Source of the DNA: Hallella colorans
GTDB lineage: Bacteria > Bacteroidota > Bacteroidia > Bacteroidales > Bacteroidaceae
DNA length: 64,000 nt
Direction: 5' to 3'
Assembly: GCF_003096815.1 (NCBI RefSeq)
Contig: NZ_QENY01000005.1
Location: forward strand, 1-64,000
The notes under the pieces were generated by a model, which saw only the letters and a list, made by a program, of their open reading frames with translations, was not told where the DNA came from and made no database searches. The position numbers and the translations under genes are program-made. Of this stretch, positions 1 to 64,000 are shown one piece after another (position 1 is the first letter of the stretch; each line of letters opens with the position of its first letter).

Positions 1-92
<92 letters not shown>

Positions 93-100
93 TTTCAACG

Positions 101-136
101 AAGCCCTCAGGATATTATGTCTTGAGGGCTTTTTTC
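101..136 (+). terminator. Rho-independent terminator of the rRNA operon
   Basis: AAGCCCTCA at 101-109 pairs with TGAGGGCTT at 123-131 and is followed by a run of T. It sits directly after the 5S gene. The stem could also serve the minus-strand hemD gene converging from the right. Confidence 0.88.
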
Positions 137-164
137 ATTATGTTCAACATGTTTTGACGGACAG

Positions 165-965
165 TTAACTTCTTTTTTCATTTTCTGCCAGATACGCCGT
201 GAAATCGTCAAAAGAGTTAAAGCACGTTGAGACGATGTCCGTTTTTAGGCCGATTAAATTCGCTTGTTTGGCTGTATAGGGGCCTAAATAGCATAATGTA
301 AGCTCGCCCAGGAGGTTGTGAGCATCTTTTCCATAAACCTCTTTCAGACCATCGCTGAACGCGACAACTTCGCTGCCACTTGTAAAAGCTATGCCGGTCA
401 AATCTTTATTCTTAATCAATTCATATGCTTTTTTGCGCAGACGCAGTTCCGTCGGCATGTTAAGGTATGCGCCAAAGCGTTTGATTTTTGCGCCAAGACG
501 CTCAAGTTCGTCCAAGAAATCCGGTACTGTCCGAGGTTCCTCCATTTCCTTGAATGCCGGCCCCACCACTGCCATGAGCTTGCCTCGCGCCATATCTCGC
601 CGCTCCAACTCTTTGGCTATGCCCATAGGGCTGGGCTCCGTCGACACAAAAGGTGGCTCAACTCCCATCAACTCGCGCATGTAGTCATTGTCTTTGCCAA
701 TGGCAAGGAAACGCGCGCTTCCCAGTTCCTTGCGATTGTGCCAATGAAAGTGCATACTTTCGATGGCTTTCCTGCTGAGCAGAATGACAAAATCATATTT
801 GTCAAGGTTGTCGCACAATTCACGCATTTGCTCACTGGTGTTGTCAAATGTAGACTCAACCATCGGTATATGCAATACGTCTACCCTGTCCTTGTACCTC
901 TCAAAGGCCTTTAGAAGCCTCTGGCTGTAATGCATGGGAGCTGTGATTAATAACTTTCTGTTCAT
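165..965 (-). CDS. hemD: Uroporphyrinogen-III synthase (HemD family)
   Basis: The 266-residue product resembles uroporphyrinogen-III synthase, which closes and inverts the D ring of hydroxymethylbilane in the cytoplasm during tetrapyrrole synthesis. The family is poorly conserved. The call rests on length (usually about 250), the two-lobed pattern, an N-terminal strand followed by a P-M-V-E segment typical of the substrate cleft, and a C-terminal FTSGSEVVAF segment matching the usual F-T-S-x-x-A/V region. It starts 19 bp after the upstream transporter gene, so the two are probably cotranscribed. No other haem gene is nearby. Confidence 0.75.
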   Translation of the reverse strand: MNRKLLITAPMHYSQRLLKAFERYKDRVDVLHIPMVESTFDNTSEQMRELCDNLDKYDFVILLSRKAIESMHFHWHNRKELGSARFLAIGKDNDYMRELMGVEPPFVSTEPSPMGIAKELERRDMARGKLMAVVGPAFKEMEEPRTVPDFLDELERLGAKIKRFGAYLNMPTELRLRKKAYELIKNKDLTGIAFTSGSEVVAFSDGLKEVYGKDAHNLLGELTLCYLGPYTAKQANLIGLKTDIVSTCFNSFDDFTAYLAENEKRS

Positions 966-984
966 TTTGTCAAAGGATTACATT

Positions 985-2199
985 TTATATATTTTTTTTC
1001 GAATTTATGAAGAAGTAGATGACGTATAACAAGGAGATGGTGGCAATGCCCGCCTCCATGCAGAACAGGCCGCTATAACCAGCAAGGTCAGCTATCTTTC
1101 CGCTACCGATAGCCATGAGCAACCCACTGGTATGCGTGATGACAATCTGTATGGTGAAGTCGGTCCCTTCCGCGCCCTTGCGCACGATGTACATCGAAGA
1201 GGTGTACACCACCACCGTACCCATGCCATAGCAAATCCAGAGAAACACGATGCCAACCACCAACTCCGTCTTGGAGGGGATACCCATCGACATGAACGCG
1301 AAATAAATGGTTGCTAACAGTATGCACGCCGCAAAAGCTATTTTCGCCTTTTCCGTTCCCCATCGCCTTATCAGCATGCTGGCTGGGTAGCTCACGAGCA
1401 TGGCCGCCGATATGCCAATGATGCCATTGAGCACGCCGATTTCTTTCATATCGTAACCAAGGTCTACCATGTAGGGCCTTGTCACGGATAGCAGGCCCAT
1501 GATGCTGGCATAATAAAGCAGCAAGAAACCTATCTGTGGATATACCTCCTTGCGGCCGAAAAACCATATAAAATCATTCCATTTGGCTTTGTGCGACGGC
1601 TCTTTTTCTTGCACAAGCCTCATCTTCTTGTTCGTCAATAGTGGTATGAGCGCCAAGAGCACAAACACGCTCAAGCATTGTGTCACAACGTTCCAGCCGT
1701 AGTGGTGCATCACTATTAGCAGTATGCCACTTCCCAACAAGCTCCCGCCGAAGCTGCCCATCGACTGCATGCCGTTCACGAAGCTTTTCTGTTCTTTGCG
1801 TGTGGATAGTATGGCCAGCGCGTCTGTCGCTATATCCTGCGTGGCCGAGGCGACGAGCGACAGAAAAACCAAGATAATGATTAATTGGATATTGGTCTCC
1901 AAATTCAGCAGTCCCGCCCCGAGGATGAGCGCGGCGTAGACCACTTCGGACGATATTATCCAGCGTTTGTAGTCTTTCACTGTCATGCACTTGCGGTCGA
2001 CGAGGGGCGACCACAGGAATTTCAGAATCCAAGGCACCTTGATTAATTGCAGCAAACTGATGGTGGTGAGTGAAAACGCCTGCTCGCGCATCAGTACTTG
2101 CAGTGCCGTTGAGAAGAAACTCATTGGCACGGCTTGCGCTATGTATAGGCTAAAAAAAGTTCCTAAGAGCAGTCGGTTTTTGTTGTTTTCTGATTTCAT
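985..2199 (-). CDS. AmpG-like MFS transporter
   Basis: This 404-residue polytopic membrane protein has about twelve hydrophobic segments. An early QAVPMSFFSTAL segment and a KVPWILKFLWSPLVDR loop are typical of the AmpG/acetyl-CoA-transporter branch of the major facilitator superfamily. AmpG proteins import muropeptides released during cell-wall turnover, but Bacteroidetes carry several paralogues and the substrate here cannot be read from the sequence. The gene lies between a decayed helicase gene and hemD on the minus strand. The substrate is inference; membership of the family is fairly secure. Confidence 0.75.
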   Translation of the reverse strand: MKSENNKNRLLLGTFFSLYIAQAVPMSFFSTALQVLMREQAFSLTTISLLQLIKVPWILKFLWSPLVDRKCMTVKDYKRWIISSEVVYAALILGAGLLNLETNIQLIIILVFLSLVASATQDIATDALAILSTRKEQKSFVNGMQSMGSFGGSLLGSGILLIVMHHYGWNVVTQCLSVFVLLALIPLLTNKKMRLVQEKEPSHKAKWNDFIWFFGRKEVYPQIGFLLLYYASIMGLLSVTRPYMVDLGYDMKEIGVLNGIIGISAAMLVSYPASMLIRRWGTEKAKIAFAACILLATIYFAFMSMGIPSKTELVVGIVFLWICYGMGTVVVYTSSMYIVRKGAEGTDFTIQIVITHTSGLLMAIGSGKIADLAGYSGLFCMEAGIATISLLYVIYFFINSKKNI

Positions 2200-2263
2200 C
2201 TATTGTCAATGGTATTTGTTTTTGTCTCGTGCGTTTGGCCGTGGCTTTGCCGCGTGGCCTGTC

Positions 2264-3138
2264 CTACACGAACAGCTCCCGCAGTTCTTTGTTGCTCAAC
2301 TTGCCAATCCAGCTTTCTCCCACCGCCACTGTCATGTCGGCGAGAGCTCGTTTCTCGTTTATCATGTCGTTAATGCGCTCTTCGAACGTGTCGCGCGTGA
2401 TGAGCCGATGCACCATCACGTTCTGCTTTTGCCCTATGCGGTACGCCCTGTCAGTGGCTTGCGCCTCCACTGCCGGATTCCACCACAAGTCATAATGTAT
2501 GACATGCGTGGCCGCCGTGAGGTTCAGGCCGGTGCCCGCCGCCTTGAGCGACAGAATTAATATGCGGTTCGATCGGTCGCCCTGAAACCTGTCCACCATT
2601 TCCTTGCGTTGCTTGATGGAGCATCCACCGTGCAGAAACATTGGCATGGCGCCTGTTGTCTCGGCTATAAAATGCCGCAACATGTCGCCCATTTCAGTGT
2701 ATTGCGTGAAGATGAGAGCTTTCTCGCCGCTGTCATAAATAGACGAGACGATGTCTAACAGCATCTCTGTTTTGCCGGACAGCGATGGGTCCATCACTCT
2801 GTTTTTGAGGTATTGCGTAGGGTGGTTGCATATCTGTTTCAACGCCAGCACCATTTGCAGCACCAATCCTTGCCGCTTGAAGGGTGTTCTAATATGTCGT
2901 CTATAAGAGCCTCTTTTTCTTTGTCCGCGAAGGCTTTTACCTTGACCGCCACTCTGTATGGGGTGGGGCGGCTGCCGTCCACCTTGGCGCTTATCGCCCC
3001 ATGATCAATGCTCACGCTCCGTACGTAGCCGTTGCGGGCGTATCTCGCGCCACGTGGTATGCGGTTTTCATAGTCTATATGCTGTAGCGATTGTAGCCAT
3101 TCGCTTCCCCACCATGTTTTTCCAAAATTTTTTGCCAT
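2264..3138 (-). pseudogene. Deletion remnant: SWIM-protein N-terminus joined to SNF2-helicase C-terminus
   Basis: Two reading frames meet at about 2876-2884. The upstream frame starts at 3138 with MAKNFGKTWWGSEWL, the usual N-terminus of Bacteroidetes SWIM zinc-finger proteins, and holds about 85 matching residues. The downstream frame, shifted relative to the first, reads KRQGLVLQMVLALKQICNHP and continues through SNF2 motifs IV (KALIFTQYTEMGDML), V (SLKAAGTGLNLTAA) and VI (QATDRAYRIGQ) to a normal C-terminus at 2264. The rest of the SWIM gene and the helicase N-terminal half (Walker A, DEAH) are absent. In relatives these genes are adjacent, so one out-of-frame deletion explains the scar. 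The C-terminal piece could still be translated from an internal start, but it would lack the ATPase site. Confidence 0.85.
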
Positions 3139-3340
3139 CGTTGCTATGGTAATAATTTTATATGGTTTCTCTGCTTGTCAGTGCCTTGCGTTGTTCCATG
3201 AGTGGAGGCGAGATCTTGGCGCGCGCTTGCCCCGTTCCTCCAGCGGGCCGCCACAAGCTCGCCAAGAAACGGTGGCCATGTATGCCTATGGATGACGACG
3301 GTTTTCTTGTCTTTTGTGACAGGTCCATGACAGCATGCGA

Positions 3341-3348
3341 CAAAGGTA
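3341..3348 (-). promoter_or_regulatory. Bacteroidetes -7 box ahead of the decayed SWIM/SNF2 locus
   Basis: Read on the minus strand the site is TACCTTTG, a match to TAnnTTTG. It lies about 200 bp upstream of the remnant start at 3138. No convincing -33 TTTG is found at 19-21 bp. Confidence 0.4.
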
Positions 3349-3549
3349 CGATTTTTAACCCGCAAACCGCGACTGTAGACTTATAAAATATCTGCTTGCC
3401 ACGTTCGTTTTTTATGGTTTAGTACAGGGTGTGTAAAATATTTTATCACAAAAACGACGTGGCTCGGGTCGTTGTTTTAGAAGTTAAAAAGGCTTTTGTC
3501 TGCCGATCTTTTTCGTAAGACAGTGCTTGTTTTTCGTTGTCGTTTGGCC

Positions 3550-3659
3550 ATTGATACCTAAAGCTGTGGCGTTTAGGCCTTTTTTATGCCGTGATTGAGA
3601 CTTAATCGTGGTGCCAATAGAACCTAAAGGCATCCCCTTTAAGGCCTAAAGGCAAGGCG
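3550..3659 (+). repeat. 22-bp tandem array A, five degenerate units
   Basis: Five contiguous 22-bp units begin at 3550, 3572, 3594, 3616 and 3638. They share a pattern rather than an identical sequence: A/T-TTA or a near match at positions 1-4, usually YTAAW around 9-13, a GC-rich triplet at 14-16, and G/C-rich ends such as GCG. Units 3-5 contain the variant arm CCTAAAGG and its near complement CCTTTAAGG across a unit junction. The same period and unit count recur at 12852, 50040 and 59210. Confidence 0.8.
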
Positions 3660-3732
3660 AGTTTGAAAACTGATTTGAAGAAATGTTTCTTTTATCACTG
3701 TAAAGTGTTGTTTTTCTGTTATATGCGGAAAA

Positions 3733-3753
3733 CTCAAATGCTTGGCGTATTTG
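3733..3753 (+). repeat. Dispersed 21-bp motif, copy 1
   Basis: The segment CTCAAATGCTTGGC + G + TATTTG matches 20 of 21 positions with 49895-49915. Both copies lie within about 150 bp of a 22-bp-period array. A weaker relative is near 12660. Function is unknown. Confidence 0.55.
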
Positions 3754-4043
3754 CCATCAAGAAGTAAATTGCACGGAAATACGCGAAGCATGAAAGGGCT
3801 TTTGTCAATTTTTTTTAGTTTCTTCTATCTGACTGCTTGCTAAATATCAATTGTAATTCCGCGCTTGATGCTTGACCGCTAATCCTAATTAGCAGTGCAA
3901 AACAAAATAGGGTTAGAAGATGCGAAAAAAACAGAAATATCCAATATTATTCCTTAATTTTACACTGACTTTTTTTCTTTATATGTAAAAACGTGAAGCG
4001 TCTATCATAAATTTTGTTTTTTTATTATAAAAAAACATATCGC

Positions 4044-4577
4044 ATGAAAAGACTATTTGTAGCATTCATTTGCATAGTTGCTTGTTGCATGTCAACAAAC
4101 GCTAAGATCAAGACAGATTTTGGAACCTTTGCGTTCGGAGCCACGGCCAATTATGGAACAAGTGGCACTTACAACCATGGTGGCGCCGGTTTGAAATAGC
4201 AAAAGTTTTTTGGTGATGAATTTCGGGGCAGCATCTTCGTCGACTATTTCTTCAAACAAAACAACGCCAGCTTTATTGAGTTTGGCACAGACTTCAACTA
4301 TGTGTTCGCATTGACGCCTAAGATGGGAGTTTATCCCATTTTGGGTTTGGGGTATTCCATCATGAAGTTGAACAATGTGATAGAGAAGCCCGCTGGTGTC
4401 GACATTCTACCTGATGACTATTCGGACGACTCTGAAGGCAATCTCAATTTTGATCTCGGCGTGGGATATGAATATTATTTCACTCCAACACTAAAGGGTT
4501 TTGCCGAGGCAAAATACCGATACGTTAAAAACTACGACCGGACGCTGTTACAAGTAGGAGTGGCCTACGTTTGGTAG
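4044..4577 (+). pseudogene. Outer-membrane beta-barrel protein interrupted by an amber codon
   Basis: One reading frame runs from ATG 4044 (MKRLFVAFICIVACC..., a signal peptide ending near NA-K) to a C-terminal VGVAYVW, the aromatic end typical of outer-membrane barrels. It is interrupted only by TAG at 4197-4199. Residues on both sides stay in the same frame (NYGTSGTYNHGGAGLK, stop, QKFFGDEFRGSIFVDYFF), so this is a nonsense substitution and not a frameshift. The restored length would be about 177 residues, with alternating strands of the small porin-like family (domain often called OMP_b-brl). Without suppression the product is a 51-residue fragment. A sequencing error is possible. Confidence 0.8.
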
Positions 4578-4747
4578 TCAACAAATGGACCATTAACCAA
4601 TCTAACATATAAGAGAAGATCACTATTCGCCATCATTGCCGCCGTATGCGCGACGATAACCACCGACCATGATCTCTGTAGGCAAGGTGGGGCGTTGGCG
4701 TTGTTGCTTCACAATAAACGGGTAGATGTTGCGTTGTATAGACAGTT

Positions 4748-5977
4748 ATGCAATGGACCGATAAAATCAGGCGTGTCAATATTCTGCTCGTTATGGCGGC
4801 AATCACGATTGCCGTGGGGTCATTGTTGGTGTCTCATTATCTGACGCGCGACCTGCGAGAACAAGAGCAGCGCAAGATGGAGGTGTGGGCCGAGGCCATG
4901 CGTACGCTAAGCAATGCCGACGAGAATACCGACTTGAACTTGGTGCTCAAGGTGCTCAACGACAACAATTACATACCGGTGGTGGTGCTCGACGCCAATG
5001 GGCGCGCCACCGAGTTTCGCAACATTGAGCTGACGGCCGATAGCTATCAGGACAGCCTTAGGCAGGCTGAAAAAATAGGCAGGCAGCTGCTCATGCGCCA
5101 TCAGAACATTCGCATCAAACTGTCAGGCGCCTCCAGCCGTCACGACGAGGTACGAGCGAACGATTTTATCGATGTGTGTTACGACGAGTCGCTCATTTTG
5201 AAACGGCTCTCTATCTATCCTTTCGCTCAAATGGGCGTGGTGCTTATCTTTGTCGCGGTGACTCTCTTCGCGCTCTTGTCGTCTAAGCGTGCTGAACAAA
5301 ACAAGGTGTGGGTGGGTCTTTCCAAAGAGACGGCCCACCAGTTGGGGACGCCGATATCGAGCTTGATGGCATGGACGGACGTGCTGCGCGAGACCTATCC
5401 AGAGGACCCGCTTATACCTGAGATGAGTAAGGACGTGAAGCGCTTGGAGCTTATCGCTGACCGCTTCTCGAAGATAGGCGCCAAACCTGAACCGGTGCCC
5501 ACCAGCCTGCAAGAGGTGGTGGAGCGCGTGGTGGACTATATGAACAGACGCACCTCGCATCGGGTCACTATATCAACAGTTTTTCCCCAGCATCGGGTCA
5601 TGGTCAAATTGAACAGCTCTCTCTTTGAGTGGGTTATCGAAAATCTGTGCAAAAACGCCGTGGATGCCATGGGGGGTGAGAACGGCACCATCACGCTCCG
5701 CGTTTTTGAGCGTGGCGACAAGGCTGTCATAGAGGTGAGCGACACCGGTCGCGGCATCAAGAAAAAAGACGTGCGCAATGTGTTCAAACCTGGATTTACC
5801 ACCAAACGCAGAGGATGGGGGTTGGGATTGTCGTTGGCCAAACGTATCGTGGAGGAGTATCACGATGGCCGTATATGGGTGAAAAACTCCGAGGTGGGGC
5901 GTGGCACTACTTTTCGCGTGGAGTTGCCGCTCATGGATAACAAGGGCCGCGATGGCGCAATGGCTCGTAAAAATTAG
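4748..5977 (+). CDS. Orphan sensor histidine kinase
   Basis: The 409-residue inner-membrane kinase has one transmembrane helix at about residues 11-30, a periplasmic sensor of about 125 residues, a second helix at about 157-177, then the kinase core. The H-box is KETAHQLGTP with His197 as the expected phospho-acceptor. The N-box is NLCKNAVDAM, and the nucleotide-binding G boxes are DTGRGI and GWGLGLSLAKRI. No HAMP domain is evident. No response regulator is next to it, so its partner must be encoded elsewhere. The periplasmic domain has no motif I recognise, so the signal is unknown. Confidence 0.9.
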   Translation: MQWTDKIRRVNILLVMAAITIAVGSLLVSHYLTRDLREQEQRKMEVWAEAMRTLSNADENTDLNLVLKVLNDNNYIPVVVLDANGRATEFRNIELTADSYQDSLRQAEKIGRQLLMRHQNIRIKLSGASSRHDEVRANDFIDVCYDESLILKRLSIYPFAQMGVVLIFVAVTLFALLSSKRAEQNKVWVGLSKETAHQLGTPISSLMAWTDVLRETYPEDPLIPEMSKDVKRLELIADRFSKIGAKPEPVPTSLQEVVERVVDYMNRRTSHRVTISTVFPQHRVMVKLNSSLFEWVIENLCKNAVDAMGGENGTITLRVFERGDKAVIEVSDTGRGIKKKDVRNVFKPGFTTKRRGWGLGLSLAKRIVEEYHDGRIWVKNSEVGRGTTFRVELPLMDNKGRDGAMARKN

Positions 5978-5997
5978 TTTGTCGCGGGCGTCATGGC

Positions 5998-6873
5998 TTA
6001 CGCTGGTTGCTTTCTCAATATAATGAGGATGACCGCCGTGAGTATTAGCACGATGCCTGAGGCCAATCGCCATGTGAAAATTTCGCCAAAGACGAACGTG
6101 CTGATTACAACGGCCGTGACGGGTTCGAGCGCGCCAAGGATGGACGTGGGGGTGCTGCCAATGAGTTGGATGGACACATTGATAAAATATAGTGACAGCA
6201 ATGTGGGCAACACGGCCAATTGTATCACGCAGAGCCATTGTTTAGGCGTATTGAGTGTTTGTAGTGGGTCGCCCGCGAAAATCATATATCCGATGATGGT
6301 CAGCCATCCAAACGCAATGATCCAAAAGGTGTATTTCACGACCGACATCTCTGTTTTGAACTGGTGAACATACACGATGTAGAGGGCGTAAAACAAAGAG
6401 GAGGCTAAAACTAATATCACGCCAGTGATGTTGAGTGGCTCGCCGCCATCGCCACGATATAACAATCCTATACCCGTGATGGCCAACACCAACGCAAAAG
6501 TGGTGATCCATGTGACGCGCTCGTGATAGAACACCACCATGAGCATGGCCGTGATGATGGGATAGGAAAACAAAATGGTAGACGCTACACCTGCGTTCAT
6601 GAAGTGGAAGCTCATGAAAAGCGTTGCCGACGACAAGCCGAAGAGTACCCCTAAGATGGCAAACTTGATGGCATGCCCCCGCCTAATCTTGAAGTTTTCT
6701 TTTTTCAACAGCATCCATGCGGCAAAAAGTAGCATCGTGATGCCGTAACGATAAAATAACACATTGCCCGACGTGATATGGTCAGCATAGAGCGGTAGCG
6801 CGCCTAATGGGTTGGTACCATAAAAAACAGCAGCAAGAACACCTGCGATAAATCCTTTAACTCGTGAGCTCAT
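5998..6873 (-). CDS. EamA/DMT-family transporter
   Basis: This inner-membrane protein of about 291 residues has ten predicted helices in two EamA repeats. The first begins FIAGVLAAVFYGTNPLGALPLY, and the second contains GVILVLASSLFYALYIV and the ALEPVTAVVISTFVFGE signature. The drug/metabolite transporter superfamily exports varied small solutes, and the substrate cannot be inferred. I chose the ATG at 6873 (MSSRVKGF) because it gives a normal N-terminus. An in-frame ATG at 6918 would add 15 unusual residues but lies close to the -7 box. It converges on the histidine kinase, with 20 bp between them. Confidence 0.82.
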   Translation of the reverse strand: MSSRVKGFIAGVLAAVFYGTNPLGALPLYADHITSGNVLFYRYGITMLLFAAWMLLKKENFKIRRGHAIKFAILGVLFGLSSATLFMSFHFMNAGVASTILFSYPIITAMLMVVFYHERVTWITTFALVLAITGIGLLYRGDGGEPLNITGVILVLASSLFYALYIVYVHQFKTEMSVVKYTFWIIAFGWLTIIGYMIFAGDPLQTLNTPKQWLCVIQLAVLPTLLSLYFINVSIQLIGSTPTSILGALEPVTAVVISTFVFGEIFTWRLASGIVLILTAVILIILRKQPA

Positions 6874-6946
6874 TTTTATTGGCCCGCACTCTACACAATG
6901 TGCATAGTGTACAGGCATTTAATGTCATCATTTATTATTCGGGGTG

Positions 6947-6954
6947 CAAAGGTA
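6947..6954 (-). promoter_or_regulatory. -7 promoter box for the DMT transporter
   Basis: Read on the minus strand the site is TACCTTTG followed by C. A weak TTGG element lies 19 bp upstream. The start of transcription would fall near 6940, ahead of both candidate start codons. Confidence 0.55.
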
Positions 6955-7321
6955 TAATTAAAAAGCATAATGACCAATGCTGTTGGCAATATTTTTGGGG
7001 CGCTAAGCCTATTTGATGATTTGGAACAATACGAGAAAGATACTATAATTATCTTTTGTTGTTTTTTTTCTTAATTATCCGATATGATACGATAACATTT
7101 TTTATATCTATTCTGAGAAGGCATATGTAAACTTGGCCATATAGCAAGTCAAGCTGCTTGGACAATTTGGTACTTGTTAGTTCAAGGTAAAATCTCGCAA
7201 AGTGACAACACTAATTGACAAACTCCATCATAATTCACATTAAGCGACGTAATGCTATGCTTTTTTGTTTTTTATCATTACATTTGCCAAATCATCTCAA
7301 TGATGTTACACATTCGCTTTC
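6955..7321. other. AT-rich gene-free region
   Basis: About 370 bp separate the divergent DMT transporter and the orphan gene at 7322. I see no gene, strong hairpin or repeat array. The high A+T content continues into the orphan gene. Confidence 0.5.
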
Positions 7322-7756
7322 TTGAGACACCATAATGTATTTGAGAGCGTAAAAGCAGGCAAGAAAGTTACGAATAAGGACGTAATAAAAATGTGGAGAT
7401 ACATAGAAACTATAATCGGAAAATCGCCTGTTATGGCAGCTATGGCAGCGTCTAAGAAAGGTAATCAAAGTAGTTCTCTGACAATCCAAACAGATGATAT
7501 AATCGATATTCGTTCCATGACGGTTGAACAATTGCAGGGTGTTGTGCCAATCCTTATGCTTGCAAAAAGCGTCCAAGCTGTGGAACCTGTGCGTGAACTA
7601 TCTTATTTTAGTCCTAAAGATATAGAACCTTTGCTATATGACAAACTCAAATCTGCAAAGAAATTGTTAGATAGAGCAAAGCGACTTACAGTAACAAAAA
7701 GAGATGTTGAGAAAATAAACTTTATCCTATTATCTGTAGATAGAATTTTAAAATAG
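7322..7756 (+). CDS. Hypothetical protein, AT-rich orphan
   Basis: I do not recognise this protein. The frame opens at TTG 7322 (144 residues). The first in-frame ATG is at 7391, giving 121 residues beginning MWRYIETIIGK, and this is probably the better start. The product is mostly helical, basic at its C-terminus (KLKSAKKLLDRAKRL), and has no signal peptide, membrane helix or metal-binding motif. Base composition is visibly more AT-rich than the neighbouring genes, and the upstream gap is AT-rich too, which suggests acquisition by transfer or a relic of a larger gene. It lies just ahead of the DUF177 promoter. Confidence 0.5.
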   Translation: MRHHNVFESVKAGKKVTNKDVIKMWRYIETIIGKSPVMAAMAASKKGNQSSSLTIQTDDIIDIRSMTVEQLQGVVPILMLAKSVQAVEPVRELSYFSPKDIEPLLYDKLKSAKKLLDRAKRLTVTKRDVEKINFILLSVDRILK

Positions 7757-7846
7757 CCTTTGGCATACTATTCTTAAAGGAGTATGAATAATATTTTATT
7801 ATCATTATTTTTTGCGATTAGATAGTTATTTATCAGAAAAAAATCG

Positions 7847-7854
7847 TAACTTTG
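7847..7854 (+). promoter_or_regulatory. -7 promoter box of the DUF177-rpmF-fabH operon
   Basis: TAACTTTG followed by C matches the Bacteroidetes -7 consensus and lies 17 bp upstream of the chosen start at 7872. The -33 element is weak. It rules out the longer frame beginning at 7812, which would start upstream of transcription. Confidence 0.7.
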
Positions 7855-7871
7855 CAGCCCAAAGTGTGGAG

Positions 7872-8399
7872 ATGTCTTATTTAGAGCAGTTTAAAATAGA
7901 TCTGAAACGGTTGGCTGAGGGAGACAATGTTCTCGAGTACGACCTGGATGATACCTACTTTGAGGCCATAGGTGCTCCCGTGGTGCAAAGAGGAAAACTG
8001 CGCTGCACGCTTGACATTCATTGTGTCGGGTCATTATTTGACATTAATTTTCACACAAAAGGCTCGGTCGTAATACCGTGTGACATCTGCTTGGACGACA
8101 TGGAACAAGTGGTTGACACTCGCGATCATCTCACGGCCAAGCTTGGCGAAGGCAGCTCTGACGATGACAACCTTGTCTTTATAGCCGAGAACGAAGGAAT
8201 ACTCGACGTGGCATGGTACATCTACGAGTTCATAGAGCTCAGCATCCCACTCAGGCACGTGCATGCACCTGGAAAATGCAACCCTGCCATGATGAAAGTT
8301 TTAGAAGAACATTCGGCTGCCCGAAGCGGCGTTGGTGATGGTGATAAGGCTGTGGACTCTCGATGGGAAGCATTAAGAAAAATAAAAATTACAGAATAA
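7872..8399 (+). CDS. DUF177 (YceD-family) protein
   Basis: The 175-residue protein belongs to the DUF177/YceD family. Members are nearly always encoded just before rpmF, and some have been linked to 23S rRNA maturation. Typical features are the VIPCDICLDDMEQVV segment near the middle and a C-terminal EFIELSIPLRHVH stretch followed by C-N-P. The start is the ATG at 7872 (MSYLEQFKIDLKRL), because the promoter lies at 7847-7854. rpmF follows 21 bp downstream. The family assignment rests on both motif and gene order. The rRNA role is knowledge of the family, not shown here. Confidence 0.85.
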   Translation: MSYLEQFKIDLKRLAEGDNVLEYDLDDTYFEAIGAPVVQRGKLRCTLDIHCVGSLFDINFHTKGSVVIPCDICLDDMEQVVDTRDHLTAKLGEGSSDDDNLVFIAENEGILDVAWYIYEFIELSIPLRHVHAPGKCNPAMMKVLEEHSAARSGVGDGDKAVDSRWEALRKIKITE

Positions 8400-8420
8400 A
8401 AGTTTAAACATTAAAGTATT

Positions 8421-8606
8421 ATGGCACATCCTAAAAGAAGACAGTCAAAGACACGTACTCTTAAGAGAAGAACTCACGATAAGGCGGTCGCCCCAACACT
8501 GGCCATCTGCCCCAACTGCGGCGCATACTATGTTTATCACACAGTCTGCCCCACTTGCGGATATTATCGTGGTAAAGTCGCTATCGTCAAGGAAGCTGCG
8601 GAGTAA
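8421..8606 (+). CDS. rpmF: 50S ribosomal protein L32
   Basis: The 61-residue protein begins [13 protein letters not shown] and carries two CxxC pairs (CPNCGAYY and CPTCGYYRG) that bind zinc in the C+ form of L32. It is a structural component of the large ribosomal subunit. Its TAA stop overlaps the fabH ATG by one base (TAATG at 8604-8608), so translation of the two is probably coupled. Confidence 0.98.
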
Positions 8607-9625
8607 TGGGCAAGATTAACGCTGTAATCACAGGTGTGGGTGGCTACGTGCCCGACTATGTTCTCACTAACGAGGAACTGTCTCGCATGGTAGATACCAA
8701 TGATGAGTGGATCACCACACGTGTGGGTATCAAAGAGCGCCGCATCCTCAAGGAAGAAGGGCTCGGAAGCAGTTACATGGGGCGTAAAGCCGCCAAGCAA
8801 CTCATGCAAAAGACAGGCGTTGATCCAGACACTATAGATGCACTCATCCTTTCCACTACCACTCCTGACTATGCGTTTCCTTCCACGGCAAGCATTGTGT
8901 TGGGAAAGTTGGGCTTGAAAAATGCGCACGCATTTGATATGTCGTGCGCTTGTTGCGGATTTCTTTACGCTATGGACACCGCATCAGCGATGATTCAGAG
9001 TGGTCGCTATAAGAAGATTATCGTGATTTCGGCCGAAAAGATGTCGTCTGTTGTTGACTACACCGATCGCCAAACTTGCGTTCTTTTTGGCGATGGTGCT
9101 GGAGCGGTATTGGTAGAGGCGACCGAAGAAGAAGGGGTCGGTTTTCAAGACTCTTTCCTTCGCACAGATGGCAAAGGCCTTCCTTTCTTACACATGAAAG
9201 CAGGTGGTAGCGTTTGCCCTCCCTCTCATTTCACGGTGGATCATCATTTGCACTATATATATCAAGAAGGGCGCAATGTTTTTCGCCATGCTGTTACCGA
9301 TATGGGCAATGACGTTGGCGAGATTTTCAAGCGCAATGGCTTGAGTGCTGATGATGTGAATTGGGTGGTGCCCCACGAGGCCAACTTAAGGATTATCGAG
9401 GCCGTTGTCAAGCGTGCGGAGATACCTATAGAGAAGGTGATGATTAATATTGATCGTTACGGCAACACCAGTTCCGCCACCATACCTTTGGCGTTGTGGG
9501 ATTATGAGTCTAAGTTGAAAAAAGGTGACAATGTCATCATGACGGCTTTTGGAGCCGGTTTCGTTCATGGAGCCTCTTATTATAAATGGGGATATGACGG
9601 AGCGGCTGTTTCTGGTGTAAAATAA
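8606..9625 (+). CDS. fabH: Beta-ketoacyl-ACP synthase III (FabH)
   Basis: FabH condenses an acyl-CoA primer with malonyl-ACP to start type II fatty-acid synthesis. The 339-residue protein has the catalytic Cys116 in the ACCGFLY motif, the His of VPHEANLRI, and the Asn of [10 protein letters not shown]. It follows rpmF with a one-base overlap. The plsX gene often found between rpmF and fabH in other phyla is absent. A terminator follows, so the era gene downstream is probably a separate transcription unit. Confidence 0.97.
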
Positions 9626-9642
9626 GTAAATTAAACTATAAG

Positions 9643-9682
9643 AAAACGCATCCTTCAGTCTCATGAATCATGCGTTTTTTTA
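9643..9682 (+). terminator. Terminator after fabH
   Basis: AAAACGCAT at 9643-9651 pairs with ATGCGTTTT at 9669-9677, followed by a T run. The placement between fabH and era supports transcription termination there. Confidence 0.75.
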
Positions 9683-9715
9683 TTGTTTCTCCAATTTTTC
9701 TATACCATAAAAGAT

Positions 9716-10597
9716 ATGCACAAAGCAGGCTTCGTAAATATTGTGGGCAATCCCAATGTGGGCAAGTCGACGCTGATGAACCAGCTTGTTGGCGAGAAAA
9801 TAAGTATAGCCACTTTTAAGGCACAGACCACGCGCCATCGCATCATGGGCATTGTGAACACACCAGAGACACAGATAGTATTCTCTGACACGCCTGGGGT
9901 GTTGAAACCAAACTACAAGATGCAAGAGATGATGCTGGCTTTCTCGGAGTCGGCGCTTGCGGATGCGGATATTCTGCTCTATGTCACCGATGTAGTGGAG
10001 AACCCGGAAAAGAACATTGAGTTCTTGAACAAGGTCAAGACCATGACTATCCCGGTGATTTTACTTATCAACAAAATAGACGAAAGCGACCAACAGCATC
10101 TTGGTGATATTGTGGAGAAGTGGCACGCTCTACTCCCTAACGCAGAAATCTTGCCGATCTCGGCTCAAAACAAGTTTGGTATTGATATTCTGATGAAGCG
10201 TATTGTTGAGCTGTTGCCCGAAAGCCCAGCTTATTTTGACAAAGACCAGCTCACGGATAAACCTTCCAAATTCTTTGTCTCGGAGATCATTCGCGAGAAA
10301 ATTTTGCGTTATTACGACAAGGAGATACCTTACTCGGTAGAGGTGTTGGTTGAACAATTTCGAGAGAGCGAAAACCTCATACGTATCAATGCGGTGATAT
10401 ATGTGGAGCGCGATTCGCAGAAAGGCATTATCATTGGGCATCAAGGCACTGCGCTAAAACGTGTGTCTTCAGAGGCGCGAAAAAGTTTGGAGACCTTTTT
10501 TGGCAAGAAAATTTTTCTCGAGATGTTTGTCAAAGTTGACAAGGATTGGCGAAACTCTCAAAAAGAGTTGGACCATTTCGGATACAATCCGCGATAA
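9716..10597 (+). CDS. era: GTPase Era
   Basis: Era is an essential GTPase that binds the 3' end of 16S rRNA during 30S assembly. The 293-residue product has the G1 loop GNPNVGKST, the G3 motif DTPG, the G4 motif NKID, an SA-type G5, and a C-terminal KH domain with the IIGHQG segment. The start is the ATG at 9716 (MHKAGFVNIVG). A TTG-initiated extension from 9683 would run into the terminator upstream. der lies 165 bp downstream. Confidence 0.97.
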   Translation: MHKAGFVNIVGNPNVGKSTLMNQLVGEKISIATFKAQTTRHRIMGIVNTPETQIVFSDTPGVLKPNYKMQEMMLAFSESALADADILLYVTDVVENPEKNIEFLNKVKTMTIPVILLINKIDESDQQHLGDIVEKWHALLPNAEILPISAQNKFGIDILMKRIVELLPESPAYFDKDQLTDKPSKFFVSEIIREKILRYYDKEIPYSVEVLVEQFRESENLIRINAVIYVERDSQKGIIIGHQGTALKRVSSEARKSLETFFGKKIFLEMFVKVDKDWRNSQKELDHFGYNPR

Positions 10598-10762
10598 ATC
10601 TTTTTCTTGGAATGAGGTAAGGTAAGTGTAGAGAAAGAAGTGGAAGACATTGTTCATCCTTGTAATTATACTTATCATACTTTTAAACTTACCCAACTTC
10701 TCTCTCTTCTCTGGAGTGCTTTCTCCTGTTTTAAGAACAACCCCTTTAATATTGATATAGAT

Positions 10763-12076
10763 ATGGCAAATTTAGTAGCAATCGTAGGACGTCCCAATGT
10801 GGGCAAGTCTACACTTTTCAACCGTCTCACCCAGTCGCGTCAAGCCATCGTTAGCAATGTGGCTGGCACCACTCGCGACCGCCAATATGGCAAATGCAAT
10901 TGGAATGATCGGGAGTTCTCGGTCGTAGACACGGGTGGATGGGTTGTGAAATCTGATGATATTTTCGAGGGTGCCATACGCCAGCAAGTGAAGATAGCGG
11001 CTGATGAGGCCGACTTGGTGCTGTTCTTGGTGGATGTGGAGACAGGACTCACCGATTGGGACGAGGATGTAGCGGCAATCTTGCGCCGCGCCAAGCTGCC
11101 TGTGATACTCGTGGCTAACAAGGTGGATAATAGTGGTGAGGCATACGTGGCTGCCGAGTTTTACAAGCTTGGCTTGGGCGACCCTGTTTGCGTGAGCGCT
11201 GCCACGGGCGGTGGTACGGGCGACTTGCTCGACCTTGTCATACAGAAACTGCCTTCTGAGGCCAACGAGGAGCCGCTGGATGATATACCGCGCTTCGCTG
11301 TCGTGGGCAGGCCCAACGCTGGCAAGTCGAGCTTGATAAACGCCTTTGTAGGCGAGGAACGCAATATCGTGACCGAGATAGCGGGCACCACGCGCGACAG
11401 TATTTATACCCGTTACGACAAGTTTGGCTTTGATTTTTATCTTGTTGATACAGCTGGCATACGTCGCAAGAACAAGGTGACCGAGGACTTGGAGTTTTAC
11501 AGTGTGATGCGCAGCATCCGCGCCATAGAGAACAGCGATGTATGTATATTGATGATCGATGCCACGCGTGGCATAGAGGCGCAAGACATGAACATCTTCC
11601 AGCTCATACAGCGTAACAGAAAGAGCTTGGTCGTAGTGGTAAACAAGTGGGACTTGGTGGAGAATAAAGACCAAAAAGTAATCAAGACGTTTGAGAGTGC
11701 CATCCGGGAGCGCATGGCCCCATTCACCGACTTCCCCATTATCTTCGCCTCTGCTCTCACCAAGCAGCGCATATTCAAGGTGCTTGAGACGGCCAAACAG
11801 GTCTATCTCAACCGTACATCCCGCGTGGGAACTACCAAGCTCAACGAGGTGATGCTTCCCATTATCGAGCAAACGCCACCTCCATCTATCAAGGGCAAAT
11901 ATATCAAGATAAAATATTGCTCGCAGTTGCCCAACACGCAGATACCCTCTTTCGTGTTTTATGCTAATCTGCCGCAATATGTCAAGGAGAACTATCGTCG
12001 TTTTCTCGAAAACAAGATACGTGAGCATTGGCCCATGCACGGATGTCCCATCCATGTGTTTGTCAGAAAAAAATAG
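10763..12076 (+). CDS. der: GTPase Der (EngA)
   Basis: Der is a double GTPase needed for 50S subunit maturation. The 437-residue protein has two G domains in tandem, with [13 protein letters not shown] and NKVD in the first and [13 protein letters not shown] and NKWD in the second, and a C-terminal KH-like domain ([19 protein letters not shown]). The start is ATG 10763 (MANLVAIVG). The frame is open upstream to 10640, but those residues are not part of the family. The 165-bp gap before it contains competing inverted repeats. Confidence 0.97.
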
Positions 12077-12148
12077 GGTTGGCACGGCGACCTGCACGTT
12101 GCTCGAGCATCCCAAACGAAAGTCTGCCCCCATAAAATCTGTTTTAGA

Positions 12149-12541
12149 GTGAGGAAAATACTATTTTTGATACTTGCCACATGTGCGGCTTGTTGGAGCT
12201 GTAGCGATGGTCCCGTCCCTGAGGAGCGAGCCGCACGAGCCGCAAAAGTGTACTACGACTGGTTGATACAAGGCAAATACGAAGATTTTGTCGATGGCAG
12301 GTATCAACCCGAAGCCATACCTCCGGCCTATCGCCAGCAACTCATTGCGAACGCCAAAATGTTTGTGGGCGAGCAGCAAGCCGCCCACAAAGGATTGAAA
12401 GAGGTACGCGTGGCTACTGCTACTGTCGATACCGCTCGCCATGTGGCCAACGTGTTTCTTATCTTTGTTTATGGAGACAGCACCACCGAGGAAGTGTTAG
12501 TGCCTATGATTGAAAACAAAGATGTCTGGTATATGCGTTGA
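12149..12541 (+). CDS. Small putative lipoprotein, DUF4878-like
   Basis: The 130-residue product starts at GTG 12149. It has a short hydrophobic leader and a candidate lipidation site at Cys18 (CAACWSC), though the lipobox is not ideal. The body (KVYYDWLIQGKYEDFVDG, then VATVDTARHVANVFLIFVYGDS and a final VWYMR) resembles DUF4878/NTF2-like lipoproteins, which are common and uncharacterised in Bacteroidales. It lies 72 bp after der, and a terminator is not obvious. The family call is from pattern only. Confidence 0.65.
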   Translation: MRKILFLILATCAACWSCSDGPVPEERAARAAKVYYDWLIQGKYEDFVDGRYQPEAIPPAYRQQLIANAKMFVGEQQAAHKGLKEVRVATATVDTARHVANVFLIFVYGDSTTEEVLVPMIENKDVWYMR

Positions 12542-13315
12542 GCGTGATATGCCTTTGCTATTCGTTTGGATGCGTGTTGACGTTCGTGGCTTGATATTCC
12601 AGTTCTTTATTGTTGAGTTGTTGACGATTTTTCTTTAGTCTGTTTGCTCGTATGGCAACACTTGGCGGATTTGAGAAAAATACGTTGAAAAATCACGACA
12701 AAACCCTTCTGCTCCTTGCGCTATTTGCAAAATCTAAGTTGATGGCTCGAAAATAATCTAAAATTGCGAGTTTTTTGTAACGCCCTAATCATAACCTTGT
12801 TATGTTTTTCTTGCGTTGTTGTCGCCATCATAGTTTTCAAAATGTTTTGCGTTTAAGGCTTATTGACGTGTCGTTGGATACCTAATTGCAGTGCGATAAA
12901 GGTTTAAACGTTGAGCGTATAGGCCCTAAAGGGAGCGCGTTTAATACTTATTCGTGACAGCTCGAAGTTTCTGCACGTTGAAATATCATAATTTTTGCGA
13001 TTTATTTTCATGCGAATGGGCCAAAACAAGTTTATTCCTTCTCTATAATGATGAATAAACAAGATTGTTTTTTACGACTGTTTTTTTTACATTTTGGTTG
13101 CTTGTGCGTGTGCTTCTCAAAACTTGCTATAGGTTCGATCGCTAAACTTTCCTTGCGTCTGCTTTTCTTGTTTGTGGCGTGTGTCGTATTGCTATGCGAA
13201 GTGCGCTCACTACGTGGGCGCGGCAAAATGTGTCAATGGGTGTGTTGTGGCGTTGTGGCTATAACCCTTTCGGTTCATTGGTCGTACCCCAATCGTTGGC
13301 TATGCCACCTTTCTT
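12542..13315. other. Gene-free convergent region, 774 bp
   Basis: The space separates the plus-strand lipoprotein and the minus-strand mlaF. It holds a weak copy of the 21-bp motif near 12660 and the 22-bp-period array at 12852-12961. A frame at 13048-13449 is cysteine- and leucine-rich, overlaps mlaF, and looks spurious. Confidence 0.65.
12852..12961 (+). repeat. 22-bp tandem array B, five degenerate units
   Basis: Units begin at 12852, 12874, 12896, 12918 and 12940. They keep the family pattern: a T/A-rich start such as TTTAA, TTGGA or TATAG, CTTA/CCTAA around positions 8-12, and ends such as TCG or GCG. Sequence identity between units is low, but the period is exact and the count is again five. 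Confidence 0.78.
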
Positions 13316-14077
13316 TTAGTCGTCATTCTCCACTTGTTTCACCTTTTGGAAAAGGTCGCTGGCAAAGACAAAATCGTTCAGCCGCTTGTTGGTGGCTTCC
13401 ATTACCTCGTCCTTGTTGCCCTGCCATTCACTTCGCCCCTTGTAAATGAATAGAATGTTTTCGCCGATACCCATCACTGAGTTCATGTCGTGGGTGTTAA
13501 TAATGGTTGTCATGTTAAATTCTTTGGTGATTTCTGACAGCAGATTATCAATGACGAGCGATGTTTTGGGGTCGAGCCCAGAGTTGGGCTCGTCACAAAA
13601 AAGATATTTGGGATTAAGTACAATAGCTCTCGCAATGGCTACGCGCTTTTGCATGCCACCTGAAATCTCACCCGGAAACTTGTTTTCCGCATCTATGAGA
13701 TTAACCCGGTCAAGACATTCTTGTGCTCTTTTTACACGGTCGCGGTAAGTGTTGGAGGAGAACATGTCGAGCGGAAATTGCACGTTCTCAAGCACCGACA
13801 GAGAGTCGAACAGCGCGGAGTTCTGAAAGATCATGCCCATCTCTCGGCGCATTAGCACACGTTCTTTCTTGGTCATTGTCACAAAATCTCGCCCATCGTA
13901 TATCACCTCACCTTGGGTGGGCTCAAGCAGTCCGACAATGTTTTTCACCAATACGGTTTTCCCCGACCCGCTTTGGCCGATGATCAAGTTGGTCTTTCCT
14001 GTGAGGAACGTGGCGTTGATGTCTCGCAGAACGGTTTTATCCTCAAAAGACTTGGTAAGGTTTTTAACTTCAATCAT
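13316..14077 (-). CDS. mlaF: ABC transporter ATPase, MlaF-like
   Basis: This 253-residue ATPase belongs to the Mla/MCE phospholipid-transport family that moves lipids between the two membranes. It has Walker A GQSGSGKT, the signature EISGGMQKR with the Met-Gln typical of MlaF, and Walker B YLFCDEPNSGLD. The start is ATG 14077 (MIEVKNLTKSFED). Upstream residues in the same open frame lie within mlaE. It follows mlaE by 29 bp. The substrate-binding MCE protein MlaD is not adjacent. Confidence 0.9.
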   Translation of the reverse strand: MIEVKNLTKSFEDKTVLRDINATFLTGKTNLIIGQSGSGKTVLVKNIVGLLEPTQGEVIYDGRDFVTMTKKERVLMRREMGMIFQNSALFDSLSVLENVQFPLDMFSSNTYRDRVKRAQECLDRVNLIDAENKFPGEISGGMQKRVAIARAIVLNPKYLFCDEPNSGLDPKTSLVIDNLLSEITKEFNMTTIINTHDMNSVMGIGENILFIYKGRSEWQGNKDEVMEATNKRLNDFVFASDLFQKVKQVENDD

Positions 14078-14106
14078 GTTTGCAAGATGACTTTTAAGCA
14101 GGCTTT

Positions 14107-14865
14107 CTATGAGAGTAATTGTGTGAGAAATACGTCTGAAAACAGGATGAGCACACTGCTGCTCACCACAGCTTTGGTAGATGCCTCGCCCACTTCTACG
14201 GACCCTCCCTGGACGGTATAGCCGTAATGGGACGAAACGCTGGCGATGATAAAAGCAAAAAACAAGCTCTTGATGATGCTCATCCACACATACCACTGGT
14301 TGAAATAATGGGTCATACCTGCGGTGAGGTCCTCTGGTGGCATCATGTGTCCAATGTATGCGGTGGCGTATGCACCTACAGTGCTCATGGCCATAGAGAT
14401 GATTACGAGAAAAGGCATGATGGCCAACAATCCCAATATTTTGGGCAAGATGAGATAACAGGCAGAGTTTATTCCCATGATATCGAGTGCGTCTATCTGC
14501 TGGGTAACACGCATCGTGCCTAATTCGGAGGCGATGTTAGAGCCCACCTTGCCAGAAAGTATGAGGCACATGATGGAGCTGGAAAACTCGAGCAAGGTTA
14601 TCTCTCGCGTGACATAGCCCGTTACCCATCTCGGCATCCATGGACTCTGGATGTTTACTTTCATCTGAATGCAGATGACGGCACCAATGAAGAAGCTGAT
14701 AAGTAATACGATGCCAATAGAGTCGACACCGAGTTGGGACATGTCTTTGATAAATCTTTTGTAAAACATCCTGAGTCGTTCAGGGCGTGAGAACACTCGC
14801 CCCATAAGGATGAGGTAACTACCTACGGTGCTGAGATACTTGTGTAGTATGTGAATGACAAACAT
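14107..14865 (-). CDS. mlaE: ABC transporter permease, MlaE-like
   Basis: The 252-residue inner-membrane permease has the family's five or so helices and signatures: SFFIGAVICIQMKVN, then LEFSSSIMCLILSGKVGSNIASELGTMRVTEQ-like sequence (here RVTQQIDALDIMG), and a C-terminal GSVEVGEASTKAVVSS. It forms the membrane part of an Mla-type lipid transporter with the MlaF ATPase downstream. The start at 14865 (MFVIHILHKY) agrees with the promoter at 14885-14892, since longer frames would begin upstream of that box. Confidence 0.9.
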   Translation of the reverse strand: MFVIHILHKYLSTVGSYLILMGRVFSRPERLRMFYKRFIKDMSQLGVDSIGIVLLISFFIGAVICIQMKVNIQSPWMPRWVTGYVTREITLLEFSSSIMCLILSGKVGSNIASELGTMRVTQQIDALDIMGINSACYLILPKILGLLAIMPFLVIISMAMSTVGAYATAYIGHMMPPEDLTAGMTHYFNQWYVWMSIIKSLFFAFIIASVSSHYGYTVQGGSVEVGEASTKAVVSSSVLILFSDVFLTQLLS

Positions 14866-14884
14866 CTGTACTTGCTTAGTAGAT

Positions 14885-14892
14885 GCAAAAGT
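14885..14892 (-). promoter_or_regulatory. -7 promoter box of mlaE-mlaF
   Basis: Read on the minus strand the site is TACTTTTG followed by C, 19 bp upstream of the mlaE start. It stands back to back with the lptB promoter at 14969-14976. Confidence 0.65.
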
Positions 14893-14968
14893 AACCAAAT
14901 TCCTCTTAAAAACTACAACTATTCTAATAGTTTTTATTAATAACAACGTAGATTAGATGTTTTTTTAG

Positions 14969-14976
14969 TATTTTTG
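14969..14976 (+). promoter_or_regulatory. -7 promoter box of lptB with long leader
   Basis: TATTTTTG followed by C matches the consensus. The next gene starts 192 bp later, so the mRNA would have an unusually long leader (14977-15168). That leader contains a small hairpin with arms ATGAACA at 15050-15056 and TGTTCAT at 15062-15068. Confidence 0.5.
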
Positions 14977-15168
14977 CATCTCAAACCTTTGTGTTCCCGA
15001 ACATTGCGGGCGGTGGCATGCTTGTGCGTTTGGCGGCGGTATGGTGTCGATGAACACGTGATGTTCATACGTTTCCATGTGCCACACACTTATTTAAAAG
15101 GGTTTGTGCTATATGGCGTATGAGACAGTTTGATAGGCAATACGCTAAAACTGAAAGTGTAAAAATCT

Positions 15169-16125
15169 ATGTCTGAAACAATAAAAACATTAGAAGACGA
15201 CATGCAGGCAGCTTCGCAGGATCTGATGTCAGAATCGGAACAAGACCGTGACGCGCGTCTTGATATTGATAATATGACGCCCGAGGAGGTTGACGAGCTG
15301 CTGCGTGAGAAATTGAAACACAAAGAGCTGCGTGCCGAGGGATTGGTGAAGCGATATGGTCGGCGTACAGTGGCTGATCAAGTGACGTTCAATGTTAGGC
15401 AGGGAGAGATTGTTGGATTGCTTGGACCTAATGGCGCCGGCAAGACCACGTCGTTCTATATGACCACAGGGCTCATCATTCCCAATGCTGGCAAAGTGTT
15501 TATCGATGACAAGGATATAACAGGATATCCAGTCTATAAGCGTGCGCGGGCTGGCATAGGCTATTTGCCACAAGAGGCCAGCGTGTTTCGCAAGATGAGC
15601 GTAGAGGACAACATTATGTCTGTATTGGAAATGACAGACATGAGCCGTGAACAGCAGTTGGCCAAGCTGGAAAGCCTAATCGACGAGTTTCGCCTCAATA
15701 AAGTGCGAAAAAACAAGGGTGACAGGCTCTCGGGAGGTGAACGGCGACGCACGGAGATAGCTCGCTGTTTGGCCATAGATCCAAAATTCATCATGCTCGA
15801 CGAGCCTTTTGCTGGCGTCGATCCTATCGCTGTGGAGGATATCCAGCACATTGTGTGGCGACTGAAATATCGCAATATTGGAATCTTGATAACCGACCAC
15901 AATGTGCAGGAGACACTCTCCATCGTGGATCGCGGATATCTGCTCTTTGAGGGGCGCATCCTTTTTCAAGGTAGCCCAGAGGTGTTGTCGGCTAACGAGG
16001 TGGTGCGCAAGAACTATCTGAGCGATAATTTTGTTTATCGAAAGTTCCAGTCGAACGAGGAAGATCGAGCCGTCGCCGAAGAGTCAAGAAAATCTCTGCT
16101 GAATGAATTGTATAGTAAAAAATAA
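15169..16125 (+). CDS. lptB: LPS-export ABC ATPase LptB with N-terminal extension
   Basis: LptB powers extraction of lipopolysaccharide from the inner membrane with LptF and LptG. The 318-residue product has Walker [10 protein letters not shown], the signature [10 protein letters not shown], Walker [13 protein letters not shown] and the switch His in ITDHN. The usual protein is about 240 residues. Here about 55 acidic, helical residues precede the ATPase core, and about 20 follow it. [10 protein letters not shown] at residue 36 is an alternative start that would remove most of the extension. A promoter lies at 14969. Confidence 0.92.
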
Positions 16126-16168
16126 TAATTTTTAGTTATATATATTAGGCATATTCATCAAATATGGC

Positions 16169-16176
16169 TAACTTTG
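16169..16176 (+). promoter_or_regulatory. -7 promoter box of trigger factor
   Basis: TAACTTTG followed by C lies 62 bp upstream of the tig start codon. Confidence 0.7.
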
Positions 16177-16238
16177 CGCTTTAAAATCGCAATAATCCCC
16201 TTTAAGAAATACAAATATTAAAATAATAAAAATTAGAA

Positions 16239-17594
16239 ATGAAAGTATCATTTGAAGCCCCTGACAAAATCAACGGTTTGCTGACGATCACCGTAGAAGA
16301 AGACGATTACAAGGAAGATGTCGAGAAGACACTAAAGGAATATCGCAAGAAGGCCAATGTGCCAGGCTTCCGTCCGGGACAGGTTCCTATGGGCATGATT
16401 AAACGCCAATTTGGCTCAGCGATCAAGATGGATGCCGTCAACAAGCTGCTTGGAAACGAGATCGAGAAATATATCTCCGAAAACAATATACAGATGCTTG
16501 GTGAGCCCTTAGGATCTGAGAAGCAAGAAGCGCAAGATTTAGAGGCGGCACCACCTTACACATTCATGTTTGATATTGCCATTGCGCCAGAGTTTAAGGT
16601 TGAGCTTACGAACAAGGATAAAATAGATTACTATGACATACAGGTGGACGATGAGCTTGTGGACAAACAAGTGAAAATGTTTGCCGCGCGTATGGGTAAG
16701 AATGTGAGCGTGGAAGAGTATCAAGATGGAGATTTGCTCAAAGGCGACATGCGTGAACTTGACGACAAGGGTAACACCAAGGAGGAAGGTCTCACCGTAG
16801 AGGATGCCGTGATAATGCCTAAATATATCAAGGTGGATGAGCAAAAGAAAATCTTTGACGGTGCCAAAAAGGGTGATATCATCACATTTAATCCTAAAAA
16901 AGCGTATCCAGACAGCATCACGGAGGTGGCCGCTCTCTTGAAAGTGAAAAAAGAAGAGGCTGAGCAATATGCTGGCGACTTCAGTTATCAAATCACAAAT
17001 ATAGACCGTATGCAGGATCATGCAGTTGATCAGGAGCTGTTTGACCAAGTGTATGGAGCTGGAAATGTCAAAGATGAGAAAGACTTTCGCGCGAAAATCG
17101 CGGATGGGTTGAAGAAGCAATTGGAGCATGAGTCTAACTATAAATTCTTGCTTGACTTGCGTAAATACGTTGAGAACAAGGTGGGTGCCCTAACCTATCC
17201 CGATGCTCTGCTCAAGCGTATATTAAAACAAAGAAACACTGACAAGGATGAGGCAGCCATAGAAAAGAACTATGAGTTGAGTCTAAAGGAGCTTTCTTGG
17301 GATTTGATGCGTAGCCAATTGGCAGAGCAATTGAAGGTAAAGGTGACCGATGACGATGTGAAGAACGCCGCGATAGAGACCGCTCGCATGCAATTCGCAC
17401 AGTATGGCATGAACGATGTGCCAGAGATGTACGTGGAACAATACGCCGAGAATCTGCTAAAAAAAGAAGACACCAGACACAACTTTGTTAACCGGGCTGC
17501 CGATGTCAAAGTTGTGGAGGCTGTCAAACCAGTGGTGAAACTTAATAAGAAAAAAATATCTTTGGATGATTTTCAGAAGATGACCGAGGAGTAA
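16239..17594 (+). CDS. tig: Trigger factor
   Basis: Trigger factor is the ribosome-bound chaperone that meets nascent chains. The 451-residue protein has the ribosome-docking loop GFRPGQVP at about residues 44-51, a divergent middle domain, and a long helical C-terminal domain. In the middle domain the FKBP-type active-site stretch seen in proteobacterial proteins is not recognisable, so prolyl-isomerase activity is doubtful. It has its own promoter. clpP and clpX follow after a 296-bp gap, the usual tig-clpP-clpX order. Confidence 0.95.
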   Translation: MKVSFEAPDKINGLLTITVEEDDYKEDVEKTLKEYRKKANVPGFRPGQVPMGMIKRQFGSAIKMDAVNKLLGNEIEKYISENNIQMLGEPLGSEKQEAQDLEAAPPYTFMFDIAIAPEFKVELTNKDKIDYYDIQVDDELVDKQVKMFAARMGKNVSVEEYQDGDLLKGDMRELDDKGNTKEEGLTVEDAVIMPKYIKVDEQKKIFDGAKKGDIITFNPKKAYPDSITEVAALLKVKKEEAEQYAGDFSYQITNIDRMQDHAVDQELFDQVYGAGNVKDEKDFRAKIADGLKKQLEHESNYKFLLDLRKYVENKVGALTYPDALLKRILKQRNTDKDEAAIEKNYELSLKELSWDLMRSQLAEQLKVKVTDDDVKNAAIETARMQFAQYGMNDVPEMYVEQYAENLLKKEDTRHNFVNRAADVKVVEAVKPVVKLNKKKISLDDFQKMTEE

Positions 17595-17655
17595 CACGGC
17601 GACAATACCCTTTCGATATTTGGATAAACTCTGCCTAAAGGCGAGTATGCTGAGG

Positions 17656-17719
17656 AGCCATAGTATCAAGACCAGTTGCATGTGCCAGGTGAGGCGTTGG
17701 TGGTCAAGGTGCTATGGCT
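17656..17719 (+). other. Possible structured element between tig and clpP
   Basis: AGCCATAG at 17656-17663 pairs with CTATGGCT at 17712-17719, with a second possible helix GACCA (17670-17674) and TGGTC (17701-17705) inside. There is no T run, so it is not a simple terminator. It may be a 3' UTR structure, a small RNA or chance. Confidence 0.3.
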
Positions 17720-17818
17720 TCTTGGGCTATGTGAGCATTCGTGTAGAGAGTTTATCGTTAGAAAAGATTTTTTAAGAATTTTAATAAGGCTAATCAGGTC
17801 AATATCGACTTTTTTTGT

Positions 17819-17826
17819 TATCTTTG
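17819..17826 (+). promoter_or_regulatory. -7 promoter box of clpP-clpX
   Basis: TATCTTTG lies 64 bp upstream of the clpP start. A -33 element at the expected distance is not clear. Confidence 0.6.
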
Positions 17827-17890
17827 TGTTATAAATCATAGTAAGAAGAAACATTTATCGTGATTTCTTAGTACAAACAAGAAATAAAAT

Positions 17891-18592
17891 ATGAACAACG
17901 ATTTTAGAAAATTCGCAACCAAACATTTAGGTATGAGCGGTATGGTCGTGGATGATGTGATAAAAGCGCAAAACCGCTACCTCAACCCATATATTCTTGA
18001 GGAACGCCAGCTGAACGTGACACAGATGGACGTGTTCTCCCGATTGATGATGGATCGCATCATCTTTCTCGGCACCGAGATAGACGACTACACTGCCAAC
18101 ACGTTGCAAGCGCAGTTGCTTTTTCTCGATTCTACAGACGCGGGCAAAGATATTTCCATATATATCAACTCGCCTGGAGGTAGTGTCACGGCAGGTTTGG
18201 GTATTTACGACACCATGCAGTTTATCTTGAGCGATGTGACAACGATCTGTACAGGCATGGCCGCGTCGATGGCCGCGGTGCTGTTAGTGGCCGGCGCCGA
18301 GGGCAAACGCTCATCGCTACCGCATGGCCGCGTGATGATACACCAACCGCTTGGTGGAGTGCAAGGACAGGCTTCGGATATAGAGATAGAGGCGCGAGAG
18401 ATTTTGAAGTTCAAGAAAGAGCTGTTCACGATCATCTCCGAGCATTCGCATCAGCCTTATGACAAAGTTTGGAAAGACAGCGATCGCAATTACTGGATGA
18501 ACGCAGAAGAAGCTAAAGCGTATGGCATGATAGACTCTGTGATGAATCGTAAGAAAGTGAAAAAAGAACAAGAAGACATAAAGGACGAATAA
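17891..18592 (+). CDS. clpP: ATP-dependent Clp protease proteolytic subunit
   Basis: ClpP forms the double-ring peptidase that degrades proteins unfolded by ClpX. The 233-residue protein has the catalytic Ser126 in [11 protein letters not shown], the His of MIHQPLGG, and the Asp in the SDRNYWMN region. An N-terminal segment of about 35 residues and a charged C-terminal tail make it longer than the roughly 200-residue norm, as is common in this phylum. Its stop is one base before the clpX start, so the two are cotranslated. Confidence 0.97.
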
Positions 18593-18593
18593 T

Positions 18594-19838
18594 ATGCCAA
18601 AGAAAGCTTGTAGCTTTTGCGGGAGAACTGAAAATGACGTGAAGCTACTTATAACCGGACTTAGTGGATACATATGCGAAGATTGTGCCGCACAGGCGTA
18701 TGAGATTGTCCAGCAAAGTGGAGTATGGGGCGAAGACGTGACGAACCCTGATGCTCCACACACCTATAAACCCACAAAAAAAATACCTAAGCCTAAAGAA
18801 ATAAAGGCTTATCTTGATGAGTATATCATAGGACAAGACGAGGCAAAACGCTATCTGTCCGTGTCTGTTTATAACCATTACAAGCGTTTGCAACAGAGCA
18901 AGGACGATAATGGAGTGGAGATAGAAAAGAGCAATATCATCATGGTGGGCTCTACGGGTACTGGCAAAACTTTGCTGGCTCGCACGATAGCTCGGCTACT
19001 CGACGTGCCATTCACCATTGTCGACGCCACGGTATTTACAGAGGCTGGCTATGTGGGTGAGGACGTGGAAAGCATTTTGAGCAGATTGTTGCAAGTGGCC
19101 GACTATGACGTGGCGGCTGCTGAGCGTGGCATCGTCTTCATAGACGAGATTGATAAAATAGCGCGCAAAAGCGATAATCCCAGCATTACCCGTGACGTGA
19201 GTGGGGAGGGTGTGCAGCAAGGTCTACTCAAACTCTTGGAGGGCACCATGGTTAATGTGCCACCCAAAGGTGGACGCAAGCATCCTGACCAAGATTACAT
19301 ACACGTGAACACCAAAAATATACTATTCATCTGTGGCGGAGCCTTTGATGGAATAGAGCGTAAGATAGCGCAACGGCTCAACACGCACGTAGTGGGTTAC
19401 AACTCCGTAATGAACGCTCGCAATATCGACAAGGGCGATCTTATGAAGTATATCTTGCCCCAAGACCTTAAATCGTTTGGGCTTATACCCGAGCTTATTG
19501 GTCGTGTGCCTGTGCTTACTTATTTGGAGCCACTCGATCGTAAGGCTTTGAGACGTATATTGGTAGAACCAAAAAATTCCATTATCAAACAGTTTGTCAA
19601 ACTTTTCAGCATGGATGGTATCGCGCTGACATTCACTGACGATACGCTGGATTTTATAGTGGACAAGGCTGTGGAATATAAACTTGGCGCTCGTGGGCTG
19701 CGTTCTATTGTTGAGGCCGTGGTCATGGATGCCATGTTTGATGTGCCATCAAGGCGCATCAAGAAATTTGAGGTGACACTTGATTACGCAAAGAGCCAGA
19801 TTGACAAGGCGCATATGCATAAATTGGAGTCTGCGTGA
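18594..19838 (+). CDS. clpX: ATP-dependent Clp protease ATPase subunit ClpX
   Basis: ClpX unfolds substrates for ClpP. The 414-residue protein has an N-terminal C4 zinc finger ([12 protein letters not shown], then CEDC), Walker A GSTGTGKT, Walker [11 protein letters not shown], and the [11 protein letters not shown] region near the pore and sensor elements. It follows clpP by one base, and recQ begins about 55 bp after its stop. Confidence 0.97.
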
Positions 19839-19892
19839 CGTTTCTTATGGGTATCCTTGGTGGCTTGTGGTATGACGCATCTATCTGATATG

Positions 19893-22118
19893 ATGAACAA
19901 AGACTATTTAATAGAGAAGTTAAAACTGTTTTTTGGCTTTGATAATTTCAAAGGCGATCAAAAATCCATCATAAAAAATTTGATGGATGGCGACGACTTG
20001 TTTGTGCTGATGCCTACGGGTGGTGGCAAGAGTTTGTGCTATCAGTTGCCCTCTCTGCTCATGGAAGGCACAGCTATAGTGATATCGCCCTTGATCGCAC
20101 TGATGAAAAATCAGGTAGACGTTGTCAATGGTTTGACCGAGCAAGATGGTGTGGCGCATTTCATGAACTCTTCGCTTAACAAGGCCGCCGTGGCACAAGT
20201 GGTGAAAGATGTGCATAGTGGGAAAACCAAATTGCTATACGTGGCCCCAGAATCGCTTAACAAGTTGGACAACTTGGATTTCTTCGTGTCGTTCAAAATT
20301 TCTTTCTATGCTATAGACGAGGCACATTGTATTTCAGAGTGGGGACATGATTTCAGGCCTGAATACCGCAATATACGCCCTACAATAGAAAAAATTGCCA
20401 CACTTAGAAATGAAAGGCGAGCGCCCATTATCGCACTTACTGCCACGGCTACCGATAAGGTGCGCATGGACATTAAGAAAAGCTTGGGTATTTTGAATGC
20501 CAAGGATTTTAAAAGCTCGTTCAACCGACCAAACCTATATTATGAGGTAAGGCAGAAGAATAGCGAGGAAGACGCGGATAGCCAGATAATCCGTTTCCTA
20601 AAGCAATGTGAGGGCAAGAGTGGCATTATCTATTGCTTGTCGCGCAAAAAGGTGGAGGAGCTATCTAAGAAATTACAGATAAATGGGTTTAGAGCGGCTC
20701 CATATCATGCAGGACTCGATACCGAGGTTCGCACGCAGACGCAGGACGATTTCTTGCGCGAGGATATAGATGTGATAGTCGCAACTATCGCTTTTGGCAT
20801 GGGAATTGACAAACCGGATGTGCGATTTGTCATCCATTATGACATCCCCAAAAGTCTTGAGGGTTATTACCAAGAGACGGGTAGGGCTGGCAGAGATGGC
20901 GGAGAGGGGCGTTGTATAGCGTTCTACTCGCCCAAAGACTTGAAAAAATTGGAGAAATTCACTGATAATAAAGGTGAGGCAGAAAAAGAGATAGGGCGCC
21001 AGTTGCTTGAGGAAACTAAGGCTTACGCTGAAACTTCGGTATGTCGACGCAAATTCTTGCTGCACTATTTTGGAGAGGAATATACCAAGGATAATTGTGC
21101 AAACTGCGATAATTGTACGCACCCACAAAAGTCTATCGATGCCCAAGATGCCTTGCTGGTGGTGTTACGTGCCATTAAAGCGGTGAAACAACACTTTGAC
21201 CAAGCGTATATTATCGATTTCGTTAGAGGTCGTGCCACAGATAATATCGTGCGCCATGAGCATGACGAATTGGCTGAATTTGGGTCGGGAATGGAGATCA
21301 ATGAGCGTGAGCCATCTATTTGGAACCCAGTGATCAGACAGGCCATGATAGCGCATTATATTTACAAAGATGTGGAAAATTATGGCTTTTTGACATTGAC
21401 ACCAGAAGGACTTGGATACATCAAAAAACCGAAACCGTTTCATGTAGTGCTTGATAGACAGTTTGATGAAACGGAAGATGCCTCAGGTGGTAACTCCAGC
21501 GCACTTGATGACAAACTCTACAAGCTGTTGAGAGGGTTGCGAAAAGCTGTTGCCCGTAAGCACAATCTTCCACCATATGTCATATTCCAAGATATATCGA
21601 TAACGCTCATGGCCACTACTTATCCCGTGACCATGGACGAACTGCTTCAAATTCAAGGCGTAGGGCAAGGTAAAGCCAAAAAGTTTGGAAAAGAATTTAT
21701 AGACTTGATCAAACGCTATTGTGAAGAGAACGATATTCAGCGCACGGACATGATGCGTGTGATTAGTCTGCCAAATAAATCGCAAAAGAAACTAAAAATA
21801 ATAGAACTGATAGACAAGCGTATTCCATTGGATGAAATAGCCGCCGATCAAGGCTACGAGTTTGACGAATTGTTGGACGAGATTGAGTCTATCGTAAACA
21901 GTGGGATGAAAGTTAATATCAGTTATTACGTAGACGATGACGGGGTGGTTGACCCTGACGAGATAGCCGATATCTACGAGTATTTTCGTAAAAGCGAGAC
22001 GGACGATATTGATGAAGCCATCGACGAGGCTGATATATATGACGACGAAGATGGCTTGACGGCTGAACAAAAGGCACGTTTGGTGCTCATCAAATTTTTG
22101 TCGGAAGAAGGAAATTAA
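19893..22118 (+). CDS. recQ: ATP-dependent DNA helicase RecQ
   Basis: RecQ unwinds DNA 3' to 5' in recombination and repair. The protein has Walker A MPTGGGKS, the DEAH box followed by CISEWGHDFRPEY, motif VI ETGRAGRDG, the RQC zinc cysteines (CRRKFLLHYF, then CANCDNC), and an HRDC domain at about residues 530-615. A further C-terminal part of about 130 residues includes a helix-turn-helix-like LDEIAADQGYEFDELLDEIE segment and a very acidic tail. I start at ATG 19893 (MNKDYLIEKL). ATG 19890 or TTG 19857 would lengthen it slightly. Confidence 0.95.
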   Translation: MNKDYLIEKLKLFFGFDNFKGDQKSIIKNLMDGDDLFVLMPTGGGKSLCYQLPSLLMEGTAIVISPLIALMKNQVDVVNGLTEQDGVAHFMNSSLNKAAVAQVVKDVHSGKTKLLYVAPESLNKLDNLDFFVSFKISFYAIDEAHCISEWGHDFRPEYRNIRPTIEKIATLRNERRAPIIALTATATDKVRMDIKKSLGILNAKDFKSSFNRPNLYYEVRQKNSEEDADSQIIRFLKQCEGKSGIIYCLSRKKVEELSKKLQINGFRAAPYHAGLDTEVRTQTQDDFLREDIDVIVATIAFGMGIDKPDVRFVIHYDIPKSLEGYYQETGRAGRDGGEGRCIAFYSPKDLKKLEKFTDNKGEAEKEIGRQLLEETKAYAETSVCRRKFLLHYFGEEYTKDNCANCDNCTHPQKSIDAQDALLVVLRAIKAVKQHFDQAYIIDFVRGRATDNIVRHEHDELAEFGSGMEINEREPSIWNPVIRQAMIAHYIYKDVENYGFLTLTPEGLGYIKKPKPFHVVLDRQFDETEDASGGNSSALDDKLYKLLRGLRKAVARKHNLPPYVIFQDISITLMATTYPVTMDELLQIQGVGQGKAKKFGKEFIDLIKRYCEENDIQRTDMMRVISLPNKSQKKLKIIELIDKRIPLDEIAADQGYEFDELLDEIESIVNSGMKVNISYYVDDDGVVDPDEIADIYEYFRKSETDDIDEAIDEADIYDDEDGLTAEQKARLVLIKFLSEEGN

Positions 22119-22358
22119 GGCTGTTTTTTCTCAGAGTGAGACTTGACAAACTGTCTTAATAATTGTTTATCTTGTGACAGACGCATGTCGCAGTCATCGT
22201 TTTGGATAATCGGGCTATGAAATTTTGTTATTCTTTGCTTAAAATATTTATTTCATGTGAATTTCTATTTGATAACTCGCGGAAATATAATTGGCGTTAA
22301 ATAGCTTTAAAGCAGTAAGAAAAAAACGAAATGGAACCTGAATATGCGAAAATATTGC

Positions 22359-22366
22359 TATATTTG
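22359..22366 (+). promoter_or_regulatory. -7 promoter box of guaB
   Basis: TATATTTG followed by C lies 28 bp upstream of the guaB start codon. Confidence 0.65.
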
Positions 22367-22376
22367 CACGCAATAA

Positions 22377-23879
<1,503 letters not shown>

Positions 23880-23956
23880 ATAGTATTTGGGATAGGCGAG
23901 AGGGCTTGTTTGTGAGCCTCTCTTGCTTGTTTTCCTTCATGATGAACAATTTTAGA

Positions 23957-25378
23957 ATGAAATCAAAGCTACTATTAGGCGCCATGCTGTTGTGTGGCAC
24001 TTTGTCGTTTGCACAGAATGCTGATCCTGTTATTATGACCATCAATGGTACCGATGTACTTCGTTCCGAATTTGAATACTCTTATAACAAGAACAATACG
24101 GCTGACGTTATTGATAGGAAAACAGTCCAGGAATATGTTGGAATGTTCATTAACTACAAGTTGAAAGTTGAGGCTGCCAAGGAAGCTGGCCTCGACACCA
24201 TGATTTCATTCCAAAAAGAATTTGCCAACTATCGTGATCAGCAAATAAAGCCCGCTTTGGTCACAGACCAAGACTTAGAGTCAGAGGCTCAAAAGATATA
24301 CGAACAGACACGTCAACGAATTGATAACAATGGCGGAATGGTGCAAGTGGCTCACATTTTGATAGCCATGAGACAGCAGGCTACGCCAGAGGAGGAAAGG
24401 GCGGCCAAGGTTCGCGTGGATTCCATTTATCAGGCATTGAGGAACGGAGCTGATTTTGGCTCATTGGCCAAACAGCTATCCCAGGACCCCACTACGGCTC
24501 AAAAAGGCGGTGACTTACCCTATATAGTCAAGGGGCAAACATTAAAAGAATTTGAAGACCAGGCTTGGCGCTTACAAGACGGCGAGCTTAGCCAGCCTTT
24601 TTTGTCTCCTGCCGGATGGCATATTATGCTCAAAAAGTCGCATCGTAACTTTTATAGTTATGCCGACCAGCGCGAGCACATCATGAAATATCTTGATCAA
24701 CAAAGAATACGCGACCGTATAGCCACGGTCAAATTAGACACATTGGCCAAACAGCTGAACTCTACGCCTGCGCAAATGCTTGCGAAAAAACAGGCAGAGA
24801 TGGAGGCGAGGGACTCCAGTCTGAAATATCTCATCAAAGAATACCATGATGGTTTGCTGCTCTATGAGATTAGTAACCGCCATGTCTGGGCCAAAGCGCA
24901 GAAGGATGAGCATGGATTGATGCAGTATTTCAAGAAAAATAAGAAAAAATATAAATGGGAAGAACCTCGCTTTAAAGGCGTAGCCTATCGCGCTCGAGAA
25001 GAAAAAGATATCAAAGCTGTGCGTAAGCTATTGAAAAAAACACCTTTTGAGCGTTGGGAAGAACAGCTTCGTACTACATTCAACACGGACTCTGTCCTCC
25101 GCATTAGAGCAGAAAAGGGTATTTTCAAAAAAGGAGATAATGCCCTCGTAGATCACGAGGTGTTCAAGGTGCACACCCTGCCCAAGCAAATAGAAGGATA
25201 TCCATACAGTGCGGTTTATGGCAAAAAACTCAAATCGCCAAAAGTAATGGATGACGTTCGTCCCTTGGTTGTTACTGACTATCAAGAATATCTCGAAAGC
25301 CAATGGGTAAACGATCTTCGACAGAAATATACGGTTACCGTTAACGAGGATATCGTAAAGACTGTCAACAATCATTAA
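23957..25378 (+). CDS. Periplasmic parvulin-type peptidyl-prolyl isomerase
   Basis: The protein of about 473 residues has a signal peptide (MKSKLLLGAMLLCGTLSFAQ) and a SurA-like N-terminal helical domain. It has one recognisable parvulin domain at about residues 120-225 (AHILIAMRQQ, then DFGSLAKQLSQDPTTAQKGGDL and a final GWHIMLKKS). A long basic C-terminal part follows. It is expected in the periplasm as a chaperone of outer-membrane proteins. I chose the ATG at 23957 because the signal peptide begins there. ATGs at 23939 and 23942 are possible. A second parvulin gene follows after 12 bp. Confidence 0.88.
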   Translation: MKSKLLLGAMLLCGTLSFAQNADPVIMTINGTDVLRSEFEYSYNKNNTADVIDRKTVQEYVGMFINYKLKVEAAKEAGLDTMISFQKEFANYRDQQIKPALVTDQDLESEAQKIYEQTRQRIDNNGGMVQVAHILIAMRQQATPEEERAAKVRVDSIYQALRNGADFGSLAKQLSQDPTTAQKGGDLPYIVKGQTLKEFEDQAWRLQDGELSQPFLSPAGWHIMLKKSHRNFYSYADQREHIMKYLDQQRIRDRIATVKLDTLAKQLNSTPAQMLAKKQAEMEARDSSLKYLIKEYHDGLLLYEISNRHVWAKAQKDEHGLMQYFKKNKKKYKWEEPRFKGVAYRAREEKDIKAVRKLLKKTPFERWEEQLRTTFNTDSVLRIRAEKGIFKKGDNALVDHEVFKVHTLPKQIEGYPYSAVYGKKLKSPKVMDDVRPLVVTDYQEYLESQWVNDLRQKYTVTVNEDIVKTVNNH

Positions 25379-25390
25379 AAAGAAAAACGT

Positions 25391-26842
25391 ATGACAATCA
25401 GACATTTCGCAATCATATCAGCATTAGCGTTGTTTACGGGTATGATGGCAATCCCCAACAGCAATCGTCGTGGCATGGATCAACAATCTTTTTTTTCAGA
25501 TACCACGATAACAACCGTCACGCCAAACACTAACGAAGTCACAATCCCCGATGGAAGCGTGGTTGACGAGGTGGTATGGGTAGTCGGAGACGAGCCTATT
25601 CTTCGATCGGATATAGAAATGATGCGCATGCAAGGCATGGCAGAGGGCGTGAACTGGGGCCGAAACCCAGATTGTGCCATACCAGAGCAAATTGCCGTTC
25701 AGAAACTTTTTCTACACCAAGCGTCTATAGACTCGATTGAAGTGACAGAGAATGAGATTTCAAGAGGTATTGAGCAGCAGATCAATAGATGGATAGATGT
25801 TGCTGGAGGAAGAGAAAAATTGGAGGAATATCGCAAGAAGACGATAAACGAAATGCGTGCCGAACTGCATGACGATTTCAAAAATCAGTTGCTCATTCAG
25901 CAGATGAAGAACAAGATCGTGGAACATGTCAAAGTGTCTCCAGCGGATGTTCGCACCTATTTCCGTTCCTTGCCACAAGACAGCATCCCTTTTGTTCCTA
26001 TGGAAGTAGAGGTACAACTGCTTGTCAGGACACCACGTGTCAAGCAAGAAGAGATAAACCGGGTGAAAGACCTGCTGCGCAATTACACCGACAGGGTGAC
26101 CAAAGGCGAGACCACGTTCTCCACGTTGGCGCGTTTATACTCCGAGGATCCTGTCTCGGCGCGGGCTGGTGGTGAGATGGACTACACCGGTCGCGGCTAT
26201 CTTGATCCCGCTTTTGCTAACGTGGCTTTCAACCTCACCGACCCAAACAAGATTTCCAAGATTGTAGAAACAGAGTTTGGTTACCACATCATTCAACTTA
26301 TTGACAAGCGTGGCGACAAGATAAAATGCCGGCATATATTGCTCAAACCAAAAGTATCTATGGAGGAAATAGACAAGGCTTCGCACCAAGTAGATTCGAT
26401 CGCAAACGATATTCGTGCGGGTAAGTTTACTTTTGAGGAGGCCGCCTCATACTTGTCAGAAGACAAGGACACCAGAAACAATCAAGGTTTGATGACCAAC
26501 AACACGGGCGAATCCATGACCTCGCGATTCCAAATGAGAGAATTGCCCACAGAGGTGGCGCGTGTAGTTGATACGATGAAAGTGGGCGAAATATCCCAAC
26601 CTTTCCAAATGATCAACAGTAAAGGCAAAACTGTTGTTGCCATAGCCAAACTCAAAAGCAGGACTGACGGGCATCGCGCAACCATAACAGAGGATTTTCA
26701 AGTGATGAAAAATGTGGTTTTAAATAAGGAGCGCGAAAAAACCATCAATAATTGGGTATCCGACAAGATTAAGCATACATACGTGCGTATGAGCGACCGC
26801 TATAAAAATTGTGACTTTAAGTATAAGGGGTGGATTAAATGA
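25391..26842 (+). CDS. surA: SurA-like peptidyl-prolyl isomerase
   Basis: This 483-residue periplasmic protein has a signal peptide, a SurA N-terminal domain at about residues 55-185, and two parvulin domains (EVQLLVRTP...FGYHIIQLIDKRG and KCRHILLKPKV...). The order matches SurA, which escorts barrel proteins to the BAM complex. Its TGA overlaps the ATG of the OstA-like gene by four bases (ATGA at 26839-26842). Confidence 0.9.
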   Translation: MTIRHFAIISALALFTGMMAIPNSNRRGMDQQSFFSDTTITTVTPNTNEVTIPDGSVVDEVVWVVGDEPILRSDIEMMRMQGMAEGVNWGRNPDCAIPEQIAVQKLFLHQASIDSIEVTENEISRGIEQQINRWIDVAGGREKLEEYRKKTINEMRAELHDDFKNQLLIQQMKNKIVEHVKVSPADVRTYFRSLPQDSIPFVPMEVEVQLLVRTPRVKQEEINRVKDLLRNYTDRVTKGETTFSTLARLYSEDPVSARAGGEMDYTGRGYLDPAFANVAFNLTDPNKISKIVETEFGYHIIQLIDKRGDKIKCRHILLKPKVSMEEIDKASHQVDSIANDIRAGKFTFEEAASYLSEDKDTRNNQGLMTNNTGESMTSRFQMRELPTEVARVVDTMKVGEISQPFQMINSKGKTVVAIAKLKSRTDGHRATITEDFQVMKNVVLNKEREKTINNWVSDKIKHTYVRMSDRYKNCDFKYKGWIK

Positions 26843-28572
26843 CGAGTCGATCCATCTGCCACTTGCGTGCTATTGGGCATAGGATTATCTTTTCGATGGT
26901 TCTATGCTTCTTTGTCCTTGGCTTGCTCAACGCAGCAATCCGGAAAGGGAAGCGAAAACCTACCGACGAGCGAGTGCATCTTGTTCATGCAGACGAGTTG
27001 AGGTATGACGCCTATGGTCCCAACCCGGATGTTCAAATAGTCAAGGGACATGTAGCCTTCACGCACAAAGGGGCGCGGCTCAATTGTGACAGCGCTTACT
27101 TCTACCAAGGCACTAATTCTATGCGCGCCTTTGGCCACGTGCGATTTCGCCAAGGGGATACGCTGTCGCTTACGTGTGACAGAGCGTGGTATAATGGTGA
27201 GGAGCAAATGTTGGAAGCGAGGCAAAACGTGGTGCTCAAACATCGAAAACAAACGCTCTATACAGACAGTTTGAATTATGACCGACTTTATGAGTATGCT
27301 TATTTTTTCAATGGCGGAAGATTGATAGATGGCAAGACAAAGCTTAGTTCAGACTGGGGCGAATACCATACAGCCACCAGAACGGCTCGGTTTAACCTCG
27401 ATGTTCAGCTCAAAACGCCCAAAAATTGGATTTCCACGGATACGCTTTACTATGACACAAGAAAGTCGAGAGCGCATGTGGTGGGCATGTATACCACGGA
27501 TAAAGGCCGAGGCAAGGAGATGCCTTCTATCATAAGGGGAAAAGACAATACCATCACCACAACAGACGGTTATTTTAACACTGCCAAGGACGAGGCCGAG
27601 CTGTATGGACGATCCACCGTGGTGAACAAAGAGAAGACTATCACGGCCGATACCCTATATTATAATAGCGAGACTGGCAAAAATCGTGGCAAGGGTAGGG
27701 TGATATTTGTTGATGATAAGAATCTCCAAAAGATCACCTGCGAGAAGATGGAATACAATGAGAAAATTGGCCGTGGATATGCCACAAAAAATCTTTTGGT
27801 CATGGACTATTCGCGCAAAGACACACTATATATGCACGCCGACACGATGCGGATAGAAACTTTTAATATCAACACAGACTCGGTCTTTCGTAAGGTACAC
27901 TGCTACAACAAGGTGCGAACGTATAGGGTGGATATCCAGTCTGTGTGCGACTCGCTCGTCTTCAATAGCAAGGATTCGTGCCTCACAATGTATCGCGACC
28001 CGATAATTTGGAATGCTGGGCGCCAGCTCCTTGGTGAGGTCGTCAAAGTATTTATGAACGATAGTACGGTGCGTGAGGCACACGTGTTGGGGCAGGCTTT
28101 GTCGGTGGAACAACTCCCGGATAGCACCTATTACAACCAAGTGTCCTCAAAAGATATGTATGCCTATTTCGTCAATGGACAAATGCGACGTAGCGATGCC
28201 GTCAGAAACGTCAGATCCATCTATTTTCCTATAGACAGCAAAGACAGCACCCTCATAGGACTTAACTATGTGGAGACCGACACCATGAAAATGTACATGT
28301 CTCCCAATCGCCAATTGGAGCGTATATGGATGCCCAAGGCGCAAGGCACGCTTTACCCAATGTCGCAGATTCCCCCCACGCGATACAAGCTCGACGTATT
28401 TGCTTGGTTCGATTATATGCGACCCAAAGACAAGGACGACGTGTTTATTTGGCGTGCAAAAACACAAGGTAGCGAGCTCAAAAATATTGTTCGCCATGCG
28501 GCACCCATACAACAAATTAAGATAGATCAATCACCCACGCCTAAACAGCAAGTAAAACAAGGGGAGGATTAG
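26839..28572 (+). CDS. OstA/LptA-domain protein
   Basis: The 577-residue protein has an N-terminal hydrophobic segment at about residues 14-33 and a long series of OstA/LptA-type beta repeats: VHADELRYDAY, then repeated segments such as LNCDSAYFYQG, LTCDRAWYNGEE, TADTLYYNSETGKNRGKG. LptA-like proteins form the periplasmic bridge carrying lipopolysaccharide. This long form is usual in Bacteroidetes. The C-terminal third, ending in a Lys/Gln/Pro-rich tail, has no domain I recognise. Its place after two outer-membrane chaperones supports an envelope role. Confidence 0.85.
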   Translation: MTSRSICHLRAIGHRIIFSMVLCFFVLGLLNAAIRKGKRKPTDERVHLVHADELRYDAYGPNPDVQIVKGHVAFTHKGARLNCDSAYFYQGTNSMRAFGHVRFRQGDTLSLTCDRAWYNGEEQMLEARQNVVLKHRKQTLYTDSLNYDRLYEYAYFFNGGRLIDGKTKLSSDWGEYHTATRTARFNLDVQLKTPKNWISTDTLYYDTRKSRAHVVGMYTTDKGRGKEMPSIIRGKDNTITTTDGYFNTAKDEAELYGRSTVVNKEKTITADTLYYNSETGKNRGKGRVIFVDDKNLQKITCEKMEYNEKIGRGYATKNLLVMDYSRKDTLYMHADTMRIETFNINTDSVFRKVHCYNKVRTYRVDIQSVCDSLVFNSKDSCLTMYRDPIIWNAGRQLLGEVVKVFMNDSTVREAHVLGQALSVEQLPDSTYYNQVSSKDMYAYFVNGQMRRSDAVRNVRSIYFPIDSKDSTLIGLNYVETDTMKMYMSPNRQLERIWMPKAQGTLYPMSQIPPTRYKLDVFAWFDYMRPKDKDDVFIWRAKTQGSELKNIVRHAAPIQQIKIDQSPTPKQQVKQGED

Positions 28573-28574
28573 AT

Positions 28575-28856
28575 ATGCCCATGCTCTTCAAAGTGCCTAA
28601 ACCACGACGTTTTAAACATCCAATGATTTATAGTGACGAGCGTAAAGAACGATTAGCGCGAATAGAAGAGCGCGCGCGGCAAGAGTTGGGCATGTCTTCA
28701 AAAGGCACAACTACGAGCGCATCGCGACGCATAAGGTTTGCCACCCAATGGCAATTGCGCCATCAACAGCATGCCAAGTCATCGCATTCAAGTACAGTCT
28801 TGCTTCTTTTTTTAATAGCCTTATTCGTTTTATTACTGATAATATTGATAATATGA
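28575..28856 (+). CDS. Small single-pass membrane protein
   Basis: The 93-residue protein has a basic, charged N-terminal part (RFKHPMIYSDERKERLARIEER), a Ser/Thr/Gln-rich linker, and a C-terminal hydrophobic helix at about residues 72-93 that ends the protein. It is a likely tail-anchored membrane protein with the N-terminus in the cytoplasm. I do not recognise a family name, although small genes of this form occur at this place in relatives as far as I recall. It begins 2 bp after the OstA-like stop and overlaps mutL by ATGA. Confidence 0.75.
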   Translation: MPMLFKVPKPRRFKHPMIYSDERKERLARIEERARQELGMSSKGTTTSASRRIRFATQWQLRHQQHAKSSHSSTVLLLFLIALFVLLLIILII

Positions 28857-30718
28857 GTGATGTCATCCATCTTTTACCTGATTCCGTTGCCAATCAGATA
28901 GCGGCCGGCGAGGTGATACAACGACCGGCGTCTGTTATCAAGGAGCTGATGGAAAATGCCTTGGACGCTGACGCTAAGACGGTGGATGTGAGCGTGGTGG
29001 AGGCTGGTCGCACTTCCATCCAAGTGATAGATGATGGGAAAGGCATGTCCGAAACCGACGCTCGTTTGTCTTTTGAGCGCCACGCCACTTCCAAAATTCG
29101 CTTGGCCGACGATCTTTTCAACCTTCGAACAATGGGATTTAGGGGTGAGGCTTTGGCTTCTATCGCTGCCGTGGCACAGGTGCAACTAAAGACGCGCACG
29201 TGTAATGAGGAAATAGGAACGCAGCTGTCAATAGCCGGTTCGCGCTTTAAAGATCAGGAACCATGCGCTTGTCCCGTCGGTTCCAATTTCCTCATCGAAA
29301 ACTTGTTTTACAACGTGCCCGCGCGTAGGAAATTTCTCAAATCGAACAATACCGAGCTCAATCACATCATAACGGCGTTTCAACGTATAGCCCTTGTATA
29401 TCCAGAGGTGGCTTTCTCGTTAAGAAGCAACAACTCGGAGATGTTCAATCTCAGGGCTGGAGGTTTGCGCCAGCGCATTGTCGATATTTTTGGCAAACGT
29501 ATCAACCAAGATCTTTTGCCAGTCAACGTTGAGACATCCATGTGTGGTCTCAATGGATTTGTGGGCAAACCCGAGTCTGCTCGCAAAAAAGGGGTACACC
29601 AATATTTTTTTGTCAATGGCCGATACATGCGACATCCCTATTTTCACAAGGCTGTCACAACGGCTTTTGACCGGCTCGTGCCTCAAGGTGACCAAGTGTC
29701 TTATTTCCTTTATTTTGACGTGGATCCAAAGGATATCGATGTCAACATACATCCCACCAAAACCGAAATAAAATTTGAAAACGAGCAAGCCATCTGGCAA
29801 ATCGTTCTCGCTGCGGTCAAAGACGCTGTCGGTAGGTTTAACAATGTATCTACGATAGACTTTGATACCGAGGGTAAACCAGACATTCCGGTCTTTAATC
29901 CCAATAACCATGCGGAGGCGCCCAAGGTGGAATACAACCCCACTTACAACCCTTTTGACAGTATGCAGGCGCCTTGCTCCTATTCTTCAAAAGACCCCAA
30001 ACCATCTAAAGGTGATGCCGACCAAATTATACGCTCGCATATTCCAAGCCAATGGGAGCAACTCTATGACGACCTTGACACTGAGGGCGAGCGCCAACAT
30101 GACACACTGTTTCCCGAAACAGCGACCGAGACAGCTGATAGTCTCATAGCCGAGAAGTCGCCTGCACATTATCAATACAAGGGGCAATACATCATGACCG
30201 CTGTCAAATCTGGACTGATGGTCGTAGACCAACATCGTGCGCACATTCGTATCTTGTTCGATCACTATCAGAAACAACTTGCCACGCGAGCTGTGCACGC
30301 GCAGAAAATGCTTTTCCCCGATACCATCCAGTTGTCCGTGCAAGAAGACACGCTGTACCAAACCATAGCCGAGGAAGTTTCAGCCATGGGTTTTGAGCTT
30401 GCCAATCTTGGAGGCGGCACCTACGCTATCAATGCTATGCCCGAAGGGTTGGAGGGGGTAGATGTGCTATGTTTGCTACACAATATGCTCCAATCAGTGC
30501 AAGACAGAGGCGTCGCTGCTAATCAAGAGGTTTACGATACCATCGCGCTGAGCATGGCACGCGCCGCCGCAATACCTTACGGTCAAGTGCTAAGCAATGA
30601 TGAGATGGAAAATATCATCAACAATTTGTTTGTCTGTTCCAATGTGAACTACACCCCTGATGGAAAAAGCGTGCTATATATCTTAAAACAGAACGATATA
30701 GAGCAAATGTTGCGTTAA
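28853..30718 (+). CDS. mutL: DNA mismatch repair protein MutL
   Basis: MutL links mismatch recognition by MutS to strand removal. The 621-residue protein starts at ATG 28853 (MSDVIHLLPD). It has the GHKL ATPase motifs ELMENALDADA, DDGKGM, ATSKI and GFRGEALASI, and a C-terminal dimerisation domain. The endonuclease motif DQHAxxExxxxE is degenerate (VVDQHRAHIRILFDHY, with Ile and Asp at the acidic positions), and no CPHGRP motif is seen, so nicking activity is unlikely. Translation is coupled to the upstream small gene. Confidence 0.96.
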   Translation: MSDVIHLLPDSVANQIAAGEVIQRPASVIKELMENALDADAKTVDVSVVEAGRTSIQVIDDGKGMSETDARLSFERHATSKIRLADDLFNLRTMGFRGEALASIAAVAQVQLKTRTCNEEIGTQLSIAGSRFKDQEPCACPVGSNFLIENLFYNVPARRKFLKSNNTELNHIITAFQRIALVYPEVAFSLRSNNSEMFNLRAGGLRQRIVDIFGKRINQDLLPVNVETSMCGLNGFVGKPESARKKGVHQYFFVNGRYMRHPYFHKAVTTAFDRLVPQGDQVSYFLYFDVDPKDIDVNIHPTKTEIKFENEQAIWQIVLAAVKDAVGRFNNVSTIDFDTEGKPDIPVFNPNNHAEAPKVEYNPTYNPFDSMQAPCSYSSKDPKPSKGDADQIIRSHIPSQWEQLYDDLDTEGERQHDTLFPETATETADSLIAEKSPAHYQYKGQYIMTAVKSGLMVVDQHRAHIRILFDHYQKQLATRAVHAQKMLFPDTIQLSVQEDTLYQTIAEEVSAMGFELANLGGGTYAINAMPEGLEGVDVLCLLHNMLQSVQDRGVAANQEVYDTIALSMARAAAIPYGQVLSNDEMENIINNLFVCSNVNYTPDGKSVLYILKQNDIEQMLR

Positions 30719-30818
30719 ATTTTAAGCAAAATGGACAATACTTGTATAGAATAAAAATATTTCTTGATTTTTTTATTAAATTTGTGTACAAAAATCGCTT
30801 AGATTTAAAAAATATTAT

Positions 30819-30826
30819 TAACTTTG
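30819..30826 (+). promoter_or_regulatory. -7 promoter box of the first ompA gene
   Basis: TAACTTTG followed by C lies 64 bp upstream of the start codon. It separates this highly expressed type of gene from the mutL operon. Confidence 0.65.
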
Positions 30827-30890
30827 CCCGTGTAATAGTGTGCGATTCAATAAAAACGATATATATTTGATCATTAAAGAATAAAAGATT

Positions 30891-32057
30891 ATGAAAAAAC
30901 TGTTAATTGCACTGGCTTGCGCCGGTATGTTCACGGGTGCTAATGCTCAAGAGGCAACGCCTCAAAAGAAGTACAGTGTTGCTACCAATTCTTTTTGGAG
31001 CAATTGGTTTGTTCAATTAGGTGGTGACTACCATGCATGGTATCCAGACGAGGAGCATGGCCGTTTTGACAAACGCGCAGGTGTCTTCTCTGAAGATCGC
31101 CGTACATTTGGCGCTCATGTTGCCATAGGTAAGTGGTTCACTCCCGGTTTGGGACTCCGCACAAAGTTGCAGGCTTGGCAGGGCAAGAAGATTGCTCCTA
31201 AGAGCACTGGCGAGCGCGAAACATTCGACATGTGGATCCTGAACGAGCACATCATGTTCAACTTGAGCAACCTCCTCTGTGGCTACAATCCAAATCGTGT
31301 TTGGAATGTCATTGCTTTCGCTGGTGGTGGTGTGGCTCGTAACATGAGCGACAACCTCTATGCTATGCAGCTTAGCGCAGGTATCCAGTCTACATGGCGT
31401 CTTGGCAAACGTGCCAACTTCTATGTAGAAGCAGGCTGGAACCGTCTTGAGGAAGATTTCTCCTTGTATCAGGGCACTTCTTTGGCAGACACTCGTCTTA
31501 ACCGCGGATGGGAAGACAAAGACAACGACGTGTATGCCGAGGTTGGTTTGACTTTCAATCTTGGTACCGCCACTTGGGACAAGGTGCCAGATGTTGATGC
31601 TATCAAGGCCCTCTCTCAGAGCCAGATAGACGCTCTCAACGCACAGCTCAATGACGCTAATGCAGAGAACGCTCGCCTGAAGAACTTGCTGGCCAACCAG
31701 CCTAAGCAGGAAGCACCTAAGGCTGTTAAGGAGTTTGTTACCACTCCGGTATCTGTATTCTTCAACATCAACCGTACCGATATCGCCTCTCAAAAGGATC
31801 TTGTAAATGTTGCCGCTATTGCAAAATATGCAAAAGAAAACGGTAATAAGTTGCTCGTAAACGGTTATGCTGATAGCGCTACTGGTACTCCAGAGATTAA
31901 CCAAAGACTGTCTGAGGGTCGTGCCGCAACTGTTGCTGACGAGCTTGTTAAGATGGGCGTAGACCGTAGCAACATCACAACCGTAGGTCGTGGTGGTGTT
32001 GATGAGCTCTCTCCAATCTCATTCAACCGTCGTGCTACAGTTCAGGTTTCTGAGTAA
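30891..32057 (+). CDS. OmpA-family outer-membrane protein
   Basis: The 388-residue protein has a signal peptide (MKKLLIALACAGMFTGANAQ), an N-terminal beta-barrel of about 230 residues with the segment NLSNLLCGYNPNRVWN, a short helical linker, and a C-terminal OmpA peptidoglycan-binding domain at about 280-388 (LLVNGYADSATGT, then QRLSEGRAATV). It anchors the outer membrane to the cell wall. A strong terminator follows. It is a paralogue of the protein at 41768, sharing the NLSNL-x-x-G-x-NP-x-RV core. Codon use is strongly biased, as in abundant proteins. Confidence 0.93.
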   Translation: MKKLLIALACAGMFTGANAQEATPQKKYSVATNSFWSNWFVQLGGDYHAWYPDEEHGRFDKRAGVFSEDRRTFGAHVAIGKWFTPGLGLRTKLQAWQGKKIAPKSTGERETFDMWILNEHIMFNLSNLLCGYNPNRVWNVIAFAGGGVARNMSDNLYAMQLSAGIQSTWRLGKRANFYVEAGWNRLEEDFSLYQGTSLADTRLNRGWEDKDNDVYAEVGLTFNLGTATWDKVPDVDAIKALSQSQIDALNAQLNDANAENARLKNLLANQPKQEAPKAVKEFVTTPVSVFFNINRTDIASQKDLVNVAAIAKYAKENGNKLLVNGYADSATGTPEINQRLSEGRAATVADELVKMGVDRSNITTVGRGGVDELSPISFNRRATVQVSE

Positions 32058-32120
32058 CATCATCATTTTCTCCTAATTTTTTGACATAAAGTAATTAGGA
32101 GTTCCTAAGAATTACAAATT

Positions 32121-32152
32121 GAGCGCACCGTTTATCGGTGCGCTCTTTTTTT
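32121..32152 (+). terminator. Terminator after the first ompA gene
   Basis: GAGCGCACCG at 32121-32130 and CGGTGCGCTC at 32136-32145 form a perfect ten-base-pair stem with a TTTAT loop, followed by seven T. Confidence 0.93.
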
Positions 32153-32844
32153 ATTGAGGTGTGCAAGCTATTCGGGCCAAGTATGATAATGATATGACAA
32201 CTTTTCGTTTACATACTAATCCCATCGTGATTAGATACTAATCCTATCTCGTTTAGATACTAATCCCATCGTGATTAGATACTAATCGCATCTCGTTTAG
32301 ATACTAATCGCATCTCGTTTAGATACTAATCCCATCGTGATTAGATATTAATCGCATGGCGTTTAGATACTAACCACGTCGTAATTAGATACTAATCCCA
32401 AAGACTAACAGACTTTGATATGCTGGTTTTCGGTTTTGACATGCTGCGTTTAACCCCGAAAGGCAAAATCTTTAGCAAGAAAGGCGTTTCTGCTGATTGT
32501 TTCCTACTTCTATCTTGACACTTGCTCTGTTACGTTTCTGCATGCCATATCTGTGCAAACTCATGCTAAACACTGATTTTGGCAGGACTGTTTTTCTTGA
32601 ATTTATTTACAAATTTTTAAATAATGACAATTTAGTTTCAAGACGTTGGTAATCAGATAGAAATAAAATGTGTGGCTTGTACTCTTCCTAAAAATTTATA
32701 AGGGGATATAGTCGCTTTTGATAATGTTTTTTGTTAGCGCTAAATCGTGTGGTTCTTGGTGCTCGCATGAATGTATGAATGACAGATTTGTGGAGCGTAA
32801 TAAGTAATGATTTTTCATGTGGAAATAAAAAAAAGTTGCAAATA
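32153..32844. other. Gene-free region before the tRNA pair
   Basis: About 690 bp contain the nine-unit 22-bp array at 32208-32405 and an AT-rich stretch. I see no open reading frame of credible composition and no second array. Confidence 0.6.
32208..32405 (+). repeat. 22-bp tandem array C, nine near-identical units
   Basis: Nine contiguous units start every 22 bp from 32208. Most read A/T + TTAGATACTAATC followed by CCATCGTG or GCATCTCG. CTAATC in one unit and GATTAG across the junction to the next form an inverted repeat with a seven-base spacer. The last unit drifts. There are no spacers between units, so it is not a CRISPR. It is the most homogeneous member of the family also found at 3550, 12852, 50040 and 59210. 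Confidence 0.92.
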
Positions 32845-32876
32845 TTTGGTGGTGCAATATTTTAATTGTATCTTTG
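32845..32876 (+). promoter_or_regulatory. Consensus promoter of the tRNA-Val pair
   Basis: TTTG at 32845-32848 and TATCTTTG at 32869-32876 are separated by exactly 20 bp, a full match to the Bacteroidetes consensus. The tRNA gene starts 22 bp after the -7 box. Confidence 0.85.
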
Positions 32877-32897
32877 CACCCGCAATCCGAGTTACTC

Positions 32898-32972
32898 GGG
32901 CGTTTAGCTCAGCTGGTTTAGAGCATCTGCCTTACAAGCAGAGGGTCGGCGGTTCGAATCCGTCAACGCCCA
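32898..32972 (+). tRNA. tRNA-Val (anticodon TAC), copy 1
   Basis: The acceptor stem pairs GGGCGTT with AACGCCC. The D loop has AGCTCAG, the anticodon arm CTGCCTTACAAGCAG carries anticodon TAC, and the T arm has GGTTCGAATCC. The discriminator is A. CCA is not encoded (CTT follows). Confidence 0.97.
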
Positions 32973-33024
32973 CTTAGGGGTGTTTCCCTGTGGTCTTTCG
33001 GGGCTGCGGGGATTTTTTTTTAGA

Positions 33025-33099
33025 GGGCGTTTAGCTCAGCTGGTTTAGAGCATCTGCCTTACAAGCAGAGGGTCGGCGGTTCGAATCCGTCAACGCCCA
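33025..33099 (+). tRNA. tRNA-Val (anticodon TAC), copy 2
   Basis: The sequence is identical to the copy 52 bp upstream over 75 nucleotides, from GGGCGTT to the discriminator A. Here CCA follows at 33100-33102. The two probably share the promoter at 32845. Confidence 0.97.
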
Positions 33100-33240
33100 C
33101 CAATTAAAAAGTCTTACGACCACAACGGTTGTGAGACTTTGTCATATAGATGTGAGAGACTTTATGTGAGATATGATGGCATTAACTTATATTTACCAAA
33201 GATTTTAAGCCGAACTGCACATCATCTCGAATTTAATTCG

Positions 33241-33248
33241 TAAATTTG
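33241..33248 (+). promoter_or_regulatory. -7 promoter box of purB
   Basis: TAAATTTG followed by C lies 26 bp upstream of the purB start codon. Confidence 0.65.
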
Positions 33249-33274
33249 CATACATACAATACTTGTTATAATAT

Positions 33275-34621
33275 ATGAATCTTGATGTGTTGACCGCCAT
33301 CTCGCCTATCGATGGCCGTTATAGAGGAAAAACAGAACCTTTGGCAGACTATTTCTCAGAATTTGCACTTATAAAATATCGTGTGCGTGTAGAAATAGAA
33401 TATTTCATTACACTTTGTGAGTTGCCGTTGCCACAGCTTGCCAATTTCGACCACCATCTTTTCGATAAATTGCGCGCTATTTACCAACGCTTTGATGAAG
33501 TTAATGCACAGCGCGTGAAAGACATTGAGAAAATTACCAACCACGATGTGAAAGCGGTGGAATATTTCATCAAGGAGCAGTTTGATCAAATAGGTGGGCT
33601 CGACGACTTTAAAGAATTTATTCATTTCGGACTCACTTCGCAGGATATCAACAACACCAGCGTGCCACTTTCAGTCAAGGAGGCACTTGCTCACGTGTAC
33701 TATCCTTGTGTGGAAGAACTGATAAGCCAGCTCAAAACTTATGCGGATGAGTGGAAGAATGTCTCTATGTTGGCACGCACGCATGGCCAGCCTGCTTCGC
33801 CTACACGTTTGGGCAAAGAGATAATGGTCTATGTTTACAGGCTTACCGAGCAGCTCGACGACCTTAAAAAGGTGAAGTTGACGGCCAAGTTTGGTGGTGC
33901 CACAGGCAATTTCAACGCACACCATGTGGCTTATCCGAATATAGACTGGCGCAAATTTGGCAATGATTTTGTGGCCAACAAATTAGGTTTGCAGCGAGAG
34001 CAGTGGACAACCCAAATCAGCAACTACGATTTTATGGGTGCCGTGTTTGATGCCATGCGCCGCATCAATACCATCATCATCGATTTGGACCGCGATTTCT
34101 GGATGTATATTTCCATGGAGTATTTTAAGCAAAAGATCAAAGCTGGCGAGGTCGGGTCCAGTGCCATGCCACACAAGGTGAACCCAATAGATTACGAAAA
34201 CAGCGAGGGCAATCTTGGAATGGCCAATGCCGTGTTGCAATTCTTGGCTGCCAAACTGCCAGTAAGCCGTTTGCAAAGAGACTTGACAGACTCTACGGTG
34301 CTGCGTAACGTTGGCGTACCATTCGGTCATGGTGTCATTGCTATCAAGAGCACGCTGAAAGGGTTGAGAAAACTCATTCTTAATGAAGACAAGATGGCGC
34401 AAGACCTTGAAAACTCATGGGCTGTCGTGGCGGAGGCCATACAGACAGTTTTGCGCCGGGAGGGCTATCCGCATCCGTATGAGGCGTTGAAAGCGTTGAC
34501 CCGCACCAATGAGAAAATGACCAAGAGGACAATACACGATTTTATACAAACACTGAATGTCAGTGATGAGGTGAAAAAAGAATTGATGGCAATAACGCCA
34601 GAAAATTATACAGGTATTTAA
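33275..34621 (+). CDS. purB: Adenylosuccinate lyase
   Basis: PurB catalyses two fumarate-releasing steps of purine synthesis (SAICAR to AICAR and adenylosuccinate to AMP). The 448-residue protein has the superfamily signature GSSAMPHKVNPIDYENSEGN at about residues 293-312, the ARTHGQPASPT motif with a catalytic His, and the FGLTSQDINNT segment. It has its own promoter. The rluB-type gene follows 58 bp downstream. Confidence 0.97.
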   Translation: MNLDVLTAISPIDGRYRGKTEPLADYFSEFALIKYRVRVEIEYFITLCELPLPQLANFDHHLFDKLRAIYQRFDEVNAQRVKDIEKITNHDVKAVEYFIKEQFDQIGGLDDFKEFIHFGLTSQDINNTSVPLSVKEALAHVYYPCVEELISQLKTYADEWKNVSMLARTHGQPASPTRLGKEIMVYVYRLTEQLDDLKKVKLTAKFGGATGNFNAHHVAYPNIDWRKFGNDFVANKLGLQREQWTTQISNYDFMGAVFDAMRRINTIIIDLDRDFWMYISMEYFKQKIKAGEVGSSAMPHKVNPIDYENSEGNLGMANAVLQFLAAKLPVSRLQRDLTDSTVLRNVGVPFGHGVIAIKSTLKGLRKLILNEDKMAQDLENSWAVVAEAIQTVLRREGYPHPYEALKALTRTNEKMTKRTIHDFIQTLNVSDEVKKELMAITPENYTGI

Positions 34622-34679
34622 TTTTACAAAAATAGTATCATTTATTAACCATAGCCGAGAGGCTTAAAATGTTACAACT

Positions 34680-36158
34680 ATGACAGAAGATTTAGAGAAC
34701 AAGATTCAGGAGCAAAGATCAGAGCAGTATCAAGACAACGAGAGTGGCCGTGAAGGCTATGAGCGCAATTCAGATTATCAGAACGACTATCGTGAAGAAA
34801 ACTCACGGTCGCAACGGCCGCGCATCCATACTCAGCGGGCCTATAGCAGTGACCGTAACAACAATATGCAAGATCGGGGTGGGTTCCGTCCCGAGGGCTT
34901 CGGCGCCAATCTACAATCGGGAAGTGGCGAGCAGGGCCGCCCATCTTACAACAATTATCAGCCGCGTGGTGGCTATCAACCTCGCCAAGGAGGTTATCAA
35001 TCGCGTGGTTACCAGCAGCGTGAAGGCGGTTATCAGCAGCGTGATGGCGGCTATCAGCAGCGTCCCAATAATTATAACCGTCCGCGTTACAACAATAATG
35101 ATGGCGGCTATCAACAGCGTGAGGGCTACCAACCACGCGAAGGCTACCAGCCACGCACCGGTGGTTACCGTCCGCGCCAAGGTGGGTACGACCGCCAACA
35201 AGGTGGTTATCAACCACGCCAAAGTGGCTACGGTCGTCAGCAAGGTGGCTATCAGCCTCGCCCGGGAGGCTATGGCCGTCAGCAGGGTGGCTACCAGCCA
35301 CGCCAAGGTGGATACAATCGTTATCAGGGCGGTTATGATAGGCGTCCGGGTGGGTACGTGCCTCGTCAGGGTTATGACCCAGACGCAAAGTATAGCATGA
35401 AGAAACGCATAGAGTACAAGGAGGAACATATAGATCCAAACGAGCCGATTAGGCTAAACAGATACTTGGCTAACGCTGGCGTTTGCTCTCGGCGAGAAGC
35501 CGACGAGTTCATACAGGCTGGCGTGGTGGCGGTCAATGGTGAGATCGTTACAGAATTGGGCACGAAAGTGTTGCGTAGCGACGAGGTAAAATTCCGTGAC
35601 CAACTGGTGACTTTGGAGAAAAAAGTGTATGTGTTGCTCAACAAACCCAAAGACTATGTCACCACGAGTGACGACCCTCAACAGCGCAAGACGGTGATGG
35701 ACTTGGTGAAAGGGGCTTGCCCTGAGCGCATATACCCCGTGGGAAGATTGGACAGAAACACCACGGGAGTGCTTCTTTTGACGAACGATGGCGATTTGGC
35801 CAGCAAACTCACACACCCTAAATTCTTGAAGAAAAAAGTTTACCACGTGTTCCTCGATAAAAATGTGCCCGTAGAAGACCTGCAGAAAATAGCAGAGGGT
35901 GTCGAATTAGAAGACGGCGAGGTGCATGCTGACGCCATAGAATATGTTGACGAGTGCGAAAAGGCGCAGGTTGGCATTGAGATACACAGCGGTAAAAACC
36001 GTATTGTACGCCGTATCTTCGAGGCGTTGGGCTACCGTGTGATCAGACTTGATCGTGTACAGTTTGCCGGGCTGACCAAAAAGAATGTTCGTAGGGGCGA
36101 CTGGCGGTTCTTGACCGAACAGGAAGTAGACATGTTGAGAAGTGGAATGTACGAATAA
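34680..36158 (+). CDS. RluB-type pseudouridine synthase with Gly/Gln/Tyr/Arg-rich N-terminus
   Basis: The 492-residue protein has two parts. Residues about 75-240 are low complexity, built from many short repeats such as GGYQPRQ, GGYQQRD and GGYGRQQ. From about residue 255 there is an S4 RNA-binding domain (RLNRYLANAGVCSRREAD) and an RluB/RsuA-type synthase domain with the catalytic Asp in VGRLDRNTTG (about residue 357). The enzyme family converts uridine to pseudouridine in rRNA. Which site is modified is not known. The repeat part probably binds RNA or promotes self-association. Repetition in the DNA (34960-35360) also opens long false frames on both strands. Confidence 0.92.
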   Translation: MTEDLENKIQEQRSEQYQDNESGREGYERNSDYQNDYREENSRSQRPRIHTQRAYSSDRNNNMQDRGGFRPEGFGANLQSGSGEQGRPSYNNYQPRGGYQPRQGGYQSRGYQQREGGYQQRDGGYQQRPNNYNRPRYNNNDGGYQQREGYQPREGYQPRTGGYRPRQGGYDRQQGGYQPRQSGYGRQQGGYQPRPGGYGRQQGGYQPRQGGYNRYQGGYDRRPGGYVPRQGYDPDAKYSMKKRIEYKEEHIDPNEPIRLNRYLANAGVCSRREADEFIQAGVVAVNGEIVTELGTKVLRSDEVKFRDQLVTLEKKVYVLLNKPKDYVTTSDDPQQRKTVMDLVKGACPERIYPVGRLDRNTTGVLLLTNDGDLASKLTHPKFLKKKVYHVFLDKNVPVEDLQKIAEGVELEDGEVHADAIEYVDECEKAQVGIEIHSGKNRIVRRIFEALGYRVIRLDRVQFAGLTKKNVRRGDWRFLTEQEVDMLRSGMYE

Positions 36159-36179
36159 AATATTTATGTAAAAAATCGT

Positions 36180-36232
36180 GATATCGAGAATGTAATATGG
36201 CATACTACGTATGTTGGTTTACACTCGATATC
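36180..36232 (+). promoter_or_regulatory. Stem-loop 31 bp upstream of asnS
   Basis: GATATCGAG at 36180-36188 pairs perfectly with CTCGATATC at 36224-36232. Adjacent TGTAA and TTACA extend the stem after a two-base bulge. CATAC and GTATG at 36201-36213 form an apical hairpin. No T run follows, so it is not a simple terminator. It may be a cis-acting element for asnS or a small inverted-repeat element. Confidence 0.55.
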
Positions 36233-36263
36233 CAAATATAATATGGAAAGGCGATTATAGTTT

Positions 36264-37655
36264 ATGAAAAGAACAAAAGTGGTCGATGCGCTGTGCTGCA
36301 CCGATTTTGGAAAAGATATAACGGTAAAAGGATGGGTTCGGTCACATCGTAGTAGCAAGGCTGTGGATTTTATTGCCGTCAACGATGGCTCTACCATCAA
36401 AAATGTACAAGTGGTCATTAATCCCGAAAAGTTTGATGCAGACATGCTGAGGGGCATAACCACCGGAGCTTGTATACGAGCTACCGGAAAATTGGTGGAG
36501 AGTCAGGGCAAAGGTCAAACTTCAGAGATCCAAGCAGAAGACATCGAGGTGTATGGATTGTGCCCGAGCGACTATCCCATGCAGAAAAAAGGGCAGAGCT
36601 TTGAGTATATGCGCCAATACGGACACATGCGGCTTCGCACCAACACTTTTGGAGCGGTGTTCCGCATTCGCCATAATATGGCTATTGCCATACACAAGTA
36701 TTTCCATGATCATGGCTTCTATTATTTTCACACGCCAATCATCACGGCCAGCGACGCGGAGGGAGCCGGGGAGATGTTCCAAGTGACCACGCTCGACCTT
36801 GACCGTGTGGCTAAAAGTGGTCAAGTGGACTATGACCGGGATTTCTTTGGTAAGAAAACAAGTCTTACGGTAAGTGGACAGCTTGAGGGAGAGCTCGGTG
36901 CCACGGCGCTTGGGGCCATCTATACGTTTGGTCCCACCTTTCGTGCCGAGAATAGCAACACGCCCCGGCACTTGGCTGAATTTTGGATGATTGAGCCCGA
37001 GGTGGCGTTTATCGACCAAGAAGAGTTGATGGATCTTGAGGAAGATTTTATCAAGTACTGCGTGCGGTGGGCGCTGGACAATTGCAAGGACGACCTTGAG
37101 TTCTTGAACAAGATGATAGACAAGTCGCTTATCCAAACTTTGGAGTCGGTAGTTAAGGAAAGCTTCGTGCGCCTCACTTATACGGAGGGTCTCAATATCC
37201 TGCAAGAGGCGGTCAACAAAGGCCATAAGTTTGAGTTCCCGGTTACGGAATGGGGCATGGACCTTAGTAGCGAGCACGAGCGTTACCTTGTGGAGGAGCA
37301 TTTTAAGCGTCCTGTCATTATGACCGACTATCCTGCGGAGATCAAGGCTTTCTACATGAAGAGAAATGCCGATGGCAAGACCATGCAGGGCACCGATGTG
37401 CTGTTCCCGCGTATAGGTGAGATTATTGGCGGCTCAGTGCGTGAGGAAAATCTTGATAAACTTGTTCGTGAGATTGAGGATCGTGGCATGGATAAAAACT
37501 GCTATAATTGGTACTTGGATACCCGTAAATATGGATCTTGCCCACATGGCGGCTTCGGGTTAGGCTTCGAGCGGCTCATTCTCTTTGTGACGGGAATGCA
37601 AAACATTCGTGATGTCATTCCATTCGCAAGAACACCAAGAAATGCAGAGTTTTAA
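36264..37655 (+). CDS. asnS: Asparaginyl-tRNA synthetase
   Basis: AsnS charges tRNA-Asn. The 463-residue class IIb synthetase has an N-terminal OB-fold anticodon-binding domain ([22 protein letters not shown]), motif 2 in [22 protein letters not shown]-like sequence (about residues 228-248), and motif 3 with [13 protein letters not shown] near the C-terminus. It lies downstream of a conspicuous stem-loop and has no TAnnTTTG box close by, so it may be read from the upstream gene. Confidence 0.96.
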
Positions 37656-37737
37656 TCCCACCTTATTATATATAGCACCCAAAATTCATGGAGATGCGTT
37701 TAAAATAATAGATTTTGCGAAAAAAAATATAGAAATA

Positions 37738-37769
37738 CTTGCAAGTTTATTAAAATATGTCTATTTTTG
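37738..37769 (+). promoter_or_regulatory. Promoter of the large lipoprotein operon
   Basis: TATTTTTG at 37762-37769 (followed by C) is preceded 20 bp upstream by CTTG at 37738-37741, three of four matches to the -33 box. The leader to the start codon at 37870 is about 95 bases and very AT-rich. Confidence 0.65.
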
Positions 37770-37869
37770 CAGAGTAGTCATAATCCTTTTTATGGGGGAA
37801 CTATGTCTTATAGAGAATATAAAGCATGTAATATATTAAATAGGTTTAATTTTTTAATTTTAATTTCGT

Positions 37870-40800
37870 ATGAGAAGAAAATTTTTTAGTACGTTGCTTA
37901 TGGGTCTCCTTGTTTTTGGAGCCATGGGTACTGTTACTTCTTGTAAGGATTATGATGACGACATCAGTGCAAATACTGGGTCCATCAAAAACTTGCAGAC
38001 TCAGATGACCACTCTTGAGAGTGCTTTGAAGCAGGTAAAAGAAGATGCTCAAAAAGCAGCTGCTACCTATGCTACAAAACAAGATCTCAAGTCTTTGCAG
38101 GATCAAATTAAGAATTTGGTGACTGCAGAGAAGTTACAAGAAGCTATCAATGACCTTCAAAAGGTTATCGATGGTAAGGCTGATAAGTCAGAAGTTGAGG
38201 CTCTGAAGACTAAAATCGATGGTATCGATGGTCGTTTGAATAAGCTGGGTACAACTTTGAATGAAGCTGAGACCGCTCAAAAGGCAGTGAATGAAAACCT
38301 CCAGAACCAAATTGACGCTTTGAAAGCGTTCGAGAATGAGCTTGGCGGTAAGAAAGGCGCAGAGGAACTAAAAGGTCAGGTTGCTAAATTGCAGGAAGAC
38401 TTGAAAGCTTTGCAGGCTGCATCTGGCAATGCGCAAGCTATTAAGGAACTGAAGGAAACCATGGAGAAAGCTAACAAGGAAGTGGAGAAAACAGTTAAGA
38501 ATATCAATATCTTGACAGTTTTCGTTAAGCGTAACTTGTCAAGCCTTGTGTTGAAACCAGATACTTACTACGGTGGTATAGAGGCTATCAAGGTGCTTTC
38601 TGACTCTGCTGTTATTTATAAAGAAGGCGATGCTTCTCTCACATTCTTTGAGCTTACGGGTGAGGCAAAGATATTGTCTGGCATTGGTACTGCTATGTAT
38701 CATGTGAATCCTTCGACTGTTGATTTGAGCAATTCGACCATCGGCTTCTATGGCAATGTTGCTGAATTGCTGAAGCCTATGACTGGTCTTGAGACTCGTG
38801 CTGGTGCTGATATCGCTACCCCGGAATATGGCAAAACAGACGATTTGTTCAAGGCAGATAAGGACGCTTACAAGGATGGCATTCTCTCCATACCTTTCAG
38901 AGCCAACTTTAAGGCTATCGAAGCCAACCTGAAGGCTGGTAACGGTTCTTTCGTAGCTGCTCAGATTTCTAAGGGTGACACTACTGTTACTTCTGACTAT
39001 GCTTTGATTGCACCGGTGAAGATTTACAACTTGCTTGTTGCAGACAAGTCTTTCAAACAAGCTCCGTTTGTTGACAATATAGGTGCGGCAGTTTCGGGAC
39101 ACCTTCACAAGAAGTTCAAAGAGTATGCAAAAGAGGATACCCGTGCTACACACAGTGTTAAGTACAATGAAAGTATTAATATTTCAGCTCTTCTTGAGAC
39201 TCACTACACAACCGAAAAAGATCTTGGAACAGATAGTGCTAACGCAACTATTGACGCTGCCAAGGTTCGCAAAATGGAGCCTTCTACATTCAAGGCTTTG
39301 GGGTTGAAGTATGTTGTTAAGACTGTTGATTACACACTTGGCTCTAATAAGACCAGTGAAACACATCACATTCAGTTGTCTACAGACGAGAATGGCGATG
39401 TGATCGCTACTCCAAGAAACGTATCAAATACTGGTGAAACTATAAAGAATGAGGTTGCTAACGCATCTGCAGTTGGTCGTATGCCTATGTTGGTTATCGA
39501 AATTCAAGATGCAGAAGGCACAATTCTTGCCTATGGTTACATGAAGTTGTTAATTACAGATTTGGACGCGGTAGGTCCTCAGGATGTTACTTCTGATCCA
39601 TTCGCCATGAACGATTACTTCTTCGATTGCAATGGAGCTAAGGATAAATTGACTTGGGCACAGGTTGAATTCCATATTTACAATGACTTGCTGAAGATTT
39701 CTAAGAAGAACTTCGACGAGACTTACAAGTTTGTTGCAGGCAAGCAGTTTGTTCCTAAAAAAGATGGTGGTTACAAAGAGGCTACCGCCGACGAAATGCT
39801 TGGTACTGTTACGGAACTCCATAACGCTGGTACAGTTGGTGCTCAGACGCATGTTCTTGAGTGGTCATTCGCTCTTGCAGATTATAAGAATGTAAAGACA
39901 GCAGCTGCTCCTAAGGAAGGTGTTAGCACCAAGGACGTTACTGTTTATGTTAAGTATGAGAATAAGAAGAATGGTGGTGATGTTTATGTGCCTATGACAA
40001 TCAAGGCTGGTAAGTTGCACTTCGCAACAGCTAACCTCGACGCTCAAAAGACATTGGCTCAATGGTATAAGTACCAATCATCAGTTAATGCTCCTACAGC
40101 CACTGACGCATTCGAGGTTCGCGCCAATGTACCTGTACCAACAGAGGCTGACAATAAGCTCGAAAATACTGAGTTTGTTAAGGATCTCCATGATTATTTC
40201 TTGAATGGTAAACTTTCTGCATCTCTGAACAATGCTGAAAAGTTCCCTGAACTGAAAGCGGAGATGGCCGATCCAGCTAACCAGCCTAAGTTCAAGTTCA
40301 CATTGCCAAAGAAGGGTGTTAATGCTGACTTTAGCGCTAATGCTGCAAACCAGTGGACTGTCAAGGGCTATTCTGGCAATGAATATACTTTGGCTTTGAG
40401 CGATGACAATCTGACTATTAAGATTGTTAAGGTCAAGAAAGTCGGTGCAAAAGACCCAGTTGATATTGACAAGAAGCTCGTAGGAATGGATGCTGCTGGT
40501 AAAGTTACTTATGTAGAAGGCGAAGAGTCTGATGATATCTTGAACTTCGCATCTCACTCTAAGTTGGGAAGCAAGCAGACTTTCACAGCTTACGTTCAGA
40601 TTACATTGCCTGAATTGTGCTATGAGCCATACATGCCACAAACATTCTTCAACGTTCGCTTCTTGCGTCCATTGAATCTCTCTGGTGCAGAACCATACGA
40701 AATTAAGGATGCTCCTAACGATTGGCAGAAGATTTCATTTGGTAAACTTGTTAGCGTAACAGACTGGCGTGATTACACAGGTCTTGCTGACAACACAAAC

Positions 40801-41166
40801 CTTGGTAAGAATGATGGTAAAAAACAGTTTGACTTCAAGTACTATGGCATCGAATTCATTGCTGATGTTGAAAATGCTTTGACCGACGCTAACCTTGGAA
40901 CAGCTGCTCGCGACAGTTACAAGAATGATGTTGCTTATCGTAAACAGTGCGTGAATGCTAAAAAGAACATTACGAACTTGCAACTCGTGCAGGATGGTGA
41001 TTTCGTTAAGTATATGAACAACGGTGGTAACACCGGTACCTATCATATCTTCTTGCCTATCAAGATGAAGTATGTATTTGGAAACTATGATGCTTCACAA
41101 CAAAAGGCATGGGCTGTGATCACAGTTAAAAATACTGCAGGTAATGCTAAAAAAATTAATTTCTAA
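37870..41166 (+). CDS. Large coiled-coil surface lipoprotein
   Basis: I do not recognise a named family beyond the general type. The 1098-residue product has a lipoprotein signal peptide with lipidation at Cys25 (GTVTSCKDYDDD). A coiled-coil region at about residues 35-220, rich in Lys, Glu, Ala and Gln, includes DLKSLQDQIKNLVTAEKLQEAI. A long beta-rich body without catalytic motifs follows. The acidic KDYDDD after the Cys suggests export to the cell surface. Codon use is strongly biased toward GCT, GTT and AAG, as in very abundant proteins. A terminator follows, then a small lipoprotein and an OmpA gene. A structural or S-layer-like role is possible but unproven. Confidence 0.8.
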   Translation: MRRKFFSTLLMGLLVFGAMGTVTSCKDYDDDISANTGSIKNLQTQMTTLESALKQVKEDAQKAAATYATKQDLKSLQDQIKNLVTAEKLQEAINDLQKVIDGKADKSEVEALKTKIDGIDGRLNKLGTTLNEAETAQKAVNENLQNQIDALKAFENELGGKKGAEELKGQVAKLQEDLKALQAASGNAQAIKELKETMEKANKEVEKTVKNINILTVFVKRNLSSLVLKPDTYYGGIEAIKVLSDSAVIYKEGDASLTFFELTGEAKILSGIGTAMYHVNPSTVDLSNSTIGFYGNVAELLKPMTGLETRAGADIATPEYGKTDDLFKADKDAYKDGILSIPFRANFKAIEANLKAGNGSFVAAQISKGDTTVTSDYALIAPVKIYNLLVADKSFKQAPFVDNIGAAVSGHLHKKFKEYAKEDTRATHSVKYNESINISALLETHYTTEKDLGTDSANATIDAAKVRKMEPSTFKALGLKYVVKTVDYTLGSNKTSETHHIQLSTDENGDVIATPRNVSNTGETIKNEVANASAVGRMPMLVIEIQDAEGTILAYGYMKLLITDLDAVGPQDVTSDPFAMNDYFFDCNGAKDKLTWAQVEFHIYNDLLKISKKNFDETYKFVAGKQFVPKKDGGYKEATADEMLGTVTELHNAGTVGAQTHVLEWSFALADYKNVKTAAAPKEGVSTKDVTVYVKYENKKNGGDVYVPMTIKAGKLHFATANLDAQKTLAQWYKYQSSVNAPTATDAFEVRANVPVPTEADNKLENTEFVKDLHDYFLNGKLSASLNNAEKFPELKAEMADPANQPKFKFTLPKKGVNADFSANAANQWTVKGYSGNEYTLALSDDNLTIKIVKVKKVGAKDPVDIDKKLVGMDAAGKVTYVEGEESDDILNFASHSKLGSKQTFTAYVQITLPELCYEPYMPQTFFNVRFLRPLNLSGAEPYEIKDAPNDWQKISFGKLVSVTDWRDYTGLADNTNLGKNDGKKQFDFKYYGIEFIADVENALTDANLGTAARDSYKNDVAYRKQCVNAKKNITNLQLVQDGDFVKYMNNGGNTGTYHIFLPIKMKYVFGNYDASQQKAWAVITVKNTAGNAKKINF

Positions 41167-41193
41167 TTAGAATTTAGAATTGATGTAATAATT

Positions 41194-41222
41194 GGGGTGT
41201 CAATTTCTGGCACCCCTTTTTT
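41194..41222 (+). terminator. Terminator after the large lipoprotein gene
   Basis: GGGGTGTCA at 41194-41202 pairs with TGGCACCCC at 41108-offset positions 41208-41216 (one G-U pair), followed by six T. It may attenuate rather than stop transcription into the next two genes, because no clear promoter lies between. Confidence 0.8.
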
Positions 41223-41235
41223 AACATGATATAGA

Positions 41236-41760
41236 ATGAGAAAACGCTCTTTTTTATTTAGTCTGTTTGTTTGTTTGCTAAGCTTAACGCTGGTGTCAAG
41301 CTGTAAAAACAAGCCTAAGGAACGCAGTTTAAAGGAAATGCAAGATGATTTCATTCGTCCTGCTGAAATGACTTTGGCTAAATCAGACACAGACCAAGTA
41401 AAGTCATTAGTTCAACTTTATCTTTCTCATCTTAAACAGGGTGACGTGGATGGAGCTCTTTCAATGTTGTATTATTTGAATAAGGATAGTATTACTAATT
41501 TGCCAGCAGACTTGGCTAAGAAAGAAAGAATGACTTTAACAGCTTTCAAAGGTAAGAAAGCATCTGTGGAGGAAATACAATTCCTCAAGGAAACAGACAG
41601 CAAGGTTAGATATACTGTTACTCTTTTTGACAAGGCACCCGGTGACAAACGGCCTAATACGATTTCTTTTGTCATTCGTCCTGTTAGAAGAGATGGCAAA
41701 TGGTATTTGACTTTGGCAGATAGTGCGACAGAAACTCAACAATCTCAACTTGACAATTAA
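41236..41760 (+). CDS. Small lipoprotein, DUF4878-like
   Basis: The 174-residue protein has a lipoprotein leader with Cys23 (LTLVSSCKNKPKE). The body (SLVQLYLSHLKQGDVDGAL, a Lys-rich middle, then VRYTVTLFDK and RRDGKWYLTLAD) resembles the NTF2-like DUF4878 group. It is the second protein of this general type in the window, the other being at 12149. It stands 7 bp before the second ompA gene, and the two are probably cotranscribed. Its role is unknown, presumably in the periplasm or on the outer membrane. Confidence 0.7.
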   Translation: MRKRSFLFSLFVCLLSLTLVSSCKNKPKERSLKEMQDDFIRPAEMTLAKSDTDQVKSLVQLYLSHLKQGDVDGALSMLYYLNKDSITNLPADLAKKERMTLTAFKGKKASVEEIQFLKETDSKVRYTVTLFDKAPGDKRPNTISFVIRPVRRDGKWYLTLADSATETQQSQLDN

Positions 41761-41767
41761 ATTTATT

Positions 41768-42877
41768 ATGAAACGGATTAAATCATTATTGGTTGTTTCA
41801 TTGCTTATGGCTGGAACAGCTGTTTTCGCTCAAAACACAGAGAATGAGTATGTCTTTAAAAAGCATGCGTTCATTAATCTGCAAGGTGGAGCGCAGTACA
41901 CATTGGGTGAAGCTAAGTTTAAAGATTTGATTTCTCCTAATGTACAGTTTGGTATTGGTTACCAATTTTGTCCTTGGTTTGCCACGAGGTTACAAGCTAA
42001 TGGATGGCAAAGCATGGGTGGTTATAATGGTATTGATGAAATGGGCAATTTGGCTGGCATCAATACGACATATAAGTTTAACTATGTAGCACCCGGTTTG
42101 GATTTCATGTTCAATCTGTCAAACCTTGTTGCAGGATGGAATCCCAAACGTGTTTTTAACCTCACTGCATTTGTAGGTGGCGGTGCTAATGTAGCTTGGA
42201 AGAATGACGAGGCCTTGGCGATGGCTAATGCTAACCACATGCGTTACATCTGGGATGGTACCAAGGTGCGTCCTTTTGGTCGTGGCGGTATTGAGATGGC
42301 ATTTCGTTTAGGCGACGCTGTTCACTTTGTAGTAGAGGGTAACGCCAACATTTTGAACGATAAGTACAACTCTAAGAAGGCAGATAATCCTGATTGGTAT
42401 TTCAATGCTTTGGCAGGTTTCCGCATTAATCTTGGCAAAACTTATACTAAAAAGGAGACAACACCTGAGCCCGAGCCTGTAGCCGAGCCTGTTCAGGAGA
42501 ATATTGCTCCAACGCCCGCTCCTGCTCCTACTCCTGAGCCTAAGGTAGAAAAGATTGAGCCATTGCGTCGCGACGTATTCTTCTCTATTAATAAATATGC
42601 CATTACTGCAGAAGAGCAGGTTAAGGTAGACGAAATAGTGGCTTACCTTAATAACAATCCTAAGGCCAAGGTTTCTGTTACTGGTTATGCCGATGCTGGA
42701 ACCGGTAACAATCGCATTAACGATCGTTTGTCAGCTCAGCGTGCCGCGTCTGTTGTCAAAGCTCTTCAAAATAAGGGCATATCGGCAGATCGTATCACCT
42801 CTGATTCTAAAGGCTCTCGTGTACAGCCATTTGCCCAGAACGATAAGAACCGTGTGTCAATCATGATAGCCGAGTAA
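41768..42877 (+). CDS. OmpA-family outer-membrane protein with proline-rich linker
   Basis: The 369-residue protein has a signal peptide (MKRIKSLLVVSLLMAGTAVFAQ), a barrel of about 210 residues with NLSNLVAGWNPKRVFN, a Pro/Glu/Ala linker at about residues 233-260, and an OmpA domain (KVSVTGYADAGTG, then DRLSAQRAASVV) that should bind peptidoglycan. It is a paralogue of the protein at 30891. The start is ATG 41768, where the signal peptide begins. A strong terminator follows. Confidence 0.93.
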   Translation: MKRIKSLLVVSLLMAGTAVFAQNTENEYVFKKHAFINLQGGAQYTLGEAKFKDLISPNVQFGIGYQFCPWFATRLQANGWQSMGGYNGIDEMGNLAGINTTYKFNYVAPGLDFMFNLSNLVAGWNPKRVFNLTAFVGGGANVAWKNDEALAMANANHMRYIWDGTKVRPFGRGGIEMAFRLGDAVHFVVEGNANILNDKYNSKKADNPDWYFNALAGFRINLGKTYTKKETTPEPEPVAEPVQENIAPTPAPAPTPEPKVEKIEPLRRDVFFSINKYAITAEEQVKVDEIVAYLNNNPKAKVSVTGYADAGTGNNRINDRLSAQRAASVVKALQNKGISADRITSDSKGSRVQPFAQNDKNRVSIMIAE

Positions 42878-42959
42878 TATGCGTGGCATTTTTATCTGAC
42901 AGTTTGAGGTAGAGCAAATAGATCAATACAAATCGACAAGCTGTCAAAAGCACATTATA

Positions 42960-42994
42960 AATAAGCTCACGAGTAATTCGTGAGCTTATTTTTG
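42960..42994 (+). terminator. Terminator after the second ompA gene
   Basis: AATAAGCTCACGA and TCGTGAGCTTATT form a perfect thirteen-base-pair stem with a GTAAT loop, followed by a T run. Its A-rich left side could also terminate the converging minus-strand operon. Confidence 0.93.
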
Positions 42995-43077
42995 CTAATA
43001 ACATTTTATATTATTCATCAAAATGTTTCTTTTTTCGTAAAAACGATTGTTAGAACGCGCCTGCTTGCCAGTTCATT

Positions 43078-43989
43078 TTATGGCTCTACCAATCTTATAC
43101 CTTGCTCTGCGATGACAATTAGCCTGCGTTTGTACAAGTCTCCTATAGCCTTTTTGTAGGTTTTCTTGCTCACGTGAAATTGTCGTTTGATATCTTCCGC
43201 ATCGCTTTTGTCACCCAACGCGCAGCTACCGCCGTTGTCTTTAAGCCATCGTAGTAGCGTTTCCGCGAAATCCACGGTGTTTTTTCTGCCTGCGGGTTGC
43301 AGTGCGATGTCTATTTTTCCATCAGGCCTCACGCATTGCACATACCCTTGCAAGCGGTCTCCGGTATGCACATATTGGAATATTTGGTTTTCGTAGATAA
43401 GTCCAGCGTACTTGTTTTCCACAATCACCTTGAAACCAAGGTCTGTCTTTTGCCACACCAAGAGGTCTACGGGCTTGCCCGTCTTCTCTTTGTTATACAA
43501 GGCTTCGCGCCGTTTGTCGTCCTCGTCGTTTAGGTCAATGATAAATCGGTCCACCTTGGCCGATGCCGCTATGCGATAGCTTTCCTTGTCAATATAGAGG
43601 TACACAATATAGCTTTCGCCAATCTCCATCCGCTTTTTCTGTTCGCCGAATGGGCAAAACACGTCTTTCATCACGCCCCAGTCAAGGAAAGCGCCATACT
43701 CGTTCACCCAGTTCACCTTCAGGTAAGCAAAGTCGCCAACCCTTGCCAATGGTGTTTCAAGCGTAGCGATGGGGCGCTCATCTTGGTCCAAATAGACCAA
43801 ACAGCGTACATCGTCGCCCACTTTCACCCCTTGTGGCACATATTTTTGAGGCATGAGTATCTCTCCGTCGTTACCACCGTCAAGATATATGCCAAAAGTT
43901 TCCTTGCCTCCAAACGAGTGTGGGTTTGGTCGTTCGGCTACCTTAACCATTTTCAGCGTGTTATAATCACCAAGTTTTATAGTTGTCAT
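43078..43989 (-). CDS. S1-domain RNA-binding protein (CvfB-like)
   Basis: The 303-residue protein resembles CvfB/YitL, a family of proteins with tandem S1-type OB folds and a C-terminal winged helix. Visible segments are LGDYNTLKMVKVAERP at the N-terminus, LKVNWVNEYGAFLDWGVMKDVFCPF in an S1-like repeat, and KRQFHVSKKTYKKAIGDLYKRRLI in the winged helix. It probably binds RNA in the cytoplasm. The start is ATG 43989 (MTTIKLGDYN). The longer open frame overlaps the ABC gene upstream. It is the last gene of a three-gene minus-strand run. Confidence 0.85.
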   Translation of the reverse strand: MTTIKLGDYNTLKMVKVAERPNPHSFGGKETFGIYLDGGNDGEILMPQKYVPQGVKVGDDVRCLVYLDQDERPIATLETPLARVGDFAYLKVNWVNEYGAFLDWGVMKDVFCPFGEQKKRMEIGESYIVYLYIDKESYRIAASAKVDRFIIDLNDEDDKRREALYNKEKTGKPVDLLVWQKTDLGFKVIVENKYAGLIYENQIFQYVHTGDRLQGYVQCVRPDGKIDIALQPAGRKNTVDFAETLLRWLKDNGGSCALGDKSDAEDIKRQFHVSKKTYKKAIGDLYKRRLIVIAEQGIRLVEP

Positions 43990-44041
43990 TTCTTCTGCTT
44001 TTATCGGATTGAATATATGCGTTGCGTTACCGCGCGCCCAT

Positions 44042-44752
44042 CTACACTGTGGGAGCGCTGACGTTTTCGGGCGCACTCTCATCTCTTGCCTTGATGTCAT
44101 GGTCCACCAGCAGACCGTCTTTCATGTGTATTGTCCTGTCAGTCAGAGCGGCCAATCCCTCGTCATGGGTCACGATGACAAACGTTTGCCCAAACTTATC
44201 GCGCAAGTCGAAGAACAGTTGGTGCAACTCCTCCTTATTCTTGCTGTCGAGACTACCCGAAGGTTCGTCCGCCAATATCACCGATGGGTTGTTCATCAAC
44301 GCTCTCGCTACCGCCACGCGCTGTTTCTCACCGCCCGACAACTCGTTGGGTTTGTGGCTTGCCCGCTCACCCAAGCCCATAAACTCTAACAGTTCTTTGG
44401 CTCGTTGCTTGGCTTCCTTGCTTTTTGCGCCACCAATAAACGCAGGTATCATCACGTTTTCCATTGCGGTGAACTCTGGCAAAAGCTGGTGAAATTGGAA
44501 AACGAAGCCCAATTTCTCATTGCGAAATCTTGATATTTTCTTGCTCGACAGTTTGCCCACGTCTATGCCGTCCACCACCACGGTGCCACTGTCTGGTTTG
44601 TCCAATGTGCCGATAATTTGTAACAATGTGGTTTTGCCGGCTCCCGATGGACCCACTATCGATACCACCTCTCCTTTGTCAATGTGCAGGTCTATGCCTT
44701 TCAGCACTTGCAGTTTACCAAACGATTTGGTAATGCCTTGAATGTCTATCAT
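44042..44752 (-). CDS. ABC transporter ATPase, LolD/MacB type
   Basis: The 236-residue ATPase has Walker [10 protein letters not shown], a Q-loop in [14 protein letters not shown], the signature [15 protein letters not shown], Walker [13 protein letters not shown] and a switch His in VTHDE. The Q-F-H-x-L-L-P-E-F-T-A sequence is characteristic of LolD, which powers lipoprotein release to the outer membrane with LolC and LolE. No permease is adjacent, as is often the case in Bacteroidetes, so the assignment to Lol rather than another MacB-like exporter is inference. Confidence 0.85.
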
Positions 44753-44811
44753 GATTGTTTACGTATTTTTTAATCTTTGTTGCTTTCCGCGTCGCCGACA
44801 CTGGCGATAGG

Positions 44812-46938
44812 TTAGGCGTTGAGCTTGTCTTTTATCCAGTCGTGCAATTCCATGTATGCCGAGCGTTCCTCAGTGTGCTGTGGTGCCGCGAACGTCATTG
44901 ATGTGGTGTCGTCGTATGCGTATTGGTCGGGGAAAATAATCATCAAGTTTTTGCCCGAGAAATATTTTGTCAGTTCCTCTGGCAGTCGCTCCTGAGCGTT
45001 TTTATACGACATCGTGCCTTTTCTTGCCGTTACCACCACGAAGAGATGGTCTTGCGCGATGGTTGCCGCCAGCTTGGGTAGCTCGTTCCAGTGTTCCATC
45101 ACTATGTATTCCGCCCTCAGTTCGGGGTGTATGTTCTTCACAAACTCATGAATCATCTGTAGCGTTTCTTTCCTGCCGTGAAACTGAATGCGACATTCCA
45201 AGTTTTTCGTCATCCTTGCCAACCGTTCCAGCCATCGGTAAAATCCCGGTTCATATTCCGCTCTCGATGGCACTGCCACCTGTATGCGCCTCAGTGTTTC
45301 CAGCGGGTGCATGATGCGCGCCATGATTATTTGGTTGCTCAACCCATTGAAAAGACTTTGGTGAAATTGTCCCCAAAACCTTGGCGACTCATCCGAGCGG
45401 GTATGCATGCCTATGACAATCTCCGATGCCTGAAACTCCTTGAAGGCGTGCTTGATGCCGTTGGCTATGTTTGCCGCCACGCGCACCTGCGTTTGCAGCA
45501 GCACGTCTGAGCCGGTTGCGTAGCGCGACACCTGTTCCAGCAGTTGCCGTCCTCGCTCTTGGTTGCGGCGCATGTGCTCGTCATCGTACACCACGTTCAG
45601 CGCCACCAAGCCACGGTTCAGCTTGGCGTTGCGCATCATGATGCCCAGTTGCACGAGCCTGTTCGCATCTTCCGCATATTTCACGGGCACCAATATGCGC
45701 TCGTCATCGCCCTTGCGCTCCTCTTGTGGCATTTCCTTGTCGCGCAGCACTATCTTTTGCGCCGCCCGTTCAGTGACGAGCGATGAAATCACGCAGGTGA
45801 GCAGCACCGTTATCATCACGCCGTTGAGCATTCCCTCGTCCACGAGTGGCATGCCCATGGCGTCTTTCAGCCTCATGCCCACCATCACGATGGCGATGGC
45901 ACCGGCCGCATGTGCCGATGTCAAGCCAAACATCATGTGTCCCGACGACAGTGGCATCCTAAACGCGTGGCATGCTATATACGCCGCTATGGCTTTCCCC
46001 AACGTGCCAAAGAGCACGATGCAAAACACCACGTAGATAATGGCACCACCCTCAAACAGCAACCTCACGTTTATCACCATGCCCACTCCTATGAGAAAAT
46101 ATGGTATGAAAAGCGCATTGCCGATAAACTCGATGCGGTTCATTAACGGTGATACATGTGGCACATATCTGTTGAGAATCAAACCGGAGAAGAAAGCGCC
46201 GAAGATGCCTTCCAATCCCACCAGTTCGGCCAGCGCCGCTCCTAAGAACATTTCCGCCAACACAAAGATGAACTGCATCACCGCGTCACTGTAGCGGCGC
46301 AGGAACCATCGGGTGAGCCGTGGCAAGAAAAACAGCAGCCCACCACAATATAAAGCAAATTTTACGACAAACCATATCCAATACGCCACTCCGCTGTTGC
46401 CATGGTGGGCAGACACGATCGTGGCCAGAATAATCAGCGAGGCGAGCAGGGCTATCATCGTGCCACCCACGCTAAGGGATACACTTGGTTTGCGTTGCAG
46501 GCCGTACCGGCCCACTATCGGATATGCCACCAACGTGTTTGACGACATGATGCATGCCAGCAACAGGGCTGCCGTGCCCGTGTAGCCCAATGCCTTGACA
46601 CCTATAATATAGGTCGTTACGAAAGGGATGGAAAAGGTTAGACAACCGTAAACGAGTGTCTTGTATTTGTTTTTCTTGAGCCCTCCCGTGTCCATTTCGA
46701 GCGCGGCCAAGAACATAATGTAGTAAAGTCCCACGCGACCAAACAGCTCGAACGACGCGTCTCGGTCCAAAATGTTCAGTCCGTATTGGCCTATCAGTAC
46801 GCCAGCGAGCACCATGCCTATGATGTGGGGTATGCGCAGCTTGCCCATGATGATAGGTGCCATCAAGATGATGAGCAGCACCACAAAAAAAATAAGGGTG
46901 GGGTCGGTGATGGGGAAGTATGATGCGAGGTGCGACAT
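44812..46938 (-). CDS. CPA2-family cation/proton antiporter with C-terminal USP-like domain
   Basis: The 708-residue inner-membrane protein has about twelve helices in a Na+/H+ exchanger domain at residues 1-390 (PHIIGMVLAGVLIGQYGL, and LVGLEGIFGAFFSGLILNRYVP). A cytosolic part of about 300 residues contains a universal-stress-protein-like region (RILVPVKYAEDANRLVQLGIMM, then EIVIGMHTRSDESP). It probably exchanges Na+ or K+ for protons. The ion is not determinable. It ends 59 bp before the ABC ATPase on the same strand. Confidence 0.85.
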   Translation of the reverse strand: MSHLASYFPITDPTLIFFVVLLIILMAPIIMGKLRIPHIIGMVLAGVLIGQYGLNILDRDASFELFGRVGLYYIMFLAALEMDTGGLKKNKYKTLVYGCLTFSIPFVTTYIIGVKALGYTGTAALLLACIMSSNTLVAYPIVGRYGLQRKPSVSLSVGGTMIALLASLIILATIVSAHHGNSGVAYWIWFVVKFALYCGGLLFFLPRLTRWFLRRYSDAVMQFIFVLAEMFLGAALAELVGLEGIFGAFFSGLILNRYVPHVSPLMNRIEFIGNALFIPYFLIGVGMVINVRLLFEGGAIIYVVFCIVLFGTLGKAIAAYIACHAFRMPLSSGHMMFGLTSAHAAGAIAIVMVGMRLKDAMGMPLVDEGMLNGVMITVLLTCVISSLVTERAAQKIVLRDKEMPQEERKGDDERILVPVKYAEDANRLVQLGIMMRNAKLNRGLVALNVVYDDEHMRRNQERGRQLLEQVSRYATGSDVLLQTQVRVAANIANGIKHAFKEFQASEIVIGMHTRSDESPRFWGQFHQSLFNGLSNQIIMARIMHPLETLRRIQVAVPSRAEYEPGFYRWLERLARMTKNLECRIQFHGRKETLQMIHEFVKNIHPELRAEYIVMEHWNELPKLAATIAQDHLFVVVTARKGTMSYKNAQERLPEELTKYFSGKNLMIIFPDQYAYDDTTSMTFAAPQHTEERSAYMELHDWIKDKLNA

Positions 46939-47061
46939 GAAGGCTCGTTACTTTCTTGCAAAGTTAGCAATTATTTTCCAATAGCGTGGCAAGTTGTCGT
47001 CGATAGTAAATGTTCTTGGCAAAAAACTTTCATATTGTGCCCCTTATTCGTTGAAAAATCG

Positions 47062-47069
47062 TAATTTTG
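47062..47069 (+). promoter_or_regulatory. -7 promoter box of asd
   Basis: TAATTTTG followed by C lies 35 bp upstream of the asd start codon. No good -33 box is seen at the normal distance. Confidence 0.6.
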
Positions 47070-47104
47070 CCCATCGTAGTTTTAATATTTAAAAGTATTA
47101 TAAG

Positions 47105-48118
47105 ATGAGAGTAGCAATTGTTGGGGCCAGTGGCGCCGTGGGTCAGGAACTCATGCGAATACTCGCAGAGCGCAATTTTCCGATAGACGATTTGGTGCTG
47201 TTTGGCTCAGAGCGTAGCGCTGGCAGAAAGTATAGCTTTAAGGGCAGGGACTATGAGGTTAAGTTCTTGCGACACAACGATGATTTCAAGGATGTGGACA
47301 TCGCTTTCACGTCGGCTGGAGCTGGCACGAGCAAAGAGTTTTTGGGCGACATCACCAAGTATGGCGCGGTGATGATAGACAATTCCAGCGCCTTCCGCAT
47401 GGACAATGACGTGCCTTTGGTGGTGCCAGAGATTAATGCAGAGGACGCCCTCGATCGCCCACGCGGGGTCATTGCCAACCCTAATTGCACCACCATTATG
47501 ATGGTCGTGGTGCTCTATCCCATAGAGCGTTTGTCGCATATCAAGAAGGTACACGTGGCCAGTTACCAGAGCGCAAGTGGCGCCGGCGCGGCGGCCATGG
47601 CAGAGCTTGAGCAGCAGTATAAGGAGATGGTGGAGCATGGCAAGGTCACCACGATTAGCAAATTCCCCCACCAGTTGGCTTACAATGTTATCCCACAGAT
47701 AGACAAGATGACCGAGACCGACTACACAAAAGAGGAGATGAAGATGTTCAACGAGACCCAAAAAATCATGCACTCAGACGTGCGCACCAGTGCCACCTGC
47801 GTGCGTGTCAGCTCGTTGCGCTCACACTCTGAGAGCGTATGGTTTGAGACAGAGCGGCCGCTCAGTGTTGAGGAGATACGCCGCGCGTTGCAGTCGGCAC
47901 CCGGCGTGACACTTGTGGACGACCCACAAAACTATGTTTATCCCATGCCCCTTGAGAGTGCGGGCAAGGATGATGTCTATGTGGGCCGTGTTCGCAAGGA
48001 TTTGGCCGATGATAATGGTTGCACATTGTGGCTCACCGGCGACCAGATACGCAAGGGAGCCGCCCTCAACGCCATCCAGATAGGCGAGTATCTCGTCAAG
48101 TCGGGCAGTCTGAAATAG
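47105..48118 (+). CDS. asd: Aspartate-semialdehyde dehydrogenase
   Basis: Asd reduces aspartyl phosphate to aspartate semialdehyde, the branch point to lysine, diaminopimelate, threonine and methionine. The 337-residue protein has the NADP-binding [15 protein letters not shown] at the N-terminus, the catalytic Cys128 in NPNCTTI, the SYQSASGAG segment, and the active-site His in the [13 protein letters not shown] region. It is transcribed alone: divergent from the antiporter and followed by a strong terminator. Confidence 0.97.
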
Positions 48119-48139
48119 ACCTTGTCCTCCCATTTACCA

Positions 48140-48191
48140 ATCTTGTCCCCATACCCGCCTGTTGATGGCGCGTGTGGGGACAAGATTTTTT
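48140..48191 (+). terminator. Terminator after asd
   Basis: ATCTTGTCCCCA at 48140-48151 pairs perfectly with TGGGGACAAGAT at 48175-48186, followed by a T run. Confidence 0.9.
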
Positions 48192-48304
48192 GACACTTGA
48201 GCGAAACCGTGCGCGTTTACCTTTGAACATGGCAAGTTGGGGTTTTGCTCGCAAGCATGCTTTCGCATGATGGTTGCGTCGGTGCTATTTAGGAGGCACG
48301 ATTC

Positions 48305-49666
48305 TTACAGCGGGGTAACCAATAGGTATGTGCGGAGAAGCCAATAGGACAATATTCCAGCCAAGTAACCCACCAAAGCAATCCAGCTGACGTGCTTCAT
48401 GTACCAGCCAAACGTTATTTTCTCCAGTCCCATCACAACCACGCCGGCGGCCGATCCGATGATGAGTATCGATCCTCCCACGCCCGCGCAGTAGGCCAAC
48501 AGTTGCCAAAAGATACCATCAACGGCCATGTCTCCAGTGGGTGCCACGGGGTACATACCCATGCATCCTGCCACCAAAGGCACATTGTCGACTATGCTTG
48601 AGAGTAGGCCAATAACGCCAGTAACGGCATAGTGATTGCCGTTGAAGGCCACGTTCAAGCCCTCGCCCACGGTGGTGAGCACGCCCACCTCTTCCAAACA
48701 AGCCACGGCCATCAGTATGCCGAGGAAAAACAGAATGGTGGACATGTCGATATTATGTAGCAGATTGGTTACGCGCTTCAGGCTTCCTTGCTGTTCTTCG
48801 GTCTGTGTCGCACCTCTATAGAATATCTCGGTGACAGCCCATAGTATACCGAGGACCAGTAATATACCTACGAATGGTGGCAGGTGGGTGATGCTTTTAA
48901 ATACGGGCACGAGCATCAAACCACCCACGCCAATGAAAAAAACAGCTTTGCGCTGGCCACTGGTAAAATCCAACAACTCGTAATCGCTGTCCATGTGCAT
49001 TTCGGTTTGGTTGTCAAGCTCGCCTTTTAAAGCGTATTGCATGATAAAAGCAGGTACCACCATGGATACCAACGAGGGCACTAATATCTCTGTGATGACA
49101 CCCAAGGCTGTTATTACACCCTTGTTCCAAAGCATGATGGTGGTCACATCGCCAATTGGTGAGAACGCCCCTCCAGAGTTGGCAGCTATGATGACGAGTG
49201 ACGCGAAGACGATGCGGTCTTTGTGCTCATGCACCAATTTGCGCAGTATCATAATCATCACGATGCTCGTGGTGAGGTTGTCGAGGATGGCCGAGAGGAT
49301 GAACGTCATGAAGGCTATGCGCCAAAGCAGCGCCCGTTTAGACTTGGTCTTCATCACATCGCGCACCCAATTGAACCCGCCGTTTTGGTCAACGATCTCC
49401 ACGATGGTCATGGCGCCCATCAGAAAGAACAGCGTGGTAGACGTGCTGCCTAAGTGGCGCTCTATCGCCGCGCTCACCTCGTTGACCAATTCTGGGCCGG
49501 AAAATCCCGGCATATAACTTCCCGGTGACACCATGAAAAGTGTCCAGCACAGCACAAACATCAACAAAGCTATGGCAGCCTTGTTCACCTTGGTCACGCC
49601 TTCGATAGCAATCAGAAAATAGCCCACGCAGAACGTGATGATAATCGCAATTGTTAAAGTCGACAT
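48305..49666 (-). CDS. nhaD: Na+/H+ antiporter, NhaD type
   Basis: The 453-residue inner-membrane protein has about twelve helices and resembles NhaD. Visible signatures are FFLMGAMTIVEIVDQNGGFNWV, FILSAILDNLTTSIVM with the Asp-Asn pair, and ANSGGAFSPIGDVTTIMLW, which is typical of the ion-transporter superfamily. It exports sodium in exchange for protons. It stands alone on the minus strand, converging on asd, with a 1-kb gap upstream of its start. Confidence 0.92.
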   Translation of the reverse strand: MSTLTIAIIITFCVGYFLIAIEGVTKVNKAAIALLMFVLCWTLFMVSPGSYMPGFSGPELVNEVSAAIERHLGSTSTTLFFLMGAMTIVEIVDQNGGFNWVRDVMKTKSKRALLWRIAFMTFILSAILDNLTTSIVMIMILRKLVHEHKDRIVFASLVIIAANSGGAFSPIGDVTTIMLWNKGVITALGVITEILVPSLVSMVVPAFIMQYALKGELDNQTEMHMDSDYELLDFTSGQRKAVFFIGVGGLMLVPVFKSITHLPPFVGILLVLGILWAVTEIFYRGATQTEEQQGSLKRVTNLLHNIDMSTILFFLGILMAVACLEEVGVLTTVGEGLNVAFNGNHYAVTGVIGLLSSIVDNVPLVAGCMGMYPVAPTGDMAVDGIFWQLLAYCAGVGGSILIIGSAAGVVVMGLEKITFGWYMKHVSWIALVGYLAGILSYWLLRTYLLVTPL

Positions 49667-49894
49667 GAAAATTTAAATTTATAATGATTGGAAATCCCTA
49701 CCATAGCCAGTAGGCCCATAGAGAGGTATTGCAAAGATAAATAAATTATTAACACAAACGACTAAAATATTAAATAATTATTTGTGTGCCATTCTAAATT
49801 ACCATCTAACGGTATTTTGCCCGATGAGTATTAATTGTGCCAAGCCTTTCAAGACGTCTTGGAAAATAGTATTTGAAAATACCTGACAAAAGCT

Positions 49895-49915
49895 CTCAAA
49901 TGCTTGGCTTATTTG
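49895..49915 (+). repeat. Dispersed 21-bp motif, copy 2
   Basis: CTCAAATGCTTGGC + T + TATTTG differs from the copy at 3733-3753 at one position. It lies 125 bp upstream of a 22-bp-period array, whereas copy 1 lies 74 bp downstream of one. Confidence 0.55.
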
Positions 49916-50039
49916 AAAAATAAAATGTATTTGTCCAAAATAAGCTGAAAATAGAGCACATTTTCTATGTGCTTGTAAATGAAGATGTTGTCGTGATAGC
50001 TGCAAAAAGAGATGAGAAACCGTTGTGAGAACTGTTGCG

Positions 50040-50149
50040 TTTAATGCTCTTTCGTGTCGCGATTAATACTTGATCGCATTGTAATTAGGTCTTTCTCGCA
50101 CCATGTTTAGAGCCTAAAGGGGTTACGATTAAGCATTAATCGTCTCGCC
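50040..50149 (+). repeat. 22-bp tandem array D, five degenerate units
   Basis: Units begin at 50040, 50062, 50084, 50106 and 50128. Each begins TTTAA, ATTAA, ATTAG or TTTAG. Most carry a TCG or AGG triplet around positions 13-15 and end in CG, TG, TA or CC. The period is exact although identity is low. The count is again five. Confidence 0.8.
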
Positions 50150-50433
50150 AAGTTTTTTTTATAGTCTTGTTTTAATTTTTTTTTGCTCCGAAAAATGCGG
50201 TGTGTGGCTCGAATGCCTAAAAACTGTCGGCTATTTCGATAGAAAATCATGATGCTTTTTTTATGATTTTTTCTTAACATCGGCAGGCTGTTCTTGGTAT
50301 ATCTTGCTATTTGCTTTGTCAGGAACTTTGGTTTTAAGGCAAAAATCTATCATTTAAAATCGTTATCGATGAAAAAATCGCTCACTGTGCAATAAAAATA
50401 TAGAATTTTTTCCACATTTTGAGAATTTTTTAT

Positions 50434-50441
50434 TAACTTTG
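50434..50441 (+). promoter_or_regulatory. Candidate -7 box of the susCD operon
   Basis: TAACTTTG lies 282 bp upstream of the susC start. No closer consensus box is present, so either the operon has a long leader or it uses another type of promoter. Confidence 0.35.
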
Positions 50442-50723
50442 AATGCACGAAGCGTGGTGTCTGTATAAGGGTTTTTGGTATTTCTATGCCGGGGCAGCGT
50501 GACGGTGGTAGCAATGTTGCCATTTTTCCAATTATTCCTTGTATGGACAGTAATCTTGATGGCGAGTGCTGCGTGCCATGCCTGCGACAAGGTTAAATTG
50601 AACTAATCGACAAATAAATCTACAATACGATATATTTTGATGAAACGTTAAATCAAAGTGACCATTTGGTATCTATGCACGTATATAATATATGGATGTT
50701 ACAATAACCAAAATTGACAAGAA

Positions 50724-53700
50724 ATGAAACAAAAACATCATTTTTTATGGGCTGTCGTCATGGCGATGCTGTTTTTTCTTATGCCATGCCATGTCATGGC
50801 GCAAAACCATGAAATAACGCTTAGCTATCAAGACGAGAGCTTACCCACTGTTTTTAAGCGCTTGGAGAGTGTGTCAGGCTACAAAATCAGCTTCTCTTAT
50901 GATGATGTAAGCCAATACCGCGCAAGCGGAAAACTTGAAAAGGCTTCGATAATAGAAGCCATGAACCATATCATCGGTGACAAGCCGTTGGGCTATACGG
51001 TGGACGGACTTACGGTAAAGGTGGTGCGCGCCCAACGTGACGACAAGATCTTGCCAACAGTAAAGGGTAGGGTGGTGATGGATGACGATGGGTCGGCCGT
51101 AATGGGGGCCACGGTTGTCATTGATGGAACTAACCAAGGCGTGGCTACCGATATAGATGGAAAATTTGTGCTGCAAGAGGTGCCTAAGAGCGCATATCTC
51201 AAAATATCCTATATTGGTGCCACCACAGTGAGGCTAAAAGTTGCCGCCATGATGAACGTGCGGCTAAAAAGTGATGAGCTGTCCTTAAAAAATGTGGTAG
51301 TGACAGGCTATTACACGCAGCGTAAACAGACGTTCACCGGAGCGGTAACAAGTTTCAGTGGATCTGAATTGCGGTCGGTCTCAGACCAAAACGTGCTGTC
51401 TACGGTAGCCGCTTTGGACCCCTCTTTCAATCTCACGGAGAATTTGTCTATGGGCTCTGACCCAAACAATATACCTGACATACAGGTGCGTGGTGTCAAC
51501 TCGCTGCCCAATACGGATGCCAACCTTCTCAATGAGCAGTATAAAGGTAAAGCCAACCTGCCCACGTTTATCCTTGACGGGTTTGAGGTGAGTGTTGAAA
51601 AGATATACGATTTGGACCCCAACCGCGTGTCTAATATCTCCATTCTCAAAGACGCTTCGGCCACAGCAATATATGGTTCGAGAGCGTCTAACGGTGTGGT
51701 AATCATTGACACCAAAGCACCTACACCGGGACAACTTAAGCTAAACTACACCGGTAGTGTCGATTTTGAGATTGCCGATCTGTCCAACTATAGCCTTTTG
51801 AATGCTCGCGAAAAGCTTAAATATGAAGATATGGCCGGACTATACTATGGAAGCAAAGCCATATACGTTAAGGAGGACTATCTCGAAACTTACAACGAAC
51901 GATTGAAACTGGTGACCAAGGGGTATGACACAGACTGGCTGTCAAAACCGTTGCGCTCTGTAGGCATCACTAACAGACACAGCGCACAGCTCGAGGGAGG
52001 CAGCGACAACTTCAGATATGGCGTGAACTTCACCTATAATAATACCGCAGGTGTGATGAAAGGCTCCGGAAGAACCCGCATCGGAACGGGTATCAAATTG
52101 CAATACAACTATAAGAACTTGCGTTTCAGAGACGAAATTACCTATGACAATGTTTCGTCAACACAATCGCCCTATGGCTCTTTCAGAACCTATACGAACC
52201 TGAATCCTTATTATTACCCTTATGACGAATTAGGAAAATTGAAGAAAATATTGTTTGTCAACAATACGGCCACGGGCTCTTCGCAAATTGTGAACCCCAT
52301 GTACAACACCACACTCAATGCCTATGACAAGACGGTGTATGACGATTTTGTAAACAATTTCAGCGTGGAGTGGGATATTATGCGGGGACTGAAGCTCAAA
52401 GGCAACTTCTCTTTGGAACGAATCAACCGAAACATGGATGTGTTCAAGTCGGCCGACCATACCGACTTTATCAACGTAAAAGAAAATAAAGGCAGCTATA
52501 CCAAAGGAAATCGGGTTACTAATAATTATGATGGCAATATCATATTGTCTTATTTCACAACTCTAAAAGAGAAGCATGCGGTGAGCTTTAACGGTGGATG
52601 GAACATCCAAGAGACCAACGACGACTATAACTCTTATACCGTTTATGGTTTCGCCAACCAAGCTTTGGACCATCCTTCGTTGGGCGCCAACTTTAAAGAA
52701 GGCGACCATGTTAGAGGGTATGCTACCAAAACGCGTCTTATGGGCTTCTTGTTGAACACCAACTACAGCTATGATGACAGATATTTTGTGGATGCTTCGA
52801 TACGAGCGGATGGCTCGTCTATCTTTGGAAGTAACAAACGATGGGGCGCGTTTTGGAGCTCGGGCATAGGATGGAACCTGCACAAAGAGCGTTTCATGGA
52901 GGGCAACAAAATGATAAACCAATTGCGCTTCAAGCTGAGCACAGGTTTCACGGGCAACCAAAATTTCTACCCATATCAGTCCATGATGATGTACCAGTAC
53001 ATGAGTGCGCTGTCTTATCAAGATTATATTGGGGCGATAATTAAGGCATATGGCAATGATAACCTGAAATGGCAACGTACGCAAAAAAATAATTTCGGTA
53101 TAGATTTTGAGCTCTTCAACCATTATGTGAGTGGATATTTCAACTATTTTGTCGAGAACTCAAAAGACTTGTTGGTGGATGTGACAATGGCCAACTATTT
53201 GGGATTTGAGGCTTACAAAGAAAATTTGGGTGAGACACAGAACCGCGGTTTTGAGTTTAATGTCAAGGCTTCTGTCATCAGAACGAAGGACTTTCGGCTC
53301 AATTTGTTTGCCAATGGTATGCATTATAAGAACAAGTTGCGCAAGATTTCGTCAGGGTTAAGCTCGTATAATGCCCACGCCGATGCCGATGCGTCGTCTA
53401 AACCGTACGTGAGGTATGTCGAGGGAGCGTCTATCAACTCGATATGGGTGGTGCCATCGGCTGGCATCGACCCAGCGACTGGCAACGAGATCTTCATCAA
53501 AAAAGATGGCTCTTACACCAACGCATGGAGCGAGAAAGACTACGTGCCTTACAAATCGACCGATCCTAAGTTGGTGGGTACGTTCGGATTGAACGCCTAT
53601 TACAAAGGGTGGGAATTGAACTCGATATTCTATTATAGGTTCGGAGGATATGCTTATAACCAAACTTTGGTGGATAAGGTGGAGAATGTAAATCCGTATC

Positions 53701-54014
53701 TCAACGTCGACAGGAGGGCATTGTACAATCGTTGGTCCACGCCCGGCGTGTCTGCGAAATTCAAAAGAATTAACGATTTAACCACAACCAAGCCTACATC
53801 TCGTTTTGTGGAGAAAGACAACTTGCTTAGAGGTACGTCTCTCAGCATCGCGTACACATTTAACAGAAACTGGATTAAAATCTTTGGAGCGCAGTATCTC
53901 AAACTGATGTTTACCGCGAATGACTTCCTGTACACGTCATCCATACATAGAGAGATGGGTACTGCATACCCTTACGCGCATCATTACGCTCTGTCAGCAC
54001 AACTTACTTTCTAA
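50724..54014 (+). CDS. SusC/RagA-family TonB-dependent outer-membrane transporter
   Basis: The 1096-residue protein has a signal peptide ending near HVMAQ, an STN domain (about 30-105, ITLSYQDESLPTVFKRL), a carboxypeptidase-regulatory-like domain (about 112-180), and a TonB-box region at LKNVVVTGYYTQRKQ. The plug (SNISILKDASATAIYGSRASNGVVIID) and a 22-strand barrel ending in SAQLTF follow. SusC proteins take up large substrates with the SusD lid, driven by TonB. The STN domain suggests signalling to a FecR-type anti-sigma factor, but none is encoded here. The substrate is unknown. Confidence 0.96.
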   Translation: MKQKHHFLWAVVMAMLFFLMPCHVMAQNHEITLSYQDESLPTVFKRLESVSGYKISFSYDDVSQYRASGKLEKASIIEAMNHIIGDKPLGYTVDGLTVKVVRAQRDDKILPTVKGRVVMDDDGSAVMGATVVIDGTNQGVATDIDGKFVLQEVPKSAYLKISYIGATTVRLKVAAMMNVRLKSDELSLKNVVVTGYYTQRKQTFTGAVTSFSGSELRSVSDQNVLSTVAALDPSFNLTENLSMGSDPNNIPDIQVRGVNSLPNTDANLLNEQYKGKANLPTFILDGFEVSVEKIYDLDPNRVSNISILKDASATAIYGSRASNGVVIIDTKAPTPGQLKLNYTGSVDFEIADLSNYSLLNAREKLKYEDMAGLYYGSKAIYVKEDYLETYNERLKLVTKGYDTDWLSKPLRSVGITNRHSAQLEGGSDNFRYGVNFTYNNTAGVMKGSGRTRIGTGIKLQYNYKNLRFRDEITYDNVSSTQSPYGSFRTYTNLNPYYYPYDELGKLKKILFVNNTATGSSQIVNPMYNTTLNAYDKTVYDDFVNNFSVEWDIMRGLKLKGNFSLERINRNMDVFKSADHTDFINVKENKGSYTKGNRVTNNYDGNIILSYFTTLKEKHAVSFNGGWNIQETNDDYNSYTVYGFANQALDHPSLGANFKEGDHVRGYATKTRLMGFLLNTNYSYDDRYFVDASIRADGSSIFGSNKRWGAFWSSGIGWNLHKERFMEGNKMINQLRFKLSTGFTGNQNFYPYQSMMMYQYMSALSYQDYIGAIIKAYGNDNLKWQRTQKNNFGIDFELFNHYVSGYFNYFVENSKDLLVDVTMANYLGFEAYKENLGETQNRGFEFNVKASVIRTKDFRLNLFANGMHYKNKLRKISSGLSSYNAHADADASSKPYVRYVEGASINSIWVVPSAGIDPATGNEIFIKKDGSYTNAWSEKDYVPYKSTDPKLVGTFGLNAYYKGWELNSIFYYRFGGYAYNQTLVDKVENVNPYLNVDRRALYNRWSTPGVSAKFKRINDLTTTKPTSRFVEKDNLLRGTSLSIAYTFNRNWIKIFGAQYLKLMFTANDFLYTSSIHREMGTAYPYAHHYALSAQLTF

Positions 54015-54017
54015 ACC

Positions 54018-55430
54018 ATGAGTATGAAAAAGATATTTATTATATGTGTTTCGGCACTTGCAATAACCCTTACTTCGTGTGAGGATTGGTTTGATATTTC
54101 TGCTAAATCAGAGTTGAAGGCAGACGATTTGCTCAATAATGAGCAGGGATATAGAGATGCTCTGATAGGCTGTTATGCTTCAATGAAAAGTAAAAACCTT
54201 TATGGAGCACAACTCACCATGACCTATTTAGACTGTCTTTCCCAATATTATTCTACGGCCAACAACGCCCAAAATAGCTTTTATTACGCCGCCAAATACG
54301 ACTATGCCAACACTAAAGAAGAAAAAAGAAAGGACGAGATATGGAAAGATCAATATAATGTCATAGCCAATGTGAACAGTCTCGTCAATAGAATAGATAA
54401 GTCAAAAGACGTCTTTTCTACGGGAGTGTACGCGCTTTTAAAGGGCGAGGCATTAGGAATAAGGGCTTTTTTGCATTTTGATTTGCTACGTATGTTTGCC
54501 CCTTCACCATCCATGACAGATGGCTTGCAGGCAAAAGCGATACCTTATGTGGACCAATTCACCAACGCTCTGTACGCCCAACTTTCTACGGAACAGGTTT
54601 TAGACAGAGTGGTGAAAGATCTCGTCGAGGCTCGTGAAATGCTTAAGGATGTTGACCCATATGGTCCAAAGCACGCCAATTATGATTTAAAAGCGTTGGA
54701 GGGAGTGTGGAAAGGACGTGAGTTTCGTATGAACTACTATGCCGTCACCGCATTGATGGCAAGGGTGCTGCTATATAGAGGGCATCCCGAAGACAAGGAA
54801 AAGGCATTTCAATATGCCAAGGAGGTAATAGATTCGGGCCTTTTCCCTTTGATAACCAGTAGTGAAATTAAAAGCTCTGAAGATAATGGTTTTGTTAGGG
54901 AAAATATCTTTTCGTTGGAGCATACCGGCTTGAAAGATGATATCGTGGATAATTATTTTGTCGTGGATGAGCGCGCGTACAATTTTCTCGCGCTTAATAA
55001 ACGCACACTTAAAAGAGTCTTCCCATCCACGTTGGACATGGATTACAGGCGTCAATGGTGGCTGGGCACCACTGGCAATAACTTTACAATTGTCAAATAC
55101 AACAGCTCCAAGCGCGTACCTTTAATCAAGGTTTCCGAGATGTATCTTATCGCCACCGAAACCGCACCCAATATAACGACGGCCAATAAGTACTACAATG
55201 AGTTGTTGTATCATCGCGGATTGCCAAGCGAAGCGTTAACGCAAGCCAATATGAACAAGCATTTATTGGCAGAATATGCCAAAGAGTTCATAGGGGAAGG
55301 CCAGCTTTTTTATGCTTACAAAAGATTGAATAACAAGATAGTTCCAATACTGCAAAGAGGCATAGAGAAACCAGAAGCAGTCTACGTGATACCTTTGCCA
55401 AAGGAAAATACTTATTTCATACAACAATGA
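54018..55430 (+). CDS. SusD/RagB-family substrate-binding lipoprotein
   Basis: The 470-residue lipoprotein has its lipidation site at Cys21 (TLTSCEDWFDISAKSELKAD-type start). It shows the helical TPR-like scaffold of SusD: GYRDALIGCYASMKS, LLKGEALGIRAFLHFDLLRMFA, and a C-terminal segment with EFIGEGQLFYAYKRLN. It caps the SusC barrel on the cell surface and binds the substrate. It begins 3 bp after the SusC stop codon. Confidence 0.95.
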   Translation: MSMKKIFIICVSALAITLTSCEDWFDISAKSELKADDLLNNEQGYRDALIGCYASMKSKNLYGAQLTMTYLDCLSQYYSTANNAQNSFYYAAKYDYANTKEEKRKDEIWKDQYNVIANVNSLVNRIDKSKDVFSTGVYALLKGEALGIRAFLHFDLLRMFAPSPSMTDGLQAKAIPYVDQFTNALYAQLSTEQVLDRVVKDLVEAREMLKDVDPYGPKHANYDLKALEGVWKGREFRMNYYAVTALMARVLLYRGHPEDKEKAFQYAKEVIDSGLFPLITSSEIKSSEDNGFVRENIFSLEHTGLKDDIVDNYFVVDERAYNFLALNKRTLKRVFPSTLDMDYRRQWWLGTTGNNFTIVKYNSSKRVPLIKVSEMYLIATETAPNITTANKYYNELLYHRGLPSEALTQANMNKHLLAEYAKEFIGEGQLFYAYKRLNNKIVPILQRGIEKPEAVYVIPLPKENTYFIQQ

Positions 55431-55467
55431 TTATTCCATTATTATACCCTCTAAACTATCGCACTTT

Positions 55468-56166
55468 ATGAAAAGAATAATCTTTAGCGGTTTATATATA
55501 CTAACATTTTTGTTACTATTCGCCGCATGTCAGGAGAACGAGCAGATGGAATTCGGTCAAAAGGCAAGTGCTTATTTCAGCTCATTGACCGCGGCCGATA
55601 GTATGGCTTATTCTTTCGCGTCGGGAAAATTGAAGCAAGACACGGTGCTCATACCCGTCAAAATCATTGGTGAGTCTACCAGTTACGACCGAAAAATAGC
55701 TTTTAATGTAGATCCGTCGTCTACGGCGCAAGCGGGTCTTCAATACGAAGCTTTGCATGGTATGGTTACGCTGCCCGCGGGAAAAGTGGAAACTTATATC
55801 AAGATCGTAGTCTTTGACAAAGGCTTGGACAAGTCGGACGTGTCTTTGACACTGAACATTGTACCCAACGAAAGTTTCAATCTTGGCTACGGTGACAGAC
55901 TTCGCGCCAAACTCATCATCACCAATCAGCTGGTCAAGCCAACCTATTGGGACATGCCTTTGTCTTTCTATTATGGCGAATACTCCAAAGCCAAGCACCG
56001 CATTTGCATCATGTTGCAAGGTGAGGATTTCCCACCCACATGGGATCGCACCAAGGTACAGACCTATATGTCATACGGCAGAATGGTGTACAACTATCTA
56101 CTGAAGACCCCCGTGTGGGATGAAGATACAAAAACTTGGATTACGGCAGACTGGGCTCCACTCTAA
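55468..56166 (+). CDS. DUF4843-type lipoprotein
   Basis: The 232-residue lipoprotein has lipidation at Cys21 (LLLFAACQENEQM) and a beta-rich body with the segments VLIPVKIIGESTSYDRKIAF and TYIKIVVFDKG, typical of DUF4843. Such proteins are found after SusD in operons of the RagAB type. The C-terminal part (YYGEYSKAKHRICIML) has an alternating pattern. It is presumably surface-exposed and helps to bind the substrate. The family name is from memory of pattern and context. Confidence 0.75.
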   Translation: MKRIIFSGLYILTFLLLFAACQENEQMEFGQKASAYFSSLTAADSMAYSFASGKLKQDTVLIPVKIIGESTSYDRKIAFNVDPSSTAQAGLQYEALHGMVTLPAGKVETYIKIVVFDKGLDKSDVSLTLNIVPNESFNLGYGDRLRAKLIITNQLVKPTYWDMPLSFYYGEYSKAKHRICIMLQGEDFPPTWDRTKVQTYMSYGRMVYNYLLKTPVWDEDTKTWITADWAPL

Positions 56167-56179
56167 AAAATGAACAGAA

Positions 56180-57697
56180 ATGAAAAGAATTATTATATTA
56201 TTTTCGATCTTTGCGCTCGTGTTGACCTCATGTGTACACGACGATACGAACGAGAACTTCATTCAACTCAATGAGGCAGCCATCACCGGCATAGCCGATG
56301 AGTACAACAATGTCTATGTGGACGATTACCTAAAGATATCGCCTGTTATCAGCACGACTAAGAATGACCTCTCCCAATTTAGCTACTTTTGGATTACGTA
56401 CGACACGAACACCTTGTATAATGCGGACACACTGTCGCATCAAAAGGACCTCAATGTCAAGATTGGGATGATTCCCGGCAAACACACGGTGGTCTTCAAG
56501 GCCGTCGATAACAAAACCGGCATATTCTATAAAAAGCAATTTGTTATCAATGTGGTTAACGAGTTTACAAACGGTATCATGGTGCTCTATGAGAAAAACG
56601 GCAGTGCCGAACTTGGTTTTTGGAGTCAGGAGCGTGGCAAGCTCATCTCCGATATCTATGGCAAACTGAACGAAGGCGGTACCATTGGGCAGCGTCCACA
56701 AAGGGTTTACTTCAACAAATACAGTGACGAGAAAGCCAATGAAGTCTTGATTTTGTGCCAAGACCAAAAGGGTGGCGTGTTCTTGGATGCTACAACCATG
56801 CAAAAAACGCGCGACTATAAGGATTTCTTTTTTGCCGCGCCAGATGAGATTAAACCACAAGCCTATTACAAAGCTAACATGCGCGAATATCTCATTGACA
56901 ACGGATTGGCTTACGATAGAGCCACCAACAGCATGATACCCAACCCCACTGTCAAGCCAAATCTCAGTGTCGCGGGCAAAACTTATGAGATAGCAGGCAA
57001 CGCTGATTTCGGCGATCCGGAGGTTGGACACGATGATTACCCCGCGCGCATCATCCTATACGATAACAAAAACATGTGTTTTTACTCCGTTTATAACATC
57101 GCTTCGGCTTTTATGGAGTTGATACGTGGCTCTGAGGACGTGATTTACGAGCCAGGAGGCTTCTTCGATCCTAACAATGTTGGTATGACTTGCCTTTATG
57201 CCAACATCTCCGCGCGTAGTGCCACAGGCGCGAGAGAGTATATGGGGGTGTTCCAAACGCCACAAGGCAAGCGCCATTTATTGAGGATGGGCATAGGCTT
57301 TTGGGTTGAGAACGCCGAGCCCGACACCTACTTCAAAGATATGGGCAATGATGTCATCACTTCTGAAGGGATAGACGCAGCCACTACTTTTGCCTGTTCG
57401 CCCAAGGTTCCGGGTTATATGTTTTACGCCTCGGGCAATGCTTTGTACCTTTACAATGCGATCAACAACGCGGGGCAAAAGGTCTATGAGCTTCCAGTGG
57501 GGCAGAATATCAACCATATCGAGATAGACCGGAGTCATGGCTACTTGCTTGTGGCTTATCAAGACAAGGCCAAACAGACGGGCAAGGCCGGTTTTGTCAT
57601 GTTGGAGATAAGCACTGACGGTGGTTTAAAACTTGCCGTGAAGCACCAATTTGATGCTGTTGGAGATAAAATATTGGATTTTGAAAACAGGTATTAA
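56180..57697 (+). CDS. PKD-like family lipoprotein
   Basis: The 505-residue lipoprotein has lipidation at Cys18 (LVLTSCVHDDTNE). Its N-terminal part to about residue 130 looks like PKD/immunoglobulin-type beta sandwiches (SYFWITYDTNT, then GKHTVVFKAVDNKTG). The remainder resembles a beta-propeller with short repeats such as ILYDNKNMCFYSVYN and LYLYNAINNAGQKVYELP. Proteins of this build accompany SusCD pairs and DUF4843 genes. No catalytic motif is visible. Its stop lies 5 bp before the thioredoxin-like gene. Confidence 0.75.
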   Translation: MKRIIILFSIFALVLTSCVHDDTNENFIQLNEAAITGIADEYNNVYVDDYLKISPVISTTKNDLSQFSYFWITYDTNTLYNADTLSHQKDLNVKIGMIPGKHTVVFKAVDNKTGIFYKKQFVINVVNEFTNGIMVLYEKNGSAELGFWSQERGKLISDIYGKLNEGGTIGQRPQRVYFNKYSDEKANEVLILCQDQKGGVFLDATTMQKTRDYKDFFFAAPDEIKPQAYYKANMREYLIDNGLAYDRATNSMIPNPTVKPNLSVAGKTYEIAGNADFGDPEVGHDDYPARIILYDNKNMCFYSVYNIASAFMELIRGSEDVIYEPGGFFDPNNVGMTCLYANISARSATGAREYMGVFQTPQGKRHLLRMGIGFWVENAEPDTYFKDMGNDVITSEGIDAATTFACSPKVPGYMFYASGNALYLYNAINNAGQKVYELPVGQNINHIEIDRSHGYLLVAYQDKAKQTGKAGFVMLEISTDGGLKLAVKHQFDAVGDKILDFENRY

Positions 57698-57701
57698 ACA
57701 G

Positions 57702-58910
57702 ATGAGGCACAGACTATTGACGCTCCTGATGTTTGCCGTGTGCGGCTATATGGCACACGCCCAGCAGGTCTTGTTCCAACGCCTGACATGGCAAGAGGCC
57801 AAGGATAAAGCTCGCGCCGAGGGTAAAGGTATTTTTGTTGACGTCTATACCACATGGTGCGCGCCCTGCAAAAAAATGGCTAAACAGGTGTTCACGCAGC
57901 CTAAAGTGGGCGATTATATCAACAATAACTTCGTCGCCCTGAGCTTAGACGCAGAGAAAGAGGCCGCGCATGGTTTTTTCAAATTGTACAAGGCGTCCGC
58001 TTACCCCACCTATTTTTGGTTGGATGCTGACGGTAATCTTTATGACACACAGTCAGGGTTTTACCCCGCCGACGAGTTCATCAGTGTGTCCGAACAGGCT
58101 TTGCGCTCTAAGTTTTCGCGTCAATATGTCGCCGACCGCGCTAAGTGGGAGCGTGGGGAACGGTCATTAGATTTTGTCAGGCATTTCCTGTTTGATGTCG
58201 TGGCCAAGGTTTATCCAGACTCTGTGCGTCCGTATCTTAACAAATATCTTGGCGGATTGACCGAGCAAGAGATAGCCACCAAGGGGGTAGGCGAGTTACT
58301 CCAATGGTTCACCTATACCATCAGGGACGATAGCGTGTGGCTGGCATTGGCCAAGCACAACGATATTTACCAAAAACTTTTGGGCAATGACTTCGGCAAG
58401 AAAATGTACATGAACCTCGTGCGCGTGCCCATGATCAACAGCACGGAGGATGTTGTCGAGTTCAACAGAGGTCAATCAATCGTCGAGGTGACCGACTTCC
58501 CGAACAAGAAAATGTATAGTGACATTCTCACTATGGAGCGAACGTTGCGGCAAAAGGCCTATGCCCCCGCGCTCAAGAGAGCGCTGGCGATAGGATTGGC
58601 GCACGAAGGCCATTTCCCCAACGTGTACTCGGAGATGATATACTCGTTTATCCTTGCCGATTTTTTTGTTGACACCCATAAGCGCACTGCCGAGGAGGTA
58701 GCCGACATGCGCCAATTGGCCGACCGTGCCTTTCGCATGGCGCCCTCACAGTGCACGTTGCTTTACAAGGCGGCGGCGCGGGCACTCGGCAACGATTACC
58801 AAGCGGCCTATCGCCTGCTCGCCAACCTGCCTTTCTATGGAGAGCCAGCGCTCAGCTCGGCGGTATATGCCAAACTGAATTTGCGACGCATACACATAGA
58901 CGAAAAATAA
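57702..58910 (+). CDS. Thioredoxin-fold protein with long helical C-terminus
   Basis: The 402-residue exported protein has a signal peptide (MRHRLLTLLMFAVCGYMAHA), a thioredoxin fold with the redox pair Cys53/Cys56 in TTWCAPCKKM and a cis-Pro in SAYPTYFW, and a C-terminal helical region of about 240 residues. It probably acts in the periplasm as a disulphide reductase. Being last in the SusCD operon, it may serve the transported substrate or an imported enzyme. It starts at ATG 57702. Longer frames read into the previous gene. A terminator follows. Confidence 0.88.
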   Translation: MRHRLLTLLMFAVCGYMAHAQQVLFQRLTWQEAKDKARAEGKGIFVDVYTTWCAPCKKMAKQVFTQPKVGDYINNNFVALSLDAEKEAAHGFFKLYKASAYPTYFWLDADGNLYDTQSGFYPADEFISVSEQALRSKFSRQYVADRAKWERGERSLDFVRHFLFDVVAKVYPDSVRPYLNKYLGGLTEQEIATKGVGELLQWFTYTIRDDSVWLALAKHNDIYQKLLGNDFGKKMYMNLVRVPMINSTEDVVEFNRGQSIVEVTDFPNKKMYSDILTMERTLRQKAYAPALKRALAIGLAHEGHFPNVYSEMIYSFILADFFVDTHKRTAEEVADMRQLADRAFRMAPSQCTLLYKAAARALGNDYQAAYRLLANLPFYGEPALSSAVYAKLNLRRIHIDEK

Positions 58911-58993
58911 TTTTCAACGTGATTTAACGCCATGCCCTTATATCCCAATGGCACCCATCCAAACAATGTAAAGGGCGTGGCGCGTCTCGAGGG

Positions 58994-59036
58994 AAGCCCG
59001 AACCACACAATGGCTCATGTGTGGTTCGGGCTTTTA
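58994..59036 (+). terminator. Terminator of the susCD operon
   Basis: AAGCCCGAACCACACA at 58994-59009 pairs perfectly over sixteen bases with the segment at 59018-59033, followed by T residues. Confidence 0.93.
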
Positions 59037-59547
59037 AATGTCCTTGAAATAAACCGACAAAGGCCCATCAATCTCACGTAAATGTCCCAAAACAAGGCAA
59101 ATGTACCGAAAAACGGCAAAAAACAACGTTTTTGTAAGGCATGGATTGTCAGCGCATTATGAATGGCGGCCATGAGACCTTGGTGGCATAATGTTGAGAT
59201 CGGTTTGCGATTAGGCCTTAATCGCAAGGCGATTAAGCCTTATACGCAGTGCGTTAAAGGCTCATTCGCCTTGCGTTTAGCACTTGAAGGCGACCCCATT
59301 AGATACCAATCGCAAAACGGTGGCTATTTTTGAGGAAGGAAATGGTAGAGAAGTCATGCCATTTTCAAGATTTTTAGGTATGATGGTGGATAACGGAAGA
59401 ATTTATTATAGACCAATTATTTTTACATTGTGGACTTTTCTTGGTTGTTTTCGAGGTATGTTACAGTCTCGCCAGATGGCATGAAGTGTGTCATGGAGAC
59501 GAGCTGTCGGTTGATTTTAGAGTGCGTATTTGTTTTTCGGTCAATCG
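59037..59547. other. Gene-free region with 22-bp array E
   Basis: About 510 bp hold the array at 59210-59319 and nothing else that I recognise. The short frame at 59284-59484 overlaps the array and is not credible. Confidence 0.6.
59210..59319 (+). repeat. 22-bp tandem array E, five degenerate units
   Basis: Units begin at 59210, 59232, 59254, 59276 and 59298. Across the first junction CTTAATCG and CGATTAAG form perfect eight-base arms separated by CAAGG. Starts are ATTAG, ATTAA, TTAAA or TTTAG. Most units have CGC at 14-16 and end in GCG or ACG. The array is the cleanest of the five-unit set. Confidence 0.85.
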
Positions 59548-59579
59548 CTTGTGACAATCAAAATAAAAAGTTATCTTTG
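59548..59579 (+). promoter_or_regulatory. Promoter of the gene at 59584
   Basis: CTTG at 59548-59551 and TATCTTTG at 59572-59579 are 20 bp apart. The start codon is only 5 bp after the -7 box, so the transcript is probably leaderless or begins at the codon itself. Confidence 0.7.
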
Positions 59580-59583
59580 CAAT

Positions 59584-60192
59584 ATGAATTTGCAAGAAAC
59601 AAGCAATGTCAAGTTGAGCGAAAACATGATTATCGCCGACGCTGATTACATAGACTATGTGGCATTCCAGTTGACGGTACAGTTTGAGCGTATGATAGGC
59701 CGCGCTATTCCGCCTGCAGACCTTAGTCGTTGGGTCGTGAATATCGCCTTGGATGGCGGGCTGCGCCAAGACGGACTGTCGCACGAAACGCAGGTGGTGC
59801 TGATTCACGACGAGGGCAAACGCGCCTTGGACAATTTTCGTCCATCGGTGTACGACAGCGAGCTTAGCGCGCGGGCTTTCAAAGATGAGCAGTTGGGCGA
59901 GTTCTTGGTCAATTCGTACGCCGTGGGTAGTGTGGTTTCGAAAGACGACTATATGCTCGACATCGTGAAGATGGTGCGCGAGCACCCTGAGGTGAAACGC
60001 TTGATGGTGGTGCCCAACGCAGAGCGGGGCGACGTTTATGACGAGTTGCGTCATCAGTTGCGTGGCGCGCCCGATGGATTGCGTGCCACTCTCTTTGCCA
60101 TGCAGCCCATGGAGGGCGGTAATTTCAGGCAGGAGATATTGGGCTATTCGCTCATGAACGCCATGGGTATCATGGCTGACGAACTGAAATGA
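59584..60192 (+). CDS. Conserved hypothetical protein
   Basis: I do not recognise a function. The 202-residue soluble protein has no signal peptide. It has a first part with MIIADADYIDYVAFQLTVQFERMIGR, a middle with VVLIHDEGKRALDNFRPSVYDSEL, and a C-terminal part with RATLFAMQPMEGGNFRQEILGYSLMNAMGIMADELK-like sequence. It looks like a well-folded cytoplasmic protein. The start is ATG 59584 (MNLQETSNVK). The promoter sits 5 bp upstream, which excludes the longer frame. It is followed after 95 bp by the saccharopine-dehydrogenase-family gene and may be cotranscribed with it. Confidence 0.75.
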   Translation: MNLQETSNVKLSENMIIADADYIDYVAFQLTVQFERMIGRAIPPADLSRWVVNIALDGGLRQDGLSHETQVVLIHDEGKRALDNFRPSVYDSELSARAFKDEQLGEFLVNSYAVGSVVSKDDYMLDIVKMVREHPEVKRLMVVPNAERGDVYDELRHQLRGAPDGLRATLFAMQPMEGGNFRQEILGYSLMNAMGIMADELK

Positions 60193-60287
60193 GGCTTGCG
60201 CGGTGGGCGATAGCCTCTTGCGTGCGTTGTCATGGCCCGTGGGGCAAGTGTGGTTAACGTGTTGTCAGAAATAAAAAAGCTAAAATA

Positions 60288-61526
60288 ATGAGTAGAGTAT
60301 TAATGATTGGAGCCGGTGGCGTGGCCACGGTTTGCGCTTTCAAGATTGTCCAAAACAAGGACGTTTTCAGTGAGTTTATGATTGCCAGCCGCCGCAAGGC
60401 GAAGTGTGACAAATTGGTGGCTGACATCCACGCCAAAGGCTACGACATGGATATTAAGACCGCGGAGGTGGACGCTGACGACGTGGAACAGTTGAAAGTT
60501 CTCTTCGATAGTTACAAACCGCAGTTGGTAATCAATCTCGCGCTGCCCTACCAAGACCTCACCATCATGGAGGCTTGCTTGGCATGCGGGTGCAACTACC
60601 TTGACACGGCCAACTATGAGCCGCGAGATGAGGCTCATTTCGAGTACAGTTGGCAGTGGGCATACAAGGAGAAGTTTGAGAAGGCAGGCCTCACGGCTAT
60701 CTTGGGTTGTGGTTTCGACCCCGGCGTGTCGCAGGCTTTCACGGCGTACGCGGCCAAGCATCATTTTGACGAAATTCATTATCTCGACATTGTGGACTGC
60801 AACGCCGGTGATCATCATAAGGCTTTCGCCACCAACTTCAACCCCGAAATCAATATCAGGGAGATTACGCAGAAAGGACTTTACTATGAGAATGGCGAGT
60901 GGATAGAGACAGAGCCTCTGGCCGTGCACCAAGACATCACCTATCCTAATATAGGTCCGCGCGACAGCTATCTCATGCACCACGAGGAGTTGGAAAGCCT
61001 TGTCAAAAACTATCCCACCATTAAGCGCGCGCGCTTCTGGATGACGTTCGGGCAGCAATACCTCACCTATCTTGACTGTATACAGAACCTTGGCATGAGC
61101 CGCATAGACGAGATAGAATACGAGGCGCCGCTCGCCGATGGCTCAGGAAAAATGGTCAAAGTGAAAATTGTGCCTTTGCAATTCTTGAAGGCGGTGTTGC
61201 CCAATCCGCAAGACCTCGGCCAAAACTATGAGGGCGAGACCAGCATAGGGTGTCGCATACGTGGCGTGAAGGATGGCAAGGAGCGCACCTATTATATATA
61301 CAACAACTGCAAGCATCAAGACGCTTACAACGAGACGGGCATGCAGGGCGTGAGTTATACCACGGGCGTGCCTGCCATGGCTGGCGCGATGATGTTCGTG
61401 AAAGGCCTGTGGAAGAAACCCGGCGTGTGGAACGTGGAAGATTTTGACCCGGACCCATTCTTGAGGGTGATAGGAGAGCAGGGTTTGCCCTGGCACGAGG
61501 TGCACGACTCGGACCTTGAACTATAA
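60288..61526 (+). CDS. Saccharopine-dehydrogenase-family protein, probable carboxynorspermidine synthase
   Basis: The 412-residue protein has an N-terminal Rossmann fold (MSRVLMIGAGGVATVCAFK) and the family segments LACGCNYLDTANYEP and LGCGFDPGVSQAFTAYA. It closely resembles carboxynorspermidine/carboxyspermidine dehydrogenase, which joins aspartate semialdehyde to a diamine in the alternative spermidine pathway used by Bacteroidetes. The decarboxylase partner is not adjacent. Lysine-forming saccharopine reductase is the alternative. recA follows 105 bp later. Confidence 0.85.
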   Translation: MSRVLMIGAGGVATVCAFKIVQNKDVFSEFMIASRRKAKCDKLVADIHAKGYDMDIKTAEVDADDVEQLKVLFDSYKPQLVINLALPYQDLTIMEACLACGCNYLDTANYEPRDEAHFEYSWQWAYKEKFEKAGLTAILGCGFDPGVSQAFTAYAAKHHFDEIHYLDIVDCNAGDHHKAFATNFNPEINIREITQKGLYYENGEWIETEPLAVHQDITYPNIGPRDSYLMHHEELESLVKNYPTIKRARFWMTFGQQYLTYLDCIQNLGMSRIDEIEYEAPLADGSGKMVKVKIVPLQFLKAVLPNPQDLGQNYEGETSIGCRIRGVKDGKERTYYIYNNCKHQDAYNETGMQGVSYTTGVPAMAGAMMFVKGLWKKPGVWNVEDFDPDPFLRVIGEQGLPWHEVHDSDLEL

Positions 61527-61631
61527 GAAAACAATGATATTAACAGGTGGTTTGAAACCGTAGGCCATGCCTCGCCGATGCGACATGGCGCGAACATGAA
61601 ATGACAGGCCGCCCTTGAACAAAAAATATTT

Positions 61632-62681
61632 ATGGCAAAAACAGAAGAACAAACAGCCGCCGACAACACGGCTAAACAAAAGACTGAGAAAGAGGCTAAA
61701 CTCAAAGCCCTGCAGGCTGCCATGTCCAAGATAGAGAAAGACTTTGGCAAAGGCTCTATCATGCGCATGGGTGACGAGAGCATAGAAGACGTGGATGTTG
61801 TCCCGACGGGTTCCATTGGTCTTGACGTGGCTTTGGGCGTGGGGGGCTATCCACGTGGCAGGATTATAGAAATATATGGCCCGGAATCGTCTGGTAAGAC
61901 CACGCTGGCAATTCATGCCATAGCCGAGGCGCAAAAAAAAGGTGGCATAGCAGCTTTTATCGACGCGGAGCACGCCTTTGACAGGTTTTACGCCGAAAAA
62001 CTTGGCGTAGACGTTGACAATCTGTGGATTTCTCAACCCGACAATGGCGAGCAGGCCTTGCAGATAGCCGACCAGCTCATTAGCAGCTCGGCCGTGGATA
62101 TCTTGGTAATCGATTCAGTGGCCGCGCTCACGCCAAAAAAAGAAATAGACGGCGAGATGGGCGACTCGATGGTGGGCCTGCAAGCTCGGTTGATGAGCCA
62201 GGCGTTGCGCAAGCTTACCAGCACAATATCTAAAACCAACACTTGCTGCATCTTTATCAACCAGTTGCGCGAGAAAATAGGCGTCATGTTTGGCAGTCCG
62301 GAAACCACCACTGGAGGTAATGCGCTCAAGTTTTACGCTTCTGTTCGTTTGGACATTCGAAAGTCTAGCCCCATCAAGGACGGCGATAACGTATTGGGTA
62401 ACCATGCCAAGGTTAAAGTGGTGAAGAACAAAGTGGCTCCTCCTTTCCGCAGAGCCGAGTTTGATATCATGTTTGGTATGGGTATCAACAAGATAGGAGA
62501 GATAGTGGATCTGGGTGTGGAATATGGCATAATCCAGAAAAGTGGCAGCTGGTATAGCTACGGCGACACCAAGCTCGCGCAAGGGCGCGATGCCACGCAG
62601 AGTATGCTTCGTGACAACCCCGAATTGTGTGATGAGTTGGAACAGCTCATCATGAACGCAATTAGAGAGAAAATGGAATGA
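61632..62681 (+). CDS. recA: Recombinase RecA
   Basis: RecA forms filaments on single-stranded DNA, promotes strand exchange, and induces LexA cleavage. The 349-residue protein has Walker [10 protein letters not shown], the Walker B region [19 protein letters not shown], loop L2 around [20 protein letters not shown], and the C-terminal domain. The N-terminus has an Ala/Lys/Glu-rich extension of about 25 residues. A strong bidirectional terminator follows. Confidence 0.98.
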
Positions 62682-62746
62682 CGCAAAAGTCTGCGATGCG
62701 CTGAGCTGAGCGCGCGCTTGGTGATTTGAGCGCACGCATGCTCGAT

Positions 62747-62796
62747 ACGCAAAAGGCCTCAATGCGGTGATATTACCGTGTTGAGGCCTTTTGCGT
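62747..62796. terminator. Bidirectional terminator between recA and trkH
   Basis: ACGCAAAAGGCCTCAA at 62747-62762 pairs perfectly with TTGAGGCCTTTTGCGT at 62781-62796 over sixteen bases, with further CGG/CCG pairing inside. Each arm contains an A or T run, so it can stop both converging genes. Confidence 0.88.
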
Positions 62797-62841
62797 GTCG
62801 GGGTGTCAATGTCGGCATGGCATGGCACTTGTGTCGGCAGT

Positions 62842-64000
62842 CTAATTCCTTGTCCAGAACGATGGGGTTAGGATGATCAGCACTGTAAATATTTCCAAGC
62901 GACCAATGAGCATCATGATGGAGCACATCCACTTGGCGAAGTCGGGCAAGACAGACCATGACATGGTTGGACCAATCTCCACGCCCAACGTGGGTCCTAC
63001 GTTGCCCAAGCAACTCAGGCAGATGGTGATGGAGTTGGTGTTGTCTATACCCATCGCAATCATGATAAATGCCATCAGCAACAGCAACAGCAAGTAGGCA
63101 GTGAGAAAGGCCAATAGCGACACGCGCTGGGCGTTGGGAATGTTCTGACCGTTAATCTTGAGTGGCAATACGGCTTTGGGATGCAATCGCTGCGTGAACT
63201 CGTTACGCACAACTTTGGCTACCATTACTGCCCGAATGGCCTTGAAACCACCGCTCGTGCTGCCCGAGCATGCTCCTATGAACATGCAAATGGACAGGAC
63301 AACCCACGTGACATGTGGCCACTGTCCGGCGTCGTCGTTGTAAAGGCCGGTAGTGGTGATGAATGAAACCACTTGGAAAATGCCACACCGAAAGGCACGC
63401 TCGATGCCATAACCGTTTTTGTAAATAAGCTCGAGCATGATGAAAAGCGTGAAGCCTAACACTATGTAGAGGTAAAATCGCAGTTCGGTGTTTTGCCAAA
63501 ATTGCTTGAATTTGAATTTGGTCGCAATGGCATAGAGCAACGTAAAATTGACACCAGACAAGAAACAAAAGAATGTAGTGGTGTACTCTAACGCTGGCGA
63601 ATTAAAAAATTCGGTACTATTGTTGTGAATGGAAAAGCCCCCAGTGGCCGCCGACGACATGGCGTAGTTTACGCCTTGGTACCAGTCCATGCCAAAAGTC
63701 ATGTAGCATGCCATGCAGCCAAAGGTGATAAAGAGATACACTATCCATATCCACCGTGCACTCATGGATAGTTTTGGGTGCAGCTTTGTTTTGATAGGTC
63801 CGGTGGCTTCGGCTGCAAACACCTTGGTGCTACCGCCTACAAGCGATGGCAACAGGGCCACGGTGAAGAACACAATGCCTAAACCACCAATCCATTGAGT
63901 GAGCGAACGCCAAAACAATATGCCGTGAGGAAGCGCCTCCACGTTGTCAATAATAGTGGCTCCAGTGGTGGTGAACCCAGACATGGTCTCAAAAAAAGCG
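62842..64000 (-). CDS. Potassium uptake protein TrkH/KtrB, C-terminal part
   Basis: The frame is open to the window edge, so the N-terminus lies beyond 64000. About 385 residues are present. They include the filter loops and adjoining helices of a Trk/Ktr K+ translocator: MSGFTTTGATIIDNVE with a T-T-G filter, NYAMSSAATGGFSIHN, SFITTTGLYND, and CLSCLGNVGPTLG. It conducts K+ across the inner membrane together with a TrkA-type regulator, which may be encoded just outside. It ends 46 bp from the terminator shared with recA. Confidence 0.93.
   Translation of the reverse strand, partial: AFFETMSGFTTTGATIIDNVEALPHGILFWRSLTQWIGGLGIVFFTVALLPSLVGGSTKVFAAEATGPIKTKLHPKLSMSARWIWIVYLFITFGCMACYMTFGMDWYQGVNYAMSSAATGGFSIHNNSTEFFNSPALEYTTTFFCFLSGVNFTLLYAIATKFKFKQFWQNTELRFYLYIVLGFTLFIMLELIYKNGYGIERAFRCGIFQVVSFITTTGLYNDDAGQWPHVTWVVLSICMFIGACSGSTSGGFKAIRAVMVAKVVRNEFTQRLHPKAVLPLKINGQNIPNAQRVSLLAFLTAYLLLLLLMAFIMIAMGIDNTNSITICLSCLGNVGPTLGVEIGPTMSWSVLPDFAKWMCSIMMLIGRLEIFTVLIILTPSFWTRN

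What the first reader, a model, noticed from the sequence alone, without database searches (positions are those of the whole stretch)
3550..59319. A family of intergenic tandem arrays with an exact 22-bp period
Five intergenic loci (3550-3659, 12852-12961, 32208-32405, 50040-50149, 59210-59319) carry contiguous units of exactly 22 bp. Units differ widely in sequence but keep a positional pattern: A/T-TTA at 1-4, purine at 5, often YTAAW at 9-13, a GC-rich triplet at 14-16, and G/C-rich ends. The loci sit in divergent, convergent and tandem gaps, so they are not tied to one promoter layout. Conserved period with drifting sequence suggests selection on spacing (about two helical turns), for instance for a DNA-binding or nucleoid protein, or an old selfish element that spreads by slippage. 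22 is not a multiple of three, so a protein-coding repeat is unlikely. This is my strongest candidate for an undescribed system.
Basis: seen in the sequence. Interest (0 to 1): 0.85.

Follow-up and report, generated by a model that had tools for sequence, protein, structure and literature searches.

The report
Evenly spaced 22-bp palindrome arrays
In the parts of this Prevotella chromosome that were read in full, a small DNA element built mostly from five palindromic 22-base units lies about every 13,000 bases between genes; several relatives have the same layout in other letters, which points to an unknown protein that may use these sites to organise the chromosome.

Summary
The five arrays are real and belong to a large family. 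In 648 kb of this Prevotella genome read in full there are 41 arrays; the 37 intervals have minimum 6,992 bp and median 12.8 kb, which random placement does not give (exact P 5e-10; 0 of 20,000 simulations). Of 94 arrays measured, 88 have exactly five units. Units are dyad-symmetric but dyad partners do not covary: DNA sites, not RNA stems. The array sits in a longer element with one conserved flank. In a 95.5%-identical relative 21 of 21 spanned arrays lie at the same place, and columns conserved between loci change about two to seven times more slowly, so single copies are under selection. Other Prevotella have 22-bp dyad-symmetric arrays, mostly of 4-5 units, with other letters. The 188-bp repeat PINSR of P. 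intermedia (2015) is probably one version. I favour an evenly spaced architectural site bound by a dimeric protein (0.45); the main rival is a mobile element kept apart by target immunity (0.3). The protein is unknown, and even spacing is not shown in the PINSR-like genome.

The parts
3550..3659 (-). array 1, five 22-bp units (element lies on the minus strand)
3655..3822 (-). conserved left flank of element 1 (approximate, from the centre-based profile)
12852..12961 (+). array 2, five 22-bp units
12680..12847 (+). conserved left flank of element 2 (approximate; TTGAAAA..CGACAAAA near its outer end)
   Evidence: the alignment to G129 breaks at 12694, near its outer end
32208..32405 (.). array 3, nine similar 22-bp units; three units are missing in the orthologous array of G129; orientation not settled (margin 14 bits), flank weak
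50040..50149 (+). array 4, five 22-bp units
49868..50035 (+). conserved left flank of element 4 (approximate)
59210..59319 (+). array 5, five 22-bp units
59038..59205 (+). conserved left flank of element 5 (approximate)

Best explanation
Each array is a cluster of four or five dyad-symmetric 22-bp sites for one dimeric DNA-binding protein. The sites lie two helical turns apart, so the dimers line up on one face and probably bend or wrap the DNA together with the conserved flank. Copies lie mostly 7-16 kb apart in gaps between genes and act as evenly spaced architectural sites of the chromosome: loop or supercoil-domain anchors, or docking points for a larger complex. Copies arise by an unidentified dispersal step, settle at a minimum distance from each other, and are then kept by weak purifying selection; newly acquired islands have not yet received them. 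The protein changes its preferred letters between species, so the unit sequence turns over while the 22-bp period and the 4-5-unit layout stay. Shown here: period, dyad, unit number in G000, spacing in G000, per-copy constraint, turnover between species, absence from one conjugative island. Inferred: the protein, its dimeric state, wrapping, and the architectural role.
For: 41 arrays in 647.8 kb, 37 intervals, min 6,992, median 12,785 bp; exact uniform P of no interval below that minimum 5.4e-10; 0 of 20,000 uniform and 0 of 20,000 random-gap draws reach it. 88 of 94 arrays have five units. Units dyad-symmetric, r 0.96, but Watson-Crick cells number 1,675 against 1,707 expected from independent columns: a DNA site, not a stem. 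21 of 21 spanned arrays are shared with G129. With column information taken from 59 other loci, substitutions in 18 orthologous elements fall from 10.7% (lowest class) to 5.6% (highest) in the core and from 13.1% to 1.9% in the left flank; Fisher tests of columns >= 0.8 against < 0.5 bits give P 0.0015 and 1e-7. Same design, other letters, in G001, G012, UBA1705 and BIN10 and P. bivia (17 of 21 with five units, dyad r 0.96; min of 29 hand-merged intervals 12.3 kb, P 0.003). Two of the long array-free stretches hold conjugation genes or are low in GC.
Against: No protein is identified and no binding, contact or supercoiling data exist. Arrays as a whole change as fast as other intergenic DNA (7.4%; 7.5%); only their conserved columns are slower, and the right flank shows no trend. 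Unit number is less fixed in BIN10 (four in 15, five in 9, three in 3, two in 2 of 29). Places turn over: of five BIN10/UBA1705 arrays that map to fully read G000 contigs two lie beside a G000 array and three do not. Listed pairs come as close as 5.8 kb in UBA1705 and 3.4 kb in G100 (38 listed, P 0.095 on an assumed 2.12-Mb length). Two further long intervals on C2 (29.7 and 21.9 kb) were not explained. No clear tie to GC-skew strand (P 0.058). P. veroralis, P. multiformis and P. bivia do not match this letter set, and 276 of 299 genus genomes are silent to it at E 1e-5.
Confidence: 0.45

Rival explanations
1. A non-autonomous mobile element (MITE-like) whose 22-bp sites bind a transposase, spread until target immunity (as in Mu or Tn7, recalled) filled the genome; the even spacing is the exclusion distance, not a function.
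For: Random sequential filling with an exclusion length r gives intervals of r to 2r, close to the observed 7-16 kb (my reasoning, not a fit). G012 has similar copies (84-90% identity to one copy, 40 scored of 204 candidates), so amplification there is recent, and listed same-contig intervals are 6.6 kb or more. In G000 both ends of the element show TGACAAA-like letters in the same direction (by inspection). Transposase sites of Mu and Tn7 are about 22 bp (recalled).
Against: Constraint on single old copies; no empty site among 21 spanned loci; no terminal inverted repeats or target duplications seen by inspection, though the edges of the G012 elements are not settled; units are dyad-symmetric and internal; no transposase was found, and Y1 transposases, the only family searched, are absent from 4 of 6 genomes including G012.
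Confidence: 0.3
2. A transcription boundary: the left-flank inverted repeat is a terminator and the array an insulator between transcription units.
For: Some loci fold into near-perfect hairpins (L085, L114, L122: z -8.5, -7.9, -8.6; picked after viewing); L114 is followed by six T and L122 by four. Own-partner arms pair better than foreign arms (mean 9.70 against 8.25; own partner ranks first in 8 of 77).
Against: L085 has no T-run, and of the eight valid folds three have z of -1.39, -0.64 and -0.26 (L066, L107, L109). Array gaps show no orientation preference; divergent gaps hold 12 of 41.
Confidence: 0.12
3. A decaying minisatellite or dead repeat made by slippage and dispersal, without function.
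For: Overall array divergence equals intergenic divergence; two arrays do change length (32208, L112).
Against: Nearly fixed unit number, even spacing, slower conserved columns.
Confidence: 0.05
4. Tandem RNA hairpins of a non-coding RNA.
For: The unit consensus GCGATTA-ggcct-TAATCGC could pair.
Against: No covariation and little excess of G-T over A-C (244 and 191 cells); no Rfam match at the arrays at gathering thresholds.
Confidence: 0.02

Closest known systems
[quoted passage not shown] 2015, PMC4755523; abstract, found passages and section 3.4 read)
   Same: Intergenic, 177 and 184 copies in strains OMA14 and 17, no terminal inverted repeats, about three quarters of places shared between the strains, absent from most CTns/MTns, also downstream of tnaA. 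In G100 (two contigs, 2.7 Mb) a repeat downstream of a tnaA-like gene has four clear and one degenerate 22-bp unit, and 40 of 40 scored copies share query bases 29-216, 188 long.
   Different: Described as a 188-bp repeat of one clade, by PCR; the parts read report no 22-bp period, dyad, unit number, spacing or kinship with other clades. Letters differ from the window's.
BrickBuilt (Porphyromonas gingivalis; PMC4596501; abstract, sections on identification and on genome locations, and part 1 of 2 of the section on homology read)
   Same: Intergenic tandem short units between two non-repetitive flanks, dispersed in a Bacteroidales genome.
   Different: 23-nt units, 1 to 22.8 copies that expand and contract, IS5-like terminal inverted repeats, filled and empty sites, 19 copies in ATCC 33277.
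REP/BIME with RAYT transposases (PMC2817692; found passages read)
   Same: Extragenic palindromes, often over 100 per genome, species-specific letters, clusters.
   Different: No strict 22-bp unit train in what I read; dispersal tied to a Y1-type transposase, absent from 4 of 6 genomes tested here. That paper states that BIME-2 binds gyrase.
Iteron origins and ParR/parC or TubR centromeres (recalled)
   Same: A small number of short sites on one helical face.
   Different: One or few per replicon, with a cognate gene beside them.

Membership tests
PINSR | 188-bp repeat, intergenic, about 180 copies, also downstream of tnaA | tested here: inconclusive
   G100: repeat at that place; 40 of 40 scored copies of 287 first-look candidates share query bases 29-216, i.e. 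188. G100 is unnamed, its gene is below the curated tnaA cut-off, and the published consensus is in a figure not held. The window's own elements have other letters.
PINSR | no terminal inverted repeats; absent from conjugative transposons | tested here: met
   For the window's family: none seen by inspection; no array on C5 from 111.0 to 155.7 kb, which holds TraG, TraM, YWFCY and PcfJ genes.
MITE (BrickBuilt type) | terminal inverted repeats and target-site duplication | tested here: not met
   None seen by inspection; outer-end arms of G000 elements do not pair beyond foreign arms (8.83 against 8.77). Edges of the G012 elements not settled.
MITE (BrickBuilt type) | presence/absence between close strains | tested here: not met
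   24 loci matched the 506 kb of G129 held; 21 were spanned and all hold the array, 3 were only partly covered.
REP/BIME | cognate RAYT (Y1 transposase) in the genome | tested here: not met
   PF01797: 0 in G012, G129, G100, G316; 1 in G000, 2 in G319.
REP/BIME | palindrome kept by complementary changes | tested here: not met
   No covariation in the units of 82 loci.
Variable-number minisatellite | copy number varies between loci and strains | tested here: not met
   88 of 94 with five units; 19 of 19 unchanged. Two longer arrays do vary (32208, L112), and BIN10 is more variable.
Rfam non-coding RNA | match to a curated family | tested here: not met
   Only a 5S rRNA and two tRNAs in the window at gathering thresholds.
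Gyrase, SMC or nucleoid-protein site | binding of the protein | not testable with these tools
   No binding data.

The most novel reading that the evidence does not exclude
A chromosome-wide ruler: evenly spaced multi-dimer protein sites whose letters co-evolve quickly with their protein, so that each Prevotella species has its own code written in the same 22-bp grammar. The marks distinguish long-settled chromosome from newly arrived DNA and set loop or supercoil domains of about 13 kb.
Probability: 0.3. Interest if true: 0.92.

Novelty: new variant of a known kind. Interest (0 to 1): 0.78.

Why it matters
To my knowledge few bacterial sequence elements are evenly spaced at the scale of supercoil or loop domains, and Bacteroidota chromosome architecture is little known. 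If the sites are architectural, the domain question becomes testable by removing sites one by one. If they are transposons held apart by immunity, they would be a striking natural record of that process. Either way PINSR, described as a repeat of one clade, would become one version of a wider design.

Tried and rejected
RNA hairpin units: rejected by the covariation test. One long hairpin over the whole element: same-locus arms are no more alike than foreign arms. A first reading of symmetric flanks with phased A/T was an artefact of unoriented elements; orienting them showed a one-sided flank. Covariation of the left inverted repeat: weak on fixed columns (one search ended in a script error after its first table), moderate with local alignment; folds strong in some loci only (the first of its nine, L060, had wrong coordinates and is dropped; the other eight were chosen after viewing). 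Depletion of divergent gaps: not upheld. RAYT: not supported. Plasmids and phages: no match for one or two arrays, but BLAST with a species-specific array is a weak test. Shared gene neighbours of 14 G001 and 94 G000 arrays: four weak matches, none convincing (flanks short). P. intermedia by name could not be fetched; the tnaA family search found no genome over the curated cut-off (0 of 299), so 'tnaA-like' is used. Families outside Prevotellaceae were not tested for period 22. A chance level for the TGATNATCA motif beside arrays was not computed.

Rows dropped before counts: near-duplicate or related loci (L062, L090, L099, L110, L135, L137, L138) from profiles and pair counts; five loci with atypical flanks (L059, L084, L086, L097, L101) from flank profiles; L181 (probably coding) from the flank listing. 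Arrays of P. bivia, BIN10 and G012 were merged or picked by hand from capped lists.
Full report
What is there. The window lies in an unnamed 2.94-Mb Prevotella genome, G000; the nearest named carboxynorspermidine synthase (nspC) hits are Prevotella sp. UBA1705 and BIN10 (91%) and P. veroralis, P. ihumii and P. multiformis (90%) (nearer records may be left out by the tool). The five arrays are at the stated places with 5, 5, 9, 5 and 5 contiguous units of exactly 22 bp. A leave-one-array-out profile scores every unit between 6.0 and 22.7 bits; single units overlap the best background sites (up to 13.0), runs of three do not.

A genome-wide family. A model of the five arrays finds 176 matches at E <= 1 in G000 with 150 of 500 candidates scored; the 150 listed merge into 94 loci. 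With free extension along the 22-bp phase, 88 of 94 have exactly five units, five have six and one has nine. The search model had five units, which could favour such arrays, but the same model brought in BIN10 and UBA1705 arrays that more often have four (15 of 29 and 6 of 8), so it does not force five.

Anatomy. The unit profile has two dyad axes, positions 7 and 18: a 13-bp palindrome ATTARGNCYTAAT and a 9-bp CGCNNNGCG. In 82 loci the dyad partners vary independently (Watson-Crick 1,675 cells against 1,707 expected; G-T 244, A-C 191), as expected for a protein site read by two half-sites and not for a stem. After orientation by likelihood, one flank (about -220 to -60 from the array centre) is conserved at 0.17-0.68 bits per base with a sharp outer edge; the other reaches at most 0.26. 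The conserved flank holds TTGAAAA...TGACAAAA, an imperfect inverted repeat and a TGATNATCA-like motif. That motif occurs exactly within 170 bp of 6 of 37 arrays of other genomes; I computed no chance level for it.

Even spacing. Contigs C5 and C3 whole, and 100 and 180 kb of C10 and C2, hold 41 arrays of at least 61 bits and nothing between 5 and 61 bits. The 37 intervals have a minimum of 6,992 and a median of 12,785 bp; 31 lie below 16 kb. Uniform placement gives no interval below the observed minimum with P 5.4e-10; among 20,000 uniform and 20,000 random-gap draws none reaches that minimum, and 1 and 2 reach the coefficient of variation. The longest interval (51.7 kb on C3) is a low-GC stretch (42.4% against 48.1% in a C10 control) with ketoacyl synthases, and the empty end of C5 (111.0-155.7 kb) holds conjugation genes; intervals of 29.7 and 21.9 kb on C2 were not examined, but BIN10 has an array inside each (L345, L347). 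Elsewhere lists are capped: P. bivia, 30 arrays on a 1.98-Mb scaffold, minimum 12.3 kb, P 0.003; BIN10, 33 intervals, minimum 7.9 kb; UBA1705, pairs as close as 5.8 kb; G012, minimum 6.6 kb; G100, minimum 3.4 kb, P 0.095, not significant.

Selection on single copies. G129 differs at 4.5% of aligned bases. Of 24 G000 loci that matched the 506 kb of G129 held, 21 were spanned and all 21 hold the array; L089, L142 and array 12852 were only partly covered, L089 being covered on C5. All 19 spanned five-unit arrays keep five units. Array 32208 lacks 66 bp, three units, in G129, and L112 lacks one. At array 12852 the alignment breaks near the element's outer end in a rearranged region. Five-unit arrays as a whole differ by 7.4% (154 of 2,088), like other intergenic DNA (7.5%). 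But when columns are ranked by information from 59 loci outside the test, differences in 18 elements fall from 10.7% to 5.6% in the core and from 13.1% to 1.9% in the left flank, with no trend in the right flank. Dead copies would not show this, unless mutation rate follows column information, which I did not test.

Same design, other letters. A period-22 self-match scan of 80 nspC loci gives 19 with at least 38 of 66 matches; by eye most show a palindromic motif of their own, while L181 is probably coding and L178 is not palindromic. At 45 of 66 the counts by period are 22: 8 loci, 21: 10, 28 and 35: 3 each, 18: 2, and 16, 24, 27, 32, 36: 1 each, so period 21, a coding period, is as common, and 22 is the most frequent of the others. 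In 16 tnaA-like loci period 22 reaches 38 of 66 in 4, every other period in at most 2. The scan is insensitive: the window's own degenerate arrays barely exceed background. Profiles: G001 GTAATcAGGCCCtgATTACA.T, dyad r 0.93, four units in 10 of 14; G012 r 0.65, four in 5 of 6; UBA1705 r 0.81; BIN10 r 0.89; P. bivia with AAAAGgT.AtCTT, r 0.96, five in 17 of 21. In the window, L177, L182, L183, L192 and L197 an array lies within about 80-550 bp downstream of the same fast-evolving gene (26-34% identity, present in 52 of 80 loci), although letters differ. Of five BIN10/UBA1705 arrays mapping to fully read G000 contigs, two keep their place and three do not; six more have a neighbour gene beside a G000 array, but in a database of array-adjacent stretches, which is biased. 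So places and letters both turn over, while the period and roughly the unit number persist.

Link to PINSR. The paper places a copy downstream of tnaA and counts 177 and 184 copies (PMC4755523, section 3.4). I therefore looked for tryptophanase-like genes in 299 genus genomes (39 matched, none over the curated cut-off). G100, 2.7 Mb in two contigs, has four clear and one degenerate 22-bp unit downstream of that gene, and all 40 scored copies of 287 candidates cover query bases 29-216, which is 188 bases. G077, also two contigs, has no match. G100 is probably P. intermedia or a near relative, and PINSR probably this element; the published consensus was not available for comparison.

How it may work. 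The best-supported mechanism is cooperative binding of a dimeric protein to sites on one face of the helix, at evenly spaced places. Spacing in G000 and per-copy constraint are shown; the protein and the architectural role are inferred. A mobile element with target immunity explains the spacing as well and the recent amplification in G012 better, but not the constraint on old copies. Both may be true in turn: spread first, use later.

Literature limits. Searches covered open PubMed Central papers only. In their listings I found PINSR and BrickBuilt, and no title or abstract describing evenly spaced 22-bp arrays in Prevotella.

Noticed in passing
G000 C5 about 119-153 kb (L149-L151): Conjugative island with PcfJ, TraM, TraG and YWFCY genes, a histidine kinase and sigma-54 response regulator, and an EF-G-like gene that is probably a ribosomal protection gene (CTnDOT-like, name recalled); holds no array.
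   Followed up: partly
window 12694-13203 against G129 C24: A rearrangement between G000 and G129 breaks near the outer end of element 2; by eye a short sequence is shared by both G129 junctions, as at a recombinase site.
   Followed up: partly
L085, L114, L122 left flanks: Near-perfect hairpins in some copies and degenerate ones in others, as if quasi-palindromes were corrected now and then.
   Followed up: partly
L062, L099, L137, L138: Elements 83-96% alike over 431 bp in an otherwise divergent family; a recent duplication.
   Followed up: no
L231 4736, L232 4725, L248 4716-4723: Period-16/24 repeats directly downstream of nspC in several uncultured Prevotella.
   Followed up: no
window 35007-35315: 21/42-bp repeats inside ORF 34680-36158.
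   Followed up: no
window 19857-22118: Helicase scoring best to DpdF profiles in PADLOC; I suspect a RecQ-type housekeeping helicase (recalled, not tested).
   Followed up: no
unit column 11 in G000 against G129: 16 of 95 cells differ, although the column is well conserved between loci.
   Followed up: no
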